DNA of 64,000 bases. Origin: Arachnia propionica (GTDB lineage: Bacteria > Actinomycetota > Actinomycetes > Propionibacteriales > Propionibacteriaceae). The translations under genes and the position numbers were made by a program. The stretch is from positions 2,418,001 through 2,482,000 of the forward strand of contig NZ_CP146373.1 of NCBI RefSeq assembly GCF_037055325.1, written 5' to 3'. Of this stretch, positions 1 to 64,000 are shown one piece after another (the first letter of the stretch is position 1; each line of letters opens with the position of its first letter). The notes under the pieces are model-generated. The model had not been told where the DNA came from. It did no database searches and saw only the letters and a list, made by a program, of their open reading frames with translations.

Positions 1-741
1 GGTGGCGGGCATCCTGCGGGGGGATCCCGGGACCACGCTCATCACGTCCCGGCCCGTGGCCGAGACGATCACGCAACCGGTTCTGGCGTCGCTGAGCCTG
101 GCCGCGGTGGTGCTGCTGGGGTTGTGCTGCTCACCCTGCCCGTCGCGGTCGTCACCGGGGCGCGTCCGAGGCATCCGGTCAGCCGGTTCCTGACGGGGTT
201 CTCGGTGGCCGCTGCCGCGATACCGGAGTTCGTGGTGGCGATCGCGCTGCTGGCCGTCCTGGCGGTGTGGACCCGCTGGCTGCCGGTGCTGTCGGTGCCC
301 GGTGCGGGTCGCACGGTGTGGGAGAACCCCGTCTGCCTGGTGATGCCGGCGCTGTCGCTGTGGCTGGTGTGTTCCGCATCCCTGACCCGTCGCGTCCAGG
401 CCCTGGTGGCCACCCACGCCGCGGCACCCTACGTGCGCGAGGCGGAACTGGCGGGCCTGACGCGGCGACGGGTGCTGTCCAGGCACCTGTTGCCGTCGGT
501 GGCTCCCGGCGTCCTGCAGCTGCTCGCGCAGACGATCCCCTACCTGCTGGGTGGGGCCGTGGTGGTCGAGACCGTGACCTCCTTCCCCGGTCTGGGGTTC
601 GCGCTGGTGCGGGCCGTCGGGGACAGGGAGGTGCCGGTGGTGATGGCCGCGGGGGCGTTGATGATGGTGGTCGCGGTGGTGGCCTTCACCGTCGCGGATG
701 CGCTGTCGGTGCGCCAGGAACGCATGGTTGCGGTGGTGTGA
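1..741 (+). CDS. ABC transporter permease (DppB/OppB type), 5'-partial, apparent frameshift
   Basis: This is the C-terminal two thirds of an inner-membrane permease of a peptide/nickel ABC importer. The readable start (GDPGTTLITSRPVAE, then a hydrophobic helix ending LAAVVLLG) matches the first periplasmic loop and second helix of DppB-type permeases. The coupling EAA loop is clear in the second frame (YVREAELAGLTRRRVLSRHLLP). The reading frame changes near a run of four G at 118-121. Adding one G restores a smooth LLGVVLLTLPVAVV, so the gene is either a one-base-deletion pseudogene or carries a sequence error. The upstream start lies outside the window. The next permease begins 1 base after its stop, which marks one operon. 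The substrate cannot be told, since no binding protein is visible. Confidence 0.8.
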   Translation, partial: GGGHPAGGSRDHAHHVPARGRDDHATGSGVAEPGRGGAAGVVLLTLPVAVVTGARPRHPVSRFLTGFSVAAAAIPEFVVAIALLAVLAVWTRWLPVLSVPGAGRTVWENPVCLVMPALSLWLVCSASLTRRVQALVATHAAAPYVREAELAGLTRRRVLSRHLLPSVAPGVLQLLAQTIPYLLGGAVVVETVTSFPGLGFALVRAVGDREVPVVMAAGALMMVVAVVAFTVADALSVRQERMVAVV

Positions 742-742
742 G

Positions 743-1528
743 GTGAGCGTTTCAGCGAGGATCTGGGGCGGCATCGCCCTGCTGATGGTGCTTGTCACCA
801 TGGTCGCCCCGTGGTTGGCGCCAGCGGCCGGGAATTCCGCGGCCACGACGTCCTTCGCCTATTCGGTGGGCGGTCCGGGCGGGTTGGGGCACGACTACCT
901 GGGGCGGCCGGTGCTGCCCCAGCTCCTGGAGGGCGGCCGGGCGTTGCTGATCGCGGCCCTCCTGACCGCGGTGGTCTCGCAGGGCGTCGGGCTGGCCGCT
1001 GGTTTGTGGCTCGCCACCCGGGCCCGGGGGGCCTGGTTCGCGCGGTTCGTCTTGGATGTCGTCCTGGTGACACCGATGATTGTTGCCTCGCTGGTGGTCT
1101 ATCAGCGCGCCGGGGCGTCGCTGTATGCCACCATCCCGATCGCAACCGCCCTGACCCTGCCGTTCACGTCCCGCTACTACCGGGCGGCCGCGGAGCCACT
1201 GTTGGGGGCGGCCTTCTTCGAACAGGCCAGGGTGGCCGGCGACAGGACGTCGGTGGCGCTGGTCCGGGAGGTGGTGCCGGTGCTGCTGCGTCCCGTCCTG
1301 GCCGACCTGGGGTTGGCGACGATCACCGCCCTCTACCTGATGGCCACCATTTCCTTCCTGGGCACCACCGCCGCCGAGTCCGGTTTCCTGTGGCCGACGA
1401 TGGTGTCGCGGAACCTCGACGGGCTGGGGCTCAATCCGTGGGCGGTGCTGGCCCCGTTGGGTGCGATGGTGGCGTTGACGGTGCCCGTGAACCTGTTCGT
1501 CGATGCCCTCGGAGGTCGCCGTGACTGA
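743..1528 (+). CDS. ABC transporter permease (DppC/OppC type)
   Basis: Second integral-membrane subunit of the same importer, 261 residues. It has the DppC-like HDYLGRPVL motif after the first helix (the family has GTDxLGRD) and a coupling loop EQARVAGDRTSVALVREVVP, followed by further hydrophobic helices. The GTG at 743 was chosen because it follows the upstream stop directly and gives the usual short cytoplasmic N-terminus before the first helix. A longer ATG form would run back into the upstream gene. The 3' end overlaps the ATPase gene by 8 bases, so translation is probably coupled. It would pair with the upstream permease to form the transmembrane pore. Confidence 0.85.
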   Translation: MSVSARIWGGIALLMVLVTMVAPWLAPAAGNSAATTSFAYSVGGPGGLGHDYLGRPVLPQLLEGGRALLIAALLTAVVSQGVGLAAGLWLATRARGAWFARFVLDVVLVTPMIVASLVVYQRAGASLYATIPIATALTLPFTSRYYRAAAEPLLGAAFFEQARVAGDRTSVALVREVVPVLLRPVLADLGLATITALYLMATISFLGTTAAESGFLWPTMVSRNLDGLGLNPWAVLAPLGAMVALTVPVNLFVDALGGRRD

Positions 1529-2936
1529 ACCAGCCGTGCAGGTCGACGACCTGCGGATCCGTTCGGTCGCCGGAACGATCCTGGACAAAACCGCCCTTGC
1601 CGTGGAACGGGGCGAGCGGGTCGGGCTCGTAGGGGAATCCGGTTCGGGGAAGTCGACCCTGTCCTTGGCCCTGCTGGGTTCGATCGCGCCTGGTTTGGAA
1701 CTGGGGGCGGGGAACGTGACGGTGCTGGATGTGCCCGTCGTTGTCGATGGCCGGTTGGCCTCCCCCGGGGCCCTGCGGGGACTGCGGCGTCGCGTCGCCC
1801 GGCTGGATCAGGACCCGGCCGGGGCGTTGACCCCGACCCGCCGCATCGGATACCTGATGACGGAGTTGTCGCGGGGTCCGCGTGAGGATGCGCAGCGACT
1901 CCGCGACGAGGCCCTGGAGGTCTTCGGGCTGCCGACGACCCGCGACTTCCTGAACCGTTTCCCGGCGGAGCTGTCGGGAGGGCAGCGGCGGCGGGTGGCG
2001 CTGGCCCGCGCCCTGGCACGCCGCCCCGAGCTGCTGGTGCTCGACGAACCGACCGCCGGGCTCGACCCGTCGGCCGTCGACGCCGCCCTGGGTCTAGTGG
2101 AACAGCTCGTGGCGGAATTGGACGCGACCCTGCTGGTGATCACCCACGACCCCGCGGTGGCGGCGCGCCTGACCAGCCGGGTGGTGGAGATGCGTGACGG
2201 GCGTCTCACCGACGGCGTCCCGGCGCGGGAAGTCGTGGCCGCGGATCGCCCGGGAACATCACGAGGCGGCGGAACGCGAAGGGACGCGGAGCCCGTTTTG
2301 TGCGTGCGGTCGTTGACGGCGAGCGCGCCCGGGCTGGCCGATCCCCCCGTGACCGGCCTGGACCTGGACGTCCTCGACGGGGAGGCGGTGGCGTTGACGG
2401 GACCGTCCGGTTCGGGAAAGTCGACGGTGGCGCGGACCCTCGTCGGACTCTGGCCGAGGCGCGACGGCGAGGTGAGCGTGGCCGGGACGGCCCTGCCGGC
2501 GCGGCTGGACGACTGGCCCCGTTCGGCGCGCGGGACGATCGGGTGGGTGCCGCAGGATCCCGCGACGTCGGTGAACCCGGCGTGGTCGCTCGGACGGTCC
2601 CTGGCGCGCGCCCATGCCAGGGCGGTGCGACTCGGCAGGGCGGGAACGGGCGTCGAGGAGGCGGCCGAACTGGTCGGTTTGCCACCCGGCTGGGAAACCC
2701 GTCATCCGAGACAGCTGTCGGGAGGCCAGCTGCAGCGCTTCGCGATCGCCCGGGTCCTGGTCTCCGGGGCGCGGCTGCTGGTGCTCGACGAGGTAACCTC
2801 CAGCCTGGACGCGACCACCCGCGACGCCATCTGCGAGGTCCTGGCCGAGGTCAGGAAACGCATCCCCATGTTGGTGATCACCCACGACCCGACAGTGATC
2901 GCCCGCTGCGACCGGGAGGTCAGGCTCAACGACTAA
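1521..2936 (+). CDS. Dual-domain ABC transporter ATPase (DppD-DppF fusion type)
   Basis: Cytoplasmic ATPase with two complete nucleotide-binding domains in one chain, 471 residues. The first half has Walker A GESGSGKST (about residue 40), signature LSGGQRRR and Walker B LLVLDEPTAGLD. The second half has GPSGSGKST, LSGGQLQR and LLVLDEVTSSLD. Both have a terminal ITHDP switch histidine. Peptide and nickel importers usually use two separate ATPases, and this single protein can serve both sites. The GTG start at 1521 is preceded by GGAGG at 1511-1515 and overlaps the permease stop. A 6-bp stem (CGCCCC/GGGGCG, 2950-2982) just after the stop could help end the transcript, but it has no T-run. Confidence 0.9.
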   Translation: MTEPAVQVDDLRIRSVAGTILDKTALAVERGERVGLVGESGSGKSTLSLALLGSIAPGLELGAGNVTVLDVPVVVDGRLASPGALRGLRRRVARLDQDPAGALTPTRRIGYLMTELSRGPREDAQRLRDEALEVFGLPTTRDFLNRFPAELSGGQRRRVALARALARRPELLVLDEPTAGLDPSAVDAALGLVEQLVAELDATLLVITHDPAVAARLTSRVVEMRDGRLTDGVPAREVVAADRPGTSRGGGTRRDAEPVLCVRSLTASAPGLADPPVTGLDLDVLDGEAVALTGPSGSGKSTVARTLVGLWPRRDGEVSVAGTALPARLDDWPRSARGTIGWVPQDPATSVNPAWSLGRSLARAHARAVRLGRAGTGVEEAAELVGLPPGWETRHPRQLSGGQLQRFAIARVLVSGARLLVLDEVTSSLDATTRDAICEVLAEVRKRIPMLVITHDPTVIARCDREVRLND

Positions 2937-3430
2937 GCCAACACGCGAACGCCCCTTCTCTGAAGCTGGTTGAGCCGGGGCGCGAGCAACGAGCGACCCG
3001 AGTTGAAACCACCCGGAACCCGACAAGCAAGCCTCCAAACACCCTCACCATGGTTTCGACACGACCCCGGTTTCGAGAAGATCCCCATTCGATCCGCAGA
3101 ACTTCCCACCCAACTTAAAGCCTTGGGAAGTTGCAAGAAGCTGACTGCGAACCCGGCCACCAACCGTTCCACAGCCGGGCGTGAGTTCTGTGACAGTTCC
3201 CAGTGTCCTGATCCGTAAATTCGTTTCAGGCGTCGAGTGATCGCCTTGTGGATGTCCTCAACGGTTTTAAGCGCAGATGAGACTGCAGTCACACCGGGGT
3301 TCAATCCTCGATCGGGTGCCGCACCCCGAATGAAATCTGACGGGAATGGAAACAAGCCAAGACAGCGGCCTAATCCATAATCCAAGGTTTTTCGTCGCTG
3401 TCCACAAAACCTATAGCAGCCCGGTTTCTG
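2937..3430. other. Gene-poor spacer between convergent genes
   Basis: About 490 bases with no gene that I recognise. It holds a GAAGCTGGTTGAGCC-type segment at 2960-2975 of the kind scattered in many actinobacterial spacers, and a stem-loop related to one at 5464-5518 (listed separately). Stretches around 3255-3325 vaguely resemble a tRNA but do not fold as one. Confidence 0.4.
3100..3132. repeat. Stem-loop repeat, copy 1 (AACTTCCCA/TGGGAAGTT)
   Basis: A perfect 9-bp inverted repeat with a 15-base loop. The core TTCCCAC-YAACTTAA-GCC-GGGAAGTT recurs, diverged, at 5464-5496, so this is a dispersed element rather than a chance hairpin. It lies in a convergent spacer. Its role is unknown. Confidence 0.55.
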
Positions 3431-4510
3431 TCAGGACAGCAAGATTAGTGTCACCAGCAATGTCAATGGCATCGTCGTCAGGGCCAGGCCCAGCCCGTAG
3501 GCCTTGGGGGATCTCTGCACCACCGCCACGAACTCCCGCAACATGGCACTCGGCCAGTAATACCACGCAGTACGCGCCCCCAACACCTGAATACCCGTAC
3601 CCAAGTCGCGGGCCAACAACGCAGCACGCATCGCATGATAATTGCTGGTAACAGCAACTCCCATAGCCTCCGGGCCCAGCCGCGGCTCGACCCGAACCAG
3701 ATCCGTCGACATCTGGAAATTCTCCCGGGTCGTCGTGGAGCGATCCTCCAACACCAAAGCCGCTTCCGGAACACCCCGCTCCAACGCATACTCCGCCATC
3801 GCCCTAGCCTCACTGACAGGTTCATCAGGACCCTGCCCACCACTCATCACCAACAACGGACGCCGCCCAACACCCACCTCACCCCGCCACACCCCAAGGG
3901 CCCGGTCAATACGCCCGGCCAGCAGCGGGGTGACCTTCCCAGAAGGAACCCCAGCACCCAGCACCATGATGAAATCCGGGTGAACTCTGCGAACGATACG
4001 TTGGTAGAACCAGGAGTACCCGACGAAACAAAAGAACATCAACGCCACCCAACCGGTAGTGAGCATGATGAACGCCGGAACGGGAAAGGCCCGTTTTTCC
4101 TCGGTAAAAACCACGGCGACACAAACAACCATTGCCGCAACCAGCCCAACACCAGCGAGCAGGGACAACGAATGCGCCAAGGAGAAACGTTCCCTGCAGA
4201 GCATGACCACACCATTGAGGATGAGGAAACCCGCCAAACCGACGGCCATCAAGGGCGACATGAGCACCAGGAAACCCAGCCCCACCAATGGGGCCGCGAA
4301 ACCGAGCACCGCCAGTACCTGGATGCCGAGCAGCACGGTGACGGCAATCCACCCAGCATTGGCCAATCGCCGCGGTTCCTGGCGGACCCGCCGCCATGCC
4401 ACCCACCCCACGATGAGTAAAGCTGCCAGCAGTACCAGTCCAGTCAGAGTTGTCGAGCCCACAGTGGCACGATAGCCGCACTGCTGGGCGAATACTCTGC
4501 TGTAGCTCAT
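3431..4510 (-). CDS. YdcF/SanA/ElyC-family (DUF218) membrane protein
   Basis: A 359-residue protein with about five hydrophobic helices in its first 175 residues and then a DUF218 domain. The diagnostic stretches are DFIMVLGAGVPSGKVTPLLAGRID, LLVMSGGQG, an acidic SEARAMAEYALERG, EDRSTTTRENF and a late TSNYHAMRA. The family is linked to cell-envelope and polysaccharide/lipid-carrier functions in other bacteria, but its chemistry is poorly defined. The multi-helix N-terminus is longer than in E. coli YdcF or SanA and is common in actinobacterial and firmicute members. The ATG at 4510 is the only start that keeps the whole first helix. It stands alone, with no operon partner. Confidence 0.85.
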   Translation of the reverse strand: MSYSRVFAQQCGYRATVGSTTLTGLVLLAALLIVGWVAWRRVRQEPRRLANAGWIAVTVLLGIQVLAVLGFAAPLVGLGFLVLMSPLMAVGLAGFLILNGVVMLCRERFSLAHSLSLLAGVGLVAAMVVCVAVVFTEEKRAFPVPAFIMLTTGWVALMFFCFVGYSWFYQRIVRRVHPDFIMVLGAGVPSGKVTPLLAGRIDRALGVWRGEVGVGRRPLLVMSGGQGPDEPVSEARAMAEYALERGVPEAALVLEDRSTTTRENFQMSTDLVRVEPRLGPEAMGVAVTSNYHAMRAALLARDLGTGIQVLGARTAWYYWPSAMLREFVAVVQRSPKAYGLGLALTTMPLTLLVTLILLS

Positions 4511-4733
4511 GATTTCGGGGACGCTCGGGGTGTCCTCAGGGGTGACGGGAGCCGGTCAGCCCGTGATCGCAAGACCTTCTCCGGTGCGACGAACCCAGAT
4601 CCGCTGCCCGGAAGCTACCGGTTCACTTGGCTTCGCCACCAACGGTCGATCCCCACAAGGGTCTGGCCGGGTGGCTCGAAGGCGACTACGGAGACGGGTC
4701 TTGACCCTGTCTCCCCCCATTCGCCTGCCCGGT

Positions 4734-5473
4734 TCACGCGTCTGCTCCCGGTTCATCCAGCCGCCTTGGTGCGGTAGCGCTGGCGGGGCTGCGAGGGGGT
4801 TCCATTGCCTCAACCGTCCCCTCCCCGATCATCTGATTGAGGGCTTGCTGGACGGCGGTGCGGCTGAATCCCGTCGCGGCCATCAGCTCGGCGGTTGTCG
4901 CCGAGGCCCGTTCCCACAGTGTTTTCTCGATCCCCGCGCGGGCCGTGTTCCTGCGTTCCCCACAAGCCAGCCGACGCCGACGGAAGGTGACGGTGAAGCT
5001 CACCATGTCGTCGCGGATCTCGATCGGGGGCATGAGGGCCTTCTCAAGTTCCGCAGCCATCACCGCGAAACCAGTTCCCCGATTCTCAGCAACGAGACCG
5101 CCATCGGGGAGCCGCACGTTCTCGAGCAGAGAGGCCAGCCGCTGGTTGCGGGTCGAGCTGATTCCCGCCGTCCCGAGCGTTCGCAGGGTCACTGCGCCGT
5201 ACAACCCACCGGGGTTGATGACCTCGAGCCGGTCGACGTACATGTTGAGCTGCACCTGGGTGCCGCGTCATCGCCCTGGGCGAAAGTCCGGGGACGGGTT
5301 TGGCGCTGCCCCTCCAGGTAGCTGGCGAGCGCATCGGCGTCCAGGTCCTCCGGGCTGGCCCCGGGCACGGGTTCCTCGTCCCAGGCCGGCTGGACGTGTT
5401 CCTCCACCAGGCGAAGTCGTTCTACGAGCTCGCGCAGCTCTTTCTCATCCATGCTTCCCGCCCAGCTTCCCAC
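4734..5473 (-). pseudogene. Decayed AlbA/RecG-like ATP-binding protein gene
   Basis: Remnant of a gene of the AlbA_2 - HATPase_c_4 ('ATP-dependent DNA helicase RecG-like') family. The N-terminal piece (MDEKELRELVERLRLVEEHVQ, starting about 5452) is in one frame. The C-terminal piece, from about 5255, is in another and carries the family's VDRLEVINPGGLYG, ISSTRNQRLASLLENVRL and RGTGFAVM motifs, followed by a winged-helix-like tail. The middle of the family (most of the AlbA domain) is missing, so there is an internal deletion as well as a frameshift. Intact relatives are regulators or defence-associated proteins. It lies between two copies of the TTCCCA repeat. Confidence 0.7.
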
Positions 5474-5518
5474 TTAACTTAACGCCCCGGGAAGTTATGC
5501 GGGAAGCTACGGGAAGCT
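5464..5518. repeat. Stem-loop repeat, copy 2, with tandem GGGAAGCT
   Basis: AGCTTCCC at 5464-5471 can pair with either GGGAAGCT at 5501-5508 or GGGAAGCT at 5511-5518. An intervening ACTTAACTTAACGCCCCGGGAAGTT matches copy 1 (3100-3132). It is followed at 5515-5570 by two AGCTGGKTGAACC/GAGCC-type segments also seen near 2960. Confidence 0.5.
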
Positions 5519-5657
5519 GGTTGAACCAACGCACACCCCCTTCCCCGTAGCTGGGTGAGCCGAGTTCAAGAAGGTCCTCATTCACCTGTTTCCTTGCATC
5601 CATCGCCTCTGGAGCGCACGCGAGCAGGAAGCGTATCCACAACCTTCACACCTCCCC

Positions 5658-5687
5658 TTGACACGTGACCATTAAGTCACATATTTT
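5658..5687 (+). promoter_or_regulatory. Promoter with ArsR-type operator
   Basis: TTGACA (5658-5663) and an ATATTT/TATTTT box 17-18 bases downstream (5681-5687) form a promoter. The perfect dyad GTGAC-N6-GTCAC (5665-5680) sits between the boxes, a typical place for an autorepressing ArsR dimer. Repression by the downstream gene product is inference. Confidence 0.65.
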
Positions 5688-5699
5688 CTCGGGGTGGAC

Positions 5700-6008
5700 A
5701 TGGACGAGGTGTTCAAGGCCTTGGCGGATCCCACGAGACGCATGCTGCTCGACCGGCTGTTCGCCGAAGAGGGACTCACCCAAAAGGAACTGGAGAAGGA
5801 CTTCGAAATGACACGGTTCGGCATCGCAAAACACCTGCACATCCTGGAAGAAGCAGGTCTGGTGACCACGAAGCGCGACGGCCGCGTCAAACGACACTTC
5901 CTCAACCCCATTCCGATCCACCAGATCCATGCCCGCTGGATCGACAAATACACCGCCCACCAGGCATCCGCCCTGATGGAGCTGAAATCAGATCTGGAGG
6001 ACTCATGA
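5700..6008 (+). CDS. ArsR-family HTH transcriptional regulator
   Basis: A 102-residue winged-helix regulator. It opens MDEVFKALADPTRRMLLDRL, which is typical of the ArsR branch that precedes AHSA1/SRPBCC genes, with recognition helix TQKELEKDFEMTRFGIAKHLHILEEAGL and a beta-wing KRDGRVKRHFLN. No CxC metal site is visible, so it is not a classic metal sensor. ATG 5700 was preferred over an in-frame GTG at 5694 because GGGG at 5691-5694 is then well placed as ribosome-binding site. Its stop overlaps the start of the SRPBCC gene (ATGA). A dyad operator lies in its promoter, so it probably controls itself and its partner. Confidence 0.88.
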   Translation: MDEVFKALADPTRRMLLDRLFAEEGLTQKELEKDFEMTRFGIAKHLHILEEAGLVTTKRDGRVKRHFLNPIPIHQIHARWIDKYTAHQASALMELKSDLEDS

Positions 6009-6433
6009 CCACCACACAGGTGCATCGCATCTTCATCAAGGCTGCTCCCGAAGCAATCTGGGAGGCCATCACGAAACCCGAATTCACCCGTCGCTACTTC
6101 TATGGGTCCAGCATCGACACGACCACGGAACCCGGCTCACCGTGCGTCTATCGCTCGACCGACGCTCCCCTGGTCGACGGGGAGGTGCTGGAATCGGATC
6201 CGGTCCACAGATTCGTGATCACCTGGCGTTCGCTCTATCACCCACCTTCGGCGGACGAACCTGCCAGCCGCGTCACCTGGCTCATCGAACCTCAGGAAGA
6301 CGGCCATTGCTGTCTCACCGTGATCCATGACCGCCTCGATAGTTCCCCGAACACGGCCAAGAACGTCGGGGCAGCCTGGATGTTCGTGCTCAGCGGCCTC
6401 AAAACGGTTGTGGAAACCGGGGAGAGCTGGTGA
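6005..6433 (+). CDS. SRPBCC (AHSA1/START-like) domain protein
   Basis: A 142-residue protein with the AHSA1 pattern: an IKAAPEAIWEAITKPEFTRRYFYG opening helix, central strands and a closing GLKTVVETGE helix. The fold forms a hydrophobic ligand cavity. Members next to ArsR-type genes are usually co-transcribed, but their ligands are seldom known. The 4-base overlap with the regulator supports coupled expression. A likely role is binding or handling a small hydrophobic compound whose level affects the regulator, but this is inference. Confidence 0.85.
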   Translation: MTTTQVHRIFIKAAPEAIWEAITKPEFTRRYFYGSSIDTTTEPGSPCVYRSTDAPLVDGEVLESDPVHRFVITWRSLYHPPSADEPASRVTWLIEPQEDGHCCLTVIHDRLDSSPNTAKNVGAAWMFVLSGLKTVVETGESW

Positions 6434-6586
6434 TGCACGGATGAACCGCCACAGATCTTGCGGCCAGTAGCAAGAACCCGTGGCGATCCAGGTGTGGCCC
6501 CGGCCCGGGAAACATGGAGGAGGTCCCCTGTGCGGACCACCGCAGCCGCGGGCAGGATCGACGGGCGGTCGCGGTTGGGGCTGTGA

Positions 6587-7885
6587 TCAGTCGTTTTCCA
6601 GGCGTTCGGCGATGAGGTCCACCAGCGCCCTGGCCACGTCGTCTTTGCTGCCAGAGGCCCGGATCACCTCGCGACCCTGGGCGTCCAGAACCACGACCGC
6701 ATTGGGCACGTCACCGAACCCGAGGGCGGGGCCGACGGCGTTGACCGCGAGGAGGTCGGCGCCTTTCCGCCACGCCTTCGCGACCCCGTGGCTCAGCACG
6801 TCGCCGTTCTCGTCGCCGGTTTCGGCCGCGAACCCGACCACGAGGGTCCGTCCGTTCTCGCCCCGAGGCGGGTCGGAGACCAGTCCGGCCAGGATGTCGG
6901 GGTTCTCCACCAGGGTGATCACCGGTGGCGGGACGGGGCCCGTCTCGTCGTCTTCCAGGCCGTGTTTCTTGATCTTCGCGGCCGACACGGTGGTGGGCCG
7001 GTAATCCGCGACCGCGGCGGCCATGACGACAACGTCGGCGTCGGCGCAGAGGTGCCGCACGACGTCGTTGAGTTCCAGGGCCGTGGTCACCGGGACCACC
7101 TCGACGGAGGCCGGAAGCTGGGCCAGGATGCCGGCATCGACGTGCGCAGCAGCCAGAGTGACGCGCGCCCCACGGATCGCTGCGGCCCGCGCGATGGCGC
7201 AGCCCTGCCGCCCGGAGGAACGATTCCCGAGAAAACGCACCGGGTCGATCGGTTCGCGGGTGCCGCCCGCCGAGACCACCACGTGCCGACCCTCCAGCCC
7301 ATTGGGCCTGCCCTCGACATCCGAGCTCTCCAGCAAGGCCAAGGCCTCGGTGACGATTCGGTCGGTCTCGGGCAGCCTCCCGATCCCGGAGTCCTTGCCC
7401 GTCAGGCGCCCGGAGTCGGGGGTGAGCACCGTCAATCCACGGCGACGCAGCGTGGCGACATTTTCCTGGGTGGCCGGGTTGAGCCACATCTGGGTGTGCA
7501 TGGCGGGGGCCAGCAGCACGGGCGCGGTGGTGGTGAGTATCGTCGCGGTGAGCAGGTCATCGGCCCGTCCCGCCGCTACACGGGCCAGCAGATCCGCCGA
7601 CGCGGGAGCGACCACCACGAGCTCCGCCCACTCCCCCACAGCGACGTGCTCGACCGCGGCGGGATCGTCGAAGACGCCCGACGACACCGGAGCGCCGGAG
7701 ACAGCCGCCAACGCGGGAGCCCCAATGAATCGCAGCGCCGCCTCGGTGGGCACCGTCTTGACCTCGTGTCCAGCCTCCCGCAGAGCTCTGATGACGAAAG
7801 GGGCCTTGTAGGCGGCGATGGAACCGGCCACCCCGACGACGATGCGTCGCGGTTCGGCGGGTGTGGGCTCGGGAGTGTCTGACAT
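6587..7885 (-). CDS. coaBC: Bifunctional phosphopantothenoylcysteine decarboxylase/phosphopantothenate-cysteine ligase
   Basis: Makes 4'-phosphopantetheine for coenzyme A: the CoaB half joins cysteine to phosphopantothenate and the CoaC half decarboxylates the product with FMN. The protein has 432 residues. The CoaC domain (about 1-185) opens RRIVVGVAGSIAAYKAP and carries the substrate motif as PAMHTQMW, the actinobacterial His variant of PAMN. The CoaB domain follows with VVSAGGTREPIDPVRFLGNRSSG. The ATG at 7885 (MSDTPEP) was chosen because the GSIAAYK strand then falls near residue 20, whereas a longer in-frame reading to 8023 has non-homologous sequence. It is indirectly relevant to the NRPS cluster, since pantetheine arms derive from CoA. 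Confidence 0.93.
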   Translation of the reverse strand: MSDTPEPTPAEPRRIVVGVAGSIAAYKAPFVIRALREAGHEVKTVPTEAALRFIGAPALAAVSGAPVSSGVFDDPAAVEHVAVGEWAELVVVAPASADLLARVAAGRADDLLTATILTTTAPVLLAPAMHTQMWLNPATQENVATLRRRGLTVLTPDSGRLTGKDSGIGRLPETDRIVTEALALLESSDVEGRPNGLEGRHVVVSAGGTREPIDPVRFLGNRSSGRQGCAIARAAAIRGARVTLAAAHVDAGILAQLPASVEVVPVTTALELNDVVRHLCADADVVVMAAAVADYRPTTVSAAKIKKHGLEDDETGPVPPPVITLVENPDILAGLVSDPPRGENGRTLVVGFAAETGDENGDVLSHGVAKAWRKGADLLAVNAVGPALGFGDVPNAVVVLDAQGREVIRASGSKDDVARALVDLIAERLEND

Positions 7886-7935
7886 GAAGCCATGATCCCA
7901 CGTCCCCGGGCACGGGAATGGGCTTCGACGCCTCG

Positions 7936-9153
7936 TCACCCGCCCGGGAGATCCGGCTCGGATGGCCTGAGAGAGGTCAATGGGTGGGCCGAGAGCCCGC
8001 AGGCCGCAACACACAACAGGCATCCGGCAAGCACCGCCACCTGCCCGGACAGGTCGGTGGCACCCAGCAACATCACCCCAGCGAGGGTGGACACAGCAGC
8101 TCCGAGCACGGACATAACGGCTGCGATCCGTACCAGGTCGAGGGCTTCCTCACCTTGGGTACGGGCGGTCCCGGTCACCACGAAGACCCAGCAGGCACAG
8201 GCATCGAACCCGGCCGCCAGCGCCAGGGTGAGTGGCAGGCTCGAACTGAAATGTAGACCCACCAGGAGGATGAGTGCCCCGAGGAGCGGCACGACCAGGA
8301 CAAGCCGCGATGCGTCCATTCGCGGGATGAGCCGCCCCGCGACGAGCGCCGCCGGGATGCTGCCGAGCGAGGTGGCGGCGATCACCATCCCGGACAGGCC
8401 CGGCGACAACCCAAGAATTTCCAGACGGGCCGAGGCCACCGGCACGCACAGCATCGTCAGCAACGACGCGGTGAGCACCACAACCGAAACGTGCCGACGT
8501 TCCCTGCCATCGAAAGGCACCAGGAACCACGACAGACCCCGACGACCCCGCGGTCGCGGTCGGGATCGAACCGATGCCACGATCACGTAACGCCATCTCA
8601 AGGCTGCAACCAGGAGATACAGGGAGCCCGCGACCACCAGTGCGAGTCCAGGCTGCCACGACAGGAGCATCCAGGTGGCCAACAGCGGCGCCACGAAACT
8701 GGTCAAGGAGTCGGCAACCTCAAGCTGGGCCTGCGCGCGTCCCATCCATGACGCCGGCACCACGGCCTTGACGGTGGCCCCGAACACGACAGTCTGAACG
8801 CCGGCCGCCGCCCCGAGCAGGACCCCCACGACGATGACCCCCACCCGCCCCACCGATACCGGGCCTTCGCTCATGAACACCAGGCCCAGGCCGGCCATCG
8901 CGATGCCTGTCAGAAGGTTGCTTCCCCCGAGCCATGGAAAGGCGGGCCACCGCGACACCCACCGTCCCGCGCCCCAACTGGTCAGTGGACGCGCACATCC
9001 GGAACTCCACAGATACAACGCAGCCCCCTGCAGATCCCCGAAAAGCAACAGCGACACGGCAGGCACTGCGGTGTCGAGCCACCGGTCTCCGGCAATCGAG
9101 AGAACATACGAGCCAAGGAACGTGCGCCAACGACCACTCATCACTGCCATCAC
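7936..9153 (-). CDS. Major facilitator superfamily transporter
   Basis: A 405-residue protein made almost wholly of hydrophobic helices (about 12), with a polar central loop (RSRPRPRGRRG, near residue 200) dividing two six-helix halves. The loop between helices 2 and 3 (GAGRWVSRW) and the SFVAPLLATW segment fit the MFS_3/DHA-type exporter layout. The substrate is not predictable. The start at 9153 (MMAVMSGRW) is tentative; the ATG four codons later is equally possible. It reads toward coaBC with a 50-base gap but is probably a separate unit. Confidence 0.75.
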   Translation of the reverse strand: MMAVMSGRWRTFLGSYVLSIAGDRWLDTAVPAVSLLLFGDLQGAALYLWSSGCARPLTSWGAGRWVSRWPAFPWLGGSNLLTGIAMAGLGLVFMSEGPVSVGRVGVIVVGVLLGAAAGVQTVVFGATVKAVVPASWMGRAQAQLEVADSLTSFVAPLLATWMLLSWQPGLALVVAGSLYLLVAALRWRYVIVASVRSRPRPRGRRGLSWFLVPFDGRERRHVSVVVLTASLLTMLCVPVASARLEILGLSPGLSGMVIAATSLGSIPAALVAGRLIPRMDASRLVLVVPLLGALILLVGLHFSSSLPLTLALAAGFDACACWVFVVTGTARTQGEEALDLVRIAAVMSVLGAAVSTLAGVMLLGATDLSGQVAVLAGCLLCVAACGLSAHPLTSLRPSEPDLPGG

Positions 9154-9301
9154 ACAACTGTCCCTTCACCTCATGGCGCACCAGAATCGCAGCACTCTGC
9201 GACCGATCACCTGCGACGACGTGTCCGAACCCGATGCCAGGCAGCCGGACCACTCACCCGGGTGGGATGAATACGTCAATGGTCCCGGGAGTGCGCATGA
9301 A

Positions 9302-9332
9302 CGCTCCCCGCATTTTCATGATGCGGGGAGCG
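9302..9332 (-). terminator. Strong hairpin downstream of glpK
   Basis: A perfect 12-bp inverted repeat, CGCTCCCCGCAT / ATGCGGGGAGCG, with a 7-base loop, about 95 bases after the glpK stop. There is no T-tract on either side, as often in high-GC actinobacteria, so its action as terminator is inferred from position and stability. Confidence 0.6.
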
Positions 9333-9426
9333 CATTGTGTTCACGTCGTCGAGGAGGGTTTTGCCCCGCGCCGTCCCAATGCCGGGACTGCACGGGGCGA
9401 AGCACCGTGGTGCGTGCGTGATCAGT

Positions 9427-10950
9427 TCATTCCACGACGTCGTCGTCAACCCAGTCGAAGGTCTTGGTGACGGCCTTCTTCCAGTTGCGGTACAGGCGAT
9501 CGCGTTCGGCCTCGTCCATTTCCGCGCCCCAGCGCCTGTCCTCGGCCCAGTTGTCGATGACGTCCTGCTCACCGCTCCAGAAACCGACGGCGATGCCCGC
9601 GGCGTAGGCCGCACCGAGCGCCGTGGTCTCCGCGACGACGGGACGCACCACATCGACGCCGAGCTGGTCGGCCTGGAACTGCATGAGGGTGTCGTTGGCG
9701 GTCATGCCGCCGTCGACCTTCAGCTCGGTCAGCTTCACACCCGAGTCGGCCTCCATGGCGTCCAGCACCTCACGGGTCTGGAAGGCCGTGGCCTCCAGGA
9801 CAGCACGGGCGATGTGGCCGCGGTTGACGTAGCGGGTGAGCCCCACCAGCGCGCCGCGCGCGTCGGCCCGCCAGTAGGGGGCGAACAGACCCGAGAACGC
9901 GGGCACGATGTAGGCGCCACCGTTGTCGTCGACCGTCGCCGCGAGGGTTTCGACCTCGGGGGCGGATTCGAACATCCGCAGGTTGTCGCGCAGCCACTGC
10001 ACCAGCGACCCCGCCACCGCAATGGAACCCTCCAGCGCGTAGACGGGTTTCGCGTCGCCGATCTTGTAGCACAGCGTCGTCAGCAGCCCGTTCTTGGAGG
10101 GAACGATCTCCTCGCCGGTGTTCATGAGCATGAAGCAGCCGGTGCCGTAGGTGTTCTTCGCCATGCCTTTCTCGAAACAGGCCTGCCCGAAGGTCGCGGC
10201 CTGCTGGTCACCGAGGATGCCCGCGACCGGCACGCCGGCCAGGAGACCTTGTGGGCGACCCACGCCGTAGACCTCGGCAGACGACTTGATCTGCGGCAGC
10301 ATCGACATCGGGATGCCCATGTCGGAGGCGATGGAGGGCTCCCAGTCGAGGGTCTTGAGGTTCATCAGCATGGTGCGGGAGGCGTTGGTGACGTCGGTGA
10401 CGTGCGCACCACCGTTCACACCCCCGGTGAGGTTCCACAGCACCCAGGTGTCCATGGTGCCCATCACCAGGTCACCGGCCTCGGCGCGTTCCCTGGCGCC
10501 CTCGACGTTGTCGAGGATCCACTTGACCTTCGGTCCGGCGAAGTAGGTGGCCAGCGGCAGCCCGACGAGCTCCTTGTACCGGTCGGTTCCCTGCTCGCCG
10601 CTGAGTTCCTCGACGATCTTTTGGGTGCGGGTGTCCTGCCAGACGATGGCGTTGTAGACGGGTTCGCCGGTTTTCCTGTCCCACACGAGGGTGGTTTCGC
10701 GCTGGTTGGTGATACCGACCGCGGCCAGATCGTTCTTGTTCATCTGTGCCTTCGCGAGAGCCTGGGCGACGACCTCACGGACGTTGCCCCAGATCTCGAT
10801 GGCATCGTGCTCCACCCAGCCGGCGCGGGGGAAGATCTGCTCGTGTTCTTTCTGTCCGACGGCGACGATGCGCCCTTCGTGGTCGAAGATGATCGCGCGC
10901 GACGAGGTGGTTCCCTGGTCGATGGCGAGTACGTGTGTGGGGTTTGTCAT
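9427..10950 (-). CDS. glpK: Glycerol kinase
   Basis: Phosphorylates glycerol to sn-glycerol-3-phosphate with ATP in the cytoplasm. The protein has 507 residues, standard family length. It opens [19 protein letters not shown] (phosphate-binding loop), has the FGGY signature [13 protein letters not shown] near residue 90, glycerol-contact residues around WVEHD and, in the C-terminal half, the ATP-side [21 protein letters not shown]. An AAGGAG site lies 7-12 bases before the ATG. It follows glpF on the same strand with a 48-base gap, so the channel and the kinase are most likely one operon, in which phosphorylation traps glycerol brought in by GlpF. Confidence 0.96.
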
Positions 10951-10998
10951 GTGAGGGCTCCTTCGTGAAACACCGGGATCTATCCGGAGTGGGGTGGA

Positions 10999-11760
10999 TC
11001 ACTGCAACGGGAAGGCGAGCAGCGGGGCAGCCAGCAGGCCTCCCAGCAGACCGCCGATCATGGGGCCGACCACCGGAATCCAGGAGTAGCTCCAGTCGGA
11101 ATCACCCTTGCCCTTGATGGGCAGGAGGGCGTGCATGATGCGGGGACACAGATCCCTGGTGGGGTTGATGGCGTATCCGGTGGGACCACCGAGACCGGTA
11201 CCGATGACGACGATCAGCAGGGCGACACCGAACGCGCCCAGCCACCCGAGGTTGACCGGATCACCCTTGGTGTTGGTGGTGTAGAGACCCGATGCGATGA
11301 CCACGAAAACCAGCACGAAGGTGCCGATGATCTCGGTGAGCAGGTTGAACAGCGGATTGCGGATGGCAGGTGCCGTGCAGAACACAGCGAGCTTGGCGCC
11401 CTGATCGGCCTCCTCGTCGAAGTGCTGCTTGTAGGCCACCCAGCACAGGAAGGCACCCAGCAGAGACCCGACGAACTGGCCACCGAGGTAGGCCATCACG
11501 GTTCCGGTGTCCATGGGCTGCTTGCCCTGGGCGACATCATTGATAAGCAGACCGATGGTGACCGCCGGGTTCAGGTGACCACCGGACTTGGCGGAGGCGA
11601 TGACACCCACGAACACCGCGAGGCCCCACCCCCAGTTCACGAACAAAAAGCCGGTTCCGTGACCCTTGGACTTGGCCAGCGCGGTGTTGGCAACCACACC
11701 ACAGCCGAGGAGGATCAGCAGCGTCGAACCGACTGCTTCCGACAGGAAGATGGCGAACAT
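10999..11760 (-). CDS. glpF: Glycerol facilitator (MIP/aquaglyceroporin)
   Basis: A 253-residue channel with six helices and two half-helices. The first pore motif is intact (SGGHLNPAVT). The second reads GYAINPTRDLCPR, where most glycerol channels have NPARDxGPR. The Arg and Asp that define aquaglyceroporins are kept, but the NPA alanine is Thr and the following Gly is Cys. Position directly before glpK supports glycerol as the substrate. The start at 11760 gives the usual short N-terminus before helix 1 (FLSEAVGSTLLILLGCGVVAN). Confidence 0.93.
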   Translation of the reverse strand: MFAIFLSEAVGSTLLILLGCGVVANTALAKSKGHGTGFLFVNWGWGLAVFVGVIASAKSGGHLNPAVTIGLLINDVAQGKQPMDTGTVMAYLGGQFVGSLLGAFLCWVAYKQHFDEEADQGAKLAVFCTAPAIRNPLFNLLTEIIGTFVLVFVVIASGLYTTNTKGDPVNLGWLGAFGVALLIVVIGTGLGGPTGYAINPTRDLCPRIMHALLPIKGKGDSDWSYSWIPVVGPMIGGLLGGLLAAPLLAFPLQ

Positions 11761-11902
11761 CTCTAGAACTCCAGTTCTGACTACTTTGTCATGGGCATCG
11801 CCTAGACGATGCCATCACGGGGATCTGGTGAGGTGGGACCCTCACCGCCGTCCGAACCATTCGAACAGCCAAAGCCAAGCGCTTTCACTAGGAAAAACGC
11901 AA

Positions 11903-11947
11903 GATTCGTGCACGTTCATGCACGGCTTGGAGCATAGCGCACGAATC
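11903..11947 (-). promoter_or_regulatory. Nested inverted repeats upstream of glpF-glpK
   Basis: Two dyads overlap here: CGTGCA-N6-TGCACG (11907-11924) and GATTCGTGC (11903-11911) with GCACGAATC (11939-11947). They lie about 145-190 bases before the glpF start and after a TTTCAC-rich stretch. They could be the operator of a glycerol regulator, but no regulator gene is adjacent. Confidence 0.4.
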
Positions 11948-12065
11948 CGTCCGGTCCATCCAGCAGAACCAGTTCACGAACGCACGAGACCGCTCACCAG
12001 GTCCTTGGCTCGACACGCGAAAAGGACCGAACCCGCACCCTCTCCGTCCCTCAGCGGCCAGTCAC

Positions 12066-12209
12066 CCACTCGAAGACGTCGTTGGTCTCTCGGCGACCGA
12101 GGAGGAGATGGTCCGCATCAACGCCCTGCTGCAGAAGCCCTACCACGCGGTATCCGACGAACCGCCGGCCTACGTCACCACCCCCATGGACTACTCCACG
12201 CAGTCCTGA
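12066..12209 (+). pseudogene. Unrecognised C-terminal gene remnant
   Basis: A protein-like reading in one frame ends ...LLQKPYHAVSDEPPAYVT...DYSTQS at a TGA (12207-12209). The composition and proline pattern look like the tail of a real protein, yet no start or ribosome site precedes it and the frame upstream is low in protein character. The family is not recognised; a faint similarity to the C-terminus of SelO/YdiU-type proteins is too weak to use. The rest of 11761-12271 holds only the glp upstream region. Confidence 0.3.
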
Positions 12210-12271
12210 TCGGCCCTGACCCGGTGCGCCCCAGATTCAACCCCATGGGTAGTACGTAACACACTGTTGTC

Positions 12272-12478
12272 ATGGGTACGCGGATGGTTCAGGGACGCGA
12301 GGTCTCGGATGCTCGGGTTCAGGCGTGGGCGGATGAGGCCGAAGCGGGCTATGACGTGGACGAGTTGCGGAAGCGTTGGGGGCGTCCGCCCCGGGCGGGA
12401 AGTGCCTCCCGGGTGGTGCCGACCCGGTTCTCCGACGAGGAGCTGGCAGGCGGACCACTGGACGACGAGAACCCGTAA
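12272..12478 (+). pseudogene. CopG/RHH-type antitoxin fragment
   Basis: A 68-residue reading begins MGTRMVQGREVSDARVQAWADEAE and continues GYDVDELRKRWGRPPRAG...RVVPTRFSDEELA. That is the conserved front of a small actinobacterial ribbon-helix-helix antitoxin family (RPPRG...VVPVRLTEEEL). In intact relatives the RHH helices follow, but here the sequence breaks off after DEELA into GGPLDDENP and a stop. The same frame then continues as the tail of a toxin (next feature), as if a deletion had joined the two genes. Probably non-functional. Confidence 0.55.
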
Positions 12479-12613
12479 CGTGAATTGAGAATCGGGCTGG
12501 ATACGGCAGGAGGCCGCCTCCTGGAAATCGTCGTGTTGCTGTGCGATGACGGTGAAGTCGAGATCATTCACGCGATGAAAGCCAGAGCCGCGTATCGGCG
12601 ACTCGTGTCCTGA
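12479..12613 (+). pseudogene. Toxin C-terminal fragment (DUF4258/BrnT-like)
   Basis: Directly after the antitoxin stop and in the same frame, 43 residues read RIGLDTAGGRLLEIVV...DDGEVEIIHAMKARAAYRRL and stop. This is the strand-rich C-terminus of small RNase-type toxins (RVGLD..GRLLEV.V...D.G..VIHAM..R). The N-terminal half, including any catalytic residues there, is missing. Confidence 0.5.
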
Positions 12614-12894
12614 AGCAGACCGCCACAGGCCTCCACCCCGCGACTCTGCGGTGAATTCGAAACCATGCCGACGCCTCCGGTCATGGAGGACCAATCGCAA
12701 CCACCGTCACCTGCATGCTGACTCGAAGGATCATCCGCAAACACCAGACCCGGCATGGCCGTCGCCAAGAATCCCGTCGGTCACGCATCCACTCGAAGAC
12801 ATCGACGGCCTCCTTGTGGTCGACAACCCGGCTCCAGCAGGCGAAGCGGGTCATGGCGTCGTGGATCGGCACCACCGCGCGGCCGGGGACGGAG

Positions 12895-13374
12895 TTATCG
12901 AGCGCCCTGACGCGCCCTGCCGTCCGGGTCCGCCCACCGCCCGAGCGTCGGCAGGACAACGGCCAGGTAGGAGACGGCCTCGTCCTCGGAGATGCCGGCT
13001 GCCTTCGCCATGTATGGGGCGCTGTGTTCGATGAAAGCGTCCAGCGACTCCTCGCCGGTGAAGGAGCCGTCGAGATAGCACCAGGTGCAATACTCCTTCG
13101 ACTGCGTACCGTCAGCCTCGGCGCCGTAATCCGTTTCCTCGCCCAAGGGAAGGCCACAACTCTGGCAGCGGGGCTCCGGGGGCATCTCCAGGAGCCGAGT
13201 GACTGGCACATCGAGCGCGGCTGCGAGGAGTTTGCACATGTCCACGCCCGGGGTCGTCGCTCCGGTCTCCCATCTGGACACGGCCTGGCGGGTGACGAAA
13301 ACTTTCCCCGCCAGGTCGCTCTGCGTCATGCCCTGAGCCTCCCGGGCCGCGCTGATGATCTCTCCGATACTCAT
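12895..13374 (-). CDS. XRE-family regulator with C-terminal zinc ribbon
   Basis: A 159-residue protein. Residues about 1-60 form a Cro/C1-type helix-turn-helix (IISAAREAQGMTQSDLAGKVFVTRQAVSRWETG). From residue about 68 there is a putative zinc ribbon with CxxC pairs (CQSCGLPL ... EYCTWCYLDGSF), the Zn_ribbon_2 type often seen as a stand-alone 'AraC-associated' or XRE-fused domain, followed by a helical tail. The cytoplasmic role is DNA binding, possibly sensing a metal or redox state through the Cys cluster. It has no operon partner; the next gene upstream on the strand is the aldo-keto reductase, 183 bases away. Confidence 0.8.
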   Translation of the reverse strand: MSIGEIISAAREAQGMTQSDLAGKVFVTRQAVSRWETGATTPGVDMCKLLAAALDVPVTRLLEMPPEPRCQSCGLPLGEETDYGAEADGTQSKEYCTWCYLDGSFTGEESLDAFIEHSAPYMAKAAGISEDEAVSYLAVVLPTLGRWADPDGRARQGAR

Positions 13375-13557
13375 GCTGCTCCCTCGCTTCCGTGGCTCTC
13401 GACGTGGCCACGTTCCTCAGGGAACCACACCCCTGCTCCGGCGTCGAGCAACACTTTGTTGCGCCGGCGATACTGCGTCGCGGCACCCACCACCAGGGCA
13501 CTGGGCACTGGACGGCACATTCCTGTCGCCATGGCCGTGGGCCGCACCCGGGCGCGG

Positions 13558-14550
13558 TCAGCGCTGTGAGATATCCCCGGGGCGGGGCAGCGGGCCCACG
13601 AGTTCGTGGGGAACGTAGGGTTCCTCGAGGAAGGCGATCTCCTCCTCGGTGAGAGTCAGTTCGAGGGCCCGCACGGCGTCATCGACGCGACTCGGTCGCG
13701 AGCAACCGACGATGGGAGCCGCCACACCCTTGGCCCATAGCCAGGCCAGGGCGACGTCCGCCATCGCCACGTGGTGACGCTGGGCGAGTTCGGCGACGCG
13801 CTCGATGATGGGCATGTCGGTCTCGCGTTCGCGGTCGTACTTGCCGCGCATGGTGGCGTCGGTGGTGGAGCGCACGGAGTCGGAGTCCCATGTGGGTCGG
13901 GTCAGATGTCCGGAGGCCAATGGACTGTAGGGGATCACCGACATGCCGTACTGGCGGCACACGGGAATCATTTCCCGCTCATCCTCACGGTAGAGCAGGT
14001 TGTAGTGGTTCTGCATGGAGGAGAACCGGGTCCAGCCGTGGGCATCAGCGGTCACCTGCATGGTATGCAGCTGGTAGGCATACATGGACGACGCCCCCAG
14101 GGCCCGGACCTTCCCGGAGCGCACGAGAGTATCGAGGGCCTCCAAGGTCTCCTCGACCGGGGTGGCGTAGTCGAAACGGTGGATGATGTACAGGTCGAGG
14201 TAGTCGGTGCCCAGACGCTTCAGGGTGCCGTCGATCTCGCGTTCGATGGCCGGGCGCGACAGGTGCCCTTCGTTGAAGTAGACCTTGCTCGCCAGCACCA
14301 CGTCCTCACGTCTGACGCCGAGGTTCTTCAGCGAGGTTCCGATGAATTCCTCGCTCGTGCCATGGGAGTAGACGTTGGCGGTGTCGATAAAGTTGACGCC
14401 CAACTCCAGGGCGCGAGCGATCACCGCCTGGGTGGCCTCCTGATCGATGACCCACTGGTGAAAGTCCGGGAAGGCCTTCCCGAAACTCATGCCCCCGATG
14501 CACAGTCGGGGGATGGTGATGTCCGTCGTGCCGAGTCGGGCGTGTTCCAT
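13558..14550 (-). CDS. Aldo/keto reductase
   Basis: NADPH-dependent oxidoreductase of the AKR superfamily, 330 residues. The (alpha/beta)8 barrel carries the catalytic tetrad in usual places: Asp and Tyr in FIDTANVYSHG, Lys in VVLASKVYF, and His in DLYIIHRFD. The C-terminal cofactor segment reads APIVGCSRPSRVDDAVRAL. It resembles the YajO/general-stress branch (IPRLCIGGMSFG, SPLASGHLTRP). The start ATG has GGAGAC about 7 bases before it. The substrate is unknown. Confidence 0.9.
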   Translation of the reverse strand: MEHARLGTTDITIPRLCIGGMSFGKAFPDFHQWVIDQEATQAVIARALELGVNFIDTANVYSHGTSEEFIGTSLKNLGVRREDVVLASKVYFNEGHLSRPAIEREIDGTLKRLGTDYLDLYIIHRFDYATPVEETLEALDTLVRSGKVRALGASSMYAYQLHTMQVTADAHGWTRFSSMQNHYNLLYREDEREMIPVCRQYGMSVIPYSPLASGHLTRPTWDSDSVRSTTDATMRGKYDRERETDMPIIERVAELAQRHHVAMADVALAWLWAKGVAAPIVGCSRPSRVDDAVRALELTLTEEEIAFLEEPYVPHELVGPLPRPGDISQR

Positions 14551-14713
14551 GTCCAGTCTCCTTCGGCGTGTGAGTCGGGCGCATCGGAGGCGCCCCGGCC
14601 CAGTCTGCCCCGAGCAGGGCCCCGCGGCCAGGTTCTGGCAGACCCCTCACACCCCCGCCCGCGGCGGCCGGGCTGCGGCGCGCCCGGCCATCGCGCATTC
14701 CGTCGCCCAGAAC

Positions 14714-15982
14714 TCATGGACGCAGGCAGGCCAGCGGAATGACGAGGACGCCGTCGTCACGGCGGTATGCGGTGGCGCCCGCGGTGACCACGGCGAGGAA
14801 GGACGGCTCGCCCATGCGATTCGCATCCACGCGCTCACGCAGCCGCCTCAGATGAGCCGCGGCCTCATCGAGCTGACGGCTGCCGAGTTTAACCTCGATC
14901 GGAGCCCACCGCCCATCCGCGAGGACGATGACGGCGTCCGCCTCCAGCCCGGTCTTGTCCCGGTAGTGGAGGAGAGTCCCGTCGATTGCCTCGGCGTAGA
15001 CCCGCAGATCGCGCACGCACAGCGACTCGAACTGCAGGCCGAAGGCCTCGAAGTCACGAAGCAGGTCGGCGGGCGTCCAGCGCATGACTGCGACGCCGAT
15101 CGACGGATCGACGAAGTGCCGGGTCGGGCTCGTGCGAATCGCGGTCTTGGAGCGAAGCACGGGATTCCACGCCGGCAGGTCCTCCACGACATAGGCGCGG
15201 GTGAGGGCGTCGAGGTAGTCGCTGACCGTGTTGGGCGCCATGGCGCCGTCGTTGACGGCTAGGTCCGCCGCGATCGTCGTCTGCGAGGCCTGGGTAGAGA
15301 CGTGACGGGCGTATGCACGCATAAGGGCGCGCATACGGGTCGAATTCCGTGAGACGCCGTCCATGCGCGCGACATCGGAGTCGATGAGCCCCTCGACGTA
15401 AGTCCGCGCCAGGCGACCGGGGACCGACGTGGCCCCCGCTGTGACGGCGGCGGGCCATCCCCCGCGGCACAAGACCCGGGCGATATCCTCGACGTCGAGC
15501 GGGGCGACATCGGCGACCTCCTCCTCTCCGTCGAAGAGACGCTGCAAAGAGATCCGACCGCTGGAATCCTCCGACTCGAAGAGAGTCATGGTCCGCATGA
15601 CCATGGGGGCGATCCTCCCGACGCCGGAATGCGCCCCGCCGACGGCGGGTGTTGACGAGCCGGTGAGAACGAACTGCCCCGGCTCCCCGCGAAGGTCGAC
15701 GGCGAAGCGGACAGCGTCCCACAACTGCGGCGCCATCTGCCACTCATCGATGAGCCGGGGCGTTCGCCCCTCCAGGAGAGCCGAGGGTTTGGCGTCGGCG
15801 AGTGCGAGGTAGGACGCGCTGCGATCGGGGTCCTGAAGATAGACGACGCTGGCGGCCTGCTGCAAAGAGGTCGCCGTCTTGCCGCACCACTTGGGACCCT
15901 TCACCTGCACCGCGCCGCTGGTGGTGAGAGCCTCGGCGAGCACACCGTCGGCGATCCTGGCCATATAACGCGCGGGCACCAT
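14714..15982 (-). CDS. AAA (AAA_14) / DUF4143 ATP-binding protein
   Basis: A 422-residue protein with an N-terminal P-loop GPKWCGKTA (about residues 29-37), a Walker B-like RLIDEWQ (about 77), sensor FVLTGSS, and a DUF4143 C-terminal half. The end has a PD-(D/E)xK-like arrangement (LEADAVIVLADGRWAPIEVKLGSRQ). The family is common in actinobacterial, archaeal and oral bacterial genomes. It is tied to accessory DNA, but its biochemical role is not settled. It is one of two such genes in this 5-kb stretch, on either side of an IS remnant. The start at 15982 is the first ATG, five residues before a second one. Confidence 0.85.
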   Translation of the reverse strand: MVPARYMARIADGVLAEALTTSGAVQVKGPKWCGKTATSLQQAASVVYLQDPDRSASYLALADAKPSALLEGRTPRLIDEWQMAPQLWDAVRFAVDLRGEPGQFVLTGSSTPAVGGAHSGVGRIAPMVMRTMTLFESEDSSGRISLQRLFDGEEEVADVAPLDVEDIARVLCRGGWPAAVTAGATSVPGRLARTYVEGLIDSDVARMDGVSRNSTRMRALMRAYARHVSTQASQTTIAADLAVNDGAMAPNTVSDYLDALTRAYVVEDLPAWNPVLRSKTAIRTSPTRHFVDPSIGVAVMRWTPADLLRDFEAFGLQFESLCVRDLRVYAEAIDGTLLHYRDKTGLEADAVIVLADGRWAPIEVKLGSRQLDEAAAHLRRLRERVDANRMGEPSFLAVVTAGATAYRRDDGVLVIPLACLRP

Positions 15983-16032
15983 CGACGCTCCTCGACTGAG
16001 AACACTGCTGTTTGGCGAAGAAGTCTACCCCG

Positions 16033-16124
16033 TTGCCTGAGTTGGACTGATTTTGTTGCGTGAGTTGGACCGGTTTCGTTGCGTGAGTTGGACCGTTTTC
16101 GTTGCGTGAGTTGGACCAGTCCCG
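16033..16124. repeat. Four tandem 23-bp repeats
   Basis: Four contiguous units at 16033, 16056, 16079 and 16102 follow the consensus TTGCGTGAGTTGGACC plus a variable GGTTTCG-type tail. The first unit has two internal changes and the last has a diverged tail. They lie between the AAA gene and the left end of the IS element. There are no spacers, so this is not a CRISPR array. Confidence 0.9.
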
Positions 16125-16158
16125 GATGGGGACACCCCGGCACGTCGGCGCGCTCCGA

Positions 16159-17834
16159 CCTGACTTGTCGCAGTTGAGGTTGGGTTGGTGTCTGTGGATT
16201 GTGTTGGTGCTTGTCAGGGCGTTTTGGGTGTGTCGTGTGGGTCACTAATCGGGGGGTAGGTTCTGGTGGGTGAGCCTGTTGTTGCGGAAGGTGAAGACCG
16301 CTTCCGGGGCGACAGCTGTGCAGATCGTGGTCAAGGAAGGCCGCAAAAACCGGATCATCGAGCATCTCGGGTTTGCTCATGACGAGGCCGGGCTGGCTGT
16401 GTTGATGGCCGCCGGCCGGGCCAAGCTGGTCCCACCAGATCAGCAGATGCTGGACTTCAGCGCAGCGACACCCACGCAGCCTGCGGTGGTTGCTGGGAGC
16501 AGTTCCGTCTTGCTGGTTGAGGTGGTCCGGGCTACTTGGAAGGCGTTGGGTTTCGACGTGGTCGGTGATGAGGCGTTCTTCCAGCTCGTGCTGGCCCGCC
16601 TGGTCGAGCCGACATCGATGCTGGACAGCGCCCGGGGGTTCTGGCCGAGCTCGGGATTGTTCCGGTGCACCGGGCGACGATGCACCGCTGTCTGGCCAGG
16701 ATCGCAAGGCGGGGTTACCGAGACCAGTTGGCTGCGGCTTGTTACGGCCACGCCACCAGAGACGGAGACGTGACACTAGTGATGTATGACGTGACGACCC
16801 TGCATTTCGAGGTCGAGCACGAAGACAAGCTCCGCAAGGTCGGATACAGCAAGGAACGCCGCGTCGATCCGCAAATCATCGTCGGGCTTCTCGTGGACCG
16901 CCATGGGTTCCCGCTGGAGATCGGCTCCTGGGAAGGCAACAAAACCGAAACCCACACCATCATCCCGATCATCAACCAGAGCCATGACCCGACACCAGCT
17001 CGGCGAAGTGGTGGTGGTCGCCGACGCCGGCATGCTGTCGATGACCAACCTCCAAACACTTCACGAGGCGGGATTGGGGTTCATTGTCGGGTCCCGCCCG
17101 GTCAAAGCCCCGGGTGACCTCGCCAAACATTTCCGCTGGCATAGGGAACGCGTTCACTGACGGACAACTGATCGACACGATCACCCCCAGGGATAAAACC
17201 ACCAGGGCCCAGACAGCCAACCCCATTACGGAACGGGCCGAACCGGTTTGGGATCCAATCCGGTATCCGCATTCGTGGCGGGCTGTATGGCACTACAGCC
17301 ACAAACGTGCACTCCACGACCGTAGAACCCTCACCGCGCAGGAGAACAAGGCCCGGGCCGTCGTGGCCGGCGAGAAGACCGCCCGCAACCCACGGTTCGT
17401 GACCACCAGCAAAGGCACCGCTGTCCTCAACGAGGAAGCGCTGACCCGAGCGAAACAACTGGTCGGGTTGAAAGGCTACGTCACCAACATTCCCATAACC
17501 GCCATGCCAGGACAGGAAGTGATCGACGCCTACCACGACCTATGGAACATCGAACAATCATTCCGGATGTCCAAACACGACCTCAAAGCCAGGCCAATCT
17601 TCCACCACCAAGCCGAAGCGATCGAAGCCCACCTCACCATCGTGTTCACCGCTCTCGCCATCGCCCGCCAGCTCCAAACCACCACCGGCATCAGCATCAA
17701 ACGACTGATTCGAACCCTACGCCAAGTCACCATCCAAATCGCCGGTCAAACCATCACCGCCCAACCCCACATAACCCCCGACACCACAGCAATAATCGAG
17801 AACATCCTGGGTCACTAAACTGCGACAACTCAGG
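16159..17834 (+). mobile_element. IS1634-like insertion sequence, inactive
   Basis: About 1.68 kb. The left end, CCTGACTTGTCGCAGTTGAGG, and the complement of the right end, CCTGAGTTGTCGCAGTTTAG, are imperfect terminal inverted repeats (17 of the first 18 positions match). TCCGA lies just outside both ends (16154-16158 and 17835-17839), a 5-bp target duplication of the size expected for IS1634-group elements. The single transposase gene inside is broken in three places, so the copy cannot move by itself. Confidence 0.85.
16270..17818 (+). pseudogene. IS1634-family (IS4-like DDE) transposase, three frameshifts
   Basis: Protein similarity runs through the whole gene but changes frame three times. 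Part 1 (16270 to about 16635) is the N-terminal region SLLLRKVKTASGATAVQIV. Part 2 (to about 16980) includes MYDVTTLHFEVEHEDKLRKVGYSKE with the first catalytic Asp. Part 3 (to about 17140) has EVVVVADAGMLS with the second Asp. Part 4 (to 17818) has QEVIDAYHDLWNIEQSFRMSK with the catalytic Glu. All three DDE residues survive, so the decay looks recent. The GTG at 16270 fits the usual start for the family. Confidence 0.85.
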
Positions 17835-17987
17835 TCCGATGTCGTCGCGGCCTCCCCGGGGTCTTCCCGGCCAGACCTCGCCGACCTGGGCGAAGACGGC
17901 CCTGGCCCGGGGCCAACCCGTGTAGAAGGCGAGCTGGATGACGATCTCCACAATCTCGTCGCGGGTGACGCCGTTGGCCCGACCCAT
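17835..17987 (-). pseudogene. Carboxymuconolactone decarboxylase-family gene fragment
   Basis: About 50 residues, MGRANGVTRDEIVEIVIQL then AFYTGWPRARAVFAQVGEVW, match the helix pair before the C-terminus of carboxymuconolactone decarboxylase/AhpD-like proteins (NGVTRDEIVEIITQLAFYAGWP). The reading runs straight into the right end of the IS, so the insertion disrupted its tail. The N-terminal half upstream is not recognisable either. Confidence 0.6.
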
Positions 17988-18056
17988 CTCGAGGCGCCCC
18001 GCAGGGACCGGATATCGCCCGCTACACCGACGTCGACCCCCCGGAGGCTCCGGTCC

Positions 18057-19271
18057 TCAGATCGACCAGACGGGGACCGCCTTCACGGTGGCCGTCACGG
18101 GGTAGGGCTCCCGGGTCTGGCAGATGACGGCGCCCGCGCCGACGTCGTAGTCGCCGACGTCGGCGAGAACGGAGAAGCCCGCTACAGCCTCACGAGTCAC
18201 CGTTGCCGAAGTCTTGATCTCAACGGGATGCAGCACACGCCCTTCCTGGATGATCAGGTCGATCTCCCGTTGACGGGCATCCCGGTAGAAATGCACGTTC
18301 CGGGCGTCACCGCCGGCGTTGAGATAGGACTTGATGACCTCGCCGACGACGAAGGTCTCAAACACGTGACCGGCCATCGCCCCTCTGCGCAGGGTCTCCG
18401 GAGAACTCCACCCCAACAGATGACAGGCCAGCCCCGTGTCCGTGAAGTAGAGCTTGGGAGTCTTGGTGAGCCGCTTGGTCGCATTGGACCAGAACGGGCG
18501 CAGCAGACGCACCACGCCGGAGGCCTGCAGGACCGAGAGCCAGCTCTGCGCCGTCTTGGTGTCGACCCCGGCACCCCGGGCGAGGGCGCTGTGATTGACG
18601 AGCCCGCCCGTGCGCGCGGCACAGGCGACAAGGAAATGATAGAAACTCGCTTCATCCTTGACAGTGATGAGATCGCGTACATCCCTCTCAAGGTAGGTGC
18701 GGACATATCCCATGTAGAAGGCGTCCCAGGACACCGAGGGATCCATGAGCCGGGGCATCGATCCGCGGTGGATCGTGGCCCACAGATCGAGGCCCTCAGG
18801 AGACTCGCACCTTCCGTCGTCGCCGACCTCCGACGGAACATAGGGGCCCCTCCCCCTACAACCGGTGAGCTCCCGCAGGGACATGCCCGTCATCTCCAGG
18901 ATCGCGACCCGCCCCGCGAGCGACTCGCTGACGCCCTGCATGAGGTGGAAGGTCTGGGAGCCGGTCAGCACGACGCACCCCGTCTCGGGGGACTGATCGA
19001 CGAGAAACTTGACCTGCTGGAACAGCCCGGGAACCCGCTGAACCTCGTCAACGGCCACAGGCAACCGGTTGGCGTCGAAGAAGAGCACCGGGTCCTCCCG
19101 GGCGAGCACCTCGGCCCGGGGGTCGTCGAGCGTCACGTAGCGGAAGTCCTCGGGCAGCACGTGTTGCAGCATCGTGGTCTTGCCGACCTGACGCGCCCCG
19201 GTCACCAGCACCACCTTGAACTGTCTCATAAGGGACAGCAGCGTTGCCTCGGCCTCGCGATGCCTGTACAT
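18057..19271 (-). CDS. AAA (AAA_14) / DUF4143 ATP-binding protein
   Basis: A 404-residue protein with P-loop GARQVGKTT (about residues 25-33), Walker B-like LPVAVDEVQRVP, sensor VVLTGSQTF, a helical DUF4143 region (YVRTYLERDVRDLITVKDEASF) and a C-terminal nuclease-like REIDLIIQEGRVLHPVEIK. ATG 19271 was chosen because AGGAGG lies just before it and the P-loop then sits at the family position. A longer in-frame reading to 19574 has no similarity. It is a clear family relative, but not a close paralogue, of the gene at 14714-15982. The usual family function is unknown. Confidence 0.87.
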   Translation of the reverse strand: MYRHREAEATLLSLMRQFKVVLVTGARQVGKTTMLQHVLPEDFRYVTLDDPRAEVLAREDPVLFFDANRLPVAVDEVQRVPGLFQQVKFLVDQSPETGCVVLTGSQTFHLMQGVSESLAGRVAILEMTGMSLRELTGCRGRGPYVPSEVGDDGRCESPEGLDLWATIHRGSMPRLMDPSVSWDAFYMGYVRTYLERDVRDLITVKDEASFYHFLVACAARTGGLVNHSALARGAGVDTKTAQSWLSVLQASGVVRLLRPFWSNATKRLTKTPKLYFTDTGLACHLLGWSSPETLRRGAMAGHVFETFVVGEVIKSYLNAGGDARNVHFYRDARQREIDLIIQEGRVLHPVEIKTSATVTREAVAGFSVLADVGDYDVGAGAVICQTREPYPVTATVKAVPVWSI

Positions 19272-19479
19272 GAACCGCCTCCTACCGCGCGATAGCAGGG
19301 ATTCTACGACACTTCGTGAAAATGTGGATCGCAACTCCAGATTTTCACACCACAGCCTGGAGGACCAGGACGCGATAGCCGAGCCGGGCGAGCTCATGCG
19401 AGGGGCAAGGGGCGATGACAGTGGCACTGGAGTGCTCGGTGTTGATGTCCGGGAGGCCGCATGGCGGGGCACGCCACTC

Positions 19480-19608
19480 GATTCCCCGGACTCGCCGATG
19501 TACCTCATCTGGCATCGACAGCAGGTTCTCTCCCCGATCGCCCGGCGCTTCCTGACGCAGGTGAGCACGGCCATCGAGGAGGAAAAAACGAAGGCGTGCC
19601 GACAGTGA
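19480..19608 (+). pseudogene. LysR-type regulator C-terminal fragment
   Basis: The reading ...DSPMYLIWHRQQVLSPIARRFLTQV... followed by a short tail and TGA resembles the end of LysR substrate-binding domains (YLIWRRDRPLSPAARAFL). Nothing upstream in this frame continues the domain. I treat it as a leftover of a deleted regulator. Confidence 0.4.
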
Positions 19609-19610
19609 TC

Positions 19611-19640
19611 ACCGCCACTGGCGGTAAAATGTGGCGGTAA
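19611..19640 (+). promoter_or_regulatory. ACCGCCA/TGGCGGTAA operator-like repeats before fic
   Basis: ACCGCCA-C-TGGCGGT is a 7-bp dyad (19611-19625), and TGGCGGTAA recurs 13 bases later (19632-19640), so three half-sites lie 52-81 bases before the Fic start. The spacing of about one helix turn suggests cooperative binding. The C-terminal winged helix of the Fic protein itself is a possible ligand, which is inference. Confidence 0.5.
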
Positions 19641-19691
19641 TCGTCTTCACGCCCCGTACACGACGACATCGACACATGAGGGGACGATCGC

Positions 19692-20660
19692 ATGGTCTAC
19701 GAGCCGCCGCTGAACCGCACCTCCGAGATCGACGGGTTGTGCATGGAGATCGCCGAACTCGTCGGGGCGCTCGGCCCCGCATCGGCCCTCGGTACAAACC
19801 CCGTGCTGCACCGCGAGCTGCGCATCACCACCATTCACTCCTCCCTCATGATCGAGGGGAACACGCTCTCACGCGAAGCCGTCACAGCCATCCTCGACGG
19901 CAAGCGCGTCCTCGGTCCCGCTGATCAGATCCTCGAGGTCACCAACGCTCGTCGCGCCTACCAGCTCATGGATGACCTGGACCCCCTCTCCCCGGACGAT
20001 CTCCTGCGCACCCACGGCGTCATGATGCGCGGGCTCATTGGCGACGCCGGACGGTACCGCTCCGGGAACGCAGGGGTTTTCGAGGGGAGCAGGCTCATCC
20101 ATGCGGGCACACCGGCCCGATACGTCCCCGAGGTCATGTCGGATCTGTTCGGCTGGATGGCCTCGACCGATCTCCACCCGCTGCTGGTCTCCTGCGTCTT
20201 CCACTACGAATTCGAGTTCATCCACCCCTTCTCGGACGGAAACGGGCGGACGGGACGCCTATGGCACACACTGTTGCTGTCGCGGTGGCGGCCGGCGCTG
20301 GCGTGGCTGCCGGTCGAAAGCGTGATCCGGGACCGCCAGGAGAGCTACTACGGAGCCATCGCCCGCTCGAACGCGCAGGGCTCGAGTGAGGCCTTCGTAA
20401 CCTTCATGCTCACGGTCATCCGTGACGCGCTCACTCCCTATACGACGACTCCCTCGATTCGGGACCGCCGAGAACAGGCGCTGTCGTTCCTCGGCGCCAA
20501 CCCGAATGCGACCATCGCGACGCTGGCCGAGCACCTGGGATGCTCGCGCAGGACAGCGGAGCGCCTGGTCGCCGGGCTGCGTCAGTCGGGACATGTGGCC
20601 CGGCACGGCAGCGCCCGGGCGGGAACATGGCGGATCATCGGCGATGCCGGCCTCACGTGA
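19692..20660 (+). CDS. Fic-family protein (AMP transferase type) with C-terminal winged helix
   Basis: A 322-residue protein. The Fic catalytic motif is complete, HPFSDGNGRTGR (from about residue 178), so transfer of AMP or a related group to a hydroxyl target is expected. The N-terminal part has the alpha-inh autoinhibition motif in SSLMIEGNTLS (about residues 50-60), where the Glu blocks the catalytic Arg, making it a class II (self-inhibited) Fic. The C-terminus (about 260-315) is a winged helix, ATIATLAEHLGCSRRTAERLVAGLRQSG. The layout is the common Fic/DUF4172-like chromosomal type rather than a toxin of a two-gene system, and no separate antitoxin gene is present. The target protein is unknown. 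Confidence 0.9.
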   Translation: MVYEPPLNRTSEIDGLCMEIAELVGALGPASALGTNPVLHRELRITTIHSSLMIEGNTLSREAVTAILDGKRVLGPADQILEVTNARRAYQLMDDLDPLSPDDLLRTHGVMMRGLIGDAGRYRSGNAGVFEGSRLIHAGTPARYVPEVMSDLFGWMASTDLHPLLVSCVFHYEFEFIHPFSDGNGRTGRLWHTLLLSRWRPALAWLPVESVIRDRQESYYGAIARSNAQGSSEAFVTFMLTVIRDALTPYTTTPSIRDRREQALSFLGANPNATIATLAEHLGCSRRTAERLVAGLRQSGHVARHGSARAGTWRIIGDAGLT

Positions 20661-20770
20661 ATGCCGGTCAGGATCGCAGTGCCCGGGCGGGAAGGTCACG
20701 ACACCACCCGGATCCGTGAGACACGGCAGATGATCGGCGCTCGTATGGGCCGCCGATTCCATGCCCGAAG

Positions 20771-23413
20771 TCAGCCCCTGGCGCTCCCAAGCACGCGGCT
20801 GCGGAACTGGTCGGCGGTCAGGTGCCGACGGGATGCGATCGCCAGGTACGACAACCCGACGGCGATCACCCCGAACAGCAGCGCCGCCCCGCCGAGCGCC
20901 ACCAGGCCCGTCCCGCTGGCCAGGAAGGTGCGCACCAGCAGCAGACCGTTGTGCAGCGGCGAGATTCCCGCGAACCCCTGGACCCAGCTCGGCGTGGTGG
21001 ATGTCAGTCCGAGGGCGACGGTGATCACCAGGGCCAGCACCGAGATCCCGCGCCCCACGTTGCCGAGCCAGCCGGTCAGAGCGTGATTGATGACCGCGAA
21101 ACTCGCCCCGACCATCGTCAGCAGGGCAGCTGCCCCGAGGGTGCGTCCCGGCGTCAGTTCGAGAGCCATACCGACCGCGACGCCGAACAGCAGGCCCTGG
21201 ACCGCGCCGAGCGCGGCTGGGGGCCAGAGGGTGCGCAGCCACAGGGTCGCGCTAATGCGGGAGGAGGCAATCAGATCGGAGGGAATGGGCCGGGCGAAAC
21301 TCCACGACAGCAGCGACCCGAGCCACAGGGCCGCCACCGCAAGCAACGCTGCCAGCGGCACCATCGCCGACTCGTAGACCTTCCCGTCCTTCAGCACGGG
21401 CGAGGCGACCACCTGCGACAACGTGTTGCGGTCGGATTCGCTGTAGCTGGGTAGTTTCGACCTGGCCTCGGAGAGCTTGTCGTGGAAGGTCCCGAGCCCC
21501 TGCGACAGTTCCCGCGACCCTGCCCCGAGCCGCAGCAGCCCCGCAGCGAGCTGGGTTGCCCCGTCGGCTGCCTGGCCGACACCGGTCACGTACTTGCCGG
21601 TGCCGTCAGCCAGCTGCCCGGCCCCGGAGGAGAGCCGACCCACCCCCGAGGAGAGCTGACCGGTCGCGTCGGCCAGTTGCGCCGATCCGCTGGCGAGTCG
21701 GTCCGCTCCCTCGGCCAGACGGGCCGTCGCAGCGGGTAGGGCGGAGGTCTGACTTCGCAGTTGCTGCAACCCGCCCAACAGCTGGGTCGCACCGGTGTTG
21801 AGCTGTTCGGCGTTAGTGCGCAACGGCCCGGCCTTGGTGAGGATGGTGTCGGCGCCTTCTCGGAGTTTCGTAACCCCACCGGTCAGTTTCTGCGCCTGCT
21901 CATTGAGCTTCGACGGCAGCTGTTCCAAAGCGGTCAGGGGATCGGTTCCGGCGGGAACGACCTTCGCCATCGCGTCGCGCAGTTTGATGACCGATTCGGT
22001 CATGCCCAACCCCATCCGCGAGAACCCGCGGGCGGTTTCCAGCAGGGTCTTCCCAGTCTTCGGATCGGTGTGCTGCAACACACCGAGGGCAGCCTTCGCT
22101 CCTTGCTGGAATCCCTTGCCCAGGGCGTCGTCCACCCCCTGCTGGTAGGCGTCGCGAAGCAATGTGCAGGTCTCGGTGTTCTCCACCGGACACTTCCAGT
22201 TCGCGACCAGTCGCTGAGAGAACTCCTTCAACTCCGACGGTGGTGGTGTGTCACCGGAGGCGTACCCGGCCAGCGTGGAGTCGAGTTTGTTCAGTTGGGC
22301 GTCGAAGGCCTCGAGCTTGGAACGCACCTCGTCAATGGTGATGCCGTCAGCCCCCGGAAAGTACTGTCTGAGGGCCTGCTGGGCCTCGCGCAGGGTCGGG
22401 ACGAGCTGCCCAAGTGCTGCCTGCGCCTCCTTCATGGCTTCGGGGTTGAGTTGGGAGTTCAGTCCCGATTCGAGCTGGGCCAGGCCGTCGCGCAGCTGCC
22501 CTACCCCGTCGAGGACGGTGACGGTACCCGATGTGTATCCGGGGATACCTTTCAGCAGCGGCGCGGCCCCGTCGGTGAGCTGGTTCACCCCATCCGCGAG
22601 CTTGGGCGCCTGGGCGTTCAGCTGAGCGATGCCTCCCGCGAAGGTCCGGGCACCACCTGCCAGGGTACCGGCCCCACCCGCGAGGGTTGACGCTGCACCG
22701 TTGAGTTTCTGCGTTCCCTCGGCCAGGGTGGTCGCGGCGCTGCTGAGTTCCTGTCCCCGGGTGGACAACTCACCAAGCCCGTCGGCGAGTTTTCCGGAGT
22801 TCTCAGCCGCCGTGTTGGCCCCCTCGGAGAGCTGGGAACCGGCGTCGTTAAGTTTGCCCGCCCCGTCAACGACCTCCTTGAACTGCTCCCCCACCCTGTT
22901 GAAGCCGATGTAGATGTTCTCCAGGTAGGCCTTCGTCAGGGTGGCGTTGATGGTGTCGGTGGCCAGGCCCGCGATGTCGTGCGCGAGGGCTGCATCGGCG
23001 AAGGGTGCGTTCTGGGAGACCACGACGTCAACGGTGGCTTGTTTCGCGATGGCGGCATCGTTGCTGCTGAAGGAGGTCGCGGCCTCGGAGAATCCCTCAG
23101 GGATGGTGACCACTGCGGCATAGCGACCGTCTTTCAATCCGGCATCGGCGTCCTCGGCATCGGCAATGGTCCACGAAATGTTGGGGCCCTCCCGGGCCAC
23201 CATCTCGGAGGCCAGCTGCCGCCCCAAAGGCACGACCTGTCCGTTGACGGTGACCGCCTTGTCGTGGTTGACCACCGCGGCATGGATTCCTTGCTCGTTG
23301 CTGCCGCGCACCAACCCCAGCAGCATGCCGCAGGCAAGCAGTGGCACCAGGGCCAGCACGACGAGCCCCGGCCAACCGAGGCGATGTCCGGAATGAATGC
23401 TTTCAGGTCTCAT
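20771..23413 (-). CDS. YhgE/Pip-type membrane protein (ABC-2-like)
   Basis: An 880-residue protein with one N-terminal helix (about residues 14-35), a Pip/YhgE extracellular domain, and a very long repeat region of LxxGxxxL heptads (LADGLGELSTRG, LNGAASTLAGGAGTLAGG, LAEGADRLASGSAQLADATGQLSSG) that should form coiled rods outside the membrane. About five to six helices at the C-terminus (from about residue 690) resemble ABC-2 permeases. The family includes the phage-infection protein Pip and the ESX/type VII-associated EsaA-like proteins. Its ATG overlaps the MMPL stop (ATGA), so both are made together. As the last gene of the NRPS operon it probably works with the MMPL protein in export or envelope protection. 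Confidence 0.85.
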   Translation of the reverse strand: MRPESIHSGHRLGWPGLVVLALVPLLACGMLLGLVRGSNEQGIHAAVVNHDKAVTVNGQVVPLGRQLASEMVAREGPNISWTIADAEDADAGLKDGRYAAVVTIPEGFSEAATSFSSNDAAIAKQATVDVVVSQNAPFADAALAHDIAGLATDTINATLTKAYLENIYIGFNRVGEQFKEVVDGAGKLNDAGSQLSEGANTAAENSGKLADGLGELSTRGQELSSAATTLAEGTQKLNGAASTLAGGAGTLAGGARTFAGGIAQLNAQAPKLADGVNQLTDGAAPLLKGIPGYTSGTVTVLDGVGQLRDGLAQLESGLNSQLNPEAMKEAQAALGQLVPTLREAQQALRQYFPGADGITIDEVRSKLEAFDAQLNKLDSTLAGYASGDTPPPSELKEFSQRLVANWKCPVENTETCTLLRDAYQQGVDDALGKGFQQGAKAALGVLQHTDPKTGKTLLETARGFSRMGLGMTESVIKLRDAMAKVVPAGTDPLTALEQLPSKLNEQAQKLTGGVTKLREGADTILTKAGPLRTNAEQLNTGATQLLGGLQQLRSQTSALPAATARLAEGADRLASGSAQLADATGQLSSGVGRLSSGAGQLADGTGKYVTGVGQAADGATQLAAGLLRLGAGSRELSQGLGTFHDKLSEARSKLPSYSESDRNTLSQVVASPVLKDGKVYESAMVPLAALLAVAALWLGSLLSWSFARPIPSDLIASSRISATLWLRTLWPPAALGAVQGLLFGVAVGMALELTPGRTLGAAALLTMVGASFAVINHALTGWLGNVGRGISVLALVITVALGLTSTTPSWVQGFAGISPLHNGLLLVRTFLASGTGLVALGGAALLFGVIAVGLSYLAIASRRHLTADQFRSRVLGSARG

Positions 23414-26058
23414 CGCATGCTCCTGACAGATGGGCCGACGACCAGCACGCCGTCGACGGGAAGGGCGTCGAGAATCGATTCGCTACTGGCGCACAGCACC
23501 AACGCGGAGGTGCCGTCGCTGCGGAACCTGCTGATCAGCTCGGTCAGGCGTTCGTCGCCCACATCGATGCTCTCGACCGAATCGACGAAGACAACGCTGC
23601 CCGGAACCGGACGCAGCAGCGCCAAGGCCTCGGGCTCCCTGGCCAGGTCGGTGTAGCGGGTTCGGCGATGCACAGCAGCCGCAGCTCCGGGAAGTAGCTC
23701 CCCCGCCACCCGGGCTCGCCCGGATGTGATGCCGAGCCTACCCGACAGTGCCAGCGCCAGACCGGTACGGGAGGAGACGGGACCCGCGATGCCGATCACG
23801 TTCCCGAGCTCCAGCGCCAGGCTGGTGGGCGGCAGCAGATCCTCGACGGCAACCTCGTCGGCGTAGAGCACATGGTCGCCACCGGGCCACTGGGCCAGTT
23901 TCAGCTTTTCCGTGAGGACCTCACCCTCGACATCGAAGGTGGGCAGGATCTTGTCCAGCCAGCGGGGCAGCCACCAAGCCCGCTCCCCCAGCAGCGCCAT
24001 CACCGCGGGAACCAGCGTCATACGCACGCAGAAAGCGTCGATGGCCACACCGACGGCGAGGGCGAAGGCGATCTGTTTGATGGAGCTGATGCCCTCCGGG
24101 ACGAAGAACGCAAACACCGCAAACATGATCACCGCGGCGGCCACCACCACGGGGCCGGATGCGACCATGCCGTCGCGGATCGCGTCAACGGGTTTTTTGC
24201 CGTGCACGTACTCCTCACGGACCCGGGAAATGAGGAACACCTCGTAGTCCATGGCCAGCCCAAACAGGATTCCCATCAGCAGAATCGGCAGGAAGGAGAT
24301 CACGGGCATCCCGCGCTCCAGGTTGACCATTTCCTTCAGGTAGCCGTCATTGAACACGAGCGTGGTGGCCCCGAAGGCGGCTCCGACCGACAGCAGGAAA
24401 CCGAGAGTGGCCTTGACGGGCACCCACACCGACCGGAACACAGCGGCCAGCAGCACCAGCGACAACCCGACCACGAGCACCCCGAACGGCAGCAGTGCCC
24501 CCATGAGGCGGGAGTTGACGTCGATCTGCATGGCGGTCATGCCCGTGACGGCAGTCTCGACTCCGTAACGTTCCAGCCACTGGTCGTGCCGGTCTCGCAG
24601 GGCCTGGACGAGATCGGCGGTGGCAGGGTCGTCGGGTCCGGTGGTGGGCACCACCTGGAGCATCGCGACCTCCGCGTTCTGGTTGGGGGTGGCCAGCGGC
24701 ACCGCGGCGACACCGTTGATCGCCTCCACGTCCTCCTTGAGGTCGGCCACCAGTTTCAGCGGATCCCTGCTGGAGATGACGTCGGCGGTCAGCACCAGCG
24801 GGCCGTTGCGCCCCACTCCGAAATGTTGCGAGATCAGGTCGTAGGTGACGCGGTCTGGGGCCCCCGCGGTGTGCTGCCCGGAGTTCGGCAAGGCGGTACG
24901 CAATCCCAGACCCGGGATCGTCAACGCCCCGAGGCAAACCACCACGACCAGCAGCACCACGACGGGATGCCCGGTGGTGACGCGACCCCACCAGGCAAAC
25001 GCACCACCTCTGCGGGGCCTGCGACGCCGCCGGGGCCTTCTCGGGCGGGGTCGCAGTCGCTCCCCCAACAGCCCCATCAACGCGGGCAGCATCGTCAGCG
25101 CGATGAACACCGCCAGCACGATGGCCAGAGCCGCGAACGCACCCATCACAGTGAGGAACGGAATCCCCGACACCCCGAGACCGAGCAGGGCGATGAACAC
25201 CGTCAATCCAGCGAACACCACCGCCGAACCGGCGGTCCCGACGGCGCGGGCCGTCGACTCCTCCGCCGTCATACCCTCACCCAGCTGGTTGCGATGGCGG
25301 GAGAGGATGAATAAGGCGTAGTCGATGCCGACCGCGAGTCCCAGCATCACGGCCAGCATCGGGGTGGTCGAGTTAATGCTGGCCAGACGGGTGAGGAGCA
25401 GCATGACGGCCATGGTCACCCCCACCCCCGTGACCGCGGTCAGCAACGGCAGCCCGGCGGCCACCAAGGAACCGAGCACCAGCGTCAGCACCACCAGCGC
25501 TACGCCCAACCCGGCGGCCTCCGTGACGCTCAGACTCGGCAGTTCGATGTTGAAGGCCTGACCCCCCATGTCGAGGGTGGCGCCCTGCGGCAACCGCTGG
25601 GACATGCGTTCGGCGACGGCAGTGAGTGTGGCGAGCTGCTCAGTGGTCGGGGCGCCCTTGGTGTCGATCAGGATCGCGACGATAGCGGCCCGGCCATCAT
25701 CGGAAACCATGCCGGTGATCCGTTCGTTCCACGGGGATGCAGCCGAGTTGACGAAGTCGATCGATTCCAGCTCGGTGATGGTGTCCTCGATGACGTCGCG
25801 GAAGTCGTCGACCCGACCGCCTTCGGGGGCCACGAAGATCGCGGAGGCCTGAGTCATGGCGCCCTGCGGGAAGGTCATCCGCAGCTTGTCGAGGGCAACC
25901 TGGGAGGAGGAACCGGGGATCTTGAACACGTCGGCGAAGCTGCCCCGGAAGGCCAGAGCGGCACCTCCCATGGCCAGGATCACGAGCAGCCACACGGCAA
26001 GAACCAGTTTTGCGTGTTGAAAACACCAGCGACCGAGGGCGTAGAGCTGAGCAGACAT
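23410..26058 (-). CDS. MMPL/RND-family transporter with ABC-ATPase-like C-terminal domain
   Basis: An 882-residue protein with two MMPL halves, each with one helix, a large outside loop and five helices (SINSTTPMLAVMLGLAVGIDYALF and PILLMGILFGLAMDYEVFLISR carry the proton-relay GxxxDY motifs). From about residue 700 a soluble tail of about 180 residues resembles an ABC ATPase in outline: GNVIGIAGPVSSRTGLAL sits where Walker A should be, GRLGITSGRARVAGELLPG follows as in ABC proteins, and GSVVFVDSVES resembles Walker B. The key Walker A Gly-Lys-Ser is absent, so nucleotide hydrolysis is doubtful. It overlaps the YhgE gene and ends the NRPS operon with it. It may move the peptide or a lipid. 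Confidence 0.87.
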   Translation of the reverse strand: MSAQLYALGRWCFQHAKLVLAVWLLVILAMGGAALAFRGSFADVFKIPGSSSQVALDKLRMTFPQGAMTQASAIFVAPEGGRVDDFRDVIEDTITELESIDFVNSAASPWNERITGMVSDDGRAAIVAILIDTKGAPTTEQLATLTAVAERMSQRLPQGATLDMGGQAFNIELPSLSVTEAAGLGVALVVLTLVLGSLVAAGLPLLTAVTGVGVTMAVMLLLTRLASINSTTPMLAVMLGLAVGIDYALFILSRHRNQLGEGMTAEESTARAVGTAGSAVVFAGLTVFIALLGLGVSGIPFLTVMGAFAALAIVLAVFIALTMLPALMGLLGERLRPRPRRPRRRRRPRRGGAFAWWGRVTTGHPVVVLLVVVVCLGALTIPGLGLRTALPNSGQHTAGAPDRVTYDLISQHFGVGRNGPLVLTADVISSRDPLKLVADLKEDVEAINGVAAVPLATPNQNAEVAMLQVVPTTGPDDPATADLVQALRDRHDQWLERYGVETAVTGMTAMQIDVNSRLMGALLPFGVLVVGLSLVLLAAVFRSVWVPVKATLGFLLSVGAAFGATTLVFNDGYLKEMVNLERGMPVISFLPILLMGILFGLAMDYEVFLISRVREEYVHGKKPVDAIRDGMVASGPVVVAAAVIMFAVFAFFVPEGISSIKQIAFALAVGVAIDAFCVRMTLVPAVMALLGERAWWLPRWLDKILPTFDVEGEVLTEKLKLAQWPGGDHVLYADEVAVEDLLPPTSLALELGNVIGIAGPVSSRTGLALALSGRLGITSGRARVAGELLPGAAAAVHRRTRYTDLAREPEALALLRPVPGSVVFVDSVESIDVGDERLTELISRFRSDGTSALVLCASSESILDALPVDGVLVVGPSVRSMR

Positions 26059-26227
26059 CTTCTTCCATCAGTGCAGACTTGCATTCGGGGCACAGCCTAC
26101 TGCGCACCCAAAAGCCTCCACATCCGGGAAGACCCCGGTCCGGACGACACGTCACTGCTCCGTCCGGGACCCCGACGTCACTGCAAAGCGATCCTTGTTC
26201 GGTGAGATCCCCGACCTGCTCCAGGCA

Positions 26228-27241
26228 TCAGGCCGGGGTGGACCCCTCACCGTCGGCGCGCTGCTCCGGCTGGATGGGCTCAGGTCTTCTGCGTGCGGAC
26301 CAGATCGGCGCCACGACACGCTCACGACCACGCCGCGCCAGCATCATGCCCAACACGATGGTCAACGCAGAGATCATGCCCACGGTGACACCGCTGCTCT
26401 CGGCGCCGAACACGCCTCCGGTGAGCCAGTCCGGTCCGGTCACGGTGACTTGCAGGAAAGCCGGCAACTCGTTTCCAGAGACCGGTATCCCCAGCAGCGG
26501 GCCCTGCACGACGTTCCAGGCGGCGTGGTAGCCGATCGTCACCCACAGGGAACGCGTCAGAGCGTACAGCGTCCCGAGCAACATCCCACCGGCCAGGGCC
26601 ACCGATATGCCTCCCCACAAGGTGGCACCGGGATTGGCCATGTGCATGAGCCCGAACACCAGCCCGGATCCGATGATCGCCGCCCACGTACCGAACATCT
26701 GCTCCATCAAGCGGTAGCCGATCCCGCGGTACAGCAGTTCCTCACCGATAGCCGCGCTGACCCCCGCCCCCAGGACGGTCAGGGCAATGGCTCCCAGGTC
26801 CGGCTGCTCCACGACGCTCCACCGGTACCCGCCGGTCAGCGCGATGACACCGCAGCAGACGAGAAAAGCTGCCGCGCCGCCGGCCAGGCCAATCGCCAGT
26901 CCTCGGGCCCAGTGCGTTCTGAGCTCATGGATGTTGCGACGCCGTTCCAGAAAGCGGACGACCAGAAAATACGCGCTACTCAACGTCACTATCTGTATGA
27001 GCGCAGCGGGAACGGCAAGGACCGTTTGCAATTCCTCCGCGGGCACGAAGTTGCCCATGATGATGTTCAAGGCCTGGCTTATCAGGAACATGGCGATCAG
27101 GAAGACGACGAACCGGACGACGATACCGGCAGCTGTCCCTATCTGCCCAGGACCCCAGTACGCGCGCGACGGGATGTCGGGCACAAGACCATTGGATCGT
27201 GACGTGCCGGGTTCTTCTGACAAGTGGACGGAGTTTGTCAC
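26228..27241 (-). CDS. CPBP-family intramembrane metalloprotease
   Basis: A 337-residue protein with about eight helices carrying the Rce1/CPBP motifs: AIGEELLYRG (EExxxR), SGLVFGLMHMA (FxxxH) and YHAAWNVVQG. The charged tail after the last helix is rich in Arg and Pro. GTG 27241 was chosen because AGGAGG lies 7 bases before it; an upstream ATG gives an unrelated N-terminus. CPBP proteins occur widely in bacteriocin and peptide loci, where they give self-immunity or process peptides. Here it lies between the type II thioesterase and the MMPL transporter, so self-protection is a reasonable but unproved guess. Confidence 0.85.
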   Translation of the reverse strand: MTNSVHLSEEPGTSRSNGLVPDIPSRAYWGPGQIGTAAGIVVRFVVFLIAMFLISQALNIIMGNFVPAEELQTVLAVPAALIQIVTLSSAYFLVVRFLERRRNIHELRTHWARGLAIGLAGGAAAFLVCCGVIALTGGYRWSVVEQPDLGAIALTVLGAGVSAAIGEELLYRGIGYRLMEQMFGTWAAIIGSGLVFGLMHMANPGATLWGGISVALAGGMLLGTLYALTRSLWVTIGYHAAWNVVQGPLLGIPVSGNELPAFLQVTVTGPDWLTGGVFGAESSGVTVGMISALTIVLGMMLARRGRERVVAPIWSARRRPEPIQPEQRADGEGSTPA

Positions 27242-27366
27242 CAGTAAACCTCCTCGTGGTAGAAAATGTGGTTCGGGCACACCATCGACAACAGCAGCGC
27301 CAAGGCTGTCCCGTTGACGCGAGACCGCTCCCGAGAATTCTCGTCACGCATGATCACGACTCCGTT

Positions 27367-28143
27367 TCAGCCGCGGGAGAAAACGGCCATGGCGCCAGAT
27401 ACGTGAGTGCTGACGATGTTCAGGAACCTCTCTACGTCCTCACGGTAGTAAAAATGTCCACCCTCGAAGAGAGATATCTGAAACTCGGCATCGGTACATT
27501 CCTTCCAGAAGCTCAGGGCCTTCGGATCGACACGATCATCGCCGTGTCCGCCCAACGCCACGATGGGGATATCCAGACGAGGAAGCCGATGACCGTGGTA
27601 CCGATTCGTCGCGTCATGATCAGCCCGGATTGCGGGCCACACCAGCTCGCGCAGCTCCGGATCGTTCAGCACCTCTCCGGTGTCCGGATCCATGTCACAC
27701 AGCATCGCGGCCAGCTCCTCGTCGGACTGGTGCCGTCCCGGTGTGAGCGCCGCGACCGGAAGCCTCGCGGAGACCAGCAGCAGCGCGACGGGCAGCCCGG
27801 CCTCACGCAGAAGCACCGCCACCTCGTGGGCGATGGATCCGCCCATGCTGTGTCCGAACAGCACCAGCGGGAGGGGCACCTCGGCATGCAGATTCTCCAG
27901 ATCAGCGGCGACCATCCGCGCCATGGCGCGAAGGGACGGCACCGGGGGGTCGAGGAGACGGTCCTCCCGTGCCGGGTAGCGCACGGCGAACAGTTCCACA
28001 TCCTCCGCGCCCCCTGCGAGTCCGTTCAGCCACGTGGCGTATGCGCTCGCGGTCCCCCCTGCATGGGGGAAACACACCATCCGGACACCGGGGCAGGGCC
28101 CGGTGGCACCGTAGTCTCGCAGCCATTCCTGACGTCCCGGCAT
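27367..28143 (-). CDS. Type II thioesterase of the NRPS cluster
   Basis: A 258-residue alpha/beta hydrolase that clears mis-loaded or stalled groups from carrier-protein thiols. The signature pieces are VCFPHAGGTASAYATW (oxyanion side), nucleophile GHSMGG (Ser about residue 99), the Asp in DDRVDP and the His in FEGGHFYY. Its start overlaps the stop of the NRPS-MFS gene by one base (TGATG), so it is translationally coupled. It fits the usual GrsT-like housekeeping enzyme of an NRPS operon. Confidence 0.93.
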   Translation of the reverse strand: MPGRQEWLRDYGATGPCPGVRMVCFPHAGGTASAYATWLNGLAGGAEDVELFAVRYPAREDRLLDPPVPSLRAMARMVAADLENLHAEVPLPLVLFGHSMGGSIAHEVAVLLREAGLPVALLLVSARLPVAALTPGRHQSDEELAAMLCDMDPDTGEVLNDPELRELVWPAIRADHDATNRYHGHRLPRLDIPIVALGGHGDDRVDPKALSFWKECTDAEFQISLFEGGHFYYREDVERFLNIVSTHVSGAMAVFSRG

Positions 28144-31100
28144 CAGGATCCCACCTTCTCCAGCTCCAGGGGCCCGGCTTCCTCGATCGTGCGTACGACA
28201 TCCGTCCCACCGCCGCGACGTGCCCGGGACTGCGCCAAACCGATGAGGTCATCCGGGCTCGCGTCGGGTACCTCGTCGTCGAACCGGACCAGCGCATTCC
28301 ATCGCCTCGTGGAAATCACCAGGGCGAGAACGACCACCCCGCACACCACATAGACCATGGCGATAGCACGCCCGGGGCCGTCGCCCAGCATCGCGTGGAC
28401 CGCGGTTTCGACGCCGGGAACGTTCGCCATCAGCCACTCCATCAGAGCTGTGCCCTGGGGCGCCAGCACGCCGAAACCCAGCGGCGCGCTCGCAGTGGAC
28501 ACCATCGTGTTGATCGCGAACACGCGGCCCTGAAGACGGGCCGGCACCTTCGTCTGGATGATCGTCATCACAACACCGTTGACCAGCAGAATCGATCCTG
28601 CCAACCCGAAAATCCCCACGCACACCAGCGGCAACCAGGGCCGGGAAGCGATGATGAGGGCACAGATTCCCAACACCACCGACATCGCGCGCACTGCATC
28701 CATGCGACGGCGGCGTGGGCCGCCCCAGATGCTCATCACGACTCCAGCGAGGATGCCCGCGCCACCAGAAACCGCAGTGGCAACGGCCACCTCGCTCAGG
28801 GACGCGAAGGTCAACACCAGCGGGGCAACCAGCGAGAGGAGGGGCGCCAGAAACAGGTTGATCAGCGCGAAGTACAGCAGCATGGAGCGGAAGTACCTGT
28901 TGCGCATCGAGAACCGGAAACCACCACGGATCTCCTCCCACAAGGACTCCGGAACCTCCGGCATGGCGGCCGGGAAACGGACCAGGGCGACGGTGGCAAT
29001 CGCGAACACGTACGAAACGACATCGAACGCCAGGATTCCCGGCAGCCCGAAGATAGCAAGCAGACCGACCCCGAACAATGGGGCGATGAAGTTCGCGGCC
29101 CCGATGGCCGATTGCAGCATGCCGTTCGCATGTCCCAGGTAGCGCTTCGGAACGATCTGCGGCAGCGCGGACTGGAAGGCCACCCGTTGGCAGGTGACGG
29201 CACAGGCCACGAGGCCGAAGACCACCATCATGCTCCACAGCTCCATGGTGTCGGTGATCGCCAGTACCAGAAGCATGCCGAGAAGCGTCATGCAGGCCGC
29301 GTCGAAAATCATGATGAGCGTGCGTCGATTGAGTCTGTCCACGACCGCCCCCGCGATGGGGGAGACGATCAGATTCGGCAGGATTCCCAGCACCCCGACG
29401 ATACCGAAGAGCACCAGGTCGTTGGTCTGGGTCAACACCCACAGCGGCAACGCGAACTCGGTCAACGTCGATCCCGTGAACGAGATCATCTGCCCCGATG
29501 CGATGATGGCGAACTTCCCCAGTCCGGGTAGCGTTTCGGCGGATTCCCGACCGCTCTGCAGCACGGACCTGAGCCTGGGCTGGTGGCCGGGTCTGACCGT
29601 TTCCCTCGCGATCCTGCTGTCGTGTAGCCACCACGTCGCGGCGCTCTCCCGGAGGGGGCGGGTGAGGCCGGACTCCGTGTGATCCATGACCCGGCGATGC
29701 ACCGTGGTGAGGATCTCGGCCAGTTCGTCGGGCCGGTAGTTGAGGAAGTAGTGGCCGGCATCCTGAATGCAGACAGACGCGGTTCGATCGGAGTACACGG
29801 ACCATTCATCACTGCGTTCCTCCCAGAACCGGGAGGCCTGATCGGCTTCACCGATGACGCTGATCACCGGGGCCTGGAAGCGTTGCACGTCGCCGCTGAA
29901 GACGTCTGTGAAATAGTCCTCCGCGAACCGGGCGTCCTGGCGCATTGCCTTGACCATGTGGGCTGCGTGTTCCGAGTCCATGGAGTTGATGTCGGTCCCC
30001 ATACCGGCCAGCCAGTTGACGTGGTTCCTGTCGGCAGTGAGCCGCTCCTGGGCGGACCACCTGGCCAGGGTCGCGAGAATCCTGTTGGCCGGTCGGGCCA
30101 CGGGAAAGGCGCCTCCGACGTAGAGGGCCTCGATGTCACGTCCCCTGCGAGCGAGTTCCTCCGCAACGGCAGCGGCCACAGCGGACCCGGGTAGGCAGTG
30201 CCCATAGATGATCAGCCTGCCGTCAATCCGCTCACATATCTCGTCGGCGACGGCAGCGGCCACCTCGGCGGTGGGGAGGACCTCCTCGCCCAGAATCACG
30301 TCATGGCCCGGTGGCTCCACGGCGTGGAGGGAGTACCCTCTCGGAAGCGCTTTAGCCAGATCTCCGAAGACACTGGCATTGGCACCGCCATAAGGAACAG
30401 CAATGATCGACGCGATCCTTTCCCTGGCATCCAGCGGTTCGGTGAGCTCGTACAGCAGGCGGCTCTCAGCGCCACCGCCGCCTCGCCTGTCCTCGATCAG
30501 CCCCGCCAGCTTCTCGACCGTGGGATGGGAGATGATGTCCATCACGGCGACGGTCACCTCGTCCCCCACGATCTTCCTGATGCGGGAAACGGCCTTCGTC
30601 GCCAGCAACGAGTCACCACCCAGGTCGAAGAAGTCCGCGACCACGCTGGGGATCTCGATGTCCAACAGATCGGCGTAGACGGCAGCGAGACTCGCCTCCA
30701 ACGGGGTGCGAGGAGCGACATCAGGTGCCGCGACCACGCCGCGTTCCGGCTCGGTCAGGGCGGCCCGGTCCACCTTGCCGTGTCCCTTGATCGGGAACAC
30801 GTCCACCGTGGCGTAGGCCCGAGGAATCATGTAGTCCGGCAGAGTGCGCGCCAGGTGGTCACGAATGCCGGCATCGGCCACGGGCGTGACGCCCTCGGCC
30901 CACCGGATCCACCCCACCAGCCGCTCGTGCCCCGGCTCGCCCCGCAGGTCGACGACGCACTGGGCGACGCCCTCCATGGTCGCCAGGGTGGACTCGACCT
31001 CGCCCAGTTCAACGCGGTAGCCGCGGATCTTGATCTGGTCGTCGGCGCGTCCGTGGAAGGCCAGCAGTCCGTCAGCACGCCAGCTCACCACGTCACCGGT

Positions 31101-33742
31101 GCGGTACATGCGTTCGCCGGCACCGCTCAGCGGATCGGCGACGAAACGCGACGCGGTCATGCCCGGGCGTGACAGGTAGCCGCGAGCCAGGCGACCGGAG
31201 ATGTACAGCTCCCCGCGCACCCCCGGTGGCACCGGACGCAGCCGGTCGTCGAGCACGTAGGTCCGCACGCCGGGCATCGGAGTGCCGATCGGCCACACCG
31301 CCTCGAGAGTCTCGAGGTCGGGAGTGACCTCGGTGGTGGTGCAGGCTCCGATGGCCTCGGTCGGCCCGTAGTTGTTGATGACACGGCAATCGACATTCTT
31401 CGCCAGGTCACGCATCCACTGCGAGGGAGAACCCTCGCCGGAAAGCACCAGACTGCGACGCGGCGCGACTGCTGCCGCATCCACCTGGGCGGTCAGCGCC
31501 GCCAAGTGTGAAGGCGTCATCTTGAGATGGTTCACCTCGTGGTGCGCCAGGAACTGCGCCAGTTCCTCCCCCGTGATGCGGCCATCCATGGCGTGGAGGG
31601 TGCCGCCATGGATCAGGGGTAGATAAAACATCGGCAGGCTGAAGTCGAACGCGAGCGACTGCAACAGCGCGTACGAGCCACCGCGCACCACACCCAGATC
31701 GGAGGAGACGTCCCACAGATAGTGAACGACCTCACGCTGTTCGACCTCCACTCCTTTCGGTTTGCCTGTGGTCCCGGATGTGTAGATGACATAGGCGAGG
31801 TTGCTCGGAGCCGCCGGGGTGGGAACGGCCACCGATCTCTCGGCCAGGAGATCGTCGTAGGAGATGGTCTCGACGTCCGTGCCCACCTCAAGGGTGCCGT
31901 CGTGGATGCACAAGGCAGGGCGAGAGCCGGCCAGGATGTATTCGAGGCGATCGCGTGGCATGGCCGGGTCCAACGGCACGTAGGCGCCACCAGCTGCCAG
32001 CACCCCGAGGATCGAGGTGGCCGCGGGGATCGCCCGGTTGAATGCAATCGCCACCTTCACATCCGGGCCGATCCCCTTGGCCGCCAGGCGTAGGGCGATC
32101 CTGTCGGCGCACCCGTGCAACTGGCCGACGGTGATCATCTCGTCGCCCTCGACAACCGCCGGACGCGACGGATCACCGTCCGCGCCAAGCCGGATCAGCT
32201 GGTGCAACGTACAGTCGGGTGCAACCTTCCGGTCCGGTCCCTGCGCCCACACGCGCGTGACCAGGTCATGTTCGGTATCGGTGAGCAGGTCGATGTCGAG
32301 CACACGAACCATGGGATCGGCGACGACGCGGGCGAGCAGCATGGTCAGGCGATCGGCCAGCGTCTCGATCCGGAACGCGTCGAACAGGTCGGTGCGGTAC
32401 ATCAGGGATGCCACATAACGGCCGGCTTCGTCCGAGCAGATGTGCAGCCCGAGATCGTAATGGGTTACCGCGGTGGTGGCCCCGATCTCACTGAACCGGA
32501 GCGCGTCGGACCCATTCATGGCAGGTTTCACCGCGGTGGCCAGTTCATCGACTGCCAGACTGACCTGGAACAGCGGTGAGGTGTTAGCGACCCGCGGCAG
32601 GGCGAGCGCCTTGACGATGTCGACGAACGGCACGTTCTGGGAGGCGAACGCTTCCAGCGCGGTTTCGCGGCTGCGGGAAAGCAGTTCTCGGAAAGTCGGG
32701 TTACCGTCCAGCCGGGAACGCATGGCCACCATGTTCACGAAATTGCCGACCACGTCCTCGACCCCTCTGGCGTCGCGGTTCGCCACGGAGGTGCCGATCA
32801 CGAAGTCTCGTTGGGTGCAATGGTTGGCCAGCAGCACCTGGTACAGCGCAAGCATGGCCATGTAGAAGGTGGCTCCTTCGGCAGCAGCCAGTGCCTTAAG
32901 TTGTTCGACGAGCCCCGTCGGAAGCGTGAACTCGTGGGTGCGCCCCCGGCTGGACAGCACTGCCGGGCGCGGCCTGGCGATGTCGAGTTCCAGGTTCCGG
33001 GCACCTGTAAGCCTTTCCACCTGCTGCGTCAATCCCCGTGTGCGTCTGGCGACACGCTCCACCGTGGCCTCGTACACCGCAACGTCCTCGTACTGCAGGG
33101 GACGCGCACCCAGATCGATGCTCCCGTTGCGAACGGTCTGTTCGAGCGCTTTCCGCAGGTCTGATTTCAGCAGTTCCACGGACCACCCGTCGACAATGAT
33201 GTGGTGGGCTGTGAAGAGCACCACATGGTCATCGTCGGCGAGTGTCAAGGAGTGGAAACGCGCCAGAGGACCGGCAGCGATGTCGAACGGTGTCGCGAGT
33301 ATGCGTGAGAACTCCTCCTCGGCCGAGGCCAACGGATCATCGACGCCACGCAGGTCCATGACCGGAATCTCCGCTCCGGTGTCCTCGTGGAGCACCACCG
33401 TCGGCTCCCCCAGGTCATCCGCGGGGTAACTGACACGCAGGATGTCGTAGCGGGCCGTCAGCGCTCGGCAGGCCTCCCGGATCCGCTGCTGGTCGACCGG
33501 TCCCTGAACCCTGAGTCCGAAACCCACCACGTAGGCGGCGGACCCCGGGTCCATGCGATCCTCGACCCACAACCCGGTCTGGGTAGGGCCCAGCGGGACG
33601 ACGGCATCGGCCTGCCGCGGACCGGGACCGGAGGGAAGCGACCGGGCCCGGCGCAACCGTTCGGCCAACAACTGTTTCTTGCGCTCCTGTGGAGCAGTCG
33701 CGGTGCTCTGCGTTCTCACCGACGCAGGGATGGGTGTGTGGG

Positions 33743-33746
<4 letters not shown>
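28143..33746 (-). CDS. NRPS-C: C-A-PCP-TE fused to an MFS exporter
   Basis: An 1867-residue protein, the last module of the line. After an N-terminal linker with a helix ([13 protein letters not shown]) come C (AHHIIVDG near residue 181), A ([11 protein letters not shown] about 655, NNYGPTE about 792), PCP ([12 protein letters not shown], Ser about 1045), TE (GHCLPG about 1183, acid in GEAD, His in AGHYF) and, from about residue 1405 to 1830, a complete MFS transporter of about 12 helices. The A-domain code, read by eye, is DFPKLLNGAK. The TE nucleophile is Cys instead of Ser. The polypeptide therefore releases the peptide and carries its own exporter. The start overlaps the previous stop (ATGA). 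Confidence 0.92.
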
Positions 33747-46255
<12,509 letters not shown>

Positions 46256-46272
46256 GTCTTCTCTCCAGAAGT

Positions 46273-49200
46273 TCAGACGCGGGAACGTGGGGTAAGGCGG
46301 GGACGCGGACGGCGTGGCGCTGCAGCGGTGACGGCTCGGGACGCCAGCGCAGCCGGTGTGGGGGCCTCGAACAGGTCGCGGACGCTAACCGCCCAGCCCG
46401 CGTTTGCAACTGCGGCGACCACCCGAGCCGCTGCCAGGGAGTGCCCCCCGATGGCGAAGAAGTCGGTCGTCCGCCCGACCCCGGGGCATCGCAGGACTGT
46501 TTCGTAGGCCTCGCAGATGGCGCGTTCCACATCGGTGAGCGGGGCGACGAGGTCGTCATCGGGTGCGCTGTCTCCGGGTTCCGGGAGAGCCGTGAGGTCG
46601 AGTTTTCCGTTGACCGTCAGCGGGAGCGCATCCAGCGCGATGACGTGCGAGGGCACAGCGTGTGGGGGAAGTTCGGCCCTGGCGCACTCCAGCACGGCGC
46701 CGGTGGAGATCCCGGCAGGAGTGACGTACACGACGAGAGCCGGCTGGCCCGCCTGGTCCTCGCGGACCATCACGTGCACCTGCTCCACCCCCTCGACGGC
46801 ACGCAGCACGGAGGCGATCTCGCCCGGCTCCACCCTAAAGCCGCGCAGCTTGACCTGCTCGTCGCTGCGACCGCGGTAGATCAGTTCTCCTGCACGGTTC
46901 CAGCGCACCACATCGCCGGTGCGGTAGACCCGTTCCCCACCGCCATCGGGGTCGGCGACGAAGCGGGTCGCGGTCAGGCCTGCGCGATCGCGGTAGCCGA
47001 GAGCGACACCGGGTCCCCCGATGTAAAGCTCACCGTCGACCCCGATCGGGACCGGTCGTAGCAGGGAGTCCAGCACGAGCAGGCGCGCACCGGCCAGTGG
47101 GCCTCCGATGGGGGGTGCGTCCCGACCAGCTGTGAGCGGCCCTGCCACTGTGGCCGCGACCGTCGCCTCCGTCGGCCCGTAGGCGTTGAACATCGAACGT
47201 CCAGGGGCGAACCGTGCGACAAGCTCGGCGCTGCACGCCTCGGCACCGACCAGCAGGGTGTCGAGCCCGTCGAGACCGGCGGGATCGACCGTGGCCAGGG
47301 CGCCCGGAGTGACCAGGGAGACATCGCAGCGTGACAACCACTGCGCCAGTTCGTCGCCGACGAGCACACCGGGCGGTGGGACGACGAGGGTGCCTCCCGC
47401 GGGCCAGGCGAGGCAGAGCTCCAGGATCGATGCGTCGAAGGCGAGGGAAGCGAGTTGCAGCACCCGTGTGCCGGGGGTGAGGCCGTAGCGTTCCTCCTGT
47501 GCCCGGGCGAAGGCGCCCAGTCCGCGTTTGAGAATCTCGACGCCCTTGGGTTCGCCGGTCGAACCGGAGGTGTGGATGATGTAGGCGACGTCACCTCCGC
47601 AAGGTGCGACCTCCGGCAGGCAGCCGTCGCCGTCCGCATCGGCCAGATCGAGCACGGGGGTTCTCGTACCGGCTCGTTCCAGGGCCTCGACTCCCCCGCC
47701 TCCGGCCAGCACCACCCGCATGTCGCAGTCCTCGACCAGCCGGCGCAGACGTGCGGCGGGATGGGTGGCATCCAGCGGCACCGGAACCGCCTGTGCCCTG
47801 GCCACCGCGAGCAGAGCGACGATCGTGTCGGCGGAACGCGGCACACACACCCCGACCCGGTGGCCCGGTTCCACGCCCTGTGTCCGCAGCCACCCGGCCA
47901 TCCGGGAGCTACGGAGGTCGAGTTCGCCATAGGTGAGGTGACCGTCATGCGCCTCGACCGCGAGGGCGTGCGCGCCGGCACCGCGCAACGCGTCGGCGAA
48001 CAGGGTCTCCAGGCCAGCCGGCACGAGGTCCACCTTCGTGGGCATCCCCCAGGACCGTATCGCTGCCGTCTCCCCTGGGGCATGACCCCGCAGCTCGTGC
48101 ATGCGCAGCGACGGATCGGCGACGACACGCTGCGCGAGCAGGACGTATCTGTGCAGGATTGCCGTCACGGTCTCGTCGTCGAACAGGTCGCGCGAGTAGT
48201 CGGCGACGACGCCGATGCCGTCGCGACGCTCCTCCAGGGTGAGGGTGAGATCGAATTTGGATCCCACGACAAGGTTGCGGGCACGCGCCACGTCGAAGAG
48301 CGCACCCGGAACCGCCTCGCGGCGGTGGTCCTGTGTGGTGAACATCACCTGGAACAGGGGATGGCGTCCCCCTGAACGGTCCGGGTTGAGGCGCTCCACC
48401 ACGCTGTCGAAGGCCACGTCGGCATGCGCCAGGCAGTCGGCATCGGAGAGTTTCAGGCGAGCCAGCAGCTCTTCGAAGGTCGGATCCCCCGACAGATCGC
48501 TGCGCAGGACCACCGTGTTCACGAAGAACCCGACGACGTCCTCGAGTGCGCTGCTGTCGCGACCGGCGGTGACGGTACCGACCACGATGTCATCGCCTGC
48601 CCCGTGAAGGTTCAGCAGCGCCGCAAACACACCGTGCAGCACGACAAACGAACTGACACCGGTCCTACCAGCCAGGGCCGTCACTCCACGCTGCGTCGCG
48701 GCGTCGATCTCCGCGCGGACCTGTCCCGCCCCCCGTCCGGATGCCTTGCCGCGCGCACGATCCGGCGGGAAGGTGACCTCCTCCGGCAGCGAACCCAACC
48801 TGCGTTCCCACCACGTGGTCCGTTCGGCCAGGCGAGCGGGATCGGTCGCTGCCGCGGCGCGCGCCCAGTCGTGATACTGCAACGCCGGTTGGGGCAGTCG
48901 CGGGTCCCGCCCCTCCGAGCGGGCCACATAGGCCGATTCCAGGTCACACAGCAGCGGCTCCATGGACCAGCCGTCCGCGGCGATGTGGTGCAGCACCACG
49001 ACCACCGAACAACCGTTCCCGCTTCGGATCACGCTGACCCGCACGGGCAGTTCCTCGGTGAGCCGGAACACGTGACGCGCCGCCGCATCGATGGCGGCTG
49101 CGGCATCCGGGGTACAGATCTCGTCGATGACCGGAACCAGGGCGACCGCCTCCGACGCAGGGATGATCCTCTGCGCCGGTTCGACGCCCGGCAACACCAC

Positions 49201-52200
49201 GCTTCGCAGCGGCTCGTGACGGGCGACGACGTCCCCGAGTGCGGCCTGCAGGGCCGGGAGGTCGATGTCATCGGCGTCGACGACAACAGGAATGTTGTAG
49301 ACGGGTGAAGGTCCGTCGATCTGCTCGACGAGCCACAGCCTGCGTTGAGCCTCTGACATGGGCACGATGCCATCGGCGGGCCGGGGTGCCTGCGTGATGC
49401 CGGTCGCCGGGGCCCCGCCACGGGCACGGGTGAGGAATCCACGCACGGTCGGCGCCAGCAGCACGTCACGCATGGCGACCCGAATGCCAGCCGCGGCCAG
49501 CTGCGAGACCAGTTTCACGACGAGCAGTGAGTGCCCGCCAAGACGGAAGAAGTCGTCATCGGGCCCGACCCGGGAAACCCCGATCACCTCCCCCATGATG
49601 CGGCAGGCCTCGGCCTGTTCACCGTCTTCGGCCGCTTTCCCCGAGCCGCTCAGGGACGGGGCAGGAAGGGCATCCCGGTCAAGCTTGCCGTGGATCGTGG
49701 CGGGAAGCCGGTCGAGGACCACCCAGTGCGACGGGACGGCATGAGCCGGCAGCGAGGCGGCGGCATGGGCGCGTATCCGTTCCACGTCCACCCCGGCTCC
49801 GGCGACGTGAGCGACCAGCGCCTTCCCACCGGCGAGATCATCACGCAGCGACACCGCGGCCCCTGTCACTCCCGGGGCGGCGCCGAGGACCGCCTCGACC
49901 TCACCGGGTTCGATGCGGAAGCCGCGCAGCTTGACCTGGGCGTCGTTGCGTCTAACGAAGTGGAGGCGTCCCTCTCCGTCCAGGCGGACCAGGTCGCCGG
50001 TGCGGTAACGACGGCCACCGTCCGGCCCCGCAACGAAACGGGACGCCGTCAGGCCGGGTTCGCCGACGTACCCGCGGGCGAGACCGGGACCGCTGATGTA
50101 GAGTTCGCCGACCACCCCCGGGGCGACGGGACGCAGGGTGGTGTCCAGCACCTCCAGTCTCGCGCCGTATACGGGTTTCCCGATCGGCACGGAGACCCCG
50201 TGGGGTCCGCGGAGACGGTGCCCGGTTCCGAAGATCGTGGCCTCGGTGGGTCCGTAGAGATTGACCAATCGGGTGCGCCCTGCCACAGCGGTGGCGAATT
50301 GTGCGGGAAAGGCCTCCCCTCCCAGAACCAAGGTCATGCCCTCCGGGATGCTCGAGGGGTCCAGGGTCAGCGCGAAGGATCCGACCATGAAGGCGTGGGT
50401 GACGCCCAGCCGCGCCCACTCGGCCACCAGCGCGCCACCAGAATCGCGGTGCTCGTCGGTGATCAACGCGCAGGCGGCACCGGTCAGCAGCCCCATCGTC
50501 ACCTCGAGCACGCTCGCGTCGAACCCCGGGGACGCCGCCTGCGCCACGACCGTTCCCTCCCCTACACCACACCACCGGCGTTCGGAGGCCACCATGTCGG
50601 CGATCCCCGCGTGGGTGACGTAGACCCCCTTGGGACGGCCGGTGGATCCGGAGGTGTGGATGATGTAGGCACCGGTGTCGGGGGGCAGGGTCGCACCGGG
50701 GCAGTCGGTGACCGGGGCGATGGTGGTCAGCAGATCCGTGATGCCGGGGTCATCCGCGACGACCAGGCGCTGCCCGTCCCAGCGGGCCGCATCTGCTACA
50801 AGCGTGATGACGATGGCCGCCGAGGTGTCCTCGACCACCATCCGCTGCCGTTCGTCCGGGTAGCGCCGGTCGATCGGTTGCCACACGGCCCCCAGCAGGC
50901 TCACCCCGAGGAATGCCGCCACTTGGTCCACCCCGCGCGGAAGCGCGCACGCGACAACGTCCTGGATCGCCACGCCCCTGCTGCGCAGCAGAGCGGCCCA
51001 GCGGCGGGCACGTTCGTCGAGCTCTGCCCGCGTCCACCGCTTCTGACCAGCGATCAGCGCGACGGCCTGCGGATCGTTCTCCACCTGCATGTTCCACAAG
51101 GATGCGATCGTGGCGCCGCCGACGGATGCCGGACCCACCATGTCGGCTGCCTCTCCGGGCAGCAGGACATCGCTTTCAGCCAGCGGCGCATCGGGGCGGA
51201 TGGCAACCTGTCGCAGCACGGATTCCAGCCGATGGACCAGCCGTTCGGCGTTCTCGGCACCCACTTCCGCCGCGTATTCGAGGACCCCTGCGATTCCGTC
51301 CGGGTTACCGGCCCTGAAGCGTTCGGTGAAGGCCCACACCAGCTGGAAACGAGCGGCGGGCGCAGGGGTCGACTGTTGCCGAACCCCGGGCAGGTGCGGA
51401 AGCTCCAGGGTGGCTCCGGATGCACCGTGCGAGGCGTAGTCGGGAACAAATCCGCGCTCCCCTGCACCCATGCTGATCAGGACGTCGATCCAGGGGGTGC
51501 GCCCGGGTTCGCGGTTCGGGTTCAAGGCCTCGACAACGCAATCGAATCCGACACCGGAGTTCCGCATCGCCGTCAGATCGCTCTCCCGCAGCTGTGCGAC
51601 CAATTCCGTGAATGTCCCACCGGGATCGACCTCACTGACGAGAACGATCGTGTTCACGAGTGGCCCCACCATGGCTGCCAGCCCGGCTTCGTCGCGCGCA
51701 CCGACGGCGGCACCCATGCTGAAACGTCGCCCCGCACCGAGACCGGCCAACACCACCGCTATCGCCGCGTGCAGGACGACGAACGGTGTCGCCCGAAGTC
51801 GTTGCGCCAGGGCCAGCACCGCCTGGTGAACACGTGCATCGATGTCGAACGCGACGTACCCCGCTCGTGCGTGGCCGTCCTCGACGACGGGTATCTGCGG
51901 GCACCCGGCGGTAACGTCGCGTAGACGATCCCGCCAGAAGGCGATCTGCTCGGCGGTGGCCACCGGATCGGCGGCCCGGCGCACCTGCTGAGCCGCCACA
52001 TCGGCGAACTGCAGCGGCAGCGGCTGCCACGGGGGCGCGGAGCCCCGGGAACGGGCCGCGTAGGCGGCATCGAGGTCGCGATCCAGCAGCATCATCGACC
52101 ATCCGTCGCAGGCGATGTGGTGCACGACGAGCACGAACACGTGGTCGCTCGGTGTCCGCAGCAGGATCGGTCGGACGACCTCCTCGGCCAGGTCGAATCG

Positions 52201-54243
52201 GTCGTGCACGGCACGGGCCACGACCTCCTCTACCTCATCCGGACCGATCTCGCGAACCCTGATGCCGTCGCGGACGGGATCCGGCGCATCCACGCGCTGC
52301 CAGACCCGTTCGCCATCGCTGCCATAGCGGGTGCGCAGGATCTCATGGCGTTCCACCACGTCCAGCCAGGCTCGTTCCAGGACTGCGACGTCGAGGCCGC
52401 GCCCCAGACGCACGGCGGTGGGCACGACATATCCGGAGGAGCCGTCGGCGCATTCCTCGGCCAGCCACATCCGTTCCTGCGAAGGGGAACACGCCATCTG
52501 CCTGGCCCGCGGCACAGGCACAGGCACAGGTGTCGCGCTGGTCGGTCCGAGGTCATCGAGCAGGGCCGCGACATCACCGATGCGCGGCGACGCGAGAACA
52601 TCCGCAATTACCGGGCAGAGCCCGGTGCGTGACTGCAACTCGGCGACAATCCGGGCCACATCGAGCGAATGACACCCCAGATCGACCAGCGAGTCCTCGA
52701 CCGTGAGATCGCTGATTCCGGTGACCTGTTCCACCGCCTCCGCCACGATGCGTTCCGCGGTCGTGCGCGGCGGCTCCCCCGCTGCCCGCAGCCACACCGG
52801 TTCCGGGAGCGCGGAACGATCCACCTTCCCGCTCACGGTGAGGGGCAGGGCAGGCAGAACGGTCACTGAGGAGGGCACCATGTAGTCAGGAAGTTTCCGC
52901 GCCAGTGCGGCACGCAGCGCACGAGGATCTACTGTGGCACCGGGCAGGGGTGTGACGTGGAGCAGCAGTTTGTCGGACTGCGGACCACCTCCCACGGTGA
53001 CGACCGCCCCTTTGATCCCGGGAAGCCCCAGGACCGTGGCCTCGATCTCACCGGGTTCGACGCGGAAACCGCGTATCTTGATCTGATCATCGGTGCGTCC
53101 GAGGTAATGGATCTCCCCCGTCTCGTCGATGCACACTCGATCACCAGTGCGGTACATCCTTTCACCGGGAACCAGCGGATCGGCGATGAAACGGCAGGCC
53201 GTGAGCCCGTGCTGCCCGGCGTATCCACGCGCAAGACCGGCCCCGGCTACATAGAGTTCGCCGTCCGTGGTCGGGGCCAAGGTCTCGTCCAGGACATAGG
53301 CGCGCATCCCCTCGATCGGATGGCCTATGGGCACGCGTTCGCGGGCCGGGTCGAGGTCATGGGAGTGCAGGCATGTGACAGTGGCCTCCGTCGGGCCGTA
53401 GGTGTTGACCATGCGCCGCCCACCACGCGCCCATTCCCACACCAGGGCTGGTGGGCACGCTTCGGCCCCGACGAAAAGGCATTCGAGGCAGTCGACACCT
53501 GACCCGCTGGCGCCGGAGAGAACCGGCGGCGGAACCAGAGCGTGAGTGATGCCCCAATTCTTCATTTGATCGGCCAGGGCCTGTCCACTCAGTCGTTGTG
53601 GTCCGGGCAACACAAGCGTCGCAGCCGCCCACCACGTACCGATGATGTCCTTCACGCTTGCGTCAAAAGAAAGGGACGCGGTCTGCAGAACTCGACTCCT
53701 GGTCGTCAAACGCCAGGACTCGGCCTGCGAACGCGCGAGTGCTTCCAGCCCGGAATGAGGAACCACCGTCGCTTTGGGACGGCCTGTCGTGCCTGATGTA
53801 TAGATGATGTAAGCAGCCGCGGACGACGGAACCGACGGCCACACAGATGCTCCGGAGGACGCACTCACATCGCCCATGTCCACCAGATTCTGTCCCGAAG
53901 GAAAACTTTCCGCCGTCTCGTCGGTGACGACGATTGCCTGTGGACGGGAATCCTCCAGCAAGTAACACAGTCGCGACCGGGGATGAGCGACGTCGAGAGG
54001 AAGGTAAGCAGCTCCTGTGCGCACGATCGCCACCAATGCGACGATCATGGCAGCAGAACGTGGAACGCAGATACCGACGACGCATTCCGCTCCCCCGATT
54101 CCCCTCTCGACGAGCAGGTTCGCGAGCGCCTCTGCACGGGCATCGAGTTCACGGTAGGTCAGCCGGGCATCGTTGGCATCCACCGCGATGCCTTCGGGGT
54201 TGAGCCGGAGAGCCCGTTCAAAGATGGCGGAATAAGTCAGCAT
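46273..54243 (-). CDS. NRPS-A: loading A-PCP followed by two C-A-PCP modules
   Basis: A 2656-residue first synthetase with layout A-PCP-C-A-PCP-C-A-PCP. It begins with an A domain, as in loading modules. A-domain cores are at about 150, 1199 and 2226, YGPTE at about 281, 1328 and 2353, PCP serines at about 525, 1569 and 2599, and C-domain HHIACDG at 709 and HHIAADG at 1752. By-eye codes are DAKLLVTVTK, DALFLLLIFK and DALVLVAVAK, mostly hydrophobic pockets. PCP1 reads LGCHSLD, with Cys for the second Gly but the pantetheine Ser kept. ATG 54243 (MLTYSAIF) has AAAGGA 6-11 bases before it; a longer in-frame reading to 54288 lacks a site. Confidence 0.93.
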
Positions 54244-54327
54244 CAGGAATCCTTTGCACAAGGTCGGGTGAACCGGGTAGCGGAACACCGCACCGAGCGA
54301 GCATTCGGAAATCGACGAATTTCGAGC

Positions 54328-54546
54328 TCAGAGCGAGGAGCGGGAATCCATTGCCTTAACCAAGGAAGCGGGACGCATATCGGTCCAATGAGAGTCGACC
54401 CATTCCATCGCGACCTTCTGTTTCATGGGACCAGCGACCTTCACCCACCCCGAGGGAATATCCGCAAAAACAGGCCATAGCGAATGCTGATTTTCCGCAT
54501 TGATCAGGACAAAGAAATCAGCATCTTGATCATCAAAGGGATTCAC
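54328..54546 (-). CDS. MbtH-like NRPS accessory protein
   Basis: A 72-residue activator that binds A domains and supports their folding and adenylation activity. It has the family marks NAENQHSLWPVFADIPSGW and HWTDMRPASL. It is the first gene of the NRPS operon, 84 bases before NRPS-A, and a GGAG site lies about 11 bases before the ATG. Which of the eight A domains needs it cannot be told from sequence. Confidence 0.95.
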   Translation of the reverse strand: MNPFDDQDADFFVLINAENQHSLWPVFADIPSGWVKVAGPMKQKVAMEWVDSHWTDMRPASLVKAMDSRSSL

Positions 54547-55863
54547 AATAAACTCCAGATATATTTGTATTTAACAAGGATTAAATTCGCGTAAGAATCA
54601 CTGTTTTCTGGCGAAATGATAGCCACCCAAAAACATTAGGATTTACACTTAAAAACCTATCCGACAGCTACCACAAAGAGAGACCACAGCTTCTGATACA
54701 TCGCACTAATAACATCGCGCATACACCCGAAGGCCACACCCGAATATCCAGGACAGCTCCATAAAACCCGCCCCGGGGATAACTCGAACTCCGACACAAA
54801 TCCCAAGGAGGCCGAACAACCCGTTCGCCGATATCTATCACGAGACCTCGGAGCACAACCGGCACCGGCGGCACGCTCAAGGAACCGGAAACTGATCCGA
54901 GACCGGAGGCCCGGAGACACCCTCAAACGATGGAAGACCTCGCGCGGGCTCCCAGCACCGGTAGGGGCGAAACGGGCTGGACGAACACGGTGGGGAAACA
55001 TCCATTACTCACCTCACTCTGCCCTGCACACCGGAGCAACCCGCACAGGGCAGCCACCCGGACAGGACGGACACGATCTAGGCAACGTGTTGGACGATCC
55101 GAACTTCCTCGACACCCACAAGAACCATGGCCATCGGAGCAGTCACGATCGACACTCATTCGATTACGACCGCTCCAACACGTCGAGTGACGGCATCGCC
55201 CCCCCACCAGCACACCACCAGAAATAGCGGCATTGGCCATCCCTCGGTCACGACCACAGACAGCACCTGCCGCAGGGCCCCGCGGTACACCACGGCCTCT
55301 CGGCGATGCAGCCATCGCGACATTCAGGATTCGCCACATGGCAACCTATGCTAATTGCCAATACGACATGACGCAACACCATTCGACAAATCAATCCGTT
55401 AACACCCGACCGAAGGTTGTTGAATACTTATCTTTCCGCTTCCTTAAGGCCTTCTCTGAATATTTACTTCCGCAAACTAATCTCCGGTCGAGCGCCAACG
55501 ATTATCATCAACACACCTCCGCGCCACTACGCACAAGAACGCCTCGAAAGCAGCCTGGCTAAAAGTTAAATATCCAAAGATGAACACCTTCCGCGCCTTT
55601 CGTGAAGTCGGCGCCAACTCGATACATGATTGCTTCCACCAATCCCGACAAGATTCGCAAGAAAACCTCGAGAAACACACCAGGAATATCTCTTGCGGAC
55701 GACGATGGACAACACCCGTCACCCACCCGCGACCCGCTCCACCGGGGAGATGGCGGCCTCGAACACCCCTGCGCGGCGAGATCCAGCGCAGCGAAGCCGC
55801 AGGTGCAGTTCACCAGCGATTCGGTGACATCTCGGCACTCGGTATGACAGTAGACTGTTCAAC
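54547..55863. promoter_or_regulatory. 1.3-kb AT-rich divergent spacer, NRPS operon promoter region
   Basis: No gene that I recognise lies here. The part next to mbtH (54547-54660) is strikingly AT-rich for this genome and must contain the operon promoter. A TTGTTAAAT-ACAA half-dyad at about 54570-54583 is a candidate site, but I cannot fix the -35 and -10 boxes. A second AT-rich stretch is at 55340-55700. The centre (54780-55330) has normal GC and short open frames without protein-like features. TGACAG-TAGA-CTGTTCA at 55845-55861, just before the TetR start, is a possible operator, and TAGACT placed 8 bases before that ATG could serve a leaderless transcript. Confidence 0.5.
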
Positions 55864-56457
55864 ATGACAGACCTGACGCCACGGCGGGAGGCCACTGTCG
55901 GCCGCTTGGTCAAAGCTGCCATCAGCCAGTTCGCCGCCCGAGGCATAGACGCCACCAGTGTGGAACACCTGTGCGAAGCCGCAGGATTCAGCCGAGGCGC
56001 TTTCTACTCCAACTTCACTTCCAAGGACGACCTGTGCGTCGCGGTGGCCGAGCGCTACCGCGACAGCGTGCAGGCCAGTCTGCCCGAAGCAGTTGCGAGC
56101 CTGCCCTCTGACGAGGACCTCGCCCTGGTGGCCGATGCCGCCCTGGAGAGCTTCCTCAAGATCCTGTCTCCCAGCAGGGAGATGACGATCACCCTATTGG
56201 AGATCCGAATGCGGGCACTGCGGAGCCCCAAACTAGCTGACCACCTGGAACGGATCAACACCGAGACCCGCCCGGCACTGGTCAAGTTCGTGGACGACCT
56301 GGCCACGCGCCTCGGCATCTCCTTCGTGTTGCCAACGGAGTACATTCTTGACCTCTTCGAAGCGCTCTACTACTTCGAGTTCAACCGTTATGGAAAGTAC
56401 AGCATCCGCCCGCTTCTGACCCCCCTGGCGCTGTTCCTCATGCGCTCGGAGGACTGA
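55864..56457 (+). CDS. TetR/AcrR-family regulator
   Basis: A 197-residue repressor type. The N-terminal helix-turn-helix (ATSVEHLCEAAGFSRGAFYSNFTSKDDLCVAVAERY) is a standard TetR DNA-binding domain; the rest is a variable helical ligand and dimer domain ending in a hydrophobic helix (PLALFLMRSED). It lies divergent from the NRPS operon and is the nearest regulator, so it may control the operon and itself in answer to the peptide or its target. The 1.3-kb distance weakens this. The ATG has no clear ribosome site, which suits leaderless translation. Confidence 0.9.
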   Translation: MTDLTPRREATVGRLVKAAISQFAARGIDATSVEHLCEAAGFSRGAFYSNFTSKDDLCVAVAERYRDSVQASLPEAVASLPSDEDLALVADAALESFLKILSPSREMTITLLEIRMRALRSPKLADHLERINTETRPALVKFVDDLATRLGISFVLPTEYILDLFEALYYFEFNRYGKYSIRPLLTPLALFLMRSED

Positions 56458-56584
56458 CGCCCCGGTCACCTCGAAGGTGGATGTTGGCGGCAGCGACAGC
56501 CGGACCATGTGTCCTGGCATGTCGCAGCCGCTGGCATTCCTACAGAAACCGTCCGCGGCGATGCCTCAGCTCAGTCCGGCCCTC

Positions 56585-57745
56585 TCAGAGGGTCAGTTCC
56601 CGCAGCGTGGCGTAATCCTCCTTCGAGGGATGGGTGATGATCACCCTCGGCGGGTGTGTACCCGGATGGGGTGCGACGAGGTGGGGCAGCTGCGAGGTGA
56701 CCTCGGCGTAGGGCACATCCAAGACAGAGTGCCCGCGCTCGAAGGCGATCACATCCACCAGCGGAACACTGGCTCCGGGCACGTCCTCGGGGACGAAGGC
56801 CATCGAGAAGAGCTCGTCGTCATGAACGTAGAGATCCTCGTAGTCGGCCACGTGATGGGCGTATTCCTGCTGGACGGATTCCTTGAGAGCGTTGTAGACA
56901 CGCCCCTCCGCGTGTTGTTTGAGCCTTTGCAGTCGCCTTCCGAGCTGAGAGGTCTTCGGGGGCAGACTCAACTGCCACCGCCGATTGGCCACAACATGGG
57001 GCAGCGGATGGAGACCGTCGCGGGCGAGGACGGCCTCCTCCAGGTCATCGAGGAGGTCATCCCAGCGATCCGTCGCAACATTGACCAGGAAGACGTCGTT
57101 ACGACGGGCGGGGATAACCGCCCAAGCCGTACCAGTGCGCTCGCCGAGCCTGCTCAGGAGTTCCTCCATGGCCGCGGCATCCGCGAACCAGGCCGCTTCA
57201 TTTCCCGGCGGAGCAGTCAGGGTCAAGACATCGGGTCCTAGCCCCATCTCAGAGAAGGCCATGGCCTCCTCCATGGTGCGCAGGTTTCCGATGGCCCTGC
57301 TTTGGAGCTCGATGTCGTACTCCGCGATCCGGTCGCCCGGCAGTTCCGTCTCGGGGACGACACGCAGGGTCGTGGGTTCGTCGATGGCCAGCCCGAAACC
57401 GATGAAGTCGGTGAGCCATCCGACCGCCGCCGGAGCCAGCTGCCCCTGCGCAACGAAGTAGTCGGCGCTGCGGACCAGCGGGACGACGGCCTCAAGATCC
57501 ATTCCGCCCGCTTCCCCGGAAGCACTCACGACGTCCACAGCACGATGCACCCGGGCGACGCGGGCCGCCTCGGGCTCGTTGGCGCGAACCGGTTCAGCCA
57601 GACGGGGATCGATCCCGATCACTTGCTCATCCTCGAGGCGCAGCATCAGCATGTCCGAATCCGGCTCCCCGGCTTGAGGCGCATCCAGCACCTCAACCAC
57701 ACCGGGATGCGTCGCGAGGATCCTGATCGCTTCTTCTCGACTCAT
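56585..57745 (-). CDS. Uncharacterised protein, paralogue 1 (distant DUF1444/YtpQ-like)
   Basis: A 386-residue soluble protein without signal or membrane segment. It is clearly paralogous to the product of 60021-61193: both share VVP-VR-A-YF, WLTDFIGFGLAIDEP/KLTDFIGIGLVIDEP, the segment TGTAW..IPARRNDVFLVN, and a conserved end (VTSQLPHLVAPHPGTHPPRVIITHP). The IPAR-DV-LVN and HPLPHVV pieces recall DUF1444 (YtpQ), so it may belong to a distant branch. ATG 57745 (MSREEAIRIL) was preferred because it aligns with the paralogue's start; two in-frame ATGs lie just upstream. Function unknown. Confidence 0.75.
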   Translation of the reverse strand: MSREEAIRILATHPGVVEVLDAPQAGEPDSDMLMLRLEDEQVIGIDPRLAEPVRANEPEAARVARVHRAVDVVSASGEAGGMDLEAVVPLVRSADYFVAQGQLAPAAVGWLTDFIGFGLAIDEPTTLRVVPETELPGDRIAEYDIELQSRAIGNLRTMEEAMAFSEMGLGPDVLTLTAPPGNEAAWFADAAAMEELLSRLGERTGTAWAVIPARRNDVFLVNVATDRWDDLLDDLEEAVLARDGLHPLPHVVANRRWQLSLPPKTSQLGRRLQRLKQHAEGRVYNALKESVQQEYAHHVADYEDLYVHDDELFSMAFVPEDVPGASVPLVDVIAFERGHSVLDVPYAEVTSQLPHLVAPHPGTHPPRVIITHPSKEDYATLRELTL

Positions 57746-57824
57746 GAGGCTGACCATACGTGCGGGAGACACGCCGCCGAATGATTGACATCAAAACTGG
57801 CCACCTGACCGACAGAGACTGGAC

Positions 57825-57869
57825 AAATACTTGCTTATTTGGAAAGTATTTGTTATTTTGTTAGCAAGT
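57825..57869 (+). promoter_or_regulatory. Overlapping dyads before the membrane protein/winged-helix operon
   Basis: AAATACT (57825-57831) pairs with AGTATTT (57845-57851), and overlapping ACTTGCT (57829-57835) pairs with AGCAAGT (57863-57869). The AT-rich site is in the promoter area of the next two genes, 28 bases before the first start, and resembles the ATAC/GTAT dyads bound by PadR and related winged-helix repressors. The downstream regulator is the likely ligand. Confidence 0.55.
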
Positions 57870-57896
57870 GATGGCCCACGGTTTCAGGAGGACGAC

Positions 57897-58304
57897 ATGA
57901 CCACTCACCCAGATCCCACACCCGAGGAAGCCGCCGGCATGTTGCGGCAGGCCGAGACCACCCTCACCCGGACCAGGGGAAACGCGGGATGGCCGACGAT
58001 AACCACCCAGATGAGCCTGGGTTCCGCCACCTGCGTGTACCTGCTGGCCAATCGCGACACCCATTTCGACGCCGTCTCCTTCATCGGCATGATGGTGTGG
58101 CTCCTGGCACCCCTGATCTTCGTGGTCGCGTTCAGCAAGGTCGCCAAGAACGGTTTCGGGATTCGCTGGGGCATCTACATGGCGGTCTGGACCCTGTGCT
58201 GGAGCATCTCCATGTTCTTCCCCACCGCCGCGGTCCGGGTGCCGCTCGCGGCGGTGATCGCGGTCGCGTCCTTCGTCGGCGCCCTCGTGGAGGCACGCCG
58301 ATGA
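57897..58304 (+). CDS. Small four-helix membrane protein
   Basis: A 135-residue protein with a polar N-terminus (about 45 residues, TTHPDPTPEEAAGMLRQAE) followed by four hydrophobic helices: SLGSATCVYLLANR (short), MMVWLLAPLIFVVAF, GIYMAVWTLCWSISMF and AAVIAVASFVGALV. No family is recognised with certainty, but small proteins of this size encoded before a MarR-like winged-helix gene are widespread in actinobacteria. ATG 57897 has AGGAGG before it. The stop overlaps the start of the regulator (ATGA), so the two form a tight operon. Confidence 0.8.
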   Translation: MTTHPDPTPEEAAGMLRQAETTLTRTRGNAGWPTITTQMSLGSATCVYLLANRDTHFDAVSFIGMMVWLLAPLIFVVAFSKVAKNGFGIRWGIYMAVWTLCWSISMFFPTAAVRVPLAAVIAVASFVGALVEARR

Positions 58305-58630
58305 GCACCGAACATCCCCGCCACAACCTGGTCGACGAGTTCACCAACCCGGTTCGTTTCTCGCTGGTGGCAGGGCTGGCCGGGGTCGAGCAGATCGACT
58401 TCGCCACCCTGCGCAACCACCTCCAGGTCTCCGACTCTGTGCTCTCCCGCCAGGCCAGCCAGCTCGAAGGCCTCGGGATCGTCGCCGTCCGCAAGGGTTA
58501 CATCGGGAAACGCCCCCGCACCTGGTTCAGCCTCACCCCGAAGGGCCGCAAGCTGTGGAAGTCTCACCTGGCGGCGCTGCAGGCCATCGCCGAGGGCTCC
58601 GTCCCGACCACCTCGGGGGAAGGTTCCTGA
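58301..58630 (+). CDS. Winged-helix (HTH_27/MarR-like) regulator
   Basis: A 109-residue DNA-binding protein: LVDEFTNPVRFSLVAGLAGVEQIDFATLRNHLQVSDSVLSRQASQLEGLGIVAVRKGY then a wing (IGKRPRTWFSLTPKGRKLW). This matches the winged-helix DNA-binding family PF13601, in which LSRQ is the recognition helix. It overlaps the membrane-protein gene by 4 bases and probably represses the shared promoter via the dyads at 57825-57869. Confidence 0.88.
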   Translation: MSTEHPRHNLVDEFTNPVRFSLVAGLAGVEQIDFATLRNHLQVSDSVLSRQASQLEGLGIVAVRKGYIGKRPRTWFSLTPKGRKLWKSHLAALQAIAEGSVPTTSGEGS

Positions 58631-58684
58631 CAGGCCCGGCCCGATTTCCCGCGACGCTTCGGCCAAGCGGGCAGACTGGGTGGC

Positions 58685-59287
58685 ATGACCATCGAGAAAC
58701 TGATTACGGAGGCCCCCGGACAACCGGACTTCACCAACAACGCCTGGATCATCGGCGATGACCGGGACGTGATCGTCATCGATCCGGCCCACCAGCCCGA
58801 CCGCATCGCGCTTGCCGTCGGTGACCGGAAGGTGAGGGCGGTACTGCTGACCCACGGGCACTGGGACCACGTGACGGCGGCCCCGGCCTTCGCGGCCCTG
58901 ATGGGCGACCCGCCCGTCCACCTGAACCCCGCTGACGAGTTCCTGTGGCGGGAGACCCACCCGCACGAGGCGTTCCGGCCGATCACCGACAGCGACGAGT
59001 TCACGGTCGCCGGGATCACGCTACGGGCGGTCGCGACCCCGGGGCACACCCCGGGCGCGACGTGTTTCGTCACTGACGGGGTGGTTTTCACCGGTGACAC
59101 CCTCTTCGAGGGCGGCCCGGGGGCCACCCACTGGGATTACTCGGACTTCGACCGGATCATCGCCTCGATCCGAGAACGCCTGTTCACCCTGCCCGACGAC
59201 ACCGTCGTCAACACGGGCCACGGCCCCTCCACGACCATCGGGAAGGAACGCCCGCACCTGGACGAGTGGATCGCCCGGGGATGGTGA
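58685..59287 (+). CDS. Metallo-beta-lactamase-fold hydrolase (glyoxalase II-like)
   Basis: A 200-residue cytoplasmic hydrolase. The zinc motif is complete: LLTHGHWDHVTAA, then a His in TPGHTPGATCF, an Asp in FTGDTLFEGGPG, and a final His in NTGHGPSTTIG. The short length without a C-terminal helical domain fits the YcbL/glyoxalase II-like group rather than true GloB. The substrate is probably a thioester or lactone, unproved. The stop overlaps the next gene by 7 bases. Confidence 0.9.
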   Translation: MTIEKLITEAPGQPDFTNNAWIIGDDRDVIVIDPAHQPDRIALAVGDRKVRAVLLTHGHWDHVTAAPAFAALMGDPPVHLNPADEFLWRETHPHEAFRPITDSDEFTVAGITLRAVATPGHTPGATCFVTDGVVFTGDTLFEGGPGATHWDYSDFDRIIASIRERLFTLPDDTVVNTGHGPSTTIGKERPHLDEWIARGW

Positions 59288-59907
59288 GAGCTGCCACCTG
59301 GCCGCGTCCAATCCCGAAGGGGCACTCCTGGCGGACGCTGGTCGGGGAGGGCTGGCCCGCCCACGTGCGGGTGCTGCATCCCGCGTCGCGTTGGATCGAC
59401 GGCGTGGAACACCCGGTGCGATGGCGGGAGATCGCTCCGGAAGGAGTGTCCATCGCGACCGCTGGTTGGTTCGAGGTCTCCGGGATCAGGCTGCACGAGG
59501 GAACCGCTGGTCCGGGTTGGGACCACGAACCGGACATCGGCCCGAGTCCCCTGATCCTGCCGGTGTTGCTCCGGCAGATACTGACCGGCTGCTCGGAGGG
59601 CCGCCTCTGGATGGGCGAATGGGACGGGTGGGGCAGCCGGAGACGTCCCGCAGTTTCCCGGTCGCTGACGGTTCCGGGGCGGAGATACCACATGACCGCG
59701 ACGTCACCGCGGGAGCTGCTGACGAGCCTGGATCCCGACCGTCTCCCGGACGTCGTCTGGGATGAGGCCGGAACCTTCATCATTTTGGCGGACATCGACC
59801 TGCCCAGCACCATCGTCGGCTGCCGCGAGGGAATCGCCGAAGGCCTCCTCCGGAACCCCAACCTGGAGGCCGTGCGGGTTGACGGCGGGGCACCCATCGT
59901 CACCTGA
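59281..59907 (+). CDS. Uncharacterised protein
   Basis: A 208-residue soluble protein with many Trp and Gly residues (GEWDGWGSRRRP, PGWDHEPDIGPSPLILPVLLRQIL). The family is not recognised. It opens with the overlap ATGGTGA of the MBL gene's end, so it is likely co-translated; a GTG at 59284 could also be the start. The family-like regions HVRVLHPASRW, VRWREIAPE and YHMTATSPRELLTSLDP hint at an enzyme or ligand-binding fold conserved in actinobacteria, with no catalytic motif that I can name. Confidence 0.65.
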   Translation: MVRAATWPRPIPKGHSWRTLVGEGWPAHVRVLHPASRWIDGVEHPVRWREIAPEGVSIATAGWFEVSGIRLHEGTAGPGWDHEPDIGPSPLILPVLLRQILTGCSEGRLWMGEWDGWGSRRRPAVSRSLTVPGRRYHMTATSPRELLTSLDPDRLPDVVWDEAGTFIILADIDLPSTIVGCREGIAEGLLRNPNLEAVRVDGGAPIVT

Positions 59908-60001
59908 TCCCGTCCCTGCGGGCGGTCCGGGTTCTCAGATCGCACCAGAGCCCGTGATCCGTCCCGCTCCACACAGGGGCCGGTGAAATGAACCGAGCCG
60001 T

Positions 60002-60021
60002 AAACCCACCTGCGGGTTTTT
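60002..60021 (+). terminator. Rho-independent terminator
   Basis: AAACCC-N6-GGGTTT followed by TT gives five T in a row (60017-60021). It lies 95 bases after the stop of the preceding plus-strand gene and abuts the stop of the opposing minus-strand gene, so it may act in both directions. Confidence 0.6.
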
Positions 60022-61193
60022 CACAACTGGATGGCCGCCAGGCGGGCACGGTCCTCCGGGCCCGGGCGGTCGATGATGAACCGGGGCGGATAGGAGTGTG
60101 GGTGTGGCCGCACCAGGTGGGGCAGCTCAGCGACCAGATGTTCGAACCACACCCGGTGGGCGGTTTTCTCTCCGTCCAGGAAATCCACCAGATCTACCCG
60201 AGGAACGCTCGTGGTTCCGAGATCCAGGGGAACCTCCGAGAAGGTCACCACATCGTCGGCGACGAACCGTCCCAGGAAGTCGCTCATGAGGTCCACCTGG
60301 ATCTCGCCGTGACGTTGCAACACGTTCCGGCACGCGCGATAGACGACGTTCTCAGCGTTGAACTTGAGGGTGTGAAGACGACGCCGCACCTCAGGTTCCA
60401 ACGGCGGAACGTACTCCTGCCACTTGCCGTCGACGACAATGTGCGGAACCGGGTGGACAGCCTCCCGGGCGTCAATCTCGGGTTCCATCAGGTCCATGAG
60501 CTCTCCCCAATGCCGGGTCATGGAGTTGACCAGCCACAGGTCCTTGCGGAAGGCCGGAACCGCGACCCACGGAGTACCTGTTTTCCCGGAGTAGTACTCC
60601 AGGGCCTTGCCGACGTAGGCGGCCTGAGCGAACCACGACACCTCGTAGGCGGGAGGGTTCTTCACCGCAACGACATCGGAGTCGTATCCCGCGTCCTGGA
60701 GCAGCATGTCGTGGGCCAGGGCCCCGAAGTTCTCGAAGGCCCTGCTCAAGAACTGGAGGTCTTCGAGGTCCGTCCGGGGCTGGGGCAGTTCATCCTCGAC
60801 GATGACCCGCATGCTGGAGGGTTCGTCGATGACGAGTCCGATGCCGATGAAGTCGGTGAGTTTCCCCACCCGCGCCACCCGCGCCCCGCCCCGGTCCATG
60901 AAATAGGAGGCGTCGCGCACGATGGGCACCACGTTCGTCAGGTCGAGTGGGGGACGGTTGATGCTCTGCTGCCACATCTCCTCCAGATGTTGGTGCACCT
61001 GGGCGACAAGTTCCTGCTCCGGGATCCCGGTTCCGCTGGATTGAAAGAGGTCGGGGTTGATCCCCAGACCCGTGCCGTCAACCATCTGGAAGTGAACCAT
61101 TCCGAGTTCCACGAACCTCTCGGGCTGCGGCTGGGGAACCTCAGCCACGGAGGGATGAAGAGAGACGATCCTGATGAGTTCTTCCGGCGTCAT
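60021..61193 (-). CDS. Uncharacterised protein, paralogue 2 (distant DUF1444/YtpQ-like)
   Basis: A 390-residue soluble protein, paralogous to the product of 56585-57745 over its full length: MTPEELIRIVSLHPSVAEV aligns with its start, and NVVPIVRDASYFMDR, VGKLTDFIGIGLVIDEPSSMRVI, GTPWVAVPAFRKDLWLVNS, HPVPHIVVDGKWQ and HLVRPHPHSYPPRFIIDRP all have matches there. Identity is moderate, so the duplication is old. The two genes bracket a 2-kb block. As with its partner the only family echo is DUF1444 (PA-RKD-WLVN...HPVP). No catalytic residue can be named. Confidence 0.75.
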   Translation of the reverse strand: MTPEELIRIVSLHPSVAEVPQPQPERFVELGMVHFQMVDGTGLGINPDLFQSSGTGIPEQELVAQVHQHLEEMWQQSINRPPLDLTNVVPIVRDASYFMDRGGARVARVGKLTDFIGIGLVIDEPSSMRVIVEDELPQPRTDLEDLQFLSRAFENFGALAHDMLLQDAGYDSDVVAVKNPPAYEVSWFAQAAYVGKALEYYSGKTGTPWVAVPAFRKDLWLVNSMTRHWGELMDLMEPEIDAREAVHPVPHIVVDGKWQEYVPPLEPEVRRRLHTLKFNAENVVYRACRNVLQRHGEIQVDLMSDFLGRFVADDVVTFSEVPLDLGTTSVPRVDLVDFLDGEKTAHRVWFEHLVAELPHLVRPHPHSYPPRFIIDRPGPEDRARLAAIQL

Positions 61194-61308
61194 GTCCCGA
61201 GCTTAAAGGACCCCGACTCGCTCCGGTGGCGCAGCGCTTCTGCACGCCACACCGTCCTTTGGGGATCGACTCCCTAGACTGGCCTCAACCGAACCAGGAG
61301 ACTGCGAC

Positions 61309-62298
61309 ATGAAGGTACTCATCACCGGCGGGGCCGGATACATCGGCAGCACCGTCGCCTCGGCCTGCGAGGACGCGGGCCACGACGTCGTCATCCTCGA
61401 CGATTTCTCCACCGGGCGCCGCGAGTTCGTCGGCAAGCGCCCCCTCTATGAGGGCGACATTGCCGACGACTCCCTGCTCGACCGGCTCTTCGGGGAGCAG
61501 CAGATTGATGCCGTCGTGCACTGCGCCGCGAAGATCATCGTGCCGGAATCCGTTTCCGAACCACTGGCCTACTACGAGAATAACGTCGCCAAGACCGTCA
61601 CCCTGCTGGCCGCCCTGCAGCGCAACGGCGTCGAGCGGTTCCTGTTCAGCTCCTCCGCCTCCATCTACGCCCCCGACGAGAACTTCGTCGTCACCGAGGA
61701 CTCGCCGCTGCAGCCCGGCTCCCCTTATGCGCGCACCAAGTTCATGGTGGAACTGATCCTTGAGGACTTCACCCGGGCCAGTGACGTGCGAGTCGCGTCG
61801 CTTCGCTACTTCAACCCCATCGGCACCGACCCGAAGCTGCGCAGCGGCCAGCAGCTGGAGAAACCCTCCCACGTGTTGGCGAAACTCCTGGAAGCCTGGG
61901 TGAACAAGGAGACCTTCACCGTCACCGGTGTCGACTGGCCCACCTGCGACGGCTCCGGTATCCGTGACTTCATCCACATCTGGGACCTCGCCCGGGCGCA
62001 CGTCGCTGCCCTGGAACACTTCGACGAGGCCACCGCGACCGGCCCCTACCAGGTGTTCAACATCGGCACGGGCAACGGCGTCACCATCAAGGAGTTGGCG
62101 GCCTCCTTCGAGACGATCACCGGCGACCCGTTGAAGGTTCGTTTCGGCGATCCTCGCCCCGGCGACGTCGCGGGTGTCTACACCGTCTCCACCAAGGCGA
62201 AGGATGTACTCGGTTGGAAGGCGGAACTCACCGAGACCGACGCTGTGCGCGACGCCATCGCCTGGTTGCCCGTACGCAAGGAGAAGTTGGGCTATTGA
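61309..62298 (+). CDS. galE: UDP-glucose 4-epimerase
   Basis: Interconverts UDP-glucose and UDP-galactose with bound NAD. A 329-residue extended SDR: glycine motif GGAGYIGS at the N-terminus, HCAAKIIVPESVSEPLAYYENN, catalytic Ser in SSSASIYA, Tyr-x3-Lys in PYARTKFM, and RYFNPIG. The VDWPTCDGSGIRDFIHIWDLARAH stretch is the GalE hallmark (bacterial GalE: YPTxDGTxVRDYIHVxDLA). It serves envelope sugar supply and galactose use. No other sugar genes are adjacent. Confidence 0.93.
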   Translation: MKVLITGGAGYIGSTVASACEDAGHDVVILDDFSTGRREFVGKRPLYEGDIADDSLLDRLFGEQQIDAVVHCAAKIIVPESVSEPLAYYENNVAKTVTLLAALQRNGVERFLFSSSASIYAPDENFVVTEDSPLQPGSPYARTKFMVELILEDFTRASDVRVASLRYFNPIGTDPKLRSGQQLEKPSHVLAKLLEAWVNKETFTVTGVDWPTCDGSGIRDFIHIWDLARAHVAALEHFDEATATGPYQVFNIGTGNGVTIKELAASFETITGDPLKVRFGDPRPGDVAGVYTVSTKAKDVLGWKAELTETDAVRDAIAWLPVRKEKLGY

Positions 62299-62304
62299 GT
62301 GGTA

Positions 62305-62430
62305 TCAGGAGGGGTCGGTGGCCTCGGCCCAGAGTTGACGGCGTTGCTCGGCGCGGCGCCGGTCCAGCAGGCTCGTGGCCACGCAGACGCCCGCCAGCAG
62401 GAGAATGGTCCAGAAAAGTTTGCGGATCAT
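62305..62430 (-). CDS. DLW-39 family small protein
   Basis: A 41-residue protein: MIRKLFWTILLLAGVCVATS forms one membrane helix, followed by a charged tail RRRAEQRRQLWAEATDPS. The AEQ...(D/Q)LWAEATDP ending is the signature of the actinobacterial DLW-39 family, which is usually encoded near the replication start. Here the family Asp of DLW is Gln. It is convergent with galE, 6 bases from that stop. Confidence 0.75.
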   Translation of the reverse strand: MIRKLFWTILLLAGVCVATSLLDRRRAEQRRQLWAEATDPS

Positions 62431-62557
62431 GGCACCAAACCTACCTTCCCGAAATTAATTTCGGATGGCATTCAAGACCGGAGTGGGGGTGGTTCGGGGT
62501 GATCCGCGACCACGGTCCGACGTCGCTCCTGCGCGCCCCTGAATAGGCTTGCCGATC

Positions 62558-63748
62558 ATGATGACCGATCTCTCCGAGGCGCATCGCCGCTTGCTCGTGG
62601 ATGCAGCGACGGCGCTGGGGGCGTTCCTGTTCCTGGTGGTTCCCATGGTTGCGTTGGGTCTTCCGGACTGGGTCGCCATGTTCGGCTGGTCGACTCTCAT
62701 GGTCGTCTCATTGGCGTTTCGGCGTATCAATCCGCTGCTGGCCGTGGTCGTGTGCGCGGTGGCAGGAACCGGAATGGTGATCCAGGTCACCACCCCAGTA
62801 CCCGCAATGCTGACGGTACTGGTGGTCATCTTCTCTGCCGCCAGGCACCTGAGCCTCACCGCCGGTCTGGTGGTGATTCCCCTCGGAATCGCGGCCTCCA
62901 TCATCGGCCCCTTGTCATGGCTGGGCCGGATCCCAGAGGGACAACGGTTCCTCGCGGGCGGGTTGCTGAGCCTGCTGTGCCTGTCAGCGATGGTCAACGC
63001 CTACCTGCTCGGTAGGCGGATTACGGTCCAGGGCCACGTGGCCAAACTCGACGAGGCCCTCGCAGAGGAACGCTTCCTGGCCGGAGAACGCAGCACCCAG
63101 GATGCAACAGAACTGGCCGACGGCAGGGCCCGCGCCGAGGTGGCCCGGGAACTGCACGACGTGGTGGCGCACTCGTTGTCGGTGATCGTGGTGCAGGCCG
63201 AAGGGGCGAAGGCCTTGGCCACCAAGAAACCCGAGGCGGCCATCGAGGCGTTGGACGTGATCGCCCGCACGGGTCGCAGCTCGATCGAGGAAATGCGCCG
63301 GATCGTCTCTCTGCTCCGGGGCGAGTCCGATGCTGATTTCGGGCCATCACCGTCACTGCCGCAGATCCCGGAGATGGTGGCCAAGGCCGGCCCTCGGATC
63401 AGCCTCGAGATGCCGGAGGAGTTGCCGCCTGTCCCGGAGTCCTTGGGGTTGACCGTCTTCCGCGTGGTGCAGGAGTCGGTGACAAATTTCCTCAAACACG
63501 CCGGCCCGACCGCCCAGGCCAGCGCGACGATCACCTGCGAACCAGAAGCCATCGACATCCGCGTCACCGACGACGGGGTCGGGGTCCAGGCATCGACCGA
63601 GGGCCGGGGAGCCGGAGTGAGGGGGATGCGCGAACGTGTCGCGGCGATGGGCGGTACCTTCAAGGCAGGACCACGCACTGGTGGCGGCTACGAAGTCAAA
63701 GTGCGGCTGCCTCTGCCCTCCCAGCTGGGACGGGGCTGGCTGAAGTGA
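62558..63748 (+). CDS. NarL-type (HisKA_3) sensor histidine kinase
   Basis: Membrane sensor of a two-component system, 396 residues. Four to five hydrophobic helices fill residues about 15-155, then a short coil (LDEALAEERFLAGERSTQDATELADGR), then the HisKA_3 dimer domain with phospho-acceptor His200 (VARELHDVVAHSLSVIVVQA) and an HATPase_c domain (VTDDGVGVQASTEGRGAGVRGMRERVAAMGG). No extracellular ligand domain is seen. ATG 62558 was chosen over the next ATG (62561) and an in-frame TTG at 62549; the site before them is weak. It is followed by its response regulator 10 bases later. Confidence 0.92.
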   Translation: MMTDLSEAHRRLLVDAATALGAFLFLVVPMVALGLPDWVAMFGWSTLMVVSLAFRRINPLLAVVVCAVAGTGMVIQVTTPVPAMLTVLVVIFSAARHLSLTAGLVVIPLGIAASIIGPLSWLGRIPEGQRFLAGGLLSLLCLSAMVNAYLLGRRITVQGHVAKLDEALAEERFLAGERSTQDATELADGRARAEVARELHDVVAHSLSVIVVQAEGAKALATKKPEAAIEALDVIARTGRSSIEEMRRIVSLLRGESDADFGPSPSLPQIPEMVAKAGPRISLEMPEELPPVPESLGLTVFRVVQESVTNFLKHAGPTAQASATITCEPEAIDIRVTDDGVGVQASTEGRGAGVRGMRERVAAMGGTFKAGPRTGGGYEVKVRLPLPSQLGRGWLK

Positions 63749-63758
63749 GGAGGAATGG

Positions 63759-64000
63759 ATGATCAGGGTTCTGCTGGCCGATGACCAGTCGTTGGTGCGC
63801 AGCGGATTCCGCATGCTGATCGACTCCGCCGACGACATGGAAACCGTCGGCGAGGTCTCGAACGGGGCGGACGCGGTGATGGTGGTCAAGTCACAACCGG
63901 TCGACGTGGTGCTGATGGACATCCGCATGCCGATCATGGACGGCACCGAGGCCACCCGCCAGATCACGGAACTCGGCGGGGAGACGAAGGTGCTGGTGCT
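63759..64000 (+). CDS. NarL/FixJ-type response regulator, 3'-partial
   Basis: Receiver domain of the partner regulator, cut by the window edge. VLLADDQSLVRSGFRMLIDS holds the acidic pair at residues 8-9, and VVLMDIRMPIMDG holds the phosphorylation site Asp54. The ATG at 63759 has GGAGGA 4 bases before it; an ATG at 63755 is out of frame. A LuxR-type output domain should follow outside the window. Confidence 0.9.
   Translation, partial: MIRVLLADDQSLVRSGFRMLIDSADDMETVGEVSNGADAVMVVKSQPVDVVLMDIRMPIMDGTEATRQITELGGETKVLV

What the first reader, a model, noticed from the sequence alone, without database searches (positions are those of the whole stretch)
20771..54546. Orphan eight-module NRPS operon with its own export and protection genes
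mbtH, three synthetases (A-T-C-A-T-C-A-T; four C-A-T; C-A-T-TE-MFS), type II thioesterase, CPBP protease, MMPL-like transporter and YhgE protein are all on one strand with tight junctions (17 bases, ATGA and TGATG overlaps). There are eight A domains and no epimerization, methylation or tailoring domains or accessory biosynthesis genes, so a plain L-residue octapeptide, linear or cyclised by the TE, is expected. I know of no described product with this exact architecture.
Basis: partly seen in the sequence, partly recalled or inferred. Interest (0 to 1): 0.75.

Follow-up and report, generated by a model that had tools for sequence, protein, structure and literature searches.

The report
Eight-module peptide synthetase inserted beside exporter

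Summary
The anatomy is real: on one strand lie mbtH, three synthetases with 8 A, 7 C and 8 T domains and no sign of epimerisation or methylation domains, a TE fused to an MFS transporter, a type II TE, a CPBP protease, MMPL and YhgE. Three corrections. (1) MMPL-YhgE is not the cluster's own: MMPL-YhgE stands in 22 of 22 genus relatives fetched and TetR beside it in 21; the biosynthetic genes lie between TetR and MMPL only in the window and G002. G004 has the empty site with a 117-nt CPBP remnant, so the cluster was probably lost there. G048 has a three-module relative elsewhere. (2) The TE has a Cys nucleophile and the Asp placement of ObiF1, its nearest solved relative, which forms a beta-lactone. 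(3) The TE-MFS end is not unique: 26 of 33 TE loci fetched have it, 23 of them outside the genus, as do Streptomyces clavuligerus and Embleya plasmids. Three literature searches listed no description. Product unknown. Best reading: an orphan, horizontally mobile peptide line that couples release to export.

The parts
54328..54546 (-). MbtH-like protein, first gene of the cluster
   Evidence: Pfam MbtH 8.2e-21
46273..54288 (-). synthetase 1, A-T-C-A-T-C-A-T (2671 aa from GTG 54288; likely start ATG 54243)
   Evidence: Pfam 3 A, 2 C, 3 T; motif order
33743..46255 (-). synthetase 2, four C-A-T modules (4170 aa)
   Evidence: Pfam 4 C, 4 A, 4 T; motif order
28143..33746 (-). synthetase 3, C-A-T-TE-MFS (1867 aa)
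   Evidence: Pfam C, A, T, TE, MFS_1
29697..30455 (-). cysteine thioesterase domain of synthetase 3 (about residues 1098-1350; Cys in YGHCLPGSA)
   Evidence: ObiF1 1.6e-20 in PDB sequences; residue table
28302..29519 (-). MFS transporter domain fused behind the TE (about residues 1410-1815)
   Evidence: Pfam MFS_1 1.9e-23; 11 predicted membrane segments
27367..28143 (-). type II thioesterase
   Evidence: Pfam Thioesterase 5.5e-36
26228..27280 (-). CPBP-type intramembrane protease (likely start GTG 27241)
   Evidence: Pfam Rce1-like 1.5e-19; EELLYR and FGLMH motifs
26059..26227 (.). seam: 169 nt between the acquired genes and MMPL; the older TetR/MMPL intergenic region begins here
   Evidence: G004 alignment jumps from window 26142 to 55863; upstream comparison
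23410..26058 (-). MMPL transporter, older unit, not specific to the cluster
   Evidence: Pfam MMPL; present in 22 of 22 relatives fetched
20771..23413 (-). YhgE/Pip-type protein, older unit, not specific to the cluster
   Evidence: NCBIfam yhgE domains, below their cut-offs; beside MMPL in 22 of 22 relatives
55864..56457 (+). TetR-type regulator, next to MMPL in relatives without the cluster
   Evidence: Pfam TetR_N; found in 21 of 22 relatives

Best explanation
A horizontally mobile, uncharacterised NRPS cluster (mbtH, three synthetases, type II TE, CPBP) makes a peptide of up to eight residues. The first module has no C domain, so the chain should start with a free amine. The chain reaches the last carrier, is taken over by a cysteine TE and released as a linear or macrocyclic peptide, and the MFS transporter fused to the same polypeptide exports it, so that release and export are coupled at the membrane. 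The cluster sits between an older TetR gene and the MMPL-YhgE pair that TetR probably controlled; MMPL-YhgE may now be read from the cluster. Shown by sequence: domains, order, fusion, TE residues, empty site with CPBP remnant, second site in G048. Inferred: residue identities, release chemistry, coupled export, editing by the type II TE, any protective role of CPBP, capture of MMPL-YhgE.
For: Domains and order. Cluster whole in G002 at 87% nt. Three of 39 genus genomes have a match spanning TE and MFS. TetR/MMPL-YhgE without the cluster in 20 of 22 relatives, with it in G002, TetR not found in G006. Empty site and 117-nt CPBP remnant in G004. Different site in G048. Cys, Asp, His and Gly of the ObiF1-type triad. 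TE followed by MFS in relatives, by Pfam in 4 of 4 proteins tested and by membrane segments in 26 of 33 loci.
Against: No product, expression or transport data. The remnant in G004 is of CPBP only, so prior presence of the synthetases there is inferred. The MFS could carry something else or only anchor the enzyme. Where the cluster came from is not resolved by the tree.
Confidence: 0.6

Rival explanations
1. One reading: one native operon in which MMPL and YhgE are the dedicated exporters of the peptide.
For: Same strand, ATGA overlap of MMPL and YhgE, same order in G002. The repeats seen upstream of MMPL in several relatives are not recognisable in the window and G002 (by eye), which would fit read-through from the cluster.
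Against: MMPL-YhgE stands beside TetR without the cluster in 20 of 22 relatives; G048 has the related cluster at another place with MMPL-YhgE uninterrupted; no MMPL or YhgE match in 20 regions around related end modules from other genomes.
Confidence: 0.15
2. The empty site in G004 is not a loss of the cluster: a CPBP gene stood beside MMPL before the synthetases arrived and decayed in G004.
For: The remnant holds CPBP sequence only; window, G002 and G004 are not resolved in the MMPL tree.
Against: No CPBP match beside MMPL in the 19 fetched regions other than G002, G004 and G048, and in G048 CPBP stands behind the TE-MFS gene at the other site.
Confidence: 0.2
3. The TE closes a four-membered ring as ObiF1 and SulM do, giving a peptide beta-lactone or beta-lactam.
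For: ObiF1 and SulM are the best solved relatives (8w2c/8w2d are SulM); same triad layout.
Against: The last A code DFPKVSNGAK does not look like Ser, Thr or Dap but shares Lys at the fourth place with Asp/Asn codes (code lists recalled); no hydroxylase or sulfotransferase was seen among the clustered genes; one extra residue follows the Cys, and SulM's Gln-Cys-Asn motif is absent. PMC11298585 notes that ObiF and SulM products are much smaller than those of other TEs (passage).
Confidence: 0.08

Closest known systems
C-A-T-TE-MFS end modules of other actinomycetes (e.g. Streptomyces clavuligerus plasmid pCLA1 NZ_CP027859.1; Embleya sp. NBC_00896 plasmid NZ_CP108777.1)
   Different: No CPBP, MMPL or YhgE match nearby; other upstream modules and last-residue codes
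G048 cluster, probably Arachnia rubra
   Same: mbtH, CPBP and a synthetase 3 at 62% identity with Cys TE and MFS
   Different: Three A domains, first C domain without its N-terminal half, no type II TE match, other chromosomal site
ObiF1 (obafluorin synthetase)
   Same: Cys nucleophile, Asp in the RifR-like place, Gly in the usual Asp place
   Different: ObiF1 has an MbtH-like domain behind the TE, no MFS; single module with a beta-hydroxy substrate (passages); one residue more after the Cys here
SulM (sulfazecin synthetase)
   Same: Cys nucleophile and Asp at position II (passages)
   Different: Gln-Cys-Asn motif absent here; no MFS; no sulfotransferase seen in this cluster

Membership tests
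modular nonribosomal peptide synthetase | C, A and T domains in repeated modules with intact core motifs | tested here: met
   8 A, 7 C, 8 T by Pfam; TSGxTGxPK, HHxxxDG and carrier-serine motifs found in every module. AMP-binding_C passed in 7 of 8 A domains
modular nonribosomal peptide synthetase | phosphopantetheinyl transferase available in the genome | tested here: met
   3 PF01648 matches in the own genome; which one serves this line is unknown
ObiF/SulM-type ring-forming thioesterase | Cys nucleophile, Asp at position II, Gly at position I | tested here: met
   residue alignment; criteria from passages of PMC6668435 and PMC11298585
ObiF/SulM-type ring-forming thioesterase | GXCXG motif (ObiF1) or Gln-Cys-Asn motif (SulM) | tested here: not met
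   window GHCLPG, G002 and G048 GHCVPG
ObiF/SulM-type ring-forming thioesterase | last residue with a beta nucleophile | tested here: inconclusive
   A8 code DFPKVSNGAK, Asp/Asn-like by recalled lists
ObiF/SulM-type ring-forming thioesterase | forms a four-membered ring | not testable with these tools
C-A-T-TE-MFS end module of actinomycetes | MFS domain directly behind the TE in one open frame | tested here: met
   window; 4 of 4 relatives by Pfam
cluster with a known product (MIBiG) | same module order and accessory genes as a described cluster | not testable with these tools
   no MIBiG or antiSMASH; listings showed none

The most novel reading that the evidence does not exclude
The end module is a membrane-held release-and-export machine: a cysteine TE of the strained-ring type hands a reactive (for example beta-lactone-like or otherwise activated) peptide straight to the MFS pump fused to it, so that the peptide is never free in the cell; a genus with human oral members acquired such a module that is otherwise seen in actinomycetes with large genomes.
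Probability: 0.1. Interest if true: 0.72.

Novelty: new variant of a known kind. Interest (0 to 1): 0.42.

Why it matters
A synthetase whose releasing domain and exporter are one polypeptide would make the coupling of release to export directly testable. The cysteine TE type here sits on an eight-module line, so the suggestion in PMC11298585 (passage) linking this triad to small products can be checked. The window, G002, G004 and G048 form a natural set of full, altered, apparently lost and shortened versions for a metabolite comparison.

Tried and rejected
A known RNA element in the stretch before mbtH: no Rfam match at E up to 1 in 54300-56000. A TetR operator CAGTAGACTGT upstream of both TetR and MMPL in the window: the MMPL copy is kept in G002 but the TetR copy is not, so dropped as probable chance. 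Faster change of TetR after the insertion: G004 and G048 TetR differ as much from each other (66%) as from the window (67%, 63%), rejected. An ABC-type ATPase at the C-terminal end of MMPL: suggested by eye, no PDB sequence match at E up to 1, not claimed. Promoter and terminator scan of 26000-28200: 0 promoter-like sites and 1 terminator-like site against 1.1 expected, nothing above chance. Naming the residues: the codes were placed by my recalled GrsA positions and compared with recalled code lists; only module 8 got a tentative reading, the code of module 3 is ambiguous at one place (V by motif reading, L in the alignment), and the ninth letter of module 6 was read by eye because of an alignment gap. 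Species of the window: not determined. LCL/DCL typing of the C domains was not done. One search ignored the strand of loci and its table was replaced; one search took the first rather than the best TE match in L088 and L089, and recounted all 33 loci by best match. One search likewise misplaced the TE in L114 and L118: its code for L114 (DLTKVGEVGK) is of an earlier A domain, and L118 got none; one search looked at both again.

Full report
What is there. Pfam finds in the three synthetases 3+4+1 A domains, 2+4+1 C domains and 3+4+1 carrier domains, one TE and one MFS domain. The small proteins are MbtH, a type II thioesterase, an Rce1-like (CPBP) protease, an MMPL transporter and a YhgE-type protein (the YhgE models scored below their curated cut-offs). 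Motif positions give A-T-C-A-T-C-A-T, four C-A-T, and C-A-T-TE-MFS; each C domain has one HHxxxDG motif and no second His motif of the dual type was seen. The window lies at 2418001-2482000 of a single 3.31-Mb contig, and that genome has 12 C-domain matches, 7 here and 5 at 2.91-2.92 Mb.

Which organism. G002, 92% identical over the TE-MFS part, is [Pseudopropionibacterium] massiliense, NZ_LR027842.1. G048 has 3,316,972 bp and the Arachnia rubra type strain 3,316,958 bp (PMC8638593, part 1 of 2 of the text read), so G048 is probably that species; this rests on length and genus alone. [quoted passage not shown]

The seam. I fetched the MMPL region of 22 of the 38 other genus genomes; G005, G007, G014 and 13 genomes seen only were not fetched. 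tblastn of window proteins finds MMPL with YhgE beside it in 22 of 22 and TetR in 21 of 22 (not found in G006 at E 1e-8). TetR stands divergently next to MMPL in 20; in G002, as in the window, the mbtH-to-CPBP genes lie between. G004 aligns with the window on both sides (88.7-97% on the left, 73% over TetR, then 88-91%) and jumps from window 26142 to 55863. In the 219 nt between lies a 117-nt, 82%-identical piece of the CPBP 5' end (window 27095-27211, E 1.3e-28) that soon runs into a stop. The simplest reading is that G004's line had the cluster and lost it. The MMPL tree puts window, G002 and G004 together (99/98) without resolving them, with G048 next (100/100). An older CPBP beside MMPL is a rival that I cannot exclude.

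A second site. G048 keeps TetR-MMPL-YhgE uninterrupted and has mbtH, a 1939-aa synthetase frame, a 1866-aa C-A-T-TE-MFS frame and CPBP between homologues of window genes 9427-10950 and 6587-8023. It has three A domains, no type II TE match, and its first C domain lacks the N-terminal half with the active-site motif. Of 39 genus genomes searched, only the window's, G002 and G048 have a match spanning TE and MFS; 11 of 39 have any C domain. MMPL-YhgE is therefore not specific to the cluster; CPBP and the TE-MFS module go with it within the genus.

Possible capture. By eye, repeats of the type GATACA...TGTAT and TGTATCGAA stand upstream of MMPL in relatives such as G004, G048, G017 and G009, and are not recognisable in the window or G002; G003 and G021 have only part of this. 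It would fit loss of the old TetR-controlled start and read-through from the cluster. No statistic was made. A promoter and terminator scan of the region gave nothing above chance.

The thioesterase. phmmer against PDB sequences puts ObiF1 first (1.6e-20), then SulM (8w2c, 2.2e-9, identified), RifR and other type II enzymes. The nucleophile is Cys in the window, G002 and G048. From passages of PMC6668435: ObiF1 uses Cys1146, His1284 and Asp1254, the Asp in the RifR-like place, with a Gly where EntF has Asp. From passages and section 10 of PMC11298585: SulM shares the Cys and the shifted Asp, and both group with type II TEs. Here the aligned residues are C, D, H and G. Against full membership: one extra residue follows the Cys, and SulM's Gln-Cys-Asn motif is absent. 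AB3403 has a Cys nucleophile with the usual Asp (same paper), so Cys alone does not set the chemistry.

How common the fusion is. A profile of the three TEs found matches at E up to 1e-15 in 31 of 394 genomes of the class and 9 of 391 of the order; both samples are drawn from larger groups and include the window's own genome, the second also G002 and G048. Of the 33 loci kept from these searches, 26 have a tail of 11-14 predicted membrane segments behind the TE; 3 of the 26 are the window, G002 and G048, so 23 lie outside the genus. Of the 26, 22 have Cys and 4 Ser as nucleophile; of the other 7 (one, L089, cut off by its contig end) 3 have Cys and 4 Ser. Pfam confirms TE followed by MFS in 4 of 4 relatives tested, one of them from Streptomyces clavuligerus. 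The plasmid collection gives 5 records covering at least 80% of TE-MFS, three of S. clavuligerus and two of Embleya, at about 42% identity; of the two looked at, the tables list nothing there, but open frames show A and C motifs before a GHC TE.

Last-module codes of relatives. In 18 of 20 larger regions the last A code could be aligned: DTEDIGT(I/V)IK in 5, DFTK(V/I/L)GHVGK in 4, Ser-like DVWHVSLVDK in 3, DLPKVAEVGK in 2, DMKQVG(L/Y)VWK in 2, Cys-like DLYNLSLIWK in 1 and DFLKIASVAK in 1 (substrate names recalled). The other two, L114 and L118, were looked at by motif. L102 (from G372), with DFLKIASVAK and the motif IYGHCAPGSAL, has the last A domain nearest to this genus (53-57% identity), an mbtH match and an upstream frame with two A domains and one C domain. 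CPBP, MMPL and YhgE gave no match in any of the 20 regions, MbtH in 5. In the TE-MFS tree this genus is one clade (100/100), not placed with support inside any outside group; L114 and L118 were left out and several long branches were flagged. A donor cannot be named.

The peptide. Codes of modules 1-8 (positions recalled from GrsA): DAKLFGTVTK, DALFVGLIFK, DAL(V/L)LGAVAK, DVIENSTVTK, DVLAIILIDK, DVILITAIVK, DALLMGLIDK, DFPKVSNGAK. Modules 1, 3, 4 and 8 have the same codes in G002; 2, 5, 6 and 7 differ, so the two species would make related but different peptides. Module 8 shares Lys at the fourth place with Asp/Asn codes (recalled). I do not name the others. All-L, eight residues and a free N terminus follow from the domains, not from data.

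Literature. Searches were read as listings: organism and NRPS (27, 49, 65), cysteine TEs, NRPS with MFS (40, 48, 57; 15 of 15, 15 of 36 and 12 of 26 papers listed) and S. clavuligerus (76). Passages were read of PMC9962454, PMC12144821, PMC11278768 and PMC6469967. None of these listings or passages described a TE-MFS synthetase or this cluster. PMC6469967 reports other predicted clusters in P. propionicum F0230a. The library lacks most subscription journals and MIBiG was not available, so absence of a described product is not shown.

Verdict. A real, apparently intact, orphan NRPS cluster of known type. Its export reading should shift from MMPL-YhgE to the fused MFS; its TE is more unusual than reported; its end module is a recurrent actinomycete form. 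Interest is moderate.

Noticed in passing
window 54547-55863: 1.3 kb without an evident gene between mbtH and TetR, in the 2-kb bin of lowest GC of the window (56%); G002 has a stretch of the same size. No Rfam match.
   Followed up: partly
window 23413-23916 (minus strand): MMPL has a C-terminal extension of about 165 residues behind the transporter part, kept in the genus relatives and without a PDB sequence match; by eye it resembles a degenerate ABC ATPase.
   Followed up: partly
window 18057-20660: An AAA/DUF4143 gene and a divergent Fic gene; in G004 Fic matches only residues 1-120 and DUF4143 is in two pieces, in G002 only the DUF4143 end is matched, so this neighbourhood is being rearranged.
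   Followed up: no
G000:C1:2907412-2921149 (outside the window): A second NRPS region in the same genome with 5 C-domain matches.
   Followed up: no
L050:1334-19841 (G008): Another, different NRPS region lies about 11 kb from TetR-MMPL-YhgE in G008, so synthetases occur at three different places around this unit in the genus.
   Followed up: no
L103, L106, L107, L108, L120: The five TE-MFS modules with last A code DTEDIGT(I/V)IK all have Ser instead of Cys as TE nucleophile; nucleophile and last residue may go together.
   Followed up: no
window 26059-26142: Repeats seen upstream of MMPL in several relatives are not recognisable here or in G002 (by eye), as if the old TetR-controlled start had decayed.
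   Followed up: partly
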